Source: Planctomycetota bacterium
Lineage (GTDB): Bacteria > Planctomycetota > Planctomycetia > Pirellulales > Pirellulaceae
Direction: 5' to 3'
Length of the DNA stretch: 49,280 bases
Assembly: GCA_014381825.1 (NCBI GenBank)
Contig: JACNKX010000170.1
Span: 1 to 49,280, forward strand
Shown here piece by piece: positions 1-49,280 of this stretch. Within the stretch, counting starts at the first letter, position 1. Every line of letters begins with the position of its first letter. Below the pieces are notes generated by a model that saw nothing but the letters and a program-made list of their open reading frames with translations, was not told the DNA's origin and searched no databases. The position numbers and the translations under genes were made by a program.

Positions 1-245
1 GTCTGGAACTGAATATCAACGTTTCAGCGCTGGGCGGCGCGTCGGTCGAGATCCACGATGCGGCCGGCAAGCCGATTCCAGGCTACTCACTTGCCGACTG
101 TGATCGAATCCTGATGAACGACGTGGCCCACGTCGTTCGGTGGCGCGGAAATCCCGACGTCTCACGCCTCGCCGGAGAACCGATCCGATTGAAGATCGCG
201 ATGCGTGCCGCGAAGCTCCACGCCTTTCAGTTCGTCAACGAATAG
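1..245 (+). CDS. C-terminal end of a family propeller protein (partial)
   Basis: The reading frame is open from base 3 to the TAG at 243-245 and enters from outside the window. The 80 visible residues are the conserved tail of the propeller family that recurs through this locus: LELN, then a GxSVEI strand, GKPIPGYSLADC, a VVRW strand, DVSRLAGEPIRL and finally LHAFQFVNE. This tail is predicted to be a small beta-sandwich closing the chain. The propeller itself lies upstream and cannot be seen. The next gene starts 43 bases downstream on the same strand, so this is probably the upstream member of the same array. The family membership is clear from the tail; the function is not known. Confidence 0.88.
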   Translation, partial: LELNINVSALGGASVEIHDAAGKPIPGYSLADCDRILMNDVAHVVRWRGNPDVSRLAGEPIRLKIAMRAAKLHAFQFVNE

Positions 246-288
246 CCGGCTTCAAACGATGCGTAATGGGACCAATCAGGGTGACAAA

Positions 289-3200
289 ATGACGTACCGA
301 TGTTGTTGTACGCTCATCTCGAGAGCGATCCTCTGCCCTACGCTTCTGTTGTTTTACACGTGGTCCGCGAACGGGGCGGAGCCGCTAGCTCAGGACTATC
401 GGGTGGTTCTCCGTGTAAACTCGCCGTTGATTACCGCCGGGCCGGGGCTCGTCAAGTTTTCGGACGGGACCCTGTTGGCAGTGTGCCCGGTTGATGGTTA
501 TCGCAAGGGCGGTGAGAACGCGAACAATACCAATTACGCAATCCACCTGGCAGTGAGTCGGGACGCAGGTCGCTCGTGGCGCGAAGCGGCTCCGTCGCTC
601 CCTTACATGACCGCCACACCCTTTCTGGTCGACGATACGATTTACCTTCTAGCTCATCGGCGAGGTCGCCGCGATGTGTTGATTCTCGAGAGTGAGGACC
701 AGGGGGCGACCTGGTCGGAACCTGTGGAGTTGTACCGCGGACCGTATTGGAATGCGCCAACTGGCGTGGCGGTACATAACGGTGTTCTTTACCGCGCTGT
801 CGGCACGGGCGGCCATGGAGCCCGCATCGAGACCGTGGTTCTGGCTCTCGATCTGAAACAGAATCCGATGTCACCGCAAAGTTGGCGGAAGTCGAATCCG
901 GTCAAATACCCCGGCACGCCGAAGGCACTGGACCGCAATCTTTATCCCGGCGGATCAGGACGTTCCGTGTTCGCCCTGGACCACTGGCTGGAGCCCAACA
1001 TCAACAATGTTCGCGGCCGTTTGATGGTAACACACCGCACACGGATCGACGGTTATGCGACCGCTGGTTTAACCGCGATCTGCGACCTGAATGACTCCGG
1101 CGAAGAAATGAAGCTGAACTTTACGCAGTTCTACCCCATGCCGGGCGCGCAAAACAAATTCTTCATCATCTACGACAAGAAGTCGGACCTGTTCTGGATG
1201 CCGGTGAATATTCCGACAGACAATCAAAACTCGACGGGTTGGGACAAGGAACTTTGGGGACGAGGCTTTTTGGGCGGCCCCGGCAACGAGCGACGGATCC
1301 TGATGCTCCAGTACAGCCGTGATTGCCTCAACTGGTTCCACGCCGGCTGTATCGCCGCCTGGCCGAGCCCCATGCATTCATTTTCCTATGCAGCAACGCT
1401 GGTCGATGGCGATGACCTGCTCATCCTCTCCCGCACTTGCGCGCCTGGTGAAGATACCACACGCAACAACCACGATACCAACCTGGTGACCTTTCATCGA
1501 GTGCGCAACTTCCGCTCGCTCGCTCTGGTTCTGAAGCCGGACTTTTCTCCCAACGCCGCGGAAGCAGAGCGACCACAGATTCCGGCTGTCCCTCCTCGTT
1601 CTGATGGGCGCGTTCTACACGTTGATTTCGAAAAATATACCGATGGCGTTGTACAGGCACTCAATGCCGGTGTGCGCTGGCTGGGTGATCCGTTTTCCGG
1701 TCGGAAAGAAGGTGATGTTGCAATTACCAAAGCGAACGCCTGGTCCGGCATGCGAGCAGCACGTGTGGTGACCCGTGAGTCTGACGAGATCGGACGGGTG
1801 CGGCTGCAAGCCCGTTATGATGCTCCCAAGATCGACGGCGACAGCGTGAACGAGTTTGTCTTTCGGGGCAACGGCACAACCATGGACGATTTCGTCCTTT
1901 GGTCGGCCACATCAGCCGATGGTCGCCGTGCGGGAGTGACGCTATTGGCCGTCGCTGGCGACAAACATGACACATTCGCAATCGACGTAATCCAAGCGGA
2001 ATCGCCCGGTTCTCATAACACGAAGCGCACACGCGGCGTAGTGCCTGCTGTCGATGATGGAGAGTGGATCCGCGCCATTTTGCACCGTCTGCGCGGCGAA
2101 CGCATGGTGGAGTTATGGATCGGACGACCGGGAAAAGAGCAGCGGATCGGCAAGTTCAATGACTTAAACTCCGGAGCAGCGGCGGAGAGGATTGAATTGG
2201 GGGACACGTCGACCAAAACCATCCGCGGCGGAGGCGATTGGGATGATGTGCTCGTCGGCGGGCGACTTGCCGACGGCGTTGAACCGGCCAAAGCGGAACC
2301 GCCGCTGCGAAATGTAAGTGACGAGGTCGCGGGAATCGTGACGCCGATCCAGCTTGGCCGGTCCAAACAACTATTCCTTGATGATGTCGTCATCGACTCG
2401 AAGAAGGGACTACGCCGCGAAATGCATGCGGTGCGCAAACACGGTGGCAATCCGCTTGTCACCCCCGACAGCCCGTGGGAAGGACGGAGCGTGCTGCTCT
2501 ACGGCGGTGTCGTCCGAGACCCCGACACCAAGAAGTTTCGCATGTGGTATCTGGCGTGGGGCAAGCACATCGGGCAACCATCGTTCATTTGTTGCGCGGA
2601 ATCATCCGACGGTATCCGCTGGGAAAAGTCGGAACTGAACCTCGTGGAATACAAGGGATCGAAGGCCAACAACATCGTTCTTCCCGGTTGGAGTCAGACG
2701 TCCGTTTTGCGCGACCCGACCGACCCAGATCCCGCGCGACGCTACAAAGCCCTCCTCCGCTACAAGGGATTGCGCGGGTTCACGTCGCCGGACGGAGTGC
2801 ATTGGAAAGACGTCGGCCCTTTGATCGATCAAGGCTTCGACAGCACAACGCTGCATTGGGACCCGGTCAACAAACAATGGGTGGCGATGGTGAAGATTTT
2901 CAAAGATGGCAAACGCGCCCGCGGGTACGCGACCAGCAAGGATTTCCTGAATTGGACCGACACTTATTTCATGTCGACGGTGGATGGACGGGATGGGTCC
3001 GGTGACCAGATGTACTCGATGTCCATGTTCCACTACGAAACGGTTTATCTCGGCCTGTTGCGGATGTATCACACGGATTCTGACGTCGTCGATATTCAAT
3101 TGGCGACCAGCCGCAACAGCAAGCGCTGGGAGCGGCCCACGCGCAACCCTTTTATTCCCACCGGAAGTGCGAAAGGGACCTGGGATTTCGGCAACAATTC

Positions 3201-3600
3201 GGTCCCCGCGACGCCGCCCATTCGAGTTGGGGACGAATTGTGGTTCTATTACGCCGGCCGCAGCACTTTACATAATGAAATTCCCAACGACGGCGCGATC
3301 GGTCTGGCGACGCTACGTGTCGATGGCTTCGCATCGATGACTGCCGATGACCAAGGGACGCTGACGACGAAACCGCTTCACTGCCGCGGTGGCCAACTGT
3401 GCCTCAACGCCGATGCCTCCCAAGGTTCGATTCGCGTCGAGCTGCTCACCGACGACGGTGTTGTGTCGTCAAAACCGATTCAAGGTGACGCTGTCCGCCA
3501 TGCTGTCACGTGGGATACGACAAAACCGATCCCGCGCGGCGACATTCGGCTGCGGTTTCACGTCGATCGCGCGAAGCTGTACTCCTTCTGGACGGAATAA
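289..3600 (+). CDS. Secreted fusion: sialidase/BNR domain + LamG-like domain + GH32/43-like propeller with family tail
   Basis: Start chosen at ATG 289, giving 1103 aa with a signal peptide (MTYRCCC..., hydrophobic LLLFYTW, cleavage near SANGA-EP); the frame stays open upstream to 205 but would overlap the preceding gene. Residues about 30-440 form a sialidase-like propeller with Asp-box motifs SRDAGRSW and SEDQGATW. Residues about 445-665 resemble a LamG/concanavalin-like sandwich (VLHVDFEKY, DGEWIRAILHR, GGDWDDVLVGG). Residues about 685-1103 are a complete family propeller: QLGRSKQLFLDD, PWEGRS, FRMWYLAW, CAESSDGIRW, KANNIV, RYKALL, TSPDGVHW, ATLRVDGF, and the tail ending AKLYSFWTE. In related proteins sialidase domains bind or cut acidic sugars; no catalytic residues can be assigned safely here. 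The fusion suggests that both propellers act on the same glycan. It precedes a second propeller gene by 43 bases. Confidence 0.85.
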   Translation: MTYRCCCTLISRAILCPTLLLFYTWSANGAEPLAQDYRVVLRVNSPLITAGPGLVKFSDGTLLAVCPVDGYRKGGENANNTNYAIHLAVSRDAGRSWREAAPSLPYMTATPFLVDDTIYLLAHRRGRRDVLILESEDQGATWSEPVELYRGPYWNAPTGVAVHNGVLYRAVGTGGHGARIETVVLALDLKQNPMSPQSWRKSNPVKYPGTPKALDRNLYPGGSGRSVFALDHWLEPNINNVRGRLMVTHRTRIDGYATAGLTAICDLNDSGEEMKLNFTQFYPMPGAQNKFFIIYDKKSDLFWMPVNIPTDNQNSTGWDKELWGRGFLGGPGNERRILMLQYSRDCLNWFHAGCIAAWPSPMHSFSYAATLVDGDDLLILSRTCAPGEDTTRNNHDTNLVTFHRVRNFRSLALVLKPDFSPNAAEAERPQIPAVPPRSDGRVLHVDFEKYTDGVVQALNAGVRWLGDPFSGRKEGDVAITKANAWSGMRAARVVTRESDEIGRVRLQARYDAPKIDGDSVNEFVFRGNGTTMDDFVLWSATSADGRRAGVTLLAVAGDKHDTFAIDVIQAESPGSHNTKRTRGVVPAVDDGEWIRAILHRLRGERMVELWIGRPGKEQRIGKFNDLNSGAAAERIELGDTSTKTIRGGGDWDDVLVGGRLADGVEPAKAEPPLRNVSDEVAGIVTPIQLGRSKQLFLDDVVIDSKKGLRREMHAVRKHGGNPLVTPDSPWEGRSVLLYGGVVRDPDTKKFRMWYLAWGKHIGQPSFICCAESSDGIRWEKSELNLVEYKGSKANNIVLPGWSQTSVLRDPTDPDPARRYKALLRYKGLRGFTSPDGVHWKDVGPLIDQGFDSTTLHWDPVNKQWVAMVKIFKDGKRARGYATSKDFLNWTDTYFMSTVDGRDGSGDQMYSMSMFHYETVYLGLLRMYHTDSDVVDIQLATSRNSKRWERPTRNPFIPTGSAKGTWDFGNNSVPATPPIRVGDELWFYYAGRSTLHNEIPNDGAIGLATLRVDGFASMTADDQGTLTTKPLHCRGGQLCLNADASQGSIRVELLTDDGVVSSKPIQGDAVRHAVTWDTTKPIPRGDIRLRFHVDRAKLYSFWTE

Positions 3601-3643
3601 CCGTTGAAGCCAGCATGACAAGGAAAGGATACGCAACAAGCTG

Positions 3644-5332
3644 ATGATGAATCCCCAACTGTTTCCTCGCCTGTTAACAGCCAATTCAGTCCTCTCGTTT
3701 CTTGCCGTATTGTGCATTGGCTTTTCGGCCCAAGCCGAAACCTCAAGCCCACGGGCTCACAAGACTCTCTTCCTGGATGATCACCACATCACCGAAATGA
3801 CAGGCTTGAAGCGAGTGATGCACAGGCCGGAGAAGAAGGGGGCCGTGTTTCTGCCGCGTGGCGAGACGGATGGAATCCGCGTGCAGACGGCCTCCGCGCC
3901 GGTTTGGGTACCGGAAGAGAATGTCTTCAAACTGTTTTACATGGGGTTTCCCTACCGCAACCACGGCTGGATTGTCGGGGAGATTGGATCGGCGCTGGCG
4001 GTGTCGCCGGATGGGCTGGACTGGAAACGGCCCGTGCTCAACCAGGTGGAGATCGGCGGCTCGACAGCCAACAACCGGTTCTTCGTCGATCCGAATCTCC
4101 GCTGGGGCGCTAATAAGCTCATGGAGGTGATTCATGATCCCCACGATCCCGATCCACAGCGTCGGTACAAAGGGCTGCTGGGAGCCAGCGGTCGAAAACC
4201 GATTGTCAGCCCGGACGGCGTGCACTGGAAGACGATTGGAGCGAAGACGATTCCGTCCAGCGACACGTCGACGCTGATCTACGACGAAGTGGGGAAACGC
4301 TATCTCGCCGTGCTGAAGAACGGAACGAAGTTCGGGCGCAGCGCAGCAGTGGCATTCAGCACCGATTTCAAAACCTGGACGACTCCTCGCACGACGTTTC
4401 ACACCGATGAGCAGGATCAGGAGATTGCCCTCGAGCGCGTTGAGAAACGTCTCTCGGATCCGCGGATGCAGAATCCGATGTTCAACGACCCACACCCCAA
4501 GACGGGCTGGAAGCCGCCCGGTTTCGATCCCGGTATCGGCAAGAGCAAAATCCCCACTTGGCGAGCTGAGACTTACAAACTGGCGGTCTTCCCGTACGAG
4601 GGTCTTTATATCGGAATGCCGCAGATCTACTACCCGACCGGTCCGGCCCTGCCAGCACGAAACAACACGGTCGGGTTCCATGAAATCCAACTGGCATTCA
4701 ACCGCGATCCTCAACTTTCGCGCGAGGGCTGGAAGCGGCTTGGTGATCGCCAGCCCTTCATCGAGACATCGGGACTCGACAAGGGGCTGGCAGGCAACTT
4801 CGACCGTCAGCAACTCGGAGTCCTCAATCGCCCGGTCGTGATGAAAGACGAGCTGTGGTTTTACTACACCGGCGCGAAAGGGCGCTCGCTGCCTTACAAG
4901 CTGTGGCCTGACGGGACAGTCCGGAACGAGGCAAAGCTGACTCCCGCTGAAAAGGCTGATTTCGACGACGGCTGGATCGCAATCTGCCTCGCCACGCTGA
5001 GGCTCGATGGTTTCGTCTCGTTGACTGCGGGCGACAAAGCCGGCCAGGTCATCACGAAACCGTTCGTCGTCACTGGTGATCGACTGCTGCTAAACGTCGA
5101 TGTCTCCGACGACGGCGAAGCGACGGTGGAATTGCTGGACGAAGACATGCAGACGATCGACGGTTTCGAACTGAGAAACTGCGTTCCTCTACGCCGCCGC
5201 TCAATTGAACAGACCGTTCGTTGGACGACCAATGCGAGCTGGAGTCAATTGGCCGGACGAAAGGTGCGATTACGAGTCACGCTTCGCAACGCGAATCTCT
5301 ACGCATTCTGGACTTCGAAGGAAACCACGTGA
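3644..5332 (+). CDS. Secreted GH32/43-like propeller protein, long subfamily
   Basis: 562 aa; ATG codons at 3644 and 3647 are both possible. A signal peptide (SVLSFLAVLCIGFSAQA-E) precedes the propeller. Family marks in order: KTLFLDDHHI, a RVMHRPEKKG segment, KLFYMGF, SPDGLDW, STANNRF, HDPDPQRRYKGLL, SPDGVHW, IYYPTG, ELWFYYTG, ATLRLDGFVSL, then the tail (RLLLNVDVS, VELLDED, LRNCVP, SQLAGRKVRL, LYAFWTS). Compared with the shorter copies it carries an insertion (MQNPMFNDPHPKTGW and following, about residues 280-310) and a WPDGTVRNEAKL loop, both shared with the protein at 20160, so these two form one subfamily. It is probably a secreted glycan-active or glycan-binding protein; the enzymatic activity is unproven. 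Its stop overlaps the GTG start of the next gene (GTGA), which suggests translational coupling. Confidence 0.85.
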   Translation: MMNPQLFPRLLTANSVLSFLAVLCIGFSAQAETSSPRAHKTLFLDDHHITEMTGLKRVMHRPEKKGAVFLPRGETDGIRVQTASAPVWVPEENVFKLFYMGFPYRNHGWIVGEIGSALAVSPDGLDWKRPVLNQVEIGGSTANNRFFVDPNLRWGANKLMEVIHDPHDPDPQRRYKGLLGASGRKPIVSPDGVHWKTIGAKTIPSSDTSTLIYDEVGKRYLAVLKNGTKFGRSAAVAFSTDFKTWTTPRTTFHTDEQDQEIALERVEKRLSDPRMQNPMFNDPHPKTGWKPPGFDPGIGKSKIPTWRAETYKLAVFPYEGLYIGMPQIYYPTGPALPARNNTVGFHEIQLAFNRDPQLSREGWKRLGDRQPFIETSGLDKGLAGNFDRQQLGVLNRPVVMKDELWFYYTGAKGRSLPYKLWPDGTVRNEAKLTPAEKADFDDGWIAICLATLRLDGFVSLTAGDKAGQVITKPFVVTGDRLLLNVDVSDDGEATVELLDEDMQTIDGFELRNCVPLRRRSIEQTVRWTTNASWSQLAGRKVRLRVTLRNANLYAFWTSKETT

Positions 5333-6774
5333 GTAGACATCGTCCATACACCGCCTGCTTGGCGCTGCTGTCTTTTTTCGCGATTGAAATCGTCGCCGCG
5401 GAACCTGACCCGCGAATCCAACAAAGGCCACCGCAGGAGGATGCGGTGCTGTATCGCAAGCTCGCGATCCCAGACGAGTTTCTCGTTACAAAGCAAGGAC
5501 ACACTTTTGGCGGTGATCTCCGCATCGGCGATCTGAATGGCGACGGGCGATGCGACTTCTTGGTCTATCGGTGCAATCACGGTGCGCCGAAGGGTGCTCA
5601 CATGGGCGGGATGAAACCGACCTTCATGGGCGCATTCGATTTGGACGGGAAGCCGCTGTGGCAAGTCGGCGAGGGCGGCAATCAGCCCTCCCGGCCGATG
5701 TCGGTTGCGGTCAAGGACTGGACCGGCGATGGCGCGGCCGATGTGATCTGCTTTTGGCATAAACCGCAGACGAAGTTGAAGACCGACTGGCAATCGCTCG
5801 CCGATGTTGTCGTACAACTGCGGGACGGACGCACTGGAAAGGTGCTTCGTGAGGCGGCGCCCCATGCTATCACCGATCGAAGGCGCAAAGATCCGGTCGG
5901 CGCGAACTGGGTTCATCAGCGTTTACTGATCGCGAACTTCCGTGGCGCGCCCGAGCCGCGTGACCTTGCTGTCAAACTCGGCGACACCTATGTCGCGCTC
6001 GATGAACACTTTAATGTCCTCTGGACCTACCGAACCGAATGGGTCAAGTACAGCCAGTGCCCTGCCTACATTCCGGCGGTCGGCGACATTGACGGCGACG
6101 GGCGCGACGAACTGCTTACGGGGTATCATCTCATCGACGACGATGGTTCGTTGATGTGGAAGAACAAACTGGGATCGAACATGGACTCGGTCACGATCGA
6201 TCGCTGGCGGAGAAAAACGCGCGCGATCTGTTCGGGCTTCGGCCATGTGATGACGGCGGAAGGCAAAGTCGAGTTGTCGCTTGGCAAACGGCTCGTACCC
6301 CACGGTCAGGAAGTCCGCGTCGCGGATTTCCATTCCGGCCATGCCGGCAACGAGATGGTGCTGCGAGCCTTTGGGCATAAACCAACCGTGCATCTGGTCA
6401 GCAGCCAGACCAACACGATCATCAACACGATCGAACTCCAGTTCTCTCCTACCAACGTCGGCATGGAGCCGGTCTACTGGAACGGACCGACTGAGCCAGC
6501 TTTGCTTTTCAACGGCGGCTGGCTGTGGGACATGCAGCAAGGCAAGGGTGGGCAACTTCCGGACCTGCCTCCGCCAAACGGAGGCGACGTACATCGCATG
6601 GGCTTCTACCACGTAATCCCCGCCAACCTTGTCGGAGACGCGCGTGAGGAACTTGTCATCTGGGATCCGACTGCCACGCACATCTATATCTATACGCCGA
6701 AGTCGCTGAACGAAACGCTCACCCCGAAATACCATCACGGCCCGCGGCAATACAATCCGCGGCTGATGGATTGA
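5329..6774 (+). CDS. Secreted FG-GAP propeller protein resembling PL11 rhamnogalacturonan lyases
   Basis: The frame is open from 5221, but GTG 5329 is the likely start: it overlaps the previous stop as GTGA and opens a good signal peptide (CLALLSFFAIEIVAA-EP). The product is 481 aa. Three calcium-type FG-GAP loops are visible: DLNGDGRCD (about 68-76), DWTGDGAAD (130-138) and DIDGDGRDE (253-261). The surroundings, FDLDGKPLW and later VALDEHFNVLW followed by DIDGDGRDELL and IDDDG, have the order I know from PL11 rhamnogalacturonan lyases (B. subtilis YesW/YesX), which are eight-bladed propellers. I infer a PL11-like or PL11-derived protein, but cannot confirm catalytic residues. A plain FG-GAP adhesion-type propeller is the alternative. 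It sits between two family propellers. Confidence 0.72.
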   Translation: MSRHRPYTACLALLSFFAIEIVAAEPDPRIQQRPPQEDAVLYRKLAIPDEFLVTKQGHTFGGDLRIGDLNGDGRCDFLVYRCNHGAPKGAHMGGMKPTFMGAFDLDGKPLWQVGEGGNQPSRPMSVAVKDWTGDGAADVICFWHKPQTKLKTDWQSLADVVVQLRDGRTGKVLREAAPHAITDRRRKDPVGANWVHQRLLIANFRGAPEPRDLAVKLGDTYVALDEHFNVLWTYRTEWVKYSQCPAYIPAVGDIDGDGRDELLTGYHLIDDDGSLMWKNKLGSNMDSVTIDRWRRKTRAICSGFGHVMTAEGKVELSLGKRLVPHGQEVRVADFHSGHAGNEMVLRAFGHKPTVHLVSSQTNTIINTIELQFSPTNVGMEPVYWNGPTEPALLFNGGWLWDMQQGKGGQLPDLPPPNGGDVHRMGFYHVIPANLVGDAREELVIWDPTATHIYIYTPKSLNETLTPKYHHGPRQYNPRLMD

Positions 6775-6788
6775 CAAAACAATACCGT

Positions 6789-8219
6789 ATGAGATCTGTA
6801 GTTCTTCCCGCCTTCGCTCTTTTCATGGCACTTGGCGCTCGAGCCGCCGAGCCGATCGACATCGGTTCGCGGCGGGAACTGTTCACTGATGACTATCTCG
6901 TCGAAGGGCTGAGTGGCAGTGCCACGCTGGTCGTTCAGAAACCCGTTTCGCGGGAAGTCGTTCTGGTGACCGACAAACCGTGGGAAGGAAGTAGTTGTCT
7001 CTACTTCACGATCTTTCAGGACGGCGACCTGTACCGCATGTATTACCGCGGTTTGCAGATCAAGGATGGCAAACCGGCGCACCCCGAAGTCGTCTGTTAC
7101 GCCGAAAGCCGCGACGGCGTGAAGTGGATGCGGCCGGAACTGGAGCTTGTCGAATTTGACGGATCGACCAAGAACAACATCGTCTGGGACGGACTCGGTT
7201 CGCACAATTTCACGCCGTTCATTGATCACAACCCGGAATGTCGGCCAGAGGCAAAGTACAAAGCGCTCGGGCGAGGCAAGCGGACGCCGGATGGCAAACC
7301 CGGCAGCATCCATCAATTGTTCGCGTTTCAATCACCCGATGGAATTCACTGGTCGTTGATGCGCGATGAACCCGTGCTGACAAAGGGTAGATTCGACTCA
7401 CAGAACCTCGCGTTCTGGAACGCGGAACGTGATTGCTATGTCGCCTTCTATCGCGATTCGCTGGGTGGCTTTCGCGCCATCCGTACGGCGACGTCGCACA
7501 ACTTTCTCGACTGGGACGAGCATCGGTTTCTCGGCTATCGGGGGGCCGCTCGCCAGCATCTTTACACCAACGCCATCCAGCGGTACGACCGCGCGCCGCA
7601 TCTGTTGATCGGCTTTCCGACTCGCTTCCTGCCTCGCAACAAGTTCGCGGACCGACCGGACTGGACGGAACCGATTCTGATCGCCGGCCGAGACGGTCGA
7701 TCGTTTCGCCTCTGGAACGATCCGATCATTCCGGCGAACACGAAAGCCACCAGTGGAAACCGAAGCAACTACGTCTCGTGGGGACTGGTTCAACTTCCCG
7801 ACGGACCGAACGAGTATTCGCTCTACGCGGCCGAAGATCGTCGGACAGAGACTTCGATGCGACTTCGGCGATACAGCTATCGTGCGGATGGCTTCGTCTC
7901 GCTATCGGCACGTGACTCAGCAGGAGAACTGTTTACAAGACCTCTCACCTTTTCTGGAAGGCATCTGGTCGTGAATTACGCGGCACGTCCGGGTGGCTCG
8001 CTTGGCGTTGAGCTTCAGGACGCGTCCGGAAAACCGGTCTCGGGTTTTGCACTCGATGACTGCGACGGGCTCGACGGCGACAGCGTTCAGCACGTCGTCC
8101 GCTGGGAAAGCGGGACCAGCGTCGAGGCGTTCGCAGGCCAGCCCGTCCGTTTACGCTTCGTCCTGAAGAATGCCGATCTGTACTCATTTCAGTTCGTCTC
8201 TTGTGGAGAAGAGCCGTGA
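6789..8219 (+). CDS. Secreted GH32/43-like propeller protein, short subfamily
   Basis: Start taken at ATG 6789 (476 aa); an in-frame TTG at 6771 would overlap the previous stop as TTGA and cannot be excluded. The signal peptide is VVLPAFALFMALGARA-AEP. Family motifs: GSRRELF (26-32) with D34/D35, PWEG (64-67), RMYY (83-86), CYAESRDG (103-110), STKNNIV (about 126-132), AKYKAL, SPDGIHW, FDSQNLAFWN, APHLLIGFP, RRYSYRADGFVSL, then the tail with GSLGVELQDASGKP, FALDDCD, VVRW, VRLRFVLKNADLYSFQF. The acidic residue after the RRELF motif occupies a place like the blade-I aspartate of GH32/GH43 enzymes, which is only an inference. Likely secreted and active on, or binding to, a glycan. Confidence 0.87.
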   Translation: MRSVVLPAFALFMALGARAAEPIDIGSRRELFTDDYLVEGLSGSATLVVQKPVSREVVLVTDKPWEGSSCLYFTIFQDGDLYRMYYRGLQIKDGKPAHPEVVCYAESRDGVKWMRPELELVEFDGSTKNNIVWDGLGSHNFTPFIDHNPECRPEAKYKALGRGKRTPDGKPGSIHQLFAFQSPDGIHWSLMRDEPVLTKGRFDSQNLAFWNAERDCYVAFYRDSLGGFRAIRTATSHNFLDWDEHRFLGYRGAARQHLYTNAIQRYDRAPHLLIGFPTRFLPRNKFADRPDWTEPILIAGRDGRSFRLWNDPIIPANTKATSGNRSNYVSWGLVQLPDGPNEYSLYAAEDRRTETSMRLRRYSYRADGFVSLSARDSAGELFTRPLTFSGRHLVVNYAARPGGSLGVELQDASGKPVSGFALDDCDGLDGDSVQHVVRWESGTSVEAFAGQPVRLRFVLKNADLYSFQFVSCGEEP

Positions 8220-8296
8220 CACCACTGATTCGAACCGTGTTGATCAAATGATAGAAATCGATCTGACCCCATTCTCCCCCATAAATGGCTATCTAC

Positions 8297-9553
8297 ATGA
8301 ATACGACATTCACTATCGTTAGTGCTTCGGCGCTTGTGTTGCTGACTCTGCGGGCGGAAGCTCAGACGCAGACGCTCGAAGTCAAACCCGGTGACAACCC
8401 TCAAAAAGTCCTCGACACCGCGTCACCCGGTAGCAAATTGGTTTTCTTGCCAGGGCTACACCAGCATCCACTCGGCCGACACCAGTCGATTCTCTATGTC
8501 GACAAATCAGTCGACATCGAGTTGCAACAAGGGGCTGTGCTCGAGTTGGCCGATCACCAATCAACGCTGAGTGATTCGGCCGAGATTACGATCGACCATG
8601 GGGCGCCTAAGAAACTCAACGACCTGATGGTCCGTGGCAAATACGACAAGAAGGCAGGACGGACGTACTTCGCAATCTACATCGACGGAGAAGGTGCAGA
8701 TGGTAAACCGGATACATTTCGTTGGGCTCTCATAAGTCGGGAGGTCGGCTTGCACGGCAAGTATCCGAACGAGAAGGTGCCAATTACGGGTGATTGGCAG
8801 ATGCTAAGCAACGGCGTTCAAATCAAGTTCGCTTCGACCACCGGCCATAACAGGAATAGTCTCTGGATTCTCTCTTTTGGTGGCCGTGAATCGTATGGGA
8901 TCAGAATTGGGCACGGCACTCAGGAGGACTATATCGAAAACGTCCGCATCCATGGCGATGGCGTAATCGACATGAATCAGACTAACAACGCGCAACCGAC
9001 CGAATGGGTGAAGGACATCTCGGCCTGCGTTCTGATTCACGGGCGAGTTCGCAACGTCACAGTTGAACAGATCACCATGCGCGACGCCATGCGATCCGTG
9101 ATGGCCTACGGCAAACATACGGGCAAGTTCCTGCGCGGCGGTGGAACGAAGGGGGGTGAATCCTTCGATGCCGAGAACATTTCCGTCTTGCACACCAAAA
9201 CACTGAATCCAACAGGCAAGGCATACCTGCTCGGCCATCCCTCGCATCGCGGCAGACTCACCAACGTCAAGTGCAACTACAACTTCATGGTGACAGCGGG
9301 CACTGCACTGGAACCAAATTTCAACCTCGATCACTACGAAGTAATTGGGAACGTCATCAAGAGTGGGACACTGGCGATCCACTGCTGGCGTCGGTCCAGC
9401 AACGGGCGAATTGAACACAATGTGCGTATCGAAAATCGGCCGAATCACCCGGTCGTGAGAGCGAATTCACCCGATGCCTGGGAAGACCCTGAGAATCTCA
9501 CCATTCGTCACAACCGAGTAGTTAGGGATTTGCAGCCGGACGCAGCGAGGTGA
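8297..9553 (+). CDS. Secreted right-handed beta-helix (pectate-lyase-fold) protein
   Basis: ATG 8297 gives 418 aa with signal peptide (FTIVSASALVLLTLRAEA-QT); an in-frame ATG at 8285 adds four residues. The N-terminal mature segment TLEVKPGDNPQKVLDTASPG resembles the 'x-x-G-x-x-LQ-A-hD-ASPGD' opening of pectate-lyase-like helices. Regular NVRIHGDGVIDMNQT, NVTVEQITMRDA, ENISVLHTKTL, NVKCNYNF, YEVIGNVIKSGTLAI and RIEHNVRIEN rungs follow, consistent with a parallel beta-helix to the end of the chain. There is no family tail. Proteins of this fold are commonly polysaccharide lyases or hydrolases of uronic-acid polymers; which of these applies cannot be read from the sequence. The gene is flanked on both sides by family propellers, and a REPIN-like element lies just downstream. 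Confidence 0.78.
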   Translation: MNTTFTIVSASALVLLTLRAEAQTQTLEVKPGDNPQKVLDTASPGSKLVFLPGLHQHPLGRHQSILYVDKSVDIELQQGAVLELADHQSTLSDSAEITIDHGAPKKLNDLMVRGKYDKKAGRTYFAIYIDGEGADGKPDTFRWALISREVGLHGKYPNEKVPITGDWQMLSNGVQIKFASTTGHNRNSLWILSFGGRESYGIRIGHGTQEDYIENVRIHGDGVIDMNQTNNAQPTEWVKDISACVLIHGRVRNVTVEQITMRDAMRSVMAYGKHTGKFLRGGGTKGGESFDAENISVLHTKTLNPTGKAYLLGHPSHRGRLTNVKCNYNFMVTAGTALEPNFNLDHYEVIGNVIKSGTLAIHCWRRSSNGRIEHNVRIENRPNHPVVRANSPDAWEDPENLTIRHNRVVRDLQPDAAR

Positions 9554-9630
9554 TTTGGAACCCGATAGAACTGTCTTCCTTTACGGAAGATTGTCCGATT
9601 TGTGCGCGGTTTGCTGAAGGAAGCATCAGA

Positions 9631-9737
9631 GTAGGCCGGATTAAGAAGCGAAGCGACGACGCTCCGGCAATGGGATGAATGGTGAGGCCGGTTTAAACTG
9701 ACAGTGCCGGAACGGCGCGCCGCCTGGTCCGGCCTGC
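9631..9737. repeat. REPIN-like pair of inverted GTAG hairpins (intergenic)
   Basis: Left unit: GTAG at 9631-9634 followed by GCCGGA (9635-9640) and its complement TCCGGC (9663-9668). Right unit, inverted: GCCGGA (9706-9711), TCCGGC (9728-9733), then CTGC (9734-9737), one base from the CTAC expected for an inverted GTAG. A GTAG tetranucleotide before a hairpin, in an inverted pair, is the known layout of REP/REPIN elements mobilised by RAYT transposases. No RAYT gene is in the window. It fills most of the 212-base gap before the propeller gene at 9766 and may also act on transcript stability. Confidence 0.55.
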
Positions 9738-9765
9738 GGTTCTGGACTGGAAAGAAATCACGACA

Positions 9766-11334
9766 ATGAACCGAATCCACGCATTCGTTGCGACTTTCAT
9801 CTTTCTGCCTTCGCTAACGGCTCTGCCCGCTGCTGAGCCGATCGACGTTGGTTCGCGACGGGAGTTATTTGTGGATCGGCATCTGATCGATCAGTTTGAC
9901 GGAGCGCGTCTGGAAATGCACCGACCTCAGCCACGTGAGGTTGTCATGAAGTTCGATAAGCCGTGGGAGTCCTACTCACCCGGCTACACGACGCTCCTTC
10001 AGGATGATGAGCAAGGCGTGTTTCGGATGTATTACCGGGCGACGCATACTCCGCCCGCCTTCGGCAAGAAGCGGGACGTCCCGCGGCGCGAAGTCACCTG
10101 TTATGCGGAAAGCAAGGACGGAATTCACTGGACTCGTCCTTCGCTGGGCCTTATCGAATTTGAGGACTCGAAGGACAACAATATCATGTGGGACGGGGTC
10201 GGCTCGCATAACCTCAGCGCGATGAAGGACGCGAATCCCGACTGTCCACCCGACGCGCGTTACAAGGCCATGGGACGCGGTAAACCACTGGCCAACGAGC
10301 CGAGCCCCTACGAGCATGGGTTGTACGTCCTGAAGTCGCCGGATGGCGTCCACTGGAAACCGCTCCGTGAAAAACCGGTGATCACGCAGGGCAAGTTTGA
10401 CTCGCACAATATCCTGTTCTGGGATTCCGTCCTCGGCGCGTACCGGGCGTATTGGCGAGATGCGAGGAAACGCGACAGGAGCATCCCCGACGGACGCGAC
10501 GTGCGCACGGCGACCTCGGCCGATGGCCTGACGTGGGAGAAATCCCGCATGCTTCAATACGAACCTGGTCGTCGCGGGTCAGCCGACACCGATGGCAAGG
10601 CGCATCAGTATTACACGAACGGGATTCAACCTTACTATCGCGCGCCGCATCTTCTGATGGGCTTCCCGATGCGGTACATCGATCGCGGCTGGACGGCGTC
10701 CACCGACCAGCTTCCGGCGCTGCGTGATCGCAAGCGGGCCTCTAAACAACTTCGCCGCCTTGGCACTGCATTGACCGACACGTTGTTCATGATCAGCCGC
10801 GACGGCGTGAAGTTTCACGTCTGGCCCGAAGCCTTTGTCCGTCCCGGCATCCAGCGGCGCGGCAACTGGTTTTATGGAGATGCAGGCATCGCGCTGGGCT
10901 TCGCGGAAACGAAATCGAGTTTCCATGAGGTCGGCCCCGACGAACTATCTTTCTACGTCAAGGAAAACGGGCGGATCGAAGAACCCGGACAACTGCGTCG
11001 TTACACACTTCGCCTCGACGGCTTCGCCTCGCTCAAGGCCTCATTAGAAGGCGGCACTGCTGTGACAAAGCCGCTGGTTTTTGATGGAGCTCGGCTGGAG
11101 ATCAATTTCTCCACATCAGCCGGCGGCTCGTTGCGAGTCGAGATTCAGGACGCCGACGGCAATGCCAAACCGGGTTTTGCAATGAGCGATTGCCACCTGC
11201 TGTACGGCGATCAGATTGACCGCGTTGTCTCGTGGAAGGACGGGACGAATGTCAGTCAGTTGGCTGGCAAACCGGTACGGCTGAAGTTCGAGCTGAAAGA
11301 CGCCGACCTGTACTCGTTTCGGTTTATCAAGTGA
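9766..11334 (+). CDS. Secreted GH32/43-like propeller protein, short subfamily
   Basis: 522 aa from ATG 9766, with signal peptide (FVATFIFLPSLTALPA-AEP). Motifs in family order: VGSRRELFVDRHLI (about 28-41), LEMHRPQPREVV, KPWE, FRMYYRA, CYAESKDGIHW, LGLIEFEDSKDNNI, ARYKAMG, SPDGVHW, FDSHNILFWD, APHLLMGFPMRY, then an insertion of about 50 residues (RGWTASTDQLPALRDRKRAS) shared with the copy at 39000, ISRDGVKFH, RRYTLRLDGFASL, and the tail [49 protein letters not shown]. The shared insertion and wording make it the closest visible relative of the 39000 copy. Activity is inferred only from fold resemblance. The next gene starts 7 bases after its stop. Confidence 0.87.
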   Translation: MNRIHAFVATFIFLPSLTALPAAEPIDVGSRRELFVDRHLIDQFDGARLEMHRPQPREVVMKFDKPWESYSPGYTTLLQDDEQGVFRMYYRATHTPPAFGKKRDVPRREVTCYAESKDGIHWTRPSLGLIEFEDSKDNNIMWDGVGSHNLSAMKDANPDCPPDARYKAMGRGKPLANEPSPYEHGLYVLKSPDGVHWKPLREKPVITQGKFDSHNILFWDSVLGAYRAYWRDARKRDRSIPDGRDVRTATSADGLTWEKSRMLQYEPGRRGSADTDGKAHQYYTNGIQPYYRAPHLLMGFPMRYIDRGWTASTDQLPALRDRKRASKQLRRLGTALTDTLFMISRDGVKFHVWPEAFVRPGIQRRGNWFYGDAGIALGFAETKSSFHEVGPDELSFYVKENGRIEEPGQLRRYTLRLDGFASLKASLEGGTAVTKPLVFDGARLEINFSTSAGGSLRVEIQDADGNAKPGFAMSDCHLLYGDQIDRVVSWKDGTNVSQLAGKPVRLKFELKDADLYSFRFIK

Positions 11335-11341
11335 TCCCGCC

Positions 11342-14300
11342 ATGGCCCGCATCGCATTCTGTACCGTCACCGTTCTGTTGCTGATCTTGCCATTCTCTGT
11401 CATTGCGGACGAGGGGCACAGGCAGATCTATCTGCTGGTGGGGCAGTCCAACATGGTTGGGCGCGGCGAGTTGACTCGTTGGCCGCCTCACCCGCGAGTT
11501 CTCAGCTTCAACAAGGCCGGCAAGTGGATTCCCGCGGTCGATCCGCTTCACGAAACAAGCTCAAGGGACCGCGTCGGGCCGGGCGTCAGTTTTGGACGCG
11601 GGATGCTGCACGTTGTCGATCAGGGCATCACGATTGGGCTGGTTCCCTGTGCCGTTGGCGGCTCGCCGCTTTCGCGATGGGAGAAAGGTGGTGATCTGTA
11701 CGAAGCGACCGTTCGACGTGCTCGCGAAGCGACGAAACGCGGCGAGCTGAGGGGAATCCTCTGGATGCAGGGCGAGAAGGACGCGAAGGACCTGGCGCTC
11801 GCGAAGAGTTACGCGAAGCGACTTGATGCAATGATCCTGAATCTCCGTCGTGAACTCGGTTTGCCCGAGCTTCCGTTCGTTGCTGCGCTGCCATGCGTTG
11901 AGCTGGCTGAGCGTGACGATCGTCCCGGTGCGGAACTTGTTTCGGAGTCACTCGAGGGGCTGCCCCGTCGCGTTCAGCACACGGCGACGGTCGATTCGGC
12001 CGGCCTGAAGAGCACGGGAGATCAGACACACTTCTCGACGCAGTCACAGCGCGAACTCGGCCGACGCTACGCCGAAGCAATGGCGACACTGTTGGGATAC
12101 GACGGTGTGGAGATCCCCGATTGCTCGTGTCCCTACCGCACGCCGGAAGCCTGGCGGCAGGCTGTCCCGGCCAAATACCAGAGGCGGCCGGAATACGCAT
12201 TCGTTGAAGCAGATCCGGAACTGCCCAACGTACTGCTGATTGGCGACTCGGTCTCAATGTCCTACACAGTGGGCGTTCGCGAGAAGCTCGCGGGGATCGC
12301 CAACGTCTACCGCGCACCCGACAACTGCCGTTCAACCCGGCAGACACTGGACCAGCTCGAGACGTATCTTGGCCACCAGCAGTGGGATGTGATCCACTTC
12401 AACTGGGGAATTCACGACCTGACGCATCTGAATGAGTCGGGTAAAGCCGCACCTCCACCTGAGGGCAAAACGCAGGTTCCACTGGATCAGTACCGTGACA
12501 ACCTGCGAGAGTTGGTGCGACGACTACGCCGGACGGACGCCAGGCTGATCTGGGCGTCGACCACTCCCGTCGGACGCAAGGCCGAAGTCCACGGCTTCCG
12601 ACGCAACAGCGACGTTGTCGCTTACAACCATGCCGCCAGAGAGTTGCTGAAAGAAGAGAACGTCGGAACCAACGATCTGTACTCGCTAGTGAAGCCGCAA
12701 GCCGAACGATTGCTGAACGATGGAGTGCATTTCACTCGTCATGGACAGACTGTGCTGGCAGGGGCTGTTGCGCAGACGATCCGGAATTCGCTCGCGGACG
12801 AAAACTCCACAGGGTCAACGGCGCTAAGTCCATTCGCTCGCAAGCTGCTCGCGGCGAACGATGCTGACCTCGAGCGGCTTTCGCTGGGCGCGACTCAGAG
12901 ATTGATCGAACTGGCCCCGGTCAATCTGCCGACCAATCCGAAGGGTGACAACGACCATTTCGGCTGGCCTGTCGCCACGATGGTGAACGACACGCTGATC
13001 GTCGTTCACCGAGCCATGCCCGGTCATAACCGCAAGCTGTCGGGCGACGCCGACTCCGACACCACGTATTCCACTATCGTCCGCTCACCCGATGGCGGCC
13101 GAACGTGGTCCGAGCCGTACGACGTCCGACGCTGCATGACGAAAGAAGATCGCAACCGCGGCGGGTCGGTGCCGCTGTCTCATCGATACAAGTTCGATCC
13201 AGACAACCACAGCCCGCTCGGTTACAAGCTGCATCTCAACGCGATAGGAACAACGCGTGACGGAGCTGTTATCCTCGTCAGTGATCACGGCGCGTTCCGC
13301 AGCGAAGACGAGGGCCGCACGTGGAAACACCTGCGGGAGGCCTTTCGTGACGACCGCCACGAAGGTCCGTTCGTCTCGGTCGGCCCGCGCATCATCGATC
13401 ATCCCGAGCACGGCCTGCTGCTGTTTGCACACCACACGATCTATAAGAACCATCGTCCTCACGACATCGTGCGCGAACTGGCGATTTACAGCTCACGCGA
13501 CCGTGGCGAGATCTGGGAGAAGACTCGGCTGACATTGCCTGACTGGTGCAAGCCGGCAGAGCCCGACGTGATCTTTCATGACGACCGCTTTGTCGCCATC
13601 GTGCGCAATCAGGCCCCCGCGAATATCCTGGCACAAATGCAGTTCCGCTTCGGCGACGCGAAGATCGCTGATGTCGCCAACACGAACATCAAGACTCGAC
13701 GCTCGGTCGATACGTCGGCTGTCAGTTTCAACCCGGTCACGAAGAGGTACGAAGTCGTACAGTCGAAGCGCGAGGACATGAGCATCAACCTCTTCAGCAT
13801 CGCTCCTGAAGACTGGCAAACGGCAAAGTGGCGATTCGAAGGACAACTCTTTAAACGCTCCGGTTCTTTCTACTCGACAGCCGATGGCTTCCACACCGGT
13901 GGAGCTGTTGTCGACGCAAAGCGCGGAGTCCAGCATATCTTTTTCTACAGCGGCCATCCCGGCGGACCGGCCGGAGTCTTCCGCCTGACGCGGACTCTCG
14001 ACACGCCGACACTGACGGAATTTCTGAAGCCGCGAAACCGGCCCGCTAAACGCGACACCGTCCACTGGACTGGCAACGCGAAGACGACCAACTGGAAGGA
14101 TCCCGGCAACTGGGATCTCGGAGTTCCGGATCAGCACGATGTCGTGATCTTCGACAGGCGGGCCGCAGGGCAATCGATACAAATTGACGATGTCGTCAGG
14201 ATCGGACGGCTGGAGTTGCGATTCGCGAATAAAACCGGCCGATTGACACTCACGGGCTCCGGCACGCTTACGCTTCACGGTGCGGACTACATCCGCAACA

Positions 14301-14866
14301 AGTATTCCACAGCGATGATCCAGACCGGCATCCTCGACCTCGGCTCTGAGTTGAATGTGGAGATTCGCAACCAGCGTTTCGTCGCGGGCAATCAGGACGG
14401 GACGATCGTCATTCGATCAAACCGAGTCCGCGCCGGAAAGAAAGAGGCGACGAGCAACAGCTACAAAAGCGACGGTGAGAACCTGAAGCTGAGCATTACC
14501 GATCGTGGTCGCATTCGCCTGATGACGGAGCATTGGGAACCCGGCATGTCGCTGGATATGTCGTCGAGCCATACGGAAGGCCCAAAGGTCTTTGACTTCG
14601 CGTCGGCTGACAGTCAGCAGGGCGTGACGTTCATTCGCCTGAAAGAACACGACGGCGACAAAGTCGAAATTCGCGGGTTTGATGGGGACGACTTTTTCCG
14701 CTTCCGCGCCGACCCATTCAAATCCTGTGACAACGGAAAAGAGTTCCAGGTCGACGCCGTAAAGTTCGTCGGCTGGCCCAACAATGGTAAAGCGGAGATA
14801 GAGCAGCATGGAGCGTACTGGTATCTCAAACCGGCGACTGCCAGTCTGCCGAAGGAGCTGCCATGA
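11342..14866 (+). CDS. Secreted four-part fusion: SASA esterase + SGNH hydrolase + sialidase/BNR + C-terminal beta domain
   Basis: 1174 aa with signal peptide (TVTVLLLILPFSVIA-DE). Residues about 27-262: sialate O-acetylesterase (SASA) type domain with GQSNM (Ser36), GGSPLSRW, WMQGE and D227-QTH230. Residues about 290-490: a second, separate SGNH/GDSL hydrolase with GDSVSMSY (Ser303), NWGIHD (Asn354) and D460-GVH463. Residues about 535-900: a sialidase-like propeller with Asp-box motifs SPDGGRTW, SEDEGRTW and SRDRGEIW. Residues about 905-1174: a beta-rich region opening VHWTGNAKTTNW and GNWDLGVP, then strand repeats, like autotransporter or beta-helix surface modules. Both esterase triads look complete, so removal of two kinds of acyl group from one glycan, with the sialidase part binding or cutting it, is a reasonable inference. 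Its stop overlaps the next start as ATGA. Confidence 0.85.
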   Translation: MARIAFCTVTVLLLILPFSVIADEGHRQIYLLVGQSNMVGRGELTRWPPHPRVLSFNKAGKWIPAVDPLHETSSRDRVGPGVSFGRGMLHVVDQGITIGLVPCAVGGSPLSRWEKGGDLYEATVRRAREATKRGELRGILWMQGEKDAKDLALAKSYAKRLDAMILNLRRELGLPELPFVAALPCVELAERDDRPGAELVSESLEGLPRRVQHTATVDSAGLKSTGDQTHFSTQSQRELGRRYAEAMATLLGYDGVEIPDCSCPYRTPEAWRQAVPAKYQRRPEYAFVEADPELPNVLLIGDSVSMSYTVGVREKLAGIANVYRAPDNCRSTRQTLDQLETYLGHQQWDVIHFNWGIHDLTHLNESGKAAPPPEGKTQVPLDQYRDNLRELVRRLRRTDARLIWASTTPVGRKAEVHGFRRNSDVVAYNHAARELLKEENVGTNDLYSLVKPQAERLLNDGVHFTRHGQTVLAGAVAQTIRNSLADENSTGSTALSPFARKLLAANDADLERLSLGATQRLIELAPVNLPTNPKGDNDHFGWPVATMVNDTLIVVHRAMPGHNRKLSGDADSDTTYSTIVRSPDGGRTWSEPYDVRRCMTKEDRNRGGSVPLSHRYKFDPDNHSPLGYKLHLNAIGTTRDGAVILVSDHGAFRSEDEGRTWKHLREAFRDDRHEGPFVSVGPRIIDHPEHGLLLFAHHTIYKNHRPHDIVRELAIYSSRDRGEIWEKTRLTLPDWCKPAEPDVIFHDDRFVAIVRNQAPANILAQMQFRFGDAKIADVANTNIKTRRSVDTSAVSFNPVTKRYEVVQSKREDMSINLFSIAPEDWQTAKWRFEGQLFKRSGSFYSTADGFHTGGAVVDAKRGVQHIFFYSGHPGGPAGVFRLTRTLDTPTLTEFLKPRNRPAKRDTVHWTGNAKTTNWKDPGNWDLGVPDQHDVVIFDRRAAGQSIQIDDVVRIGRLELRFANKTGRLTLTGSGTLTLHGADYIRNKYSTAMIQTGILDLGSELNVEIRNQRFVAGNQDGTIVIRSNRVRAGKKEATSNSYKSDGENLKLSITDRGRIRLMTEHWEPGMSLDMSSSHTEGPKVFDFASADSQQGVTFIRLKEHDGDKVEIRGFDGDDFFRFRADPFKSCDNGKEFQVDAVKFVGWPNNGKAEIEQHGAYWYLKPATASLPKELP

Positions 14867-16065
14867 AGAACGTGCGTGTAGTCACACTGCTTTTCATCGT
14901 GTCCCGAACTCTGGCAGCTCAGACGGCGACTGCCCAACAGGTTGAAATCGCCGAACCAGTTCGTCGGGATTCCGTGTCCGAGCGCGCCTCACCCGGATCA
15001 CATCCCATCGAGGGCGCCGTGATCTACGACCACGACCCGGTGACGAGTCTCGGCGATGACGTCTTCGGTAATGTGATCTGCGATTTCGAAAAGGATGCGC
15101 CCGGGAGAAACTCTCATGGCGGCCCTGTCTGCATGGAGTATCCGGACGGCAGCCTGGTCGCCTTTCACACAAACACGAGCGACCACAATCTGGACGGCTG
15201 GAGCGAATATGCCGTCAGCAAAGACCGCGGCAAAACCTGGAAGAAGTACCAGAAGTTCCGCTACTGCTTCGAAGCATACCGGAAGAATCCGCAACGCGCG
15301 GCCTGGGTGCAGGAAGGCCTCGTTACGGACAAGGGAACCGGCGTGGTGTTTGTCAGCCACTGGGAGAACGACAAGCGAGTCAGAATCGTCGTCATGAGGA
15401 GCCATGACTACGGCTCGACATGGTCCGACGCTCAACCCGTTGACGGTGACTTTGTCGGTGCTCCGGCCGCGGTCGCCGTTTCGGGGAGCACGAACTACGT
15501 GCTCTTCGACTGCGATGGCGCGAAGGGGCCGCACGTGTTGTACGCCAGTACTGATGACGGCAGGACGTGGCGGAAGCGAAGCACGTTACCGCTGGAGATA
15601 CCCGCTTGGTACGGGGCATTGTGCGTCATGGAAGACGGCGCCCTGTTGGCCGGAGCGTACATCACTGCCGATGAAGATCATCTGCATTACTGCATCAGCC
15701 ACGATGGAGGCCGTAGTTGGACCAGGCAGAAGCGGACGCGACTCGACAAGAAGATTCGAGATCCAGAACTCGCCTTTATCGGCGGGAAGTACTATCTCCA
15801 TGGCCGGTCCGGCCACAAAGGCAAAGGGGCCAATCGCTTTGTGCTGTATCAATCCGATGACGGGGTCAATTGGAAAAGCGGTCTCATCGTGAGCGCCGAA
15901 CACGGAGGATATGATGGGTACAGTCACAACTGCGTCATCAACAAGTATGACCCGGATACGCCCAACGAGTTAATGATCGAATACAGCATTCGATACAAAG
16001 GCCGAGACACAAATACATACGTCTTCTTTGTCAGACCTCAGCAGTCACGCATCATCCCGGAATAG
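14863..16065 (+). CDS. Secreted sialidase/BNR-repeat protein
   Basis: 400 aa; the ATG overlaps the previous stop (ATGA), pointing to coupled translation. Signal peptide VVTLLFIVSRTLAAQTATA-QQ. Five Asp-box or near-Asp-box motifs are visible at even intervals: SKDRGKTW (119-126), SHDYGSTW, STDDGRTW, SHDGGRSW and QSDDGVNW, giving a six-bladed sialidase-like propeller of normal single-domain length. The RIP motif common in true sialidases is not evident, and the mature N-terminus before the first blade (residues about 30-75) is unique. It is likely an exo-acting glycosidase or glycan-binding propeller, secreted. It follows directly on the SASA/SGNH/sialidase fusion, so both may act on the same acylated acidic sugar. 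Confidence 0.82.
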   Translation: MKNVRVVTLLFIVSRTLAAQTATAQQVEIAEPVRRDSVSERASPGSHPIEGAVIYDHDPVTSLGDDVFGNVICDFEKDAPGRNSHGGPVCMEYPDGSLVAFHTNTSDHNLDGWSEYAVSKDRGKTWKKYQKFRYCFEAYRKNPQRAAWVQEGLVTDKGTGVVFVSHWENDKRVRIVVMRSHDYGSTWSDAQPVDGDFVGAPAAVAVSGSTNYVLFDCDGAKGPHVLYASTDDGRTWRKRSTLPLEIPAWYGALCVMEDGALLAGAYITADEDHLHYCISHDGGRSWTRQKRTRLDKKIRDPELAFIGGKYYLHGRSGHKGKGANRFVLYQSDDGVNWKSGLIVSAEHGGYDGYSHNCVINKYDPDTPNELMIEYSIRYKGRDTNTYVFFVRPQQSRIIPE

Positions 16066-16092
16066 AGCCTCCGCCTTTTCTCCGTCAGCTCC

Positions 16093-18582
16093 ATGAAACA
16101 CTTCATTCCAGTGCTGCTTTGCATTCTGTTCACGCAGGATCTGAGAGCATCCGAGCCGCTGCCCTCATTCGAGCACCGCGAACTCTGGGAGCCGTTGAGC
16201 GGGACGTGGGTCTTTGAGGACAACGACACCGTGAGGCAAACCGCCACGGCTGATGACAGGAACACCGCATTCCTGCTCAAGTGGAAAGGCGAACTGCCGA
16301 AGGCATATCACCTGTCGGTACAGATCGAGCGGGATACGTCGTTGAAGGACACCGAGGGAAAGCCGCTGGACAACGGATTCGTGGTCGCCAATGCGTCGGC
16401 AGATGGTCTGCGGGGGCACGGATTCGGTTTCGACCGGCGCGTTGGGCGGCTGCGACAGTTTCGCTGGATGGTCTTTGATGAAGCCGAACGCCGCAGAACC
16501 TTTTCACGGTCGACGACGGCGAACTGGGCGCCCTGGCATTATTTCGCGGTGGCTGTGGACGGACCGTACTACGAAATGTACTACGACCATCGAAACTGGC
16601 CGAAGTATCGCCCTGCGGAGGAGATGGCCGTTCCGCGAGAAGTGATGTTCGCAGGCCACAGTTGGTTGTTCACGAACCAGCGGGGGCTGGTGCTGAGGGT
16701 GGAAGGCGTGCCTGGCGCGTTTCGTGCACTGAAGGTTATGCACCTTGAGGACGCACCGTTGCCGGAGCGCTTCAGCGAAGTGCAACCCTCTGGCGACGCG
16801 CGACAGCTCAAGGCCGAGGGCGCCGACCTGCGTGACGCCAATCGTATCTTCACGCAAACTCGGCCCACCTTTGAATGGAACATGCGCGGCGAGGCGATGC
16901 GCTGGCACGATATGGATTTCGTAAACACGATCTACGACAGCAAGGGGCGAGCAGTCGAACGTGGTACTGTCCACGGTTTAGATCGGTCGTGGCGGCCACG
17001 AAAGTCATTGGAGCCGGGCGACTACGAATGGGAACTGCAGGCAGGCTACGTGCAAGGCCCGTTGCGCGGCGGACAATTGCGCGAGCCATTTACCATCGAA
17101 CCGAAAGCACGCGTGGATCCGGACGCGATTGAAGTGATCACGCCAAGGGCGATTCACTTTGCCGAGGTCCGACCGACGCTGGCCTGGCGATGGAAGTGGT
17201 CCGGCACGCCGACTCACGTGGAAGTTTACCGGGGCGACGAGCGCCTCAACGGAGAGGGCGCACTGGCGGACGGGTCGTTCACCTGGACTCCCGCCAAGTC
17301 ACTCGAAGACGGCCTCAACCGCCTTACATTGCGGTTTTACGAGGGCGACACGCGTTTGGCGTCTTATGAATCGCTGGCCGTGCGAACTAAAGTGATCGAC
17401 CGTTTCACGATTCGCAGCGATGGCGTGCTGCTAAAGAACGGCGAGTTCTTTGTCGCACTCGCCACATTCCGTGATCCGGGTGACCGCGGCGATTATGTGC
17501 CGAAGACCGTCACTCGTTTGCTCGAAGGCAATTACACGATCAACCACGCCTATCGCTTTGAGGGCGGCCATTACTGGCGCATCCAGAACCGACCAGACAA
17601 AGAGGATCTGATCAAAGAGGCACTTAGCGAAGCGTATTTTCAGAAACAGGTCGACGACGCCCGCACGTTCCTGCGTCTCTGTGACGAGAACGGCGTGAAA
17701 GCGTTTCTGGGTCTACAACGGTGGTGGGTGACGCGTGGTGAGTGGGATCATATTGAACGGTTTGTCGCCGCCCTGATGGGCGAGCCCGGGCTGCTGGCCT
17801 GGTACACCTATGACGAACCAAACTGGGTCGGCCTCTCGCCTGCACTGATGAGCGAAACTGCCCGGCGAATCCGAGCCATCGACCCGTACCACCCGGTCAA
17901 GCTGTATCTAAACAACCGGTGGGAGATCACAGACTACATTCGTGGCATGGATATCGTCGCGACGCACATGGGACCGCAATTGCCGCTTGTCATCAACGAA
18001 TGGACGCAGATGGCACCGCACGCGACGAGCCTGACCGGTCGGCCGCATCCACCCGCCATCTGGGGTGGTGATCGTTTCGGCAAGACCACGCCTGAATTGG
18101 TGTGGAGTGCAAAATACGTGCAACTGATCGGCGGTGCCCGCGGTTGGACAGACTACTACCGCCCGTTCATCCATGCCAACTATCCCGAAACCTGGTCAGC
18201 CATATGCGAGGCCAACGGGATGCTCAAGCAGGTCATGCCGCTGTTCCTCCGCGATGGTGAGGAGTTGGCCGTTCCCTCGAGTCAACCCACGGCGATCGAC
18301 ACAAAGGCCTTCACCGACACGGACTCTGCCCGCATCAAAATGGACGACGCGGGCAGCGCCTTCATGGCCCGCGCGCGCAAAGGTCAAGACGGCGACGTGG
18401 TCTTGGCGGTATTCAATTACGGTTCCCGAAAGGGAACGTGGTCGTGGGATGTTTCCAAAGACCTTCTGACCGCCCACGTCGAGACACTGGCCGGTGCCGG
18501 CATCTGCAACATGCGGGACGGCCAGGTCCGCGTCACATTGGAGCCATTCACAGGCACAGCAATCCAGCTGCGCGTAGAATAG
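16093..18582 (+). CDS. Secreted multi-domain TIM-barrel glycoside-hydrolase-like protein
   Basis: 829 aa with signal peptide (FIPVLLCILFTQDLRA-SE). Residues about 20-215: concanavalin/LamG-like sandwich (GTWVFEDNDT, GKPLDNGFVV, YYEMYYDHRNW). Residues about 220-410: two Ig-like segments (RPTFEWNM, DYEWELQAG, RPTLAWRWKWSG, LNRLTLRFYEGD). Residues about 415-730: a (beta/alpha)8-like barrel opening DGVLLKNGEFFVALATFRD, with YTYDEPNW; Glu575 sits where barrel glycosidases keep their acid/base. A matching nucleophile cannot be named with confidence. Residues about 735-829: C-terminal sandwich (VVLAVFNYGSR, TLEPFTGTAIQLRVE). Similar barrels are common in planctomycete secretomes, mostly without known substrate. 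A ghost propeller tail lies immediately downstream. Confidence 0.78.
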   Translation: MKHFIPVLLCILFTQDLRASEPLPSFEHRELWEPLSGTWVFEDNDTVRQTATADDRNTAFLLKWKGELPKAYHLSVQIERDTSLKDTEGKPLDNGFVVANASADGLRGHGFGFDRRVGRLRQFRWMVFDEAERRRTFSRSTTANWAPWHYFAVAVDGPYYEMYYDHRNWPKYRPAEEMAVPREVMFAGHSWLFTNQRGLVLRVEGVPGAFRALKVMHLEDAPLPERFSEVQPSGDARQLKAEGADLRDANRIFTQTRPTFEWNMRGEAMRWHDMDFVNTIYDSKGRAVERGTVHGLDRSWRPRKSLEPGDYEWELQAGYVQGPLRGGQLREPFTIEPKARVDPDAIEVITPRAIHFAEVRPTLAWRWKWSGTPTHVEVYRGDERLNGEGALADGSFTWTPAKSLEDGLNRLTLRFYEGDTRLASYESLAVRTKVIDRFTIRSDGVLLKNGEFFVALATFRDPGDRGDYVPKTVTRLLEGNYTINHAYRFEGGHYWRIQNRPDKEDLIKEALSEAYFQKQVDDARTFLRLCDENGVKAFLGLQRWWVTRGEWDHIERFVAALMGEPGLLAWYTYDEPNWVGLSPALMSETARRIRAIDPYHPVKLYLNNRWEITDYIRGMDIVATHMGPQLPLVINEWTQMAPHATSLTGRPHPPAIWGGDRFGKTTPELVWSAKYVQLIGGARGWTDYYRPFIHANYPETWSAICEANGMLKQVMPLFLRDGEELAVPSSQPTAIDTKAFTDTDSARIKMDDAGSAFMARARKGQDGDVVLAVFNYGSRKGTWSWDVSKDLLTAHVETLAGAGICNMRDGQVRVTLEPFTGTAIQLRVE

Positions 18583-18623
18583 GTTTCCCTGGCCGCCAGC
18601 GCGACGTTCCTGCACTCGATGCT

Positions 18624-18749
18624 TGGTCACGTGGGCGACGCTGCCAATCCAGCGTGGCCCAAGTGCAGGGCCAGCCAGTAGGCTTGCGGTTGGAACTGAG
18701 ATTCCGAGCCAGGTTGTATGCGTTTCAATTCACGCCGAAAGCAAAATGA
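18624..18749 (+). pseudogene. Ghost tail: remnant C-terminus of a family propeller gene
   Basis: This 126-base stretch in the gap between two genes reads W-SRG..., VQGQPVGLRL and RLYAFQFTPKAK with a TGA at 18747-18749. It matches the end of the family tail (W-x-x-G, LAG-x-PVRLRF, LYSF-x-F). The rest of the protein is missing: upstream sequence belongs to the barrel gene ending at 18582. The segment between the W and VQGQP is longer than in intact copies and fits better in another frame (DAANPAWPK), suggesting indels. There is no start codon context, so it is a decayed remnant, not a gene. Confidence 0.65.
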
Positions 18750-18776
18750 TCACTACCGAGAGATGACTTCAAAAGC

Positions 18777-20153
18777 ATGAATGCGAACAACTCACCTCGC
18801 CCCTTTTTAGTCGTACTGGCGGTCACTTCCGCCGTTTCATGCGTGATGCCCGCGCTCGCCCAATCCAGTGTGGGAGAGATCATCTCGACCGTTGGCAGCG
18901 AACGAGCAACGACGGGCAACAACAACAAGATCGTCACTCACAACGGAAAAACCCATGTTGTTTGGCAGGACTCGACCCCGAAGGGTTACTTCAATCGCGT
19001 TCGAACCCTGGATCATCGCAGCGGCCAATGGTCCGAGCCCGTCGAGCTGAACAAGGCGCGGGACAATCACGCCCGTCCGAGCATCACGATCGACAGCCGC
19101 AGCTTCCTGCATGTCATCCTGAGTGGCCACAGTTCCTCGATCACCTGGCGGCGTTCTCTCCGACCCAACGATTCGTCGCAGTGGGCCCCCGCGGAAGAAG
19201 CCGGAGCGGGAACCTACCCGGCAGTGGTTTGCGGGCCCGATGATACGCTTCTCGCGACAGCCCGCGCAGCGGGATGGCGTGGCGTCGAACTGATGACCCG
19301 CTCTCCCGACGGCAATTGGGCGCAGCGGCGGCTTGTCGACCGAGGCGACGGCTGGAAGGGATACAGCACCTTCACTTCCGGCCTGGCGGTTGGTCCGGAC
19401 GGAACAATTCATCTGGCCTGCAACATCGCGCGCGGCAAGGCCGGCCGGCCCGGCCTTTACCAGTCGGTCGGCTATCTCCGCAGTCACGACGCCGGCCGGA
19501 CGTGGCAGAAAGCCGACGGGACGAAGACGCCTGTCCCGGTGTTGCCACAGGATATGGACCTGCTGGTTGAAGCCAATCTTCCGCCCCGCAAGCTCAAAGA
19601 CAGGAAACCGGAATTCCCCGAAGTTGTCGCCAACGGCAACATCGTCACCGATTCCGAGGGCAGGCCGTACGTGCTCTACATCTCACACCTGGAGAAGCCC
19701 GGACAATTGATCCTGGCCACACCGGACGAGCGGGGAAAGTGGAATCAGCGAACGATCCTCGACGCTGAACGCGCTTACCCGGACATGCGACCGATTGGCA
19801 GTTGCTTTCCCGTCACGATCACGGCTGACAACGCCCTGCACATCCTGCTGGAACTCGTTCCCTTTGATGATGGTTGGGAGAATGGCAAGCCGACTCGCCT
19901 GATGGTGTTGCGAAGTGATCCGGTCAAACGGCTCGTACGACTGGTCTCGACAGATCGTGGGAAGACATTCTCCGTCAAAAGCCTGATTGAGCCAGGCACG
20001 ATGTTTAACATGGTCAACATCGAACGTCCCACCGGCATCAATAGAATCCCACCCGAACGATCACCTGCCTGGGTGTACTTTGACGGCAGCCCCAATTATC
20101 CAGGGAGCGTCAAAGTCCGGAACAACAATGTGTTTTTCGTGCAACGTCGGTAA
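18777..20153 (+). CDS. Secreted BNR_4-type propeller protein
   Basis: 458 aa with signal peptide (FLVVLAVTSAVSCVMPALA-QS). The sequence fits the BNR_4 group rather than canonical sialidases: TGNNNKIVTHNGKTHVVWQD, YFNRVRTLDHRSGQWSEP, DNHARPSITIDSRSFLHVI and GGHSS-like GHSSSITW, then blades TFTSGLAVGPDGTIHLA, SHDAGRTW, PYVLYISHLEKPG and LVSTDRGKTF. The H-VVWQD and DNHARPSI wording is characteristic of that group. Some BNR_4-type propellers are polysaccharide lyases or glycosidases of acidic polymers; activity here is an inference. There is no family tail. It starts 27 bases after the ghost tail and ends 6 bases before the next propeller gene. Confidence 0.78.
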   Translation: MNANNSPRPFLVVLAVTSAVSCVMPALAQSSVGEIISTVGSERATTGNNNKIVTHNGKTHVVWQDSTPKGYFNRVRTLDHRSGQWSEPVELNKARDNHARPSITIDSRSFLHVILSGHSSSITWRRSLRPNDSSQWAPAEEAGAGTYPAVVCGPDDTLLATARAAGWRGVELMTRSPDGNWAQRRLVDRGDGWKGYSTFTSGLAVGPDGTIHLACNIARGKAGRPGLYQSVGYLRSHDAGRTWQKADGTKTPVPVLPQDMDLLVEANLPPRKLKDRKPEFPEVVANGNIVTDSEGRPYVLYISHLEKPGQLILATPDERGKWNQRTILDAERAYPDMRPIGSCFPVTITADNALHILLELVPFDDGWENGKPTRLMVLRSDPVKRLVRLVSTDRGKTFSVKSLIEPGTMFNMVNIERPTGINRIPPERSPAWVYFDGSPNYPGSVKVRNNNVFFVQRR

Positions 20154-20159
20154 CAACCC

Positions 20160-21773
20160 ATGATACGATTCAACTTTGTACTGCTGTGCGCGCTGTCGAC
20201 ACACAATCTGTCCGCCGCCGAGCCGCTTGACATTGGCTCGCAACGACAACTCTTTCTAGATGACTTCATCGTCGAACGTATTGACGGATTGACGCGGACG
20301 ATGCATCAGCCGGTAAAGCGTGGACCAGTTTTGAAGGCCGAGGAGCCGTGGGAAGGCGTTTATATCGGAGTATTTTCGCCGCCAATGTGGATACCGGATG
20401 AAGGCATCTTCAAACAGGTTTATGAATGCCGTTACGACAAACGAGGCCAGCCGCATCGCTACGCGTTGGCGACCTCGAAGGACGGCGTTCACTGGGAGAA
20501 ACCGAAACTGGGGCTGGTTGACTTCGAGGGTTCGAAAGAGAACAACCTCTTCCCGACGCCCGACAATCGACGTCTTGTTCACGTGGTGTTTGACCCAGAC
20601 GATCCTGATCCGAAGCGGCGTTACAAAGGATTGCTGACGATTCCGCGCGGCCGCGTGCCCGTGGTGAGTTCGGATTGCCTGCACTGGCGAAAGCTGGATG
20701 CTCAGCTCCCTTCCGCTGACGCCGGGACGATGGCCTTCGACCGCGACAAGCGACTGTTCATGGCGATGCTGAAGCGGTCCAACCCTAATACCGTGGGCCG
20801 ATCCTATGATGTCTCGTTCAGCAACGATTTCATCAACTGGTCGAAACCACGATTCATGTTCGGCATGGACAAGGACCGCGACCAGAAGATGGCGATTGAT
20901 GCCATCCGTCGACGACTGGCCAATCCCGCGCTGGCTAAGCCGCTGTTCATCGACCCCGATCCGGCGATCGGCTGGCGTCGACCGGAAGGGACACGTCACA
21001 TCCCGACGTGGCAGGCCGAGTGTTACAACTTTGGCGTGATTCCCTACGAAGGCCTCTATCTGGGACTGATCACCGTTTATTACCCGACCGGCCAACGGCT
21101 GCCCGAACGCAGCAATGCGGATGGCTTCAATCTGATTCAACTTGCCATGAGCCGCGATCTCAAAGAGTGGAAGCGTCTCGGTCACCGCCAGCCGTTTCTC
21201 GAACCGTCTCCCCTGACGAAAGGGCTGGTCGGCAACTACGACCGGCTGCAACTGGCGGCTTACAACGGCATCATCCAACACGAAGATGACGTGCGTTTCT
21301 ACTATGGCGGATTGAAACGCCGCGTCCCGCAACACTCCCGCTGGCCCGATGGCAGTCCGCGCGATCGGGCCACGCTAAGCGACTCCGAACGTGGCGACTG
21401 GCTGGAAGACACCCACAGCGCGATGTGCCTCGCCGTTTGGCGACAGGACGGGTTCGTTTCCTTGAATGCCGGCAAGGAAGTCGGCGAACTGCTGACGAAA
21501 CTGTTCATCGCAAGCGGAACGCGATTGATGCTGAACGTGGATGTTCGAAATGGCGGCTACGCAAAGGCCGAATTGCTCGACGCCGACAACCAGCCACTTG
21601 AAGGATTCCGTCTTCGTGATTGCATTGCAGTCGAGACCGGTGGTATCCGACAGGTCATTTCGTGGAAGCCGACAGCCGATATCAGCCGCCTCGCCGGTAA
21701 ACAGCTGCGTCTGCGATTCGTCATGAAGGACGCCGATCTGTACTCGTTTCAAATTCACCTCATTGAACAGTGA
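20160..21773 (+). CDS. Secreted GH32/43-like propeller protein, long subfamily
   Basis: 537 aa from ATG 20160, six bases after the previous stop. Signal peptide [19 protein letters not shown]. Motifs: [118 protein letters not shown], and the tail [49 protein letters not shown]. It shares the inserted [10 protein letters not shown] region and the [13 protein letters not shown] loop with the protein at 3644, defining the long subfamily. The S-P-D-G box seen elsewhere is SSDCLHW here. The last codon overlaps an alternative GTG start of the next gene (GTGA at 21770). Confidence 0.86.
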
Positions 21774-21790
21774 GCAACGGAATCCACGCC

Positions 21791-24742
21791 ATGAATTCCA
21801 GATGTTTTCCGGCTGTCGTTTTGTTGCTTCTTTGTAACGCCGCTTTCGCCCAGAAACTGACGTCCGACATTCCGTATGTGAAGAATGGTCATAAGCGGCA
21901 TGTGCTTGATATCTACACGCCCGAAATGCAAGCGAAGAAATCTCTGCCGGTCATGTTCTGGATTCACGGCGGCGGGTGGCAAAAGGGCGACAAGAGCGAT
22001 GTCGCACTGAAACCCAAGGTGCTGACCGAACGAGGCTTTGTTTTCGTCTCGGCGAATTATCGCCTGTTACCAGAAGTGACTATGGATGAGTTGACCGGTG
22101 ATGTCGCGAGGTCGATCGGTTGGGTCCATAAGAACATTTCCAGATACGGCGGCGATCCAAAGCGAATCTTTGTGGGCGGACATTCTGCCGGCGCGCAGTT
22201 GGCGGCGTTGATCTGCACTGATGATCGTTATCTTAAGAAGGAAAGTGTGTCGTTTGATGTGCTCGAAGGTTGTATTGCCGTGGACGGCGGAGCCTATGAC
22301 GTTCCAAAAGCCATCAAGGCGGCGGAGACTCGGCGAGCGATCTATGGCGGTAAGATGCTGCCTTTTGGCTACCGGCAGAAATTCGGGAACGATCCGGATA
22401 AGCACGTCGATTTTTCGGCGGTGACGCATGTCGCGAAGGGCAAAGGGATTCCTCCATTTCTCCTGCTGTTTTTCCGCGGCAATTTCGACAATGATTTTCA
22501 GACGCGGCGACTGGAAAGCGTGCTTCTGGCGGGGGAGATCCCTACGACGGTTTATGGAAAGCGGGACACCAATCACATCCGACTGAATGACGACATTGGT
22601 AAGCCGGATGATCCGGCGACTCAGGCATTATTCAGATTTCTGGATCCGCTGATTTCTGATGACCGTGAACTGACGGTTCTGACCGACGAGCCCGGAAAGC
22701 AACTTCAGCAACTGCTCATGCAGGAATTTGATGACCACGACGCTCGGAGAGTCGAAGCATTCGAGGCACTCAAGAGTCGGGCCGATTGCGAGAAGTGGCA
22801 ACGTGAGCGACGCGCGTTCTTTGTTCGGAAGATTGGCGGCTTTCCGGAACGCACTCCACTAAATGCAAAGATCGTTGGAGAGCTAAAGGGCGAGGGCTAT
22901 CGGGTCGAAAAGATCCTTTTCGAAAGCAGGCCGGGACATCACGTCACCGCCAATCTTTATCTGCCCGATGCAAAAGGGCCGTATCCCGCAGTGCTGGTTC
23001 CGTGCGGGCACAGCAGGAATGGCAAGGCGGCGGGGCATTACCAACGGGTCAGCAGCCTGATGGCGAAAAATGGAATCGCCGCTCTTTGCTACGACCCGAT
23101 CGGACAGGGCGAGCGGTATCAATCGCTGGCGGACTCGGATCAAACACACTACCGCACGGCTCCGCAGCACAAGGTGGTGCATCCCCGCGTTCAGTTTCTG
23201 CCGACGATCGAACACACCACGATGGGCGTTGGGAGCATCCTGCTCGGATCGAATCTCGCTCAATACCGAATCTGGGACGGCATGCGGGCGATCGACTATC
23301 TGCAGAGCCGCAAGGATATCATCCCTGACAAAATCGGCTGCACGGGAAACTCCGGCGGCGGGACGATGACGGCTTACCTGATGGCGCTGGACGATCGCAT
23401 CGTGGCGGCGGCTCCGGCGTGTTACCTGACAACGTATCGCCGCCTGATCGAAACGGTGGGAGCACAGGACGCCGAGCAGAATATCTTCGGCCAGATCGCA
23501 TTCGGCATGGACGAACCGGACTATGTCATGATGCGAGCCCCGAAGCCCACGTTGATCTGTGCCGCCACGCGAGACGTCACGTTCGACATCGGCGGCACAT
23601 GGGATCTGTTTCGGCAGACGAAGCGTTTCTATACGCGGATGGGGTATGCCGAACGAGTCGACATGATCGAGGCAGACGCACGCCACGGTTTTACCATTCT
23701 GCTGCGAACGGCGTCCGTGCGTTTCATGCGGCGCTGGCTGCTGGGCAAAGACGACGTGATTCACGAACTCGATCCGCTGCCCGACCCGCTGACCGATGAC
23801 GTCATGCGCGAACATCAATACACGGCCGACTGGACGGATGAGCAATTGCGGTGCTCACCGGATGGCCAAGTGATGTTGATGAAGGGCGAGCGATCTGTTT
23901 TCGACATCAATGCAGGCATCGAACGCGAGTTACGAAAGCAGCACAAGGCTGCATGGGAGAAGCTGAACACGGATCAGCGCCGCGAGTTGGTTCGCAAAAC
24001 GATTGGCGTAGTGGAATTCGCCAGAATTCCCTCCGTTCGGGATGGGAAACAAGGAATTCTGGCGAATTCCACTACCATCAACCGAGACGGTTACCGAATC
24101 GAGAAACTCATTCTCGCCGGCAACGAAAACCAACTCGCGTTACCGGGCCTGCTCTTCGTTCCTGAAACCGTTTCCAAAGCGCCGGTCCTCTATCTGCATG
24201 GCGAGAGCATGAAAGCCGAAGCCCAACCGGGCGGCCGTTGCGAACAACTCGTAAAACAAGGCCACATCGTCCTGTCGGCCGAACTCAGCGGCATCGGCGA
24301 AACAGAAACCGGCCACGACAAGCGGGACTACGGCCGCGGTCTGTTCGGACCGGATTCACAGGAGATCTATCTGGCGTATTTGATGGGCCGTTCGTTCGTG
24401 GGCATGCGGACGACCGATGTGTTTCGCTGGGCGGATTATCTGTCTCATTACAGATCGAAAGAAAAACCGCTCCCGATTCAACTGATCGCGACCGGCGAGG
24501 CCGCCATCCCGGCACTACACGCCGCGGCCCTCGAACCGTCACGATTCGAATCAGTTCATCTGAAAGGCATGATTCGTTCCTGGGCGGAAATCGTCGCCGC
24601 GCCGGAAAGCAGGAACCAACTGGTCAACACGGTCCACGGAGCACTGAGACATTACGATTTGCCGGATCTGGTTGAACTCGTGGGCAAGGAACGATTGCGG
24701 ACCGAAGAGCCTGTGGACGCAAGTGGAAAACACGAAGAGTGA
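21791..24742 (+). CDS. Secreted tandem alpha/beta-hydrolase: esterase + acetyl-xylan-esterase-like + degenerate third hydrolase domain
   Basis: ATG 21791 gives 983 aa with signal peptide ([17 protein letters not shown]); GTG 21770 overlapping the previous stop is the alternative. Domain 1 (about 25-285) is a BD-FAE/HSL-type esterase: HGGGW oxyanion loop, GHSAGA with nucleophile Ser132 and DTNH with His262. Domain 2 (about 330-660) resembles AXE1/abhydrolase-7 esterases: [24 protein letters not shown] with Ser521, and ARHGF with His632. Domain 3 (about 735-975) has the same order of strands ([33 protein letters not shown]) but the nucleophile elbow reads GEAA, so it is probably inactive. A REPIN-like element is read through in frame at residues about 740-762. 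Likely role: removal of acyl or aromatic esters from the target polysaccharide. Confidence 0.82.
24008..24075. repeat. REPIN-like inverted pair of GTAG hairpins inside a coding sequence
   Basis: Two perfect 23-base inverted arms (24008-24030 and 24053-24075) separated by 22 bases. Each arm is itself a hairpin: GTAG, one T, then stem GGAATTC, loop GCCA, stem GAATTCC; the right arm is the exact reverse complement and ends in CTAC. This is the layout of REP doublets (REPINs), with GTAG as the signature tetranucleotide. The element is translated through in frame within the esterase gene, adding about 23 residues between its second and third domains. Confidence 0.8.
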
Positions 24743-24753
24743 GTACAGCACAT

Positions 24754-27700
24754 ATGAAAAGGATCGTTGCAATCCTTCTGCTCCTGCCAGCAATTGCTGA
24801 GGCACAGCAGGCACTTCCACCACATGAATTAGTTGGTAAACGATTCGTTCCGCTCGATGTCGATTTCAGGCATTCCGTTTACGAAGCAACGTTCGACCAT
24901 CCCGATGAGTTGAAAGACTGGAAGTTGGAAGGCGGCGACGTTGCTCGTGTTACCGACGACGGCAATCTGCTGTTGAAGAGCGAGAAGCATCAGGTCTTCT
25001 GGCTCACTAAACAGATTCCCGCGGACTTCCTGCTGGAGTTCACCGTGCGGCCGCACGATCGGAAGCAGGGGTTGAACATCGTGTTCTTCAACACGACCGG
25101 GCTGAACGGCGAGGACATTTTCAAGTCGCCGATCAAGCCGCGGGATGGCTCGTTCAAACAGTATTGGGACGGCGACCTGAAGAGTTATCACGTTTCCTAC
25201 TGGGAAGGGGCCGGCGCGAATGCGGGCACACGCGGCGGGCGGGCGAATCTGCGGAAGAACAAAGGGAAGGTGTTAATCGCCAGCGGTAACGATCTCATCA
25301 CCAGCGGCGAAACGGGAACTTTTCAGACCGTGCGGATTTACAAACGCGGCGGCGTGATTCGCGTGATGGTTGATGACGTGGTCGCGGTTGCATATGACGA
25401 TGCCAGGCCGCTTGGCCAGCTTGGCTGGATCGGCTTTCGGCAAATGGGACACACGCTGAGTTGCCGGTATGGGCATGTGAAAGTCTGGCCGTTGCGGAAG
25501 CTCGATGCGACGGCAGGGGCGAATCTGTTTCCCGACCCCGGCCGCACGATTTTGAATGAAAGCCAGAGACGTCTCACCCACGAGATCAAACTGACCGAGT
25601 CCGGCCACTATGTCTTGCGTGCCAGAGCGAAAAGCGACGCGATCGTCGCACGGATGTCTGTGCAAGGCGCCCTGGACTACGACACCGCAGGCACGCCGTT
25701 CACCCCGCCGTACTACGGCGCGTACACCATGCCGTTCGCGCGATCAAAAGAATTCACACTCCGTGAACTTCCGTTCGTCATCGAGAACGGCAGCGAACCG
25801 CGCACGGTCACGGCGTCGATCGAAAACAAAGCCGGCGGCACGATTGAGCTCGATTCGGTCGAGTTGATTCGTCTGGGCGACACGCGGCTCGCTCATCGCT
25901 GGGGCCAGAATCTGCCAGTCGACCGGATTCATGGATTACGCGAGCTGAAGGCGTCGCCAAAGCCGAATCAGATCGGATTCGAGAAGTTCGAAGACACGTG
26001 GACCGGAGCTGAAGTCTGGCTGGTCACCCAGGGACTTCGGACGCAGTTGCAGTATCCGGGCACACCGAACTTCACCCACGACGGCAAGTACTTTTTCGTC
26101 CCCACACCGGGTCATGTTCTGCGCACGGATGGCTCGGCGCGATTCGGGCCCTGGAAGGCTCAGCGGATCGACTCGCGGTACCTCGCCTGGCCCGCGAAGT
26201 GGATGCGCGACCATCTGCCGAGCGACCGTGATGCGTCCGACTGGATGATCACCGAGTACCGCGAAAACGGCTACGGCTTGACGAACATTGTTACCAGCAC
26301 GACCGCGGACATCGAACTTCCAACCCGCGACGGCTGGCGGTTGGTGAAAATGGCGCCGGACGAGCCGGGCACGTTCGTGAACGCGGACAACAATCTGCGA
26401 TCGCTGTGGATTTCCGACGACCGGCGACTGCTGGCGGTGTCCGATTCGCACGGCGAGGATTTTCACGAACTGAAGCCGGCGACCGATTCCGATGATCCCG
26501 CGAAGGACTACCTGAACGATCCGTTCTGGTCGATCGACGACAAGGGACGCTGGTATGTCAGCTACATCATGAACTGGCTGAAGCTGCACAACTCGTTTCC
26601 AAAGACGCCCGAGAACAGCATCAACCCCGGTCAAATCTGGATGATTCCGGTCAGCCCGGAGATCGGCAAACCATTGCGAGTGATCAAAGGACTGAAGCCG
26701 GGCATCAAACGTCGCGTGCTCTCCAATGGCGTCGCAGTCAGGCGCGCGGAAAACATGGGCGGCGGGCATCAGGCGCTGTCGCCCGATCGCGAACTGCTGC
26801 TCGAATCGTTCCAGAAAACGAGCACGATGTCCGCGCAATCACGCAAGACCGGCGAGGTCTGGCATCTCGGCAACTTCCCCTATCTCGATCACCCGGAATG
26901 GGTCTGGCATCGCGACTTTGGCACCATGCGCGGCGACCTGCGGCCGCTGCCGTTGTTCTTCTTCGACACGCGGCACGGCTCGATGTGGCCGATCGCTTCC
27001 ATGAACTACCACGACTACGGCGAGCGTCTGCAGTCGATCCGCCAGAAGCGCGGCGACGCAACCGTCTTCTTCCCCGGACAGGCAACCAGTCCCGACGGAA
27101 CCAAAGTCGCCTACGCATCGCCGATGCTGTCCGACAACCGCAGAACGAAGGGTGACATCTACTTCGCGATTGCGCGATACCCACTGCCGCCGGTCGATGT
27201 GCGAATTGAAATCGGAAAACTCCATTGGAACCCGCCACGTTACGCGGCTGAGATCGCGGGTTATCACGTCTATCATTCGACCGAAAGCGGAACGGCTTTC
27301 AATCGCCTGACGGAGACACCAATTGAGCGCGATTCGTTCCCGGTTTCGAAGGCAGGATTCTATGTCGTGACCTCGGTCGAGCATTCCGGTCTGGAGAGCC
27401 GCGCTTTCTCCAACGAAGCCTCGTTAAACGGAACCGGCCCGACTCGAATCGTCGTCGAAGCCGAGTTCAGCGACTTCACTAAACCCTTCGAGCCTTGGTT
27501 CGACCAACGCACCGCTCGCAACGCCTACGCGGTCGGCATCCTCGACCGCGATCTCCTGTTTCGTGACAAGTTGAAATCCGGCCTCGTCGCCACCGCTACG
27601 CAGCAACTGCTGATTCCAAAGGACGGAAATTACACGGTCTGGGCGAGAGTCAAATGCCGCCGCTCCGAAGAGTCCGGCAAGTTTCGCGTCACACTGGGAG

Positions 27701-27885
27701 AAGCAGTCGCAGGGCACACCACCGTCAAAACAACCGCATGGAAATGGATTCAGTCCAACCGCAAAGCAATCCCGCTTCGCACGGGGAAAGTTCCCCTGCA
27801 ATTCACGACCACTCATACCGGGATACTCGTCGATCAGTTTTTGATCACTGACGGCGGCGACGCTCCAAACGTGTTGCGGAATTAG
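24754..27885 (+). CDS. Secreted DUF1961 (YesU-like) protein fused to propeller-like and C-terminal sugar-binding-type domains
   Basis: ATG 24754 gives 1043 aa with signal peptide (IVAILLLLPAIAEA-QQ); an in-frame GTG at 24739 overlaps the previous stop. Residues about 35-245 match the DUF1961 fold of B. subtilis YesU: YEATFDHPDELKDW, GLNIVFFNTTGLNGEDIF, SYHVSYWEG, GRANLRKNKG, FQTVRIYKRGGVIRVMVDD, LGWIGFRQM. Residues about 250-360 look like a sandwich. Residues about 380-800 hold TolB-type blades (NFTHDGKYFFVPT, GGGHQALSPDRELLL, QATSPDGTKVAYASP). Residues about 810-890 resemble FnIII (AGYHVYHSTESGTAFN) and the last 140 begin RIVVEAEFSDF like CBM6/malectin-type modules. YesU sits in a rhamnogalacturonan operon, which supports a pectin-like substrate. 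The C-terminal domain calls are less certain. Confidence 0.78.
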   Translation: MKRIVAILLLLPAIAEAQQALPPHELVGKRFVPLDVDFRHSVYEATFDHPDELKDWKLEGGDVARVTDDGNLLLKSEKHQVFWLTKQIPADFLLEFTVRPHDRKQGLNIVFFNTTGLNGEDIFKSPIKPRDGSFKQYWDGDLKSYHVSYWEGAGANAGTRGGRANLRKNKGKVLIASGNDLITSGETGTFQTVRIYKRGGVIRVMVDDVVAVAYDDARPLGQLGWIGFRQMGHTLSCRYGHVKVWPLRKLDATAGANLFPDPGRTILNESQRRLTHEIKLTESGHYVLRARAKSDAIVARMSVQGALDYDTAGTPFTPPYYGAYTMPFARSKEFTLRELPFVIENGSEPRTVTASIENKAGGTIELDSVELIRLGDTRLAHRWGQNLPVDRIHGLRELKASPKPNQIGFEKFEDTWTGAEVWLVTQGLRTQLQYPGTPNFTHDGKYFFVPTPGHVLRTDGSARFGPWKAQRIDSRYLAWPAKWMRDHLPSDRDASDWMITEYRENGYGLTNIVTSTTADIELPTRDGWRLVKMAPDEPGTFVNADNNLRSLWISDDRRLLAVSDSHGEDFHELKPATDSDDPAKDYLNDPFWSIDDKGRWYVSYIMNWLKLHNSFPKTPENSINPGQIWMIPVSPEIGKPLRVIKGLKPGIKRRVLSNGVAVRRAENMGGGHQALSPDRELLLESFQKTSTMSAQSRKTGEVWHLGNFPYLDHPEWVWHRDFGTMRGDLRPLPLFFFDTRHGSMWPIASMNYHDYGERLQSIRQKRGDATVFFPGQATSPDGTKVAYASPMLSDNRRTKGDIYFAIARYPLPPVDVRIEIGKLHWNPPRYAAEIAGYHVYHSTESGTAFNRLTETPIERDSFPVSKAGFYVVTSVEHSGLESRAFSNEASLNGTGPTRIVVEAEFSDFTKPFEPWFDQRTARNAYAVGILDRDLLFRDKLKSGLVATATQQLLIPKDGNYTVWARVKCRRSEESGKFRVTLGEAVAGHTTVKTTAWKWIQSNRKAIPLRTGKVPLQFTTTHTGILVDQFLITDGGDAPNVLRN

Positions 27886-28056
27886 ATGAGCGATGCGGGC
27901 CCTTTCTGATCGTGCGAGAGCTTGCAGGGGCGTCGTGCGAAGAACTCAAGTGGAAGAGCCGCCACGTGGTCCTGACGCCTGTGTGGGCTGTGGTCGACGC
28001 GTTCGACACGGGCACGTGATGCGTGACATCAAACACCCGACATGCGAGAATCCTCA

Positions 28057-28085
28057 AGAGCCGTAACTCTATTTAATGCGGCTCT
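28057..28085. terminator. Possible hairpin in the 263-base gap before the gene at 28149
   Basis: AGAGCCG (28057-28063) pairs with CGGCTCT (28079-28085) around a 15-base AT-rich loop. No T-run follows, so a classical intrinsic terminator is not shown; it could be a weak terminator or an mRNA-processing hairpin. This is the longest gap in the first 36 kb without a gene or recognisable remnant and may divide the array into two transcription units. I see nothing else in 27886-28148. Confidence 0.3.
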
Positions 28086-28148
28086 CATTGAACCCCGTCC
28101 GCTTCGTTTGCGGCGGCGTCAGCGTTGCTCGAACACTGGAACCGACGA

Positions 28149-29840
28149 ATGTACCTCATCCTGCTCTTGGCCGCAGCCTTGAACGCTCCTGATAACTCGC
28201 TCTCGCAGACACGGATCGAGATCGCCGATCGTGATCACGTCATCGACGGTTGGATCCGGACCAATAAAGCGGCGTCATTTACCGACGAACAATTGGCGGC
28301 ACATGGTCGAGCCTGGTCGGCTTATGACACGGTGCTGATTCGATTCAAGCTTGATGCCATCGACGCCGCCCGGTTTGGTCGCGTGAAGAAAGCGACACTG
28401 CGGCTTCATGCTGTAGAGGTCGACAATCCCAAGCAGAGGCCAACGGCTGTGGCGCCTTGCGCGGTGGCGTGGACGGCTAAAGCCACGTCTTCGTCGCCAA
28501 TTGGTGACAAGACCACCTGGCCCGTGCGGGCTGCGCATTCCAACATCAACTACGCGATGATCGACGACCTCGCCGCCAAACGTGTGATCACGAAACCTGG
28601 CGCTGTTGCATTCGATGTTACCGAAATCGTCGAACGCTGGCTGTACCAGGGATTGCCCAACCATGGCCTGATGGTCACAGCCAGCCCGCCAATCTTCGGA
28701 AAGCCCAACGCCGGTAGTTGGACGCTATCGTTTGCTTCGTCAGAGTCGAAGAACAGCCAGATGCGTCCGACGCTGATCGTTGAAATGGAAGGCGCACCGC
28801 CATCGCCGGAAACTGCTGCCGAGCGGGCGTTGGCCCTGTATCCCTCAGCGTCGTTGGCTCCCGTCCGCGCTCCCTACTTCTTCGCCTTCTACAACGCCGG
28901 CGACCAAAAACAATGGAGGCGTCTGCCGACGATCAACGTCACGACCTATTCCAGCCACGGCAACTGGCTCCAGCCGCGCGGCGTCATGAACCTGGGATGG
29001 GCCGAGGGCGGGCCGGCTTCTTGGTTGCCGACCGCCGAGTCATTCTCGACGTACTACACCAACATAGCGAAGAACAACACGATCGGCTTATGCGGCCACG
29101 AGTCAAACCTGGGCGAGCGGATGCAGTGGCTGGCCGACGCGTTCCGAGCCGCGGAAACCGCTCACCCCCGTATATTCTCGGCGTATTACTATCGCGGTGA
29201 ACCTCTGATGGCGAAGACGGCTGGCGAAGGACACATCGACCTGCTGATCCAGGAAGGCTACACCAACGTCAGCAAACAGTTTCCGAGGAAGGGTTTCGCA
29301 ATCGGGATGGAAGGCATTAAGGCTCGCATTGACACAGCCCGCAAGCACGGTGCGATTGAACGTCACATCGTGATGCTGGGGCATATCTGCAAGGCGGCTG
29401 CGTACCACCGCGGCCACGAGCTCTCGCCGGAGAAAGTCGATGGAATGATCACCGAGCTCCGCAAATACGCACCCGAAATGCCGGGCATCGGCTTTTACGG
29501 CGCCGGGGGCGATGAACTGGCCGTCGAGTGCGATCGCCTGGCCCGCAAACATTTCGTCGATCCCGCTCCCGAAATCCTGATCACCAAGCCGCGATTCGAG
29601 GACACGCTGCTGGCGCCGCATGTCTCGATTGAGGTCGAAGCCAAACCGAAGTCTGATCGCCAAGTCGTCCGCTATCGCTGGTTCATCGATAACCGACTCG
29701 TCGCCGAAACGAACGGGCCGCGATACCTCTGGGACACTCGCGGCGAGCGACCAGGGCATCACTACATCACCGTCCATGCGGTGGACGATGCCTGGAACCG
29801 CGCGGCGACGCAGATTCCGGTGAGGGTAGCTGGCTGGTAA
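28149..29840 (+). CDS. Secreted DNRLRE-like + TIM-barrel + Ig-like protein
   Basis: ATG 28149 gives 563 aa with signal peptide (YLILLLAAALNAPDNSLS-QT); ATG 28125 is in frame upstream. Residues about 20-218 look like a DNRLRE-type sandwich: DTVLIRFKLDAIDAARFGRV, KATLRLHAV, VAFDVTEIVERWL, NHGLMVTASP, RPTLIVEME. Residues about 230-470 resemble a (beta/alpha)8 region (PYFFAFYNAGD, AYYYRGEPLM, IDLLIQEGYT, PGIGFYGAGGDE) of unknown activity. Residues about 475-563 are Ig-like (VSIEVEAKPKSD, RYRWFIDN, HYITVHAVDD). The last five codons, ending RVAGW-stop, are read out of frame through the beginning of a ghost propeller tail, so the 3' end looks like a recombination junction. DNRLRE modules usually bind carbohydrate; the substrate is unknown. 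Confidence 0.75.
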   Translation: MYLILLLAAALNAPDNSLSQTRIEIADRDHVIDGWIRTNKAASFTDEQLAAHGRAWSAYDTVLIRFKLDAIDAARFGRVKKATLRLHAVEVDNPKQRPTAVAPCAVAWTAKATSSSPIGDKTTWPVRAAHSNINYAMIDDLAAKRVITKPGAVAFDVTEIVERWLYQGLPNHGLMVTASPPIFGKPNAGSWTLSFASSESKNSQMRPTLIVEMEGAPPSPETAAERALALYPSASLAPVRAPYFFAFYNAGDQKQWRRLPTINVTTYSSHGNWLQPRGVMNLGWAEGGPASWLPTAESFSTYYTNIAKNNTIGLCGHESNLGERMQWLADAFRAAETAHPRIFSAYYYRGEPLMAKTAGEGHIDLLIQEGYTNVSKQFPRKGFAIGMEGIKARIDTARKHGAIERHIVMLGHICKAAAYHRGHELSPEKVDGMITELRKYAPEMPGIGFYGAGGDELAVECDRLARKHFVDPAPEILITKPRFEDTLLAPHVSIEVEAKPKSDRQVVRYRWFIDNRLVAETNGPRYLWDTRGERPGHHYITVHAVDDAWNRAATQIPVRVAGW

Positions 29841-29919
29841 CCCAATCCGGTTGCGGTTCGTCATGAAAGATTCCGACATTTACTCATTTCCGTTTGCTGG
29901 ACGACAGGGACCCAATTAA
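29830..29919 (+). pseudogene. Ghost tail: remnant C-terminus of a family propeller gene
   Basis: In the frame beginning CTG 29830 the sequence reads [20 protein letters not shown], then PFAGRQGPN and a TAA at 29917-29919. This is an undamaged copy of the last residues of the family tail (LAG-x-P-x-RLRF, D-x-LYSF). Upstream in this frame are stop codons, and the bases belong to the preceding gene in another frame. Its first ten bases supply that gene's final codons and stop. No start is available, so it is a remnant of a deleted or replaced paralogue, and one recent enough to be still readable. Confidence 0.8.
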
Positions 29920-29970
29920 AAGGCAGGTTGGACGCCAACACGCATGACAGTTCGGCTATGAAAGAGAGCC

Positions 29971-32900
29971 ATGTACTCCAACATCATCCGATTGACTTTG
30001 CGCTATCGGAGCGTCGCCGTCTTCGTCGCCAGTTGCATGCTGGTACACGCCGCCTCGGCGGAGCAACACAAACAGTATCGTCTGCTTCTCAATAGCGATG
30101 GTGGCAGCGGGGCGTTGTATGCTCACGAACCGCCCATTACGGAAAAGCAACTGCGCCGAGTGATCGACGCGCTGGAGGGCACTCAGGTTGATGTGTTCAT
30201 CCAAAGCGTCTCGTTCGGTTCGTACGTGGCGTATGACACGAAGGTGGGTGAGCTCTACGGAAAGGGACACACGGAATTCGAAGAGCCGAACTTCCGACGG
30301 TGGGCACACAACGTGAACGGCTTGCTGGAGCGGGGCAAGGACCCACTCGAGATCTGGTCCAAGCGAGCTCATGAACTGGGAATGGAGTTCTGGCCGGCGT
30401 TGCGGATGAATGACATTCACAAGGACTGGACCGAGCGCTGGCCGTCGTTGCGAACGAAATGGGAACTGGATCGTCCGCACGTCAAGATCGGCGCGGACTC
30501 GACTGATTATTATCGCCGCCGTTGGCCGCGCAAGGGCCAAGCATCGGACGGATTCACCTGGGCGTTCGATTATTCGTTACCAGAAGTTCGCGATCATAAG
30601 TTCGCGCTGATCGAAGAGCTTTGTCTGAACTATGACATCGACGGGTTCGAGTTGGATTTTCTGAGCAGCCCGATCTATTTCAAGCGCAACGAAGTCAAAA
30701 AGGGAATGCCGCTGTTGACTCAGTTTGTCCGCCGTGTTCGAACACGGATGGATGAAATCGGGAGACAAAAGGGCCGTAAGCTGACACTGCTGGCCCGTGT
30801 TCCACCCAGCTTCAAGATGTGCGAGCTGATCGGCATCGACGCACGCACATGGATTAGCGAGGAACTGATCAACCTGATTGCCCCGGTCACGCGCGGCTAC
30901 CTCGATATGAATGCCGACGTCACCGGATTCGTTGCCGCAGCAAAAGGGACGAACGTACGCGTTATTGGCGGACTCTCCGACATCAAGGTTCGTTACTACG
31001 CCGGACAAGCATCGAACGACATGTTGCGAGCCGCCGCTGCCGGGTACTGGCACGAAGGCGCAGCCGGCATCCACCTGTTCAACTTCGATTGCCATTGCAG
31101 TGGCGCGGGTCGGCCGGGGCTTCCCATGTTCAACGATGCGGAACGAGAAGTGCTCAACCAGATCGGCGACCCACAGACTCTGATCGGTAAGAACAAACAC
31201 TATTATGTGACTCGCGACATTGAAGGACATACGCCGGGCGAAGGCGGCGAAATGCAGTTGCCGCTGGACCTGCTCGCGGGTCAAAAGCGACGATTGCAAT
31301 TCACGGTCAGCGACAACATTGCCTTCGACGCACGACCTGTCGGAGGAGAAGGCACAGGAAACGTTGCCATTGCGACCAGAGACAAGTCGTTACAGACGGC
31401 CTTCCTGAAGGTCTCCTGGACCGGCAATTCCACCGCAGCCTCACAAATAGCTCTTTCGGTAAACGGAGAGACGTTGCAGATCGCAGACGGTCCGAGTCCC
31501 TGGATATTTCGCGGTGCACCGATCCGACAAGGGAAGAACCAGATCGAATTGCTTCGCCCAGAAAACGCAGAGGCTTCGAAACTTCGAATCGAAGGCGTCG
31601 AGTACGTGGTCGTCTTCAAGAAGCCAGAACCAATCGATGTCGGATCGGCGAAACAACTCTTCATCGACCGTCGCTTTATCGAGTCGAGCGAGGGGGTCGA
31701 ACTGGTCATGAATCCGCCCCGCCGCGACGGGGTTGTCTTGATCAAGCCTGACCAGCCGTGGGAACAAGGAGCACGGATTTCGGTGTATTCAAGTGTGCTC
31801 CGCGAAAATGGAAAGACGCGGATTTGGTATGACCTGGTGAAACCAACGGGCGACGGTCCGTACGACCACGAGCGTCGTGTCTGTTACGCCGAATCCGAGG
31901 ACGGATTGCACTTCACAAAACCGGAACTCGGATTGCACGAAGTCGATAGTTCAAAAGCAAACAACGTCGTCATTCCCGGTGTGATCGGTGGTTGTGCCGT
32001 GTGGGTAGACCCAAACGCCAAGGCCGAACATCGATACAAGTCGCAAGCGAAGGTCTATCCAACGGGGCAGTTCCACATCCACAGTTCGCCCGACGGGCTG
32101 CATTGGAAAAAGTTCGCTCGCATTGATCCTGGACCGGGTGGCTGGGATACGCAAAGCATCATCTTCTGGGACCCGAATCTCAAAAGGTACGCGTTGTTTA
32201 CCCGGTTCTGGGCGAACCGTGATGACCGGGAACATCGCTTTCGGACGGTTCGCCGTCTGGAGTCGGATGATCTGCTGAAGTGGGAAAACCAGTCGATCGT
32301 CATGCAGGCGGATGCCGACGACCTCGCGACTCACGAAACCCCCACGAAGCAACCGCCTGTCGATTACTACGGAGCCGACGTCTTTCGATATACCGAAGCT
32401 GAAGACACGTACATCATGCTGGCTCAGCCGTTCTGGCATTGGTACCGGCGTGAGGGGACGAGTGGGCTGGGGCCCTCAACGTTCGACGTGCGGCTTGCCG
32501 TCAGCCGTAATGGGAAGTCGTTTCAACGAGTCGGAAAGCGACGACCGTTTCTTCCGGGCGGACCAGACGGTCGTTTTGATTCTCGCTTCGTGTGGGCTAT
32601 GCCGGACCCCGTCCGGATGGACGATGAATTGTGGATCTATTATGTGGGCATGAATCGAGATCACGATGGTGTCCTCGATCCGGCGGCGTCTGGCAAGCTG
32701 CTTTCGGGGATCAGTCGCGCCGTGCTGCGATTGGACGGCTTTGTCTCAGCCGATGCTGGATACAACGGAGGTACCATCACCACTCCCACGATCCGCTTTC
32801 AGGGCCAGCGGCTTGAATTGAACGTTCAAACCAGCGGCGGCGGCAGTGTGCTGGTCGAGGTTCTTGACGAAAGTGGGAAGCCCTTGAGCGGCTTCTCGAA

Positions 32901-33051
32901 ATCCGACGCGCTGCCTGTCGTGGGCGATTCCGTTCGCATGCCCGTGGCCTGGAAGTCCCCTGCGGACGTCGGCACGCTGGCTGGTCACCCCATCCGCCTT
33001 CGCTTTCACATGCAGGATTGCAAACTGTATGCATTTCACTTCACGCAGTAG
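29971..33051 (+). CDS. Secreted fusion: GHL10-like TIM barrel + GH32/43-like propeller with family tail
   Basis: 1026 aa with signal peptide (VAVFVASCMLVHAASA-EQ). Residues about 35-415 form a barrel of the glycosyl-hydrolase-like GHL10 type: YRLLLNSDGG, ELGMEFWPALRMND, FDYSLPEVRDHK, YDIDGFELDFL, INLIAPVTRGYLD, GAAGIHLFNFDC. The acidic ELD in DGFELDFL is the best candidate for an active-site region. Residues about 420-550 form a linking sandwich (LQFTVSDNIAFDA, QIALSVNGETL). Residues 553-1026 are a complete family propeller: DVGSAKQLFIDRRFI, PWEQGA, CYAESEDGLHF, SSKANNVV, HRYKSQ, SSPDGLHW, TQSIIFWD, AVLRLDGFVS, and the tail GSVLVEVLDESGKP, VAW, LAGHPIRLRF, KLYAFHFTQ. The fusion links an endo-type barrel with the family propeller on one chain. 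The next gene begins inside its last codons. Confidence 0.85.
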   Translation: MYSNIIRLTLRYRSVAVFVASCMLVHAASAEQHKQYRLLLNSDGGSGALYAHEPPITEKQLRRVIDALEGTQVDVFIQSVSFGSYVAYDTKVGELYGKGHTEFEEPNFRRWAHNVNGLLERGKDPLEIWSKRAHELGMEFWPALRMNDIHKDWTERWPSLRTKWELDRPHVKIGADSTDYYRRRWPRKGQASDGFTWAFDYSLPEVRDHKFALIEELCLNYDIDGFELDFLSSPIYFKRNEVKKGMPLLTQFVRRVRTRMDEIGRQKGRKLTLLARVPPSFKMCELIGIDARTWISEELINLIAPVTRGYLDMNADVTGFVAAAKGTNVRVIGGLSDIKVRYYAGQASNDMLRAAAAGYWHEGAAGIHLFNFDCHCSGAGRPGLPMFNDAEREVLNQIGDPQTLIGKNKHYYVTRDIEGHTPGEGGEMQLPLDLLAGQKRRLQFTVSDNIAFDARPVGGEGTGNVAIATRDKSLQTAFLKVSWTGNSTAASQIALSVNGETLQIADGPSPWIFRGAPIRQGKNQIELLRPENAEASKLRIEGVEYVVVFKKPEPIDVGSAKQLFIDRRFIESSEGVELVMNPPRRDGVVLIKPDQPWEQGARISVYSSVLRENGKTRIWYDLVKPTGDGPYDHERRVCYAESEDGLHFTKPELGLHEVDSSKANNVVIPGVIGGCAVWVDPNAKAEHRYKSQAKVYPTGQFHIHSSPDGLHWKKFARIDPGPGGWDTQSIIFWDPNLKRYALFTRFWANRDDREHRFRTVRRLESDDLLKWENQSIVMQADADDLATHETPTKQPPVDYYGADVFRYTEAEDTYIMLAQPFWHWYRREGTSGLGPSTFDVRLAVSRNGKSFQRVGKRRPFLPGGPDGRFDSRFVWAMPDPVRMDDELWIYYVGMNRDHDGVLDPAASGKLLSGISRAVLRLDGFVSADAGYNGGTITTPTIRFQGQRLELNVQTSGGGSVLVEVLDESGKPLSGFSKSDALPVVGDSVRMPVAWKSPADVGTLAGHPIRLRFHMQDCKLYAFHFTQ

Positions 33052-34468
33052 CGGCACCCACTGGTTCTCGATTTGGATGTTGGTCGTTGGATTGGTGTTT
33101 CCCCAATCCAAACTCATCGCGGAAGAGAACCGTGCGGTCAACATCGGTTCTCGGTTGGAATTGTTCATCGACGACTTCCTGATCGAATCACGTTCGGGTC
33201 TGACGCTGCAACTGCACCACCCTGTCCGCGCGGAAAAAGTCCTGGAACCAGAAGAACCGTGGGAAGGTAAGAATCTAGGCCACGTGAGCATTTTGAAGGA
33301 TGGCGATCGGTACCGGATGTACTATCGCGGACATCATGACCCAGGATTCTCTTGGTCCGAGAATATCTATACGTGCTACGCCGAGAGCACCGACGGCGTC
33401 CGCTGGAACAAACCACACCTCGGACTCGTTGAATGGGAAGGCTCGAAAGCGAACAACATCTTGATGCGAGGTCAACGCGGAGCATATTTGACCCCCTTCA
33501 TTGACGATCGTCCCCGCGTCCCCGCATCACAGCGATACAAGTCCTTTGCCGGTAACCCGCCAAGAGCTATGGTTGCACCCGATGGACTTCGCTGGTCTCC
33601 GCTAAACGACGAGCCCGTCCTTCCAAAACCTCGATTCGGAATCGCATTGTGGAACCCGCAGCGTGAGGAATTCATGGCGTATGTGCGGGCGTGGCGTCCT
33701 CGGAGTGATGGCACTCGCATGCGAAACATTGCACTGTCGACTTCGCCCGACTTTCTGAAATGGTCGGAACCGAAGTTGCTTGATTTCGGCGACGCGCCCG
33801 ACTTTCATCTCTACTGGAACACAGCCTTGCCCTACTTTCGAGCACCCCATCTTTACCTCGGTTTTCCAATGCGGTTGCGAGAATACAACGACGCGTCAAC
33901 TGGGGAGCGGCGAGACTGGACGGATGCGATCTTAATGGTCACTCGTGACGGTTTTCATTTCCATCAGCACGTCGAAGCGTTTGTGCGACCGGGACTTGAT
34001 CAGAACAACTGGCAACCGCATGTGAACATGCTGGCATACGGTATCGTGCCGACGAGTGATCAGGAACTCTCAATGTACCTGACCAATGCCGCGGGCGGGC
34101 AACGGCACTTGCGACGATTAAAACTGCGTACCGACGGCTTTGTGTCACTACGAGCGAGTGACAAAGGCGGCGAGCTGATCACCAGGCCGATCATCTTCAG
34201 CGGCGGGGAACTGATACTGAACTTCTCGACAAGTGCCATCGGCAGTGTTCGCGTCGAGTTGCAAACAACGGCAGGCGAAGCAATCCCCGGCTTCGCGCTC
34301 GACCAGTGTGAAGAGCTCGTCGGCGACACGGTTTCTCGATCCGTCCAGTGGCGGGGCGAGAAACAACTACACCAGTTGTCAGGCGCACCAATTCGGCTTC
34401 GATTCGTACTGAAGGACGCCGACCTTTACTCATTCCAGTTCGTTTCTGATGGAGTGAAGGACAAATGA
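33029..34468 (+). CDS. Secreted GH32/43-like propeller protein, short subfamily
   Basis: 479 aa if started at ATG 33029, which lies inside the final YAFHF codons of the preceding gene (23-base overlap); ATG 33077 would avoid the overlap and still keep a short hydrophobic segment (MLVVGLVFPQSKLIA). Motifs: NIGSRLELFIDDFLIE, LQLHHPVRAEKV, EEPWEG, YRMYYRG, CYAESTDGVRW, LGLVEWEGSKANNI, QRYKSFA, APDGLRW, ALWNPQREEF, APHLYLGFPMR, VTRDGFHFH, LRTDGFVSL, and the tail [45 protein letters not shown]. It is the most compact intact member and a good reference for family boundaries. Predicted secreted and glycan-related; the activity is unknown. Confidence 0.86.
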   Translation: MHFTSRSSGTHWFSIWMLVVGLVFPQSKLIAEENRAVNIGSRLELFIDDFLIESRSGLTLQLHHPVRAEKVLEPEEPWEGKNLGHVSILKDGDRYRMYYRGHHDPGFSWSENIYTCYAESTDGVRWNKPHLGLVEWEGSKANNILMRGQRGAYLTPFIDDRPRVPASQRYKSFAGNPPRAMVAPDGLRWSPLNDEPVLPKPRFGIALWNPQREEFMAYVRAWRPRSDGTRMRNIALSTSPDFLKWSEPKLLDFGDAPDFHLYWNTALPYFRAPHLYLGFPMRLREYNDASTGERRDWTDAILMVTRDGFHFHQHVEAFVRPGLDQNNWQPHVNMLAYGIVPTSDQELSMYLTNAAGGQRHLRRLKLRTDGFVSLRASDKGGELITRPIIFSGGELILNFSTSAIGSVRVELQTTAGEAIPGFALDQCEELVGDTVSRSVQWRGEKQLHQLSGAPIRLRFVLKDADLYSFQFVSDGVKDK

Positions 34469-34493
34469 CGAGTTGCCTGCGACAAAAAAGCAA

Positions 34494-36392
34494 ATGCGAG
34501 AGCATCGAATGTGGCGAATGATACCGATGACTGTCGGCCTCTGCTTGTCGGTAGCGATCTCTGCCGTTGGCCAAGACGCTAACGTCGTGCGGTACGGCTT
34601 TCCTCGTCCCCAACGCAAGGTGATCGTTTATGGCTGGGAGATGAACTTTCGCGAAATGAGCGAGCTGCGGCGGAGGGCGGAGGTGATGCAGCGTCAGCCG
34701 TTCGACGGCATCATGTTCAGTCTGTTCCACGAGGGGAAAAGTCGTGACGAAGCATTTATCCACTCGGCCCGGCTAACTGACAAGGAACTCGCGCCGGTCG
34801 TCAAAGAACTCTCGGCGATCCGCTGGACAACGTTTACGGACAACTTCCTGATGGTCAAGGCGGGCGAGCAGTTTCTCGACAACGGCGATCCCGGCCGCAT
34901 GGATTGGTTCGACGACGGTCAGTGGGACACGATTTGTCACAACATCCGCGTGCTGACGCGAGTCGCCGTTGCCACCCGATGCAAGGGACTGGGCTTCGAT
35001 CCCGAGCCCTATCACGCCTCGGTCTGGAACTACGATCAGGCCGGCAGTCGCAAGCCGCAATTGCATCGCGACGCCAAGTCGTTCGACGAGTACGCCGCGG
35101 TCGTTCGCCGCCGTGGTGCTCAATATATGAACGCGATTCAGGCCGAGATGCCGCGCGTCCGCATCTTCAATCTCTACCAAGCCGTCCGCCTACCGCCCAG
35201 CGAACTGGCCGAGACGATCTACTCGCTGTACCCGGCCTTCATCAACGGGATGCTCGATGCGGCTGGACCCGAAGTGATGCTGATTGATGGCAACGAATAC
35301 GGCTTTGGTCTGTTGACGCGCGGCGACTACACCAATGCGTACGTCAACGTCAAAGAACGCAAGCTGGCTCTGATCGACCCGAAGAACCGCGACAGATATC
35401 GGAAGCAGGTTCAAGTATCCGTCCCCATTTACCTTGACGATATCTTTGGCAGCCACGCCAACCGCCGCTGGGTCGGGACGTACCTCGCCACCGACGAGAA
35501 ACGCCGCCTCTTTGAGCATAGACTCTTTCATGCCCTGGATTCCGTCGATGAGTACGTCTGGGTTTACGGCGAACGACCGTCATGGTTCAGCAACACGCCG
35601 CGTGTGCCTCGGTGGGCCGCGGCCAGCGTCGCGACGATCAGGAAACAGGTCGATCAACTCCGGTTGGAGGACCGGCAGGAAGACGCTGCGCTCATCGTTC
35701 GCGTCAGTGAGCAGATCGCGCTGCGTGACAACGAGGTAGCCGAATTGAAGCCCGCCGAACGCGCGACACCGCGAGTCGACAAGCCGCGAGCAAACGTCCG
35801 CAGTCTCCCGACTGGCGTTGCCGCTCCTGTGATCAACGGCAGGCTCGACGATCCGGCGTGGAAACAGGCCACCGTGTTGAAGAACTTCCAGCCGTTGATG
35901 TACTTTGTTCGCGATTGTGTTGCCGTGGAAACCACTTGCCGTGTCATGTGGGACAAGCAGTTTCTCTACTTTGCCTTTGAGTGCGTTGAGCCGCGGATAG
36001 TTGAACTGAAGTCTCTTCCCGCCGAGGAACGACGGCGAAACCGAACGACACTCGTCCTATCAACGTCCGCGGAATCCAGTTCATTCGTTCGAATCGACGT
36101 CCCGCTGGGAGGAGCGGTGAGATTCCTCGTTCGCAAACCCGGCCAAGAGTGGACTGTCGTTGCCGCCGCGAAAACTCGATTGCAGTCAAGTCATCGCACA
36201 ACCAACAAAGGCTGGACTGCCGAATGGCGAGTCGCGTGGGCCGGAATCGGTGGCACGCCAGAACCTGGACAAACGAGAAATGCCACTGTCACGCGTGTTC
36301 GTAGCCCGTGGGCCGAACACGACAGTTGGGCACCGCAAATTGATCCAAACCTGATCGACGAATCGCTTCTGGGAACGTGGGCCTTCGAGTAG
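34494..36392 (+). CDS. Secreted TIM-barrel-like protein with C-terminal CBM9-like domain
   Basis: ATG 34494 gives 632 aa with signal peptide (MIPMTVGLCLSVAISAVG-QD); in-frame TTG 34473 and ATG 34509 are alternatives. Residues about 35-400 look like a barrel of the kind often found beside planctomycete carbohydrate enzymes: KVIVYGWEMNF, PFDGIMFSLFH, WTTFTDNFLM, CKGLGFDPEPYH, PRVRIFNLYQA, MLIDGNEYGFG, VYGERPSWF. The GFDPEPY and IDGNEY acidic residues are the obvious active-site candidates. After a charged helical linker (KQVDQLRLEDRQED), residues about 440-632 fit CBM9: VINGRLDDPAWKQATVLKNF, TCRVMWDKQFLYFAFECVEP, TNKGWTAEWRVAWAGIG, ESLLGTWAFE. CBM9-type domains bind sugar chain ends. No family tail. 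It ends the tightly packed part of the array. Confidence 0.78.
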   Translation: MREHRMWRMIPMTVGLCLSVAISAVGQDANVVRYGFPRPQRKVIVYGWEMNFREMSELRRRAEVMQRQPFDGIMFSLFHEGKSRDEAFIHSARLTDKELAPVVKELSAIRWTTFTDNFLMVKAGEQFLDNGDPGRMDWFDDGQWDTICHNIRVLTRVAVATRCKGLGFDPEPYHASVWNYDQAGSRKPQLHRDAKSFDEYAAVVRRRGAQYMNAIQAEMPRVRIFNLYQAVRLPPSELAETIYSLYPAFINGMLDAAGPEVMLIDGNEYGFGLLTRGDYTNAYVNVKERKLALIDPKNRDRYRKQVQVSVPIYLDDIFGSHANRRWVGTYLATDEKRRLFEHRLFHALDSVDEYVWVYGERPSWFSNTPRVPRWAAASVATIRKQVDQLRLEDRQEDAALIVRVSEQIALRDNEVAELKPAERATPRVDKPRANVRSLPTGVAAPVINGRLDDPAWKQATVLKNFQPLMYFVRDCVAVETTCRVMWDKQFLYFAFECVEPRIVELKSLPAEERRRNRTTLVLSTSAESSSFVRIDVPLGGAVRFLVRKPGQEWTVVAAAKTRLQSSHRTTNKGWTAEWRVAWAGIGGTPEPGQTRNATVTRVRSPWAEHDSWAPQIDPNLIDESLLGTWAFE

Positions 36393-36395
36393 CAA

Positions 36396-36710
36396 TTGGT
36401 CTATGGCTGTCGTTTGATCAGACCGGTCGACTCCATGGCGTCCCAACTGCAGACAGGCGAGCAAAAGGAGAAGATCTGGGGCGACCCAACCAACGAAACC
36501 GTCGCATTCACGATCGATCGCGATGAAGGCATTCAGTTCCGAGCTATCAGCGTGTTCGACGCCAACACATCGCACTGGCTGCCGTCAATTGAACGCCCCA
36601 CGGGCCACAACAGCGTTGCACGGTATCCTGGCATTCTGTTCACCGCAGGCCCGGCCGGGAAGGGGAACACCGATTTGTTGAATAATCGCGTTTACTTCAG
36701 CCAAGCATGA
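36396..36710 (+). pseudogene. Orphan C-terminal ORF, possibly a remnant of a BNR-like propeller
   Basis: The open stretch begins directly after the TAG of the preceding gene and in the same frame; the only good internal ATG is 36435 (91 aa). It has no signal peptide, unlike nearly all neighbours. The readable part (DPTNETVAFTIDRDEGIQFR, TSHWLPSIERPTGHN, YPGILFTAGPAGKGNTD, LLNNRVYFSQA) looks like one or two final blades of a BNR-type propeller, which would make it a decayed 3' end. That resemblance is from memory and weak. Together with flanking bases it fills 36393-36738. A small genuine gene cannot be excluded. Confidence 0.4.
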
Positions 36711-36738
36711 TGCCACGTGAGCCAGGGAGTATCGAGGA

Positions 36739-37479
36739 ATGACGGATCGCGACCCTGTTATCGTTCTCTTCAAAGGTGGTCGGCTGCCTGCATGGCATCA
36801 GTTGAGTGACCAAGAGCGAAGTGAGTTTGAACAAACGCATGTTGATCTGATGTTGTCGGTTGCCCGTGAGCACGCGATGGCTCGACTGGAAGGCTTTCGT
36901 CTGATCGGACCGCAGGGAGATTGGCAACGCTTCTGGTTGATCGAGTTTCCCACGATGGAAGGCGCCGAGGCGTGGATTCGAGCCGAGATGACTCCTCCGT
37001 ACGGACTCTACGGCGATTACGAGTATCACCTCTCGCGACCACTTGAACACGAGCCGTATTCGGCGTGGGTGACGCAGCCCGCTCCACCGGTCGTCCCGCT
37101 CCCGGCAGACCCTCATACGATTCCGGAGTTGCGAACGGACCCAAACAGCATCGTCGTTTTGATGTTCGCTCGGTATCGACCCTTTGCCGAAGCACTGACT
37201 CCTGAACAACGCGGCGATGCACAGCACGTCGACTTGATGAGAGGCATCGCCAAGGAGCACGGTCTGATGCGGCTCGAAGGGTTCCAGCTTGTTTCTCCGC
37301 AGACGGACTGGCATCGGGCGTGGGTGATTGAGTTGCCGACATTGGAAGCGGCCGAAGCCTGGATAGAAGGCGAGGAAGCACTCCCCCATGGGATGCACGC
37401 CCAGCGTACGATCCACCTCGCGCGTAAATGGGCTCCAGAATACTTTGCGAGCTGGAGCGAATTGGACGGAACACCGTAG
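36739..37479 (+). CDS. Cytoplasmic protein with two tandem ferredoxin-like (dimeric alpha/beta-barrel) repeats
   Basis: 246 aa with no signal peptide, so probably cytoplasmic, in contrast to its neighbours. The chain is an internal duplication: residues about 5-110 and 135-240 share PVIVLFKGG/SIVVLMFAR, HVDLMLSVAREHAMARLEGF/HVDLMRGIAKEHGLMRLEGF, DWQRFWLIEFPTMEGAEAWI/DWHRAWVIELPTLEAAEAWI and PYSAW/YFASW, joined by a proline-rich linker (PAPPVVPLPADP). The pattern fits YCII-like dimeric alpha/beta-barrel folds, where two units form one barrel; here both would be on one chain. Function unknown; the fold hosts small oxygenases, isomerases and sensors. GAGG just before the ATG may be part of the ribosome binding site. 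It converges on the minus-strand gene at 37530. Confidence 0.75.
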   Translation: MTDRDPVIVLFKGGRLPAWHQLSDQERSEFEQTHVDLMLSVAREHAMARLEGFRLIGPQGDWQRFWLIEFPTMEGAEAWIRAEMTPPYGLYGDYEYHLSRPLEHEPYSAWVTQPAPPVVPLPADPHTIPELRTDPNSIVVLMFARYRPFAEALTPEQRGDAQHVDLMRGIAKEHGLMRLEGFQLVSPQTDWHRAWVIELPTLEAAEAWIEGEEALPHGMHAQRTIHLARKWAPEYFASWSELDGTP

Positions 37480-37483
37480 GCAT

Positions 37484-37516
37484 TCCAGAGGCCGTGGTCG
37501 ACGCCGTCACTCTGGA
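37484..37516. terminator. Possible bidirectional hairpin between convergent genes
   Basis: TCCAGAG (37484-37490) pairs with CTCTGGA (37510-37516) around a 19-base loop. It lies exactly in the 50-base gap between the plus-strand gene ending at 37479 and the minus-strand gene ending at 37530, where a shared terminator is expected. There is no T-run on either side, so support is positional. Confidence 0.35.
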
Positions 37517-37529
37517 CAGTTTCGACACG

Positions 37530-38813
37530 TCATCGACGCCCGTCGTTCCGCCACCAGCGCACTTCCAGGCTGCCTTGCACGCGCCGTGACCCGTCGTCCG
37601 CGCTGGCAATGATGTCGAGGCGCCCGTCACCGTTGAGGTCTGCCAGGATCAATTGATTGGCGGCTCGAAAATCCGTACGGACGACGTGTGTCGACCATCG
37701 GTCTTCGCCCCTGTTCTCGAACCAGACAACCCGGTCGCCTTTGGACCAAGCCGTGGCGGCGATGTCGAGATCACCGTCGCCGTCGATGTCTCCCGCAATC
37801 GCCTCAAATGCAAACGGCAGCAAGCCAACCCGGTGTCGTTTCCACGTTGGAATGACACCGGGCTTTCCGGTGTTTTCATACCAGAGGACCTGGTGACGAT
37901 CCACTTTGGGATCGGACTCGATGCGCATGCCATGCGCCATAACAACATCGAGATCGCCATCGAGATCCAGATCGACGGGATGGCCATGAATCGCAGCGGG
38001 AAACTCGTTGCTGATGACTCGCCTGGTCCAATTCTGTCTGGCAGGTTCACCTGGATTCTCGTACCAGACCACTTGCGACTCGTGATTCGGCACGTTCGGT
38101 GCGCCAACGGCTGTCGCCAGCAGGTCAATCTTTCCGTCTCGGTTGAAGTCGCCGGTGGCGATCGTCCGCGCTTCCTGCATCGCGCTGTCGATCACTCGCC
38201 GGGTCCACGGGCGGTCGAATTGATCTTTGCCGGGATTCTCGTACCACGCGACCAGATTGCTCGTGTATCCCGTGGTCGAAGCATCGAGGTCGCCATCGCC
38301 GTCGAAGTCGGCGAGCGTTACGTCGTACGCCCTGGGACAGTCGTTACTGATCACATGACGCTGCCACGGCCCTGCCGCCGGCTTGCCGGAGTTCGCAAAC
38401 CAGACGAAGTTTCCTTTCTGGTTATTGACAATGGCTACGTCGAGTGTGCCGTTACCGTCGATATCGGCGATCGCGTGCCGTTCGAACCATCCGGGTTCGT
38501 CTTTGAAGATGACCAGCCGTTCGAACTGACCCTTCCCATCGTTGCCGTACCAGAACAGCGTTGAATGGGTCTTGTTTCGAATGTCGGGACTTGTCAGATC
38601 AAGGTCACCGTCACCGTCCAGGTCCGCGGCGGCAACCCCGAAGACGTAACCCAGGTTGCCCGCCAGCAGATGTTCCGAAAACTTCACCGGCCCAGCTGCC
38701 ATGGCATCGTCTGACTCGCCGGCCAGTGCCATATCGCCGAAGAGTCCGAACGCAAGCAGGGTGGCGAAAACAGTGATGCCTGAAGCGATAAAGGAAGGTG
38801 GATTTTTTTTCAT
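37530..38813 (-). CDS. Secreted FG-GAP/VCBS seven-bladed propeller protein
   Basis: The only clear minus-strand gene. ATG at 38813 gives 427 aa and has GGAG 9-12 bases upstream; the frame stays open to 38837. Signal peptide ITVFATLLAFGLFGDMALA-GE. Seven calcium-loop motifs occur at intervals of about 50-60 residues: DLDGDGDLD (64), DIDGNGTLD (117), DFDGDGDLD (169), DFNRDGKID (222), DLDLDGDLD (281), DIDGDGDLD (342), DLNGDGRLD (392), each followed by a VVWYENPG-type strand. This predicts a complete seven-bladed propeller that fills the mature protein. Such proteins in planctomycetes are secreted and usually without known activity; adhesion or glycan binding is a guess. It is divergent from the propeller gene at 39000. 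Confidence 0.88.
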   Translation of the reverse strand: MKKNPPSFIASGITVFATLLAFGLFGDMALAGESDDAMAAGPVKFSEHLLAGNLGYVFGVAAADLDGDGDLDLTSPDIRNKTHSTLFWYGNDGKGQFERLVIFKDEPGWFERHAIADIDGNGTLDVAIVNNQKGNFVWFANSGKPAAGPWQRHVISNDCPRAYDVTLADFDGDGDLDASTTGYTSNLVAWYENPGKDQFDRPWTRRVIDSAMQEARTIATGDFNRDGKIDLLATAVGAPNVPNHESQVVWYENPGEPARQNWTRRVISNEFPAAIHGHPVDLDLDGDLDVVMAHGMRIESDPKVDRHQVLWYENTGKPGVIPTWKRHRVGLLPFAFEAIAGDIDGDGDLDIAATAWSKGDRVVWFENRGEDRWSTHVVRTDFRAANQLILADLNGDGRLDIIASADDGSRRVQGSLEVRWWRNDGRR

Positions 38814-38999
38814 CGCGTTGCTCTCCAACGGTTGCAACTCAAGCAGTTCGTATCACAGCTTCCAACACCGGCAGACTGGAAGCCATCTTACACCCTCTTT
38901 GGTACATTGGCATGCGGCCAGTCGAACGGAAAACGAGTTACGCCTCGTCCACAACCTGGGCACGCACAGGTGACCGGCCCATCACAAAACAACCGACCG
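38814..38999. promoter_or_regulatory. Divergent intergenic region
   Basis: This 186-base gap separates two genes transcribed away from each other (minus-strand start at 38813, plus-strand start at 39000), so at least one promoter for each direction should lie here. I see the minus-strand ribosome binding site (GGAG complement near 38822-38825), but no convincing -35/-10 pair or operator palindrome. Confidence 0.4.
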
Positions 39000-40622
39000 A
39001 TGACCCGCCACACCATGGATACGATTGTGAAACTGACTGTTATTGCGATGCTCATCTTTGCAACGGTTTGCACCGAGGCTGCCGAGCCGATCCACATCGG
39101 ATCGCGGCGGGAGTTGTTTACAGATACGGCGCTGATTGAGCGAATCAACGGACAGCTTGAGTTCCGGCTGCACCATCCGACTCCGCGGGAGATCGTGATG
39201 TTGCACGACGAGCCGTGGGAGGGCAACAACACAACCTATCACTGCGTGTTCAAGGACGGCGACCGCTATCGCATGTTCTATGTCGGGCGCAACTCGACGT
39301 ATCAGAATGGCCAGTTAAACATTGGTCCATCCAGTTTTTGCTACGCAGAAAGCGACGACAGCATCCACTGGCGAAAACCGAAACTTGGACTGTGCGAGTT
39401 TCAAGGATCGAAAGCCAACAACATCGTGATGGATGCCGCCGCGGCGGCTAAGCACAACGCACGCCTCGGAGCTCCGGCCGTTTTCAGGGACGAGAATCCT
39501 GAGGCAACACCCGATGCACGCTACAAGATGTTCCTGAATTCGAGGAGCCCACTCGGCATGTTTCCGATGAAGTCGCCCGACGGCATTCACTGGTCGCCGA
39601 TGAGCGACAAGCCTGTCATCACCGACGGCGCTTTCGACTCGATGAACCTCGCATTCTGGGACAGTGAACGCGGTGAGTATCGTGCCTACTGGCGCTACTT
39701 CACGGGAGGCACGACAAACGAAAAGGAATGGAAACCAGCAGGGGTGCGAGCGATCCGCACGGCGACATCGAAAGATCTGTTGCACTGGGAGGCTCAGTCC
39801 GACCTGAGTTATCAGAGTTCTCTCGAAATGGAATTGTACGAGAACGGGATTCACCCCTATCACCGCGCGCCGCATCTGCTGATCGGTTTGCCGGTCCGTT
39901 ACGTCGATCGGGCCGGCGCTTCCTCTCTAACTTCTTCGGACGGCAGCGACCGAGCCGGGCCGGAGCGCATCCGCAAATGGCCGGCGTCATTACGAGCGCT
40001 GCCGGACTTTGAGCAACGCCAGGCACGGGCGGCGCTGAGCGAGAGATATGGCAGTGCCTTGACCGAAGGGCTCTTCATGTCCAGCCGCGATGGCGTGAAC
40101 TTCCACCGCCGGGACGAAGGATTCCTTCGACCGGGCATCGAACGACCGGGCACCTGGAACTACGGGCACCAGTTCGTGGCCTGGCACGGTGTGGAGACGG
40201 CCTCCGCGCTGGAAGGTGCGCCCAACGAACTCTCTCTATACGCGACGGAGGGAGTCTGGCTGGAGAAGAAGGGCAAAACGCTGCGACGTTACACCCTTCG
40301 GCTCGATGGATTCGTCTCGGCCCATGCTTCGGCGAAGGGTGGCGAACTCGTGACGAAACCTATCGTGTTTTCCGGCCGGAAACTGTCGCTGAACTTCGCC
40401 ACATCCGCCGCCGGCAGCATCCGCGTCGCCATCGAGCACCCCAACGGCAAGCCGATCGACGGCTTCTCGCTCGCCGATTGCTCCCCGCACTTTGGCGACA
40501 CGCTGGATCGTGCGGTCGTTTGGAGCAACCAGCAGGATCCCGGCCGGTTCGCCGGCACACCAGTTCGCCTACGGTTTGTCCTCCAGGATGCCGATCTGTA
40601 TTCGTTTCGGTTCGGTGACTGA
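39000..40622 (+). CDS. Secreted GH32/43-like propeller protein, short subfamily
   Basis: ATG 39000 gives 540 aa; the frame is open from 38832, but the extra residues are not signal-like, and ATG 39015 is also possible. Signal peptide IVKLTVIAMLIFATVCTEA-AEP. Motifs: IGSRRELFTDTALIE, FRLHHPTPREIV, EPWEGNN, YRMFYVG, CYAESDDSIHW, LGLCEFQGSKANNIV, ARYKMFL, SPDGIHW, FDSMNLAFWD, APHLLIGLPVRY, SSRDGVNFH, RRYTLRLDGFVS, and the tail GSIRVAIEHPNGKPIDGFSLADC, FAGTPVRLRFVLQDADLYSFRF. An insertion rich in R, A and S (ASSLTSSDGSDRAGP, about residues 350-385) corresponds to that of the 9766 copy. It is the first gene of the second plus-strand block, with its own probable promoter region upstream. Confidence 0.87.
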   Translation: MTRHTMDTIVKLTVIAMLIFATVCTEAAEPIHIGSRRELFTDTALIERINGQLEFRLHHPTPREIVMLHDEPWEGNNTTYHCVFKDGDRYRMFYVGRNSTYQNGQLNIGPSSFCYAESDDSIHWRKPKLGLCEFQGSKANNIVMDAAAAAKHNARLGAPAVFRDENPEATPDARYKMFLNSRSPLGMFPMKSPDGIHWSPMSDKPVITDGAFDSMNLAFWDSERGEYRAYWRYFTGGTTNEKEWKPAGVRAIRTATSKDLLHWEAQSDLSYQSSLEMELYENGIHPYHRAPHLLIGLPVRYVDRAGASSLTSSDGSDRAGPERIRKWPASLRALPDFEQRQARAALSERYGSALTEGLFMSSRDGVNFHRRDEGFLRPGIERPGTWNYGHQFVAWHGVETASALEGAPNELSLYATEGVWLEKKGKTLRRYTLRLDGFVSAHASAKGGELVTKPIVFSGRKLSLNFATSAAGSIRVAIEHPNGKPIDGFSLADCSPHFGDTLDRAVVWSNQQDPGRFAGTPVRLRFVLQDADLYSFRFGD

Positions 40623-40664
40623 CCCATTTACACTGACGGTTCTTCAGATTGAAGGTCGTTTGCC

Positions 40665-42227
40665 ATGAGAGATTTGCTGATCCTGCTCGCAGGTTGCACA
40701 CTCCAGTTTCTTGCCGCGTTCGCCGTCGGTCAGGAGGACGAACCGCTTACGTTCGACGTAGATCAGCCGCAGTTGTTCATCGACGACTATCTGATCGAGG
40801 AAGTCCGAGGCCTGAAGCGGACGCTCCACCAACCAAAAGACGCGACGGAGAATCCAGCGATTCTTCCCGAGTATCCCTGGGAGCACCGGCGAATACCGTA
40901 TGGATCGGTGTGGTATGATGGCGAGGGGAAGAAGTTTCGATGTTGGTATCTGACCCTGAACATCTACGATTCGCGGCCCGGCTTTCGCGGCTACCGGAAA
41001 CAGCATCACGTGCCGATTCACGAGGCTGCGTATCTCTGCTATGCCGAGTCGGACGACGGGATTCGCTGGCGAAAGCCGGAACTGGGCTTGCACGAATTCC
41101 GCGGCTCCAGGAAGAACAACATCCTCCTCACGTGCCCCGGTACACACTTCGACAGCACGTCGGTCATCCACACTCCTCACGACCGCGAGAGGCCGTGGAA
41201 GATGATTAGCTTTATCGGGCTATGGCCCTACAAGCAGGATCTCATCAAAAAGCAGTGGGGCGACACGAAGTTCGGAATCGCGCAAGCTGGACATTACGGC
41301 TGGTCGTCGCAAGACGGGATTCACTGGGAACCGATGAACGACGGCAAACCGGTGCTGCGGGCCAGCGACCGCAGCATGTTCTGGTGGGATCCCCGGCAGC
41401 AGATCTACGTCGGCGCCGCCAAGTCGAGCCTGAACCGTAAGCGGGCTCAGCTCTACGCGACCAGCCCCGACGCGATCAACTGGATGCGAACTTCCACGTG
41501 GCTCCACACAGCCGACGAACGTGACCATCCCGGCGACGAGGCCGAAGCGGCGTACGGGTTTCCCTACGGTAATCAATACGTTGGCTTCTGTGAGATGCGG
41601 CGAGTGCGCAAGGGCAAGCCGACAAAGATCAATTGGGAACTGATGACCAGCCGCGACGGCCGCAACTGGATTCGCCCGATCCGTGAGATGTTCTTCGCCG
41701 ACGGCCCGGAGCAAAGCTGGCGGTATCAGGTCTTCAAGATCTTCGCGAACCCGCCACTGGAGCGCGATGGGAAGCTGTGGATCTACTACGGCGGCAAGTC
41801 GGGAACGGTTTCGCTCGAGGAAGGCACGGAACCATTTCAAGCGTTGTGCGTCGCGACGTTGCGCAAGGACGGGTTCGTTTCTCTGGACGCCGACGTGGCT
41901 GGAGGCCATCTCGTTTCCAGGCCGTTTGTTGCCGTCGGTAGGCGAATGAGCTTGAACGTTGTCTGCGGCAAGCGTGGTTACGCAAAGGCGGCTCTACTCG
42001 ACAAGCACGGCAAACCCTTGCCGGGCTTCGATCTCGCCGACTGTCGGCCGATCGAGTCCGACATGATCGACGCTGTCGTCTCATGGAAGTCGGCCACTGA
42101 CATCAGCAAACTGGCCGGTGAAACCATCCGAGTTCGCATAGAGCTGTCCAATGCACAGCTCTACGCCTTACGATTTCGAGATGAACGGACCGTTGATGAG
42201 GTGTCTTCCAGAGAGGCACGCGAATGA
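40665..42227 (+). CDS. Secreted, possibly lipid-anchored, GH32/43-like propeller protein
   Basis: 520 aa, with GAAGG about 11 bases before the ATG. The N-terminus MRDLLILLAGC contains a lipobox-like LAGC, so the protein may be a lipoprotein with Cys11 as the first mature residue; cleavage at FAVG-QE is the alternative. Motifs: QPQLFIDDYLIEE, RTLHQPKDA, YPWEHR, FRCWYLTL, CYAESDDGIRW, LGLHEFRGSRKNNI, SSQDGIHW, RSMFWWDPR, ATSPDAINW, GFPYGNQYVG, TSRDGRNW, LWIYYGG, ATLRKDGFVSL, and the tail MSLNVVCGKRGYAKAALLDKHGKPLPGFDLADC, ISKLAGETIRVRI, AQLYALRF. The GYAKA wording in the tail is shared with the long-subfamily copy at 20160. It ends with a stop that overlaps an in-frame upstream ATG of the next gene. 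Confidence 0.86.
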   Translation: MRDLLILLAGCTLQFLAAFAVGQEDEPLTFDVDQPQLFIDDYLIEEVRGLKRTLHQPKDATENPAILPEYPWEHRRIPYGSVWYDGEGKKFRCWYLTLNIYDSRPGFRGYRKQHHVPIHEAAYLCYAESDDGIRWRKPELGLHEFRGSRKNNILLTCPGTHFDSTSVIHTPHDRERPWKMISFIGLWPYKQDLIKKQWGDTKFGIAQAGHYGWSSQDGIHWEPMNDGKPVLRASDRSMFWWDPRQQIYVGAAKSSLNRKRAQLYATSPDAINWMRTSTWLHTADERDHPGDEAEAAYGFPYGNQYVGFCEMRRVRKGKPTKINWELMTSRDGRNWIRPIREMFFADGPEQSWRYQVFKIFANPPLERDGKLWIYYGGKSGTVSLEEGTEPFQALCVATLRKDGFVSLDADVAGGHLVSRPFVAVGRRMSLNVVCGKRGYAKAALLDKHGKPLPGFDLADCRPIESDMIDAVVSWKSATDISKLAGETIRVRIELSNAQLYALRFRDERTVDEVSSREARE

Positions 42228-42250
42228 CGTCAGGACAATGGAGCTGCAAC

Positions 42251-44593
42251 ATGAAGCGAATTGAGAAAGCAGTGCTCTGGACCTGGGTGCCGGCATTGGT
42301 CTTCGTCGTGAGTCCGGCCGTGACCGCTGTTGAGCCCGAGGGTTTTGAGCAAACGAAACTCGAGTCCGGTGTCACTGTTGCCGATATCGAGCCGCTCAAG
42401 GACGGACGGTTGTTGATGGTGCTGGACCACGACGGAGAGTTGAAGGCCTCGTTCTCACACGACGACGGCAAGACCTGGAAGGCATCGTTTCAGCTCCTGC
42501 CAAAGCCGGATGGAAATGCCGGCTACCACCATCCCAGCCTGACCCGCGCTGGCAATGGCGATCTGCTTCTGTCTTACCAGTACTATGTGCGGAAGACACG
42601 CCCGGTCTACAAGATCAGCTACTACCGCCGATCCAAGGACGAAGGCAAAACGTGGGGCGACCAACTCTGCATGGCCGCCGACGGTCTGTTCAACGACAAG
42701 CCGATTGTCCTTTCCACGGGCCGCCTGATTGCCCCGGTTGAAAGAGAAGCCCGGGTCGAAGGAGGCGATCACGCCGGCTACGTCAGCAGCGTGTTCTTCT
42801 CCGACGACAACGGCTACAGCTGGACCAGATCCAGCGAAGTCAACGCACTGCCGATCGAAGCGCAGGAGCCGCACGTCGCCGAGTTGAAGGATGGGCGGCT
42901 GATGATGCTCTGTCGAACTTATAGCCGATTCGTGTTGCGGTCGTATTCCACCGACAAGGGGAAAACGTGGAGCAGGGGCGAGCCCATCCGGGAACTCGAA
43001 CTGCCCGCCTGGTCCTCGGCGATGAACGTTAAACGAATCCCCTCGACCGGAGACCTGCTCCTGCTGCGCAGCCTGCGTGGAGAAGACGGAGTGCGTTCAC
43101 CGTTTGTATCGGTGATCTCCAAAGACGACGGTAAGACCTGGATCAACGAGCGGATCATCGCCGGCGATCCCAAAGAACGTTACGGCTATCCGTGCCTGTT
43201 ATTCATCGACGAGACCGCGATCGTAGGTTATGGCTCCTTCGCCGGTTCGCGTGTGGCCCGGATTCCTATCAAGTGGTTCTACGAAACGGCCCGCACCGGC
43301 CGTGCTGTGCCCACCGCCGAAAAATCACGTAGTCCAGGCATTGCCGGTATCACCAAGGGACCACCCGCGTTGACCATGCCGACCAACGCACCGGCAGGCG
43401 AGATGCGTTGGTACGGACTTGGCTTTGCATTCCAAGTCGCCCCCGGAAAAGCGGGACTGTTCTGCAATCGCCACATTGATGATGCCGGAGATCATGAGGA
43501 CGGTGTCGACCTGTTCCTGTTTGACTCGCTCGAAGCGATCAAACCGGAAGATGCCATTTGTGTGTCGCGTAACGAGAGCCGGGTCAATCCGAAATCCGGA
43601 CAGCGTGAATTGGCCACGAAGTATCCAATGCAGGGGGGATTCGTGCCCATGGGAGCCCGAAGGGACGACGGATCGCCGCATCCGCATGCGGGAACGGGCT
43701 TCGGGATTTGCACAATCATCACACACTCCGTGTCCGGAGCGACCCGAAGAACATACCTGCAACTCCACCAGTTCTCCTTCGACGGTCAGAAGTTTCACGC
43801 GCGTGCAACAACCCCCCTGTGGGACGCCGGAAGAGTGAAAGTAGGTCATTCAGCTTGGATGATCGGAAAGCTGGCGATGTCGTTCGCGATCCCGGACGGT
43901 GACGACCTGCTTTACCCGGCGGTGGCCAGTCGCGGAAAGGCTGAGGTTTGCGGAGTATCGCGCTGGCAGCGCCACGAAGGCGCGTGGAAACCGGTCGCAT
44001 TTTGGCCAGTGATTCAATCAGGGATGGAGCCCACCTTAAGCCGCGACATCGACGGCTCACTTCTGTTCTGCGTACGCGGCGCTGGATCGTCAGGTGAGTT
44101 TGCGACGAAGAATCCGAACGCCATTCGTGTATGGCGATCCACCGACGCTGCACGAACGTGGAAGCTCATTGTGGATGAGCCGGACCAGGTCGGCTTCAAC
44201 CCGATTTCAATCAACCGGGCATTAGACGGCACGCCGTATGTTGTTTCGAACGTCATGAAGGAGGACCGTTCTTACTCGCGCGAGGTGCTCGCGCTCTGGT
44301 CCTTGAACGGGGAGCGTTCGGGGCTTCTCGCCAGGCGGATCGTTCGAGACGGACCTGGCGAGTTCGGTCCACCTCCGACCGGCCGAACCTGGAAACTGGA
44401 TCATCCCACTTCGGCAACTGTGCAATTGAGCGACGGCAAGTGGCATCACGTCCTGATCTACCGCGGCAAAGAAGACCCCACGTCGCGCAAACCGATACCG
44501 CAAGCCGGTTGCTATGTGGAAGAAGTCACCAGCTTCGGGCCGCCGCTGCCGCTTTGGAATCTCCCGATTAAGTCACCATTACCAGGGAGATAG
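42251..44593 (+). CDS. Secreted double-propeller sialidase-like protein
   Basis: ATG 42251 is preferred (780 aa) because GGAG lies about 8 bases upstream and a signal peptide follows directly (AVLWTWVPALVFVVSPAVTA-VE); ATG 42224 overlaps the previous stop. Residues about 30-345 are a sialidase-type propeller with Asp boxes SHDDGKTW, SKDEGKTW, SDDNGYSW, STDKGKTW and SKDDGKTW, and ADGLFNDKPIVL near the centre. Residues about 365-780 form a second beta-rich, probably propeller region (GFAFQVAPGKAGLFCN, LQLHQFSFDGQKFH, STDAARTW, ALDGTPYVVSN, KWHHVLIYRG) that I do not recognise as a named family. Domain 1 resembles exo-sialidase-like enzymes widespread in planctomycetes; its true substrate is open. 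No family tail. Confidence 0.8.
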   Translation: MKRIEKAVLWTWVPALVFVVSPAVTAVEPEGFEQTKLESGVTVADIEPLKDGRLLMVLDHDGELKASFSHDDGKTWKASFQLLPKPDGNAGYHHPSLTRAGNGDLLLSYQYYVRKTRPVYKISYYRRSKDEGKTWGDQLCMAADGLFNDKPIVLSTGRLIAPVEREARVEGGDHAGYVSSVFFSDDNGYSWTRSSEVNALPIEAQEPHVAELKDGRLMMLCRTYSRFVLRSYSTDKGKTWSRGEPIRELELPAWSSAMNVKRIPSTGDLLLLRSLRGEDGVRSPFVSVISKDDGKTWINERIIAGDPKERYGYPCLLFIDETAIVGYGSFAGSRVARIPIKWFYETARTGRAVPTAEKSRSPGIAGITKGPPALTMPTNAPAGEMRWYGLGFAFQVAPGKAGLFCNRHIDDAGDHEDGVDLFLFDSLEAIKPEDAICVSRNESRVNPKSGQRELATKYPMQGGFVPMGARRDDGSPHPHAGTGFGICTIITHSVSGATRRTYLQLHQFSFDGQKFHARATTPLWDAGRVKVGHSAWMIGKLAMSFAIPDGDDLLYPAVASRGKAEVCGVSRWQRHEGAWKPVAFWPVIQSGMEPTLSRDIDGSLLFCVRGAGSSGEFATKNPNAIRVWRSTDAARTWKLIVDEPDQVGFNPISINRALDGTPYVVSNVMKEDRSYSREVLALWSLNGERSGLLARRIVRDGPGEFGPPPTGRTWKLDHPTSATVQLSDGKWHHVLIYRGKEDPTSRKPIPQAGCYVEEVTSFGPPLPLWNLPIKSPLPGR

Positions 44594-44611
44594 CGGTGAT
44601 GGCGTCGTGCT

Positions 44612-44860
44612 TCATGCCGTGTCTTGTTTTGTATTGCGGCTGAGCTCCCGCTCGTACCTGGCATTCGCCTCGGCGTCCATCGTCGCACCGGCACCATGGT
44701 AGACGAATCCCAGGTTGCGCCGATGTCGCGGCGTGTGATTGGGTCCAGTGCGATGAATCACATTGGCGTGGTGGACCAGCACGTCGCCTGCTTCCATTTC
44801 CACCATCACCTCCGGGTAGGTCGCTTTATCTGGCACGACGCCCAGTTCAGCGTGAGCACT
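44612..44860 (-). pseudogene. C-terminal fragment of a phytanoyl-CoA dioxygenase (PhyH) family gene
   Basis: Read on the minus strand, about 80 residues match the end of PhyH-type Fe(II)/2-oxoglutarate oxygenases: LGVVPDKATYPEV, VEMEAGDVLVHHANVIHRTG, PN, RRNLGFVYHG, ANARYERELSR. The HHANVIHRTGPN stretch carries the second metal-binding histidine region and the downstream arginine. The first two thirds of the usual domain, with the H-x-D half of the metal site, are absent; a stop codon appears just upstream of the matched part near 44872. So it is a truncated remnant and not expected to be active. Confidence 0.75.
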
Positions 44861-44974
44861 CGCCTCACCGGCTATTCACGCTACGGCGGCGGCTTCAATT
44901 ACCTCGGCGAAGGAAACTTCTTCGGGCAGATCCGCGAGATCAGAATCTCCAACGTGCGCAGATACGGCCGTTGA
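44852..44974 (+). pseudogene. C-terminal fragment of a LamG-like domain protein
   Basis: On the plus strand the frame ending TGA 44972-44974 reads STRLTGYSRYGGGFNYLGEG, then NFFGQIREIRISNVRRYGR. The 'F-x-G-x-I-x-E-x-RISN-x-x-RY' ending is typical of the last strand of LamG/concanavalin-like domains. Nothing upstream continues the domain; the sequence switches to the PhyH remnant on the other strand at about 44850-44860. Another 3'-end-only fragment in this locus. Confidence 0.6.
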
Positions 44975-45005
44975 CGCGTTGCGTCCTGGTATACTGGATA
45001 ACGAT

Positions 45006-48000
45006 ATGACATCCTTATCGAAATACGTGGTTGCGGCAGCTCTGTGCCTCGCCCCTGTTCTCATTCACGCTGCCGACGTGCCTAATGAGATCGTCTGGAC
45101 GCTTCCTGGCTCCGCTGTCAGTGATGCCGATCTGGCCAACTCGCGTTCGCTGGTTGACGAACACGGGTACGAGTCGTGGTTCCTGATGCGCACGACGAAT
45201 TCGAAGGGGCCCGTTGCGTCGCGTACCTGGTTGCGAGACGGAAGGTACGCGCCGCTGGCGTCGCCCGCGAGCAATCTGTTCGGCGTGCCACTTAAAGGTG
45301 CGATCTATCAGGCGCAACCACAACTGGCGCCGTTCATCGCGGGTGTCACAGAGACGTACACGATCGATTGCACATTCAAGCAGGGCGAACTGATGCTCGC
45401 GCCGGGGCCGGATCACGCCGTCGTGCTCGGTTGGCGCAGCCCCTTCGACGGTTTGGTGTCGATCCATGGATCTTTCAACAATCGCCAGACCTGCTGCGGC
45501 GCGAATTCCCAGGTCAACTGGTATGTCGAACGCGGCAGTGCCCCGGATTTGCAGAACAGGTTCAAGCCGAAAACGCTCGCGCAGGGTGTGTCGGACGACA
45601 GGATAAACGGCGGTCTCTCTCCGTTCGAGATGAGCGATCTGGAAGTCGCGTCCGGCGACTGGTTTTACTTCATCGTTGACGCCAGGGCCGACGGAACCGG
45701 CTCACCGCACCACGGGGATGCCACGGCCGTCATCGTGTCGATCACGATGACCGGATCAACCCTGCCGCCTCCGCCGGAATTTGAAACGGACATTCGACCG
45801 CTGCTGACGGCTCACTGCGGAGATTGTCACGGGGCGGAGACAAGAGAAGCGGGCCTCGATCTCAGAACGGTGACGGCGATGATTCGCGGCGGCGAGAGTG
45901 GGTCTTCGCTTACGCCGGGTAAGGCAGCACACAGCTATCTCTGGACCATGATCTCCAGCGGCGAGATGCCGCCGGAAGGCTCAGAGCAACTCACGCGAAA
46001 AGACCGGTCGCTGCTCCGTCGCTGGATCGACGCCGGGGCTCTGTCGAAGGAAGACATTTCAGACGTGCGACCGAAGCCGTTTGTCACCGCCAGGGACCGT
46101 GAGCACTGGGCGTTTCGACTGCCCGAGCGACCGCCTCGTCCGGAGGTGACGCATCCAGACCTGGTCGAAACACCGATTGATGAATTGCTTCTGCATCGAC
46201 TCGAAGAACGCGGGCTGGCTTTCTCTCCAGTGGCTCCGGATGAAGTCCTTGTGCGCCGCCTGTACTTTGATCTGATCGGACTCCCGCCCACACCCGCGCA
46301 GGTCGATGCGTATCTCGCCGACAAAGCCGCGAGTGAGAGCCCGGATGCCGCGTGGGCCAGGCTGGTCGATTCACTGCTGGATTCCCCACGCTACGGTGAG
46401 CGATGGGGACGCCACTGGATGGACACAGTCGGCTATGTCGACGTGCGGCTGTACGACGGCGACGGCACGACCGTCTATCCGAACGAAGGCATGTGGCGCT
46501 ACCGCGACTACATCATCCGTTCGTTCAACGAAGACAAGCCGTGGGATCAGTTCATTCAGGAACAACTCGCCGGCGACGAAATGGTCGACTGGCGAAACGA
46601 GCACGAGTGGCCGGCGGACGTTGCGGAAAAAGTCATCGCCACCGGCTATCTGCGAAACATCGAGGACCCCACATCGGAAGCGCAGTACGGCATCGCCAAG
46701 CGCTACGACGTCCTGTTCGACATGATGTCGATGGTCTCAACCAGCCTGCTGGGCATGACATTTGAGTGCGCGCGCTGTCACAACCATAAGTACGACCCGA
46801 TTAGCCAGCGCGATTATTACCGTCTGATGGCGAGCTTCGAGTCGTCGTTCAACGTCCACAACTGGCTAAAGCCGCAACAGCGCTGGATTCCCGACGTCGG
46901 CCCGAAGGCCCGAGCGGACATCGATCAGCACAACGCCGGCGTCGACGCCCAGGTCCAACCGCTCCAGGCAAAGATCTCAGAGATCGAGAAAGCCGGCGAG
47001 GCAGCCGACCAGACGGCAGACCTCAAGGATCAGATCACGAAGCTCAACGCATCAAAGAAGTCGTACGGAAAAATCCAGGCTCTGTTCGACGTCGATACAT
47101 CGCACGTCTCACGCGTCCTGCGGCGTGGCGACTGCTTGAAACCGGGCCTCCCGGTTGCGCCCGAGATCCCCGAGATTCTTGCCACGGCGGCTGTGGCCGC
47201 CACGAACCATTCCGAGCCACCTGAGTTAAGCCTGCCGCCATCAACATCCGGACGCCGACTCGCGCTCGCGAAGTGGATCACGTCACGCAACAACCCGATG
47301 ACGGCACGCGTGATTATGAACCGGTTGTGGATGCACCATTTCGGCGTCCCGATCGTGGCGACACCGGGCGACTTCGGACGCAACGGAGCCCGGCCGACTC
47401 ATCCGAAAGTCCTCGACTGGCTGGCCGTCGAATTCCAGGATAACGGCTGGAGTTTGAAGCACATGCATCGGCTCGTGCTGAACTCGCGGGCTTGGCGTCA
47501 GGCGTCCCGTCGCATGTCCGATCGCGCTCAGGAGATCGATCCCCGCAACACGCTGTTCTGGCGACAGAATCTCAACCGACTCGAATCGGAGGTCATTCGT
47601 GATTCCGTGCTGACCGTGAGCGGACGCCTGAATCCGGAGGCATTCGGGCCTCCGATCGACGTGACGAAACCCGTCAGCGGTCTGTCGACGGTCGAACCTG
47701 GACCGAGCGGTAACGGACACAACCGCCGCAGCGTTTACATCTTCGCTCGACGCGTTTACCCATTGAAGTTCATGGAAGTCTTCGACTCGCCGATCATGGC
47801 GATCAACTGCACTCGGCGGATGAATTCCACGACCGTGCTGCAGTCTTTCGCACAGCTCAACAGCGACTTCGTCGTCCACGCAGCGCGGGACACAGGGGAC
47901 CGTTTGCTCAAGGCGGTCGCTGCAGAAAACGCCGATCCGATTGTGCTGGCGTTTCGGACGATTCTCGGCCGCCGACCGAATGACGACGAACAACAATGGT

Positions 48001-48128
48001 GCGAGCGCTACATTTCCATGCAGACGGAAACGTGGCAACAAAAAACTCAGGACGAAGCGAAAAACCGGGCGATGGCCGACATGTGTCAGATGCTCCTGTG
48101 CACAAACGAGTTTCTTTATGTCGAATAG
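45006..48128 (+). CDS. PSCyt1-DUF1549-DUF1553 (PSD1) planctomycete cytochrome-like protein
   Basis: ATG 45006 gives 1040 aa with signal peptide (YVVAAALCLAPVLIHA-AD). Residues about 25-250 are an extra N-terminal beta domain (LKGAIYQAQPQL, VVLGWRSPFDGLVSIHGSF, NWYVERG, SGDWFYFIVDARADG). Residues about 255-345 are PSCyt1 with the haem motif C271-GD-C274-H275 and GEMPPEG. Residues about 375-640 are PSCyt2/DUF1549: LYFDLIGLPPTP, RYGERWGRHWMDTVGY, DKPWDQFIQEQLAGDE and a second haem-type motif C588-AR-C591-H592 followed by NHKYDPI. A coiled-coil-like stretch (about 640-700) leads to PSD1/DUF1553: LAKWITSRNNPMTARVIMNRLW, GDFGRNGARPTHP, LNSRAWRQAS. The family is secreted and typical of Planctomycetota; the redox partner or substrate is unknown. 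It is followed by, and overlaps, a DUF1501 gene, as is usual. Confidence 0.93.
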   Translation: MTSLSKYVVAAALCLAPVLIHAADVPNEIVWTLPGSAVSDADLANSRSLVDEHGYESWFLMRTTNSKGPVASRTWLRDGRYAPLASPASNLFGVPLKGAIYQAQPQLAPFIAGVTETYTIDCTFKQGELMLAPGPDHAVVLGWRSPFDGLVSIHGSFNNRQTCCGANSQVNWYVERGSAPDLQNRFKPKTLAQGVSDDRINGGLSPFEMSDLEVASGDWFYFIVDARADGTGSPHHGDATAVIVSITMTGSTLPPPPEFETDIRPLLTAHCGDCHGAETREAGLDLRTVTAMIRGGESGSSLTPGKAAHSYLWTMISSGEMPPEGSEQLTRKDRSLLRRWIDAGALSKEDISDVRPKPFVTARDREHWAFRLPERPPRPEVTHPDLVETPIDELLLHRLEERGLAFSPVAPDEVLVRRLYFDLIGLPPTPAQVDAYLADKAASESPDAAWARLVDSLLDSPRYGERWGRHWMDTVGYVDVRLYDGDGTTVYPNEGMWRYRDYIIRSFNEDKPWDQFIQEQLAGDEMVDWRNEHEWPADVAEKVIATGYLRNIEDPTSEAQYGIAKRYDVLFDMMSMVSTSLLGMTFECARCHNHKYDPISQRDYYRLMASFESSFNVHNWLKPQQRWIPDVGPKARADIDQHNAGVDAQVQPLQAKISEIEKAGEAADQTADLKDQITKLNASKKSYGKIQALFDVDTSHVSRVLRRGDCLKPGLPVAPEIPEILATAAVAATNHSEPPELSLPPSTSGRRLALAKWITSRNNPMTARVIMNRLWMHHFGVPIVATPGDFGRNGARPTHPKVLDWLAVEFQDNGWSLKHMHRLVLNSRAWRQASRRMSDRAQEIDPRNTLFWRQNLNRLESEVIRDSVLTVSGRLNPEAFGPPIDVTKPVSGLSTVEPGPSGNGHNRRSVYIFARRVYPLKFMEVFDSPIMAINCTRRMNSTTVLQSFAQLNSDFVVHAARDTGDRLLKAVAAENADPIVLAFRTILGRRPNDDEQQWCERYISMQTETWQQKTQDEAKNRAMADMCQMLLCTNEFLYVE

Positions 48129-49280
48129 CAATGTCCCAGTATTTCCGGTCACGCGCCGCACGGCCCTGACATGCTGCGCGATGAGTCTCGGCGGACTTGC
48201 CATGCGGGGGTTGCTCCACGCGGAAGCCACTTCGCATTCTTCCGTCGAGCCCGGGCGGATGCGGTTCGACATGAAGCCGCGAGACGCTCATTTTCGCCCG
48301 AAAGCAAGGGCCGTTATTCAGCTCTTTCAAAATGGCGGGCCGTCGCAGATGGACCTGTTTGATCCCAAGCCGGAACTGGATCGACAGGCCGGTAAGCCGC
48401 ATCCGGGTGACGTCGAAACGTTCCAGCTCGGAAACAAGAACATCATTTTCCCGACGCAGTTTGAAATCAAACCGCACGGTGAAAGCGGAATGAATTTCGG
48501 GTCGCCGTTGCCGCACATGGCGGGGCTGGCGGACCAGTGGTGCATGATCCGCTCGATGCACACGGTCAACAACAACCATCCGTTCGCGATCAGTATGTTT
48601 CAGTCGGGCAAGCCGTTCTTCGGTTATCCGGCTCTGGGCTCATGGATCACGTACGGGCTCGGCAGCGAAAATCAGGACCTGCCGGGATACATCGTTCTGC
48701 GAGATCCGGCCGGCTACAACACGTCGGGCAAGGCGGTCTGGTCCAGCGGCTGGATGCCGGCGCTGTACCAGGGCACGGAATTCAACAGCGGCGGCAACGC
48801 CGTGCATTATCTGCATCCATCAAAGAAGCGTCCCGCCGGGGCACAGGAGAGATCGCTTGAATTGCTCAGCCGCCTGAACCGGAAGCACGCTGAAATGCAT
48901 CCAGGCGAACTGGAACTCGACGCCCGCATTCAGAACTTCGAGCTCGCCGCGCGCATGCAGCTCGCCGCAGGCAACATCCTCGACCTGTCCGGCGAAACGC
49001 CCGCCACGCGAGAAATGTACGGCCTCGATAATCCAAACACCGCCGGTTATGGCATGCGGTGTCTGATGGCGCGTCGACTGGTCGAAAACGGAGTTCGCTA
49101 CGTCCAGGTATTCCCACCGCTCAAACCGAGCTTCCAACCGTGGGACTCGCACGGCAGTCTGAAATCCGGGATCGAGACGATCGCCGGCATGGTCGATCAA
49201 CCGACAGCGGGATTGATCCGGGATTTGCGGCAACGCGGATTGCTGGACGAAGTGATCGTGATGTGGACGGGCGAGTTTGG
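48118..49280 (+). CDS. DUF1501 protein (partial, runs off the window)
   Basis: ATG 48118 overlaps the previous gene by 11 bases; 387 codons are visible and the frame is open at the window end, which is why the 3' end is missing. The N-terminus has a twin-arginine-type signal (VTRRTALTCCAMSLGGLAMRG). DUF1501 marks: AVIQLFQNGGPSQMDLFDPKPEL, MIRSMHTVNNNHPFA, YPALGSWITYGLG, LPGYIVL, NTAGYGMRCLMARRLVENGV, VQVFPP, WDSHG and the final WTGEFG. The fold is related to alkaline-phosphatase/sulfatase-like proteins. It is nearly always encoded next to PSCyt/PSD1 genes in planctomycetes and they are presumed to work together; the reaction is not established. Only the last part of the protein lies outside the window. 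Confidence 0.93.
   Translation, partial: MSNSNVPVFPVTRRTALTCCAMSLGGLAMRGLLHAEATSHSSVEPGRMRFDMKPRDAHFRPKARAVIQLFQNGGPSQMDLFDPKPELDRQAGKPHPGDVETFQLGNKNIIFPTQFEIKPHGESGMNFGSPLPHMAGLADQWCMIRSMHTVNNNHPFAISMFQSGKPFFGYPALGSWITYGLGSENQDLPGYIVLRDPAGYNTSGKAVWSSGWMPALYQGTEFNSGGNAVHYLHPSKKRPAGAQERSLELLSRLNRKHAEMHPGELELDARIQNFELAARMQLAAGNILDLSGETPATREMYGLDNPNTAGYGMRCLMARRLVENGVRYVQVFPPLKPSFQPWDSHGSLKSGIETIAGMVDQPTAGLIRDLRQRGLLDEVIVMWTGEF

Follow-up and report, generated by a model that had tools for sequence, protein, structure and literature searches.

Our results indicate that a window of 49,280 nucleotides (the whole stretch of planctomycete DNA that was analysed) carries many copies of what is probably a family of two-domain, secreted, glycosidase-like proteins, mostly exo-hydrolases, which lie beside other glycan enzymes and stem from old growth of the set. 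Positions 3–42227 hold nine full copies of this one protein family and a tenth that is cut off, all on one strand, in agreement with the ten family genes counted in an earlier sequence-only reading. However, two of the ten are fusions, with a BNR sialidase-like part and a GH156-like barrel, respectively, which that reading had left unseparated. Propeller plus tail were found in the open reading frames starting at 289, 3644, 6789, 9766, 20160, 29971, 33029, 39000 and 40665, by which we name the copies; for those at 289, 6789 and 39000, the analysis used longer, mechanically assigned starts (205, 6771 and 38832). A short remnant is a dead eleventh copy. The family features are:

3–245 (+): first copy, of which the window edge leaves just the end of the tail (profile match 3–236; open frame of 80 aa)
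289–3600 (+): fusion of a BNR sialidase-like N-terminus, a middle region, and propeller plus tail from ~2308 (PF13088 31.7 bits, cut-off 31.4; family match)
3644–5332 (+): family copy of the divergent clade, Asp replacing E68 (family match; model pLDDT 82.9)
6789–8219 (+): family copy (family match)
9766–11334 (+): family copy, reference for residue numbering (family match; model pLDDT 90.6)
20160–21773 (+): family copy of the divergent clade, Leu at 338 (family match; conservation)
29824–29895 (+): remnant of the eleventh copy, a 24-residue stretch from the end of its tail (profile match)
29971–33051 (+): fusion of a GH156-like barrel with propeller plus tail from ~31606 (6rzd, E 6.9e-28; family match)
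33029–34468 (+): family copy without D212, possibly inactive (family match; conservation)
39000–40622 (+): family copy (family match)
40665–42227 (+): family copy without D155, D/E338 and E393 (family match; conservation)

With the 9766 protein alone as query, a single-sequence search retrieved the other eight full copies (best E 2e-114 to about 1e-17). The far lower E-values obtained with a profile of the window copies are circular, because the profile was built on those same copies. Pairwise identity was 25–47% (9766 and 3644, each against the other window copies). The motifs listed in the sequence-only reading hold as a majority consensus, but not letter for letter in each copy: PWEG occurs at 5 places, GSRRELF at 3, RLDGF at 4, YAES at 6, SPDG-HW at 6 and K-NNI at 4. 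By a simple rule rather than SignalP, all nine full copies have an N-terminal hydrophobic stretch of the signal-peptide type, followed in eight of the nine by an A-ending triplet. From these N-termini, we infer that the family copies are secreted. The element upstream of 9766 had no second match within the window.

AlphaFold models of two distant copies (9766 and 3644) predict a five-bladed propeller followed by a C-terminal beta-sandwich. The top Foldseek match of both models was the GH32 protein BT1760 (1.3e-11 and 6.9e-12). The GH130 entries 7fip/7fir were covered with TM-scores up to 0.67 and 0.65, and the GH137 entry 5mui with 0.61 and 0.53; whole-length TM-scores were just ~0.4. Sequence searches of the PDB retrieved GH130 chains (4.1e-9 to 3.6e-8), and the profile matches to PDB entries rest mainly on ~55–60 residues of blade I. 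We take the PDB entries to belong to the GH families named here.

Neither Pfam nor NCBIfam has a family that covers the propeller of the window copies. PF00251 (GH32 N-terminal) matched at most one of 56 family members (E 4.3e-4), and the GH32 Pfam score of the 39000 copy (start 38832) was 13.4 bits, under the cut-off of 22.1. PF04616 (GH43) scored just 12.5 bits, below its cut-off, in the sialidase-like part of 289–3600, and no member of the family set matched it at 0.01. PF04041 (GH130) had no match in the window copies or the wider family set. A profile–profile run against planctomycete GH130 and GH43 sets gave nothing usable and neither supports nor refutes kinship, because these sets are multi-domain. 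On the predicted models, the window copies are a family without assignment but with a known fold, that of the GH32/GH43/GH117/GH130/GH137 superfamily. Both the GH32/43-like propeller and its place outside the characterised families, as proposed earlier, are thus upheld, the former by the two models, Foldseek and profiles, the latter in Pfam and NCBIfam, with PDB relatives that are distant only. The tail had no relative in the PDB (best E 0.07). It was never found without the propeller in the host genome, save at contig edges and in remnants, which rules out a free binding module there.

GH32/GH68 (clan J) and GH43/GH62 (clan F) share the five-bladed propeller with the family and gave the best Foldseek matches, although identity in these alignments is ~10%. 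GH32 also has a C-terminal beta-sandwich, and GH32 and GH43 carry conserved acids in blades I, III and IV, as the family copies appear to do. GH32 enzymes are recognised by the triad motifs WMNDP, RDP and EC. These motifs were not found in the window alignment; at the positions suggested by strand order, the family has the Glu of a W-E pair instead of the WMNDP Asp, and F-D-S instead of RDP. GH137 BT_0996, GH159 Ch_Gaf159A and GH117 (5mui, 7zei, 4u6d) have a similar propeller fold according to Foldseek, with ~12–13% identity. Unlike the propeller family, GH159 has no sandwich domain (PMC9278983).

The host genome contains ~44 family copies and its congeners fewer. Of 294 genomes sampled from the phylum, 41, including the host genome itself, have relatives at E <1e-40. 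A plasmid search gave just one relative, a protein annotated as hypothetical on a plasmid from Isosphaeraceae (26% identity). The sequence-only reading had attributed the copies to amplification within ~40 kb, where one ancestral gene was multiplied in place and its copies were then tuned. Ten copies on one strand of ~42 kb would fit such a tandem origin. However, a FastTree tree of 121 proteins, which gave several long-branch warnings, contains no sister pairs among the window copies. Six of the nine are each paired with a copy from another genome or contig, and three lack a close partner. The window label changes nine times for nine rows, which is no better than shuffled labels (mean 8.8). 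Copies 3644 and 20160 do share a four-row clade (support 95), in keeping with an old local duplication, together with a Fuerstiella sp. copy from a related contig and a duplicate on contig C216 of the host genome. An older local duplication is possible for this clade, yet even these two copies are just 44% identical. Tandem amplification in place therefore seems highly improbable, and the tree rules out fresh local amplification, 3644 and 20160 excepted. Purifying selection is evident in the measured pairs (dN/dS 0.11–0.25 in five of six; the sixth was saturated). Judged from their sequences, the copies are old and diverse, not freshly duplicated, and the set has probably grown via old duplication, transfer or retention, combined with whole-gene shuffling and loss.

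In the family alignment, D212 is Asp in 117 of the 121 proteins. At position 68, 101 proteins have Glu and 4 have Asp; at position 338, 64 have Asp and 37 have Glu. R244 and Y283 are present in 118 and 114, respectively. Placed by the usual propeller topology (blade and strand order) and not by coordinates, E68 at the start of blade I, D212 at the start of blade III and D/E338 in blade IV would form a pocket at the funnel face, which R231, R244 and Y283 would join. A conserved acidic pocket, judged by conservation and strand order, can thus be recognised in most copies, but not in 33029 (no D212), 40665 and 20160 (no D/E338); 40665 also lacks D155 and E393, and 3644 has Asp for E68. The conserved acids at the funnel face suggest that most copies are probably exo-acting hydrolases; catalysis, the catalytic residues, the exo mode and the substrate are what we infer from sequence. 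An alternative explanation is that the propellers are non-catalytic, serving as carbohydrate-binding or pseudoenzyme aids to neighbouring enzymes, or in glycan capture. This would be consistent with the loss of the best-kept pocket Asp in 33029 and of D/E338 in two other copies, and with the fusion of two copies to glycosidase-like domains, in the manner of an accessory module. Yet, the acids, arginines and tyrosines are strongly conserved across the 121 proteins and the PDB relatives of the fold in Foldseek are mostly enzymes, and we consider this explanation unlikely. Less likely still is another chemistry on the same fold, by a metal-dependent N-/O-deacetylase or a GH130-like phosphorylase or transglycosidase. 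In its favour, 6n1a, which we take to be the metal-dependent GalNAc deacetylase of F. plautii, gave profile matches of 2.1e-5 and 0.001, and both 6n1a and GH130 recurred in Foldseek. GH130 phosphorylases/hydrolases (7fip, 9fj8) are the best PDB sequence matches, the blade I W-E pair of the family aligns with the GH130 W-E, and three copies have weak NCBIfam GH130-type matches. The catalytic Asp of GH130 lies in an E-D-P-R motif, whose region is largely outside the PDB profile alignments, which cover mainly blade I. In contrast to GH130, the copies have an extra C-terminal domain and signal-peptide-like N-termini and do not match PF04041. Phosphorolysis uses cytosolic phosphate, to which such N-termini are unsuited, and a phosphorylase is therefore disfavoured.

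If the copies are mostly exo-hydrolases, they might even constitute an undescribed GH family, with a blade I Glu for the usual Asp, an obligatory C-terminal sandwich, and ~44 secreted paralogues that each act on one terminal linkage. We propose this tentatively, with some doubt; perhaps there are two families, matching the two deep clades. Under this proposal, some paralogues would be fused to other catalytic domains, and the glycans would be acidic and rhamnose- or nonulosonate-bearing. We recognised no description of the propeller family in the literature surveyed, mostly titles and the starts of abstracts, without CAZy and most subscription papers. The sequence-only reading had suggested an undescribed enzyme system, which agrees with the lack of a Pfam or NCBIfam family but is softened by two publications, compared by description. 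Propeller-type glycosidases outside CAZy have already been noted in Isosphaeraceae (PMC5352709). Furthermore, Lac161_ORF10 (AGW45555) from a Verrucomicrobia cosmid is described as a 63.7 kDa propeller beta-galactosidase without a family and with measured activity; it is reported to be related to PF04041, to carry a KDP motif and to have homologues mostly from Bacteroides (PMC5342196). By its published description, it resembles the window family as a family-less propeller of PVC-type origin.

The copies do not form one tandem block, as was noted earlier, and other carbohydrate proteins are interleaved with them:

5221–6774 (+): PL11-like (rhamnogalacturonan lyase-like), start uncertain (PF21348 55.5 bits; YesX 2zuy, E 7.9e-9 over ~100 residues)
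8285–9553 (+): secreted protein, no family (no Pfam at E 1; NCBIfam matches weak)
11342–14866 (+): SASA acetylesterase plus GDSL esterase, weak BNR-like C-terminal part (PF03629 216.9 bits; PF13472 46.1 bits)
14863–16065 (+): BNR sialidase-like (PF13088 68.8 bits)
16093–18582 (+): 829-aa protein, no family, partner candidate (Pfam matches all under cut-off, none in NCBIfam, none convincing in the PDB)
18777–20153 (+): BNR_4 protein, kin of the BT3686 rhamnosidase family and PL25 (PF15892 80 bits)
21770–24742 (+): double esterase, BD-FAE-like plus AXE1-like (PF20434 89.1 bits; PF05448 31 bits)
24739–27885 (+): DUF1961 protein (PF09224 109.3 bits)
28125–29840 (+): DNRLRE protein with Ig-like end (NF033679 46.8 bits, over cut-off; PF17957 weak)
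34473–36392 (+): 639-aa protein, CBM9-like C-terminal part (PF06452 22.2 bits, just below cut-off 23.4)
42224–44593 (+): BNR sialidase-like (PF13088 129.6 bits)

The 18777–20153 protein matched 5muk (E 1.4e-11), the PL25 entry 5uam (0.0032) and NF052497 (E 6.4e-11, far under its cut-off); BT3686 is presumably GH145. Together with the copies, these lyase-, sialidase-, rhamnosidase- and esterase-like neighbours might dismantle an acetylated, acidic, rhamnose-bearing glycan, a guess suggested by the GH156-, GH145/PL25- and PL11-like neighbours and the esterases. Sulfatases number at least 139 in the genome (150 of 305 candidates scored); none of these matches lies on the window contig, where <1 is expected. 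Near the propeller loci, 14 DUF1501 and 10 DUF1553 genes were found. A DUF1553 gene lies within 10 kb of 12 of 25 propeller loci versus ~6.6 expected, and within 5 kb of 7 of 25 versus 4.4, by a simple Poisson expectation that ignores contig ends and assumes at least ~141 such genes in the genome (150 of 162 candidates scored). A link with the planctomycete DUF1501/DUF1553 pairs is weak.

Searches with the Pfam and NCBIfam libraries would miss the propeller family. Since it is a maintained, multi-copy and apparently secreted family without an entry in either, the capacity of planctomycetes to degrade glycans may be greater than estimated. The ~44 paralogues in one genome and the relatives in other genomes offer a target set for defining the family and its specificities. 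If the family is indeed undescribed, it would give planctomycetes a versatile toolkit in which every paralogue opens a terminal linkage of its own. An inactive family would instead amount to a large set of binding proteins, and either outcome would be informative.

The barrel of 29971–33051 resembles the GH156 sialidase EnvSia156, of which it keeps R129, H134, R246 and N346. In GH156, R129, R202 and N346 are assigned to the carboxylate, H134 is the general acid and D14 the general base (PMC6811678). The carboxylate triad is incomplete in the barrel, where Ser replaces R202, whereas the general acid is present. D14 falls outside the aligned stretch, and the candidate general base chosen by eye is the Asp in LNSDGG.

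Nine full propeller-plus-tail proteins, plus one tail truncated at the window edge, were found where a sequence-only reading had placed ten copies of the family. Copies are named here by ORF start. The interleaving with different carbohydrate proteins that it described was also seen, with PL11-like, esterase, sialidase-like, BNR_4 and other proteins between family copies.

Fusions and intervening genes of the window
289-3600: fusion, BNR sialidase-like N-terminus + propeller/tail
5221-6774: PL11-like protein
8285, 16093 and 34473 (starts): proteins without assigned family
11342-14866: SASA/GDSL esterase
14863-16065 and 42224-44593: BNR sialidase-like proteins
18777-20153: BNR_4 protein, near the BT3686 rhamnosidase family and PL25
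21770-24742: double esterase
24739-27885: DUF1961 protein
28125-29840: DNRLRE protein
29971-33051: fusion, barrel + propeller/tail; the barrel matches EnvSia156, an inverting sialidase of GH156 (E 6.9e-28)

Genes up to 36392 lie on a single strand, mostly less than 70 bases apart or with 4-base overlaps, although these spacings depend on our choice of start codons. A few gaps of 130-350 bases break this tight arrangement, which suggests several operons. Beyond the counted copies, a 24-residue tail remnant (29824-29895) overlaps the end of gene 28125-29840. It is what is left of a lost propeller gene, entered in another frame by gene 28125, whose 3' end looks as if made by deletion. The protein at 16093-18582 (829 aa) had no Pfam match above cut-off, no NCBIfam match and no convincing PDB match; by eye, it has a glycosidase-like Y-D-E-P stretch.

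The sequence-only reading recognised no characterised family, and indeed no Pfam or NCBIfam model exceeded its cut-off on propeller or tail. At 0.01, at most two of 56 members matched Pfam, both weakly (GH32 N-terminal, 4.3e-4; BNR_2, 0.0029), and NCBIfam gave weak sub-threshold GH130- and GH32-type matches in four copies. Sequence profiles matched GH130 chains in the PDB (4.1e-9 to 3.6e-8), chiefly along a blade I stretch of ~55-60 residues, with weaker matches to GH117-related proteins, GH32 and the deacetylase 6n1a. Hence, the superfamily is known, while the family itself is absent from the Pfam and NCBIfam libraries. The proposed GH32/43-like fold is supported by structure comparison. The models of the 9766 copy (56 rows; mean pLDDT 90.6, pTM 0.91) and of the 3644 copy from a divergent clade (21 rows; pLDDT 82.9, pTM 0.86, some loops under 50) both hit BT1760, a levanase of GH32, most strongly in Foldseek (1.3e-11 and 6.9e-12), with GH130 and GH137 close behind. 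TM was only ~0.4 over the whole length; GH130 targets were covered at TM up to 0.67.

Conservation was counted in 121 proteins for acids outside the Asp-box turns (numbering of the 9766 copy). The best kept were D418 (119), D212 (Asp in 117), D37 (112) and D155 (112), followed by E393 (102 Glu, 3 Asp), E68 (101 Glu, 4 Asp) and position 338 (64 Asp, 37 Glu). R244 (118), N139 (117), K167 (114) and Y283 (114) were also kept. The strand order of the 9766 model, read against the usual propeller topology, points to a likely active site at the funnel face: E68 and D212 would lie ahead of the inner strands in blades I and III, and D/E338 would open a blade IV strand. At the opposite end, D155 and D80 are probably structural. 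Exceptions are 33029 (lacking D212), 40665 (lacking D155, D/E338 and E393), 20160 (lacking D/E338) and 3644 (Asp for E68).

The window corresponds to contig C210 in a genome of 9.69 Mb and 238 contigs. There we counted 43 places above 200 bits, including both halves of a single frameshifted gene on contig C19, and two more at 100-200 bits, giving ~44 genes. One copy, on contig C219, has an internal TGA. Corresponding counts above 200 bits were 23 in the congener G295 and 4 in genome G296. Among 17 loci from one collection scan, the nearest named relative was a MAG of Fuerstiella sp. (Planctomycetaceae); its version of the 9766 protein is 84-87% identical. The eight places in this MAG comprise five open, one frameshift-split and two with internal stops; assembly errors may have caused these disruptions. 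In a sample of 294 genomes from the phylum, 59 had matches at 1e-3 and 41, own genome included, below 1e-40; scoring generally covered five candidates per genome, which makes the per-genome counts lower bounds. The family also occurs in MAGs labelled Verrucomicrobia, Hydrogenedentota, Aminicenantes, Acidobacteria, Chloroflexi and Paceibacterota, although MAG labels can err. A distant member (26% identity) adjoins an IS4 transposase on an Isosphaeraceae plasmid (CP151669.1, EP7_005588).

Contrary to the proposed amplification within ~40 kb, the nine full window copies required nine changes on a FastTree tree of 121 proteins, in which several long branches were flagged. No two were sisters, and shuffled labels did no worse (mean 8.8). 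Six of the nine had a strongly supported partner outside the window (support in brackets): 9766 (100) and 3644 (100) with the Fuerstiella MAG, 39000 (99) and the 29971 propeller (100) with the congener, and 20160 (100) and 40665 (100) with contigs C216 and C89 of the own genome. The remaining three lacked a close partner: 6789 fell in an 11-row clade with copies from several genomes (99), 289 in a loose 8-row group that also holds 40665 (87), and 33029 outside every starred group. Of the six pairs compared, dN/dS could be measured in five (0.11 to 0.25), the sixth being saturated. In the tree, however, 3644 and 20160 (44% identity) form one four-row clade with their two partners (95), both on contigs related to the window island. 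One old local duplication may therefore have produced these two copies, which counts against a reading without any local amplification. The congener has a row of propeller genes, three full and one fragmentary, that belong to different clades (G295:C21:4214-9476), so clustering of unlike copies recurs.

The island core varies between contigs. Contig C216 (1-11173) carries a second, shortened core with homologues of 11342, 20160 and 21770; its DNA is 83-95% identical to the window, and most of 14919-20192 is missing. This core is either a second island version in the genome or the variant of another strain caught in the assembly. In the Fuerstiella MAG, one contig has two places of interest ~11 kb apart: at one, a 9766 copy precedes an 11342 homologue truncated to 130 aa; at the other, the 9766-upstream region joins straight onto a full-length 11342, and homologues of 14863 and 3644 come next. 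The propeller gene's last bases and stop are still present at this junction (locus L060, 21140-21340), consistent with a clean deletion of the propeller gene there, in which case the window order would be older at this point.

An island with divergent paralogues fits a complex glycan having several terminal linkages. In the predicted system, the chain would be opened by enzymes of lyase and barrel type and deacetylated by esterases, and its ends would be trimmed by proteins of sialidase, rhamnosidase and propeller type, the propellers being the variable exo-acting part. Of the EnvSia156 residues, R129, H134, R246 and N346 are conserved in the fused domain of 29971-33051, whereas R202 is replaced by Ser, a substitution that hints at an acidic sugar other than plain Neu5Ac.

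Two published propeller proteins are relevant here. One, a beta-galactosidase without a family, came out of a functional screen, on a cosmid attributed to Verrucomicrobia (PMC5342196). The other, reported from an Isosphaeraceae plasmid, is a putative glycoside hydrolase of propeller type without a place in CAZy (PMC5352709). The latter study counted eighteen propeller proteins, which are homologues of AGW45552. According to PMC5342196, however, AGW45552 is the dehydrogenase-like ORF7, and the propeller is ORF10 instead. By description, therefore, these eighteen probably lie outside the window family. We rate the latter as an unassigned family whose superfamily is known and whose copy number is unusual.

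Further downstream, 36739-37479 encodes a protein of two similar halves, YCII-like below cut-off and unrelated to carbohydrate. The minus strand at 37530-38837 encodes, as judged by eye from its translation, a 435-aa FG-GAP-type repeat protein; a plus-strand ORF within this region (37653-38564) is probably spurious. A DUF1553 (PSCyt/PSD1) and DUF1501 pair occupies 44979-49278. The own genome has ~141 DUF1553 genes and no fewer than 127 DUF1501 genes, a striking expansion in itself.
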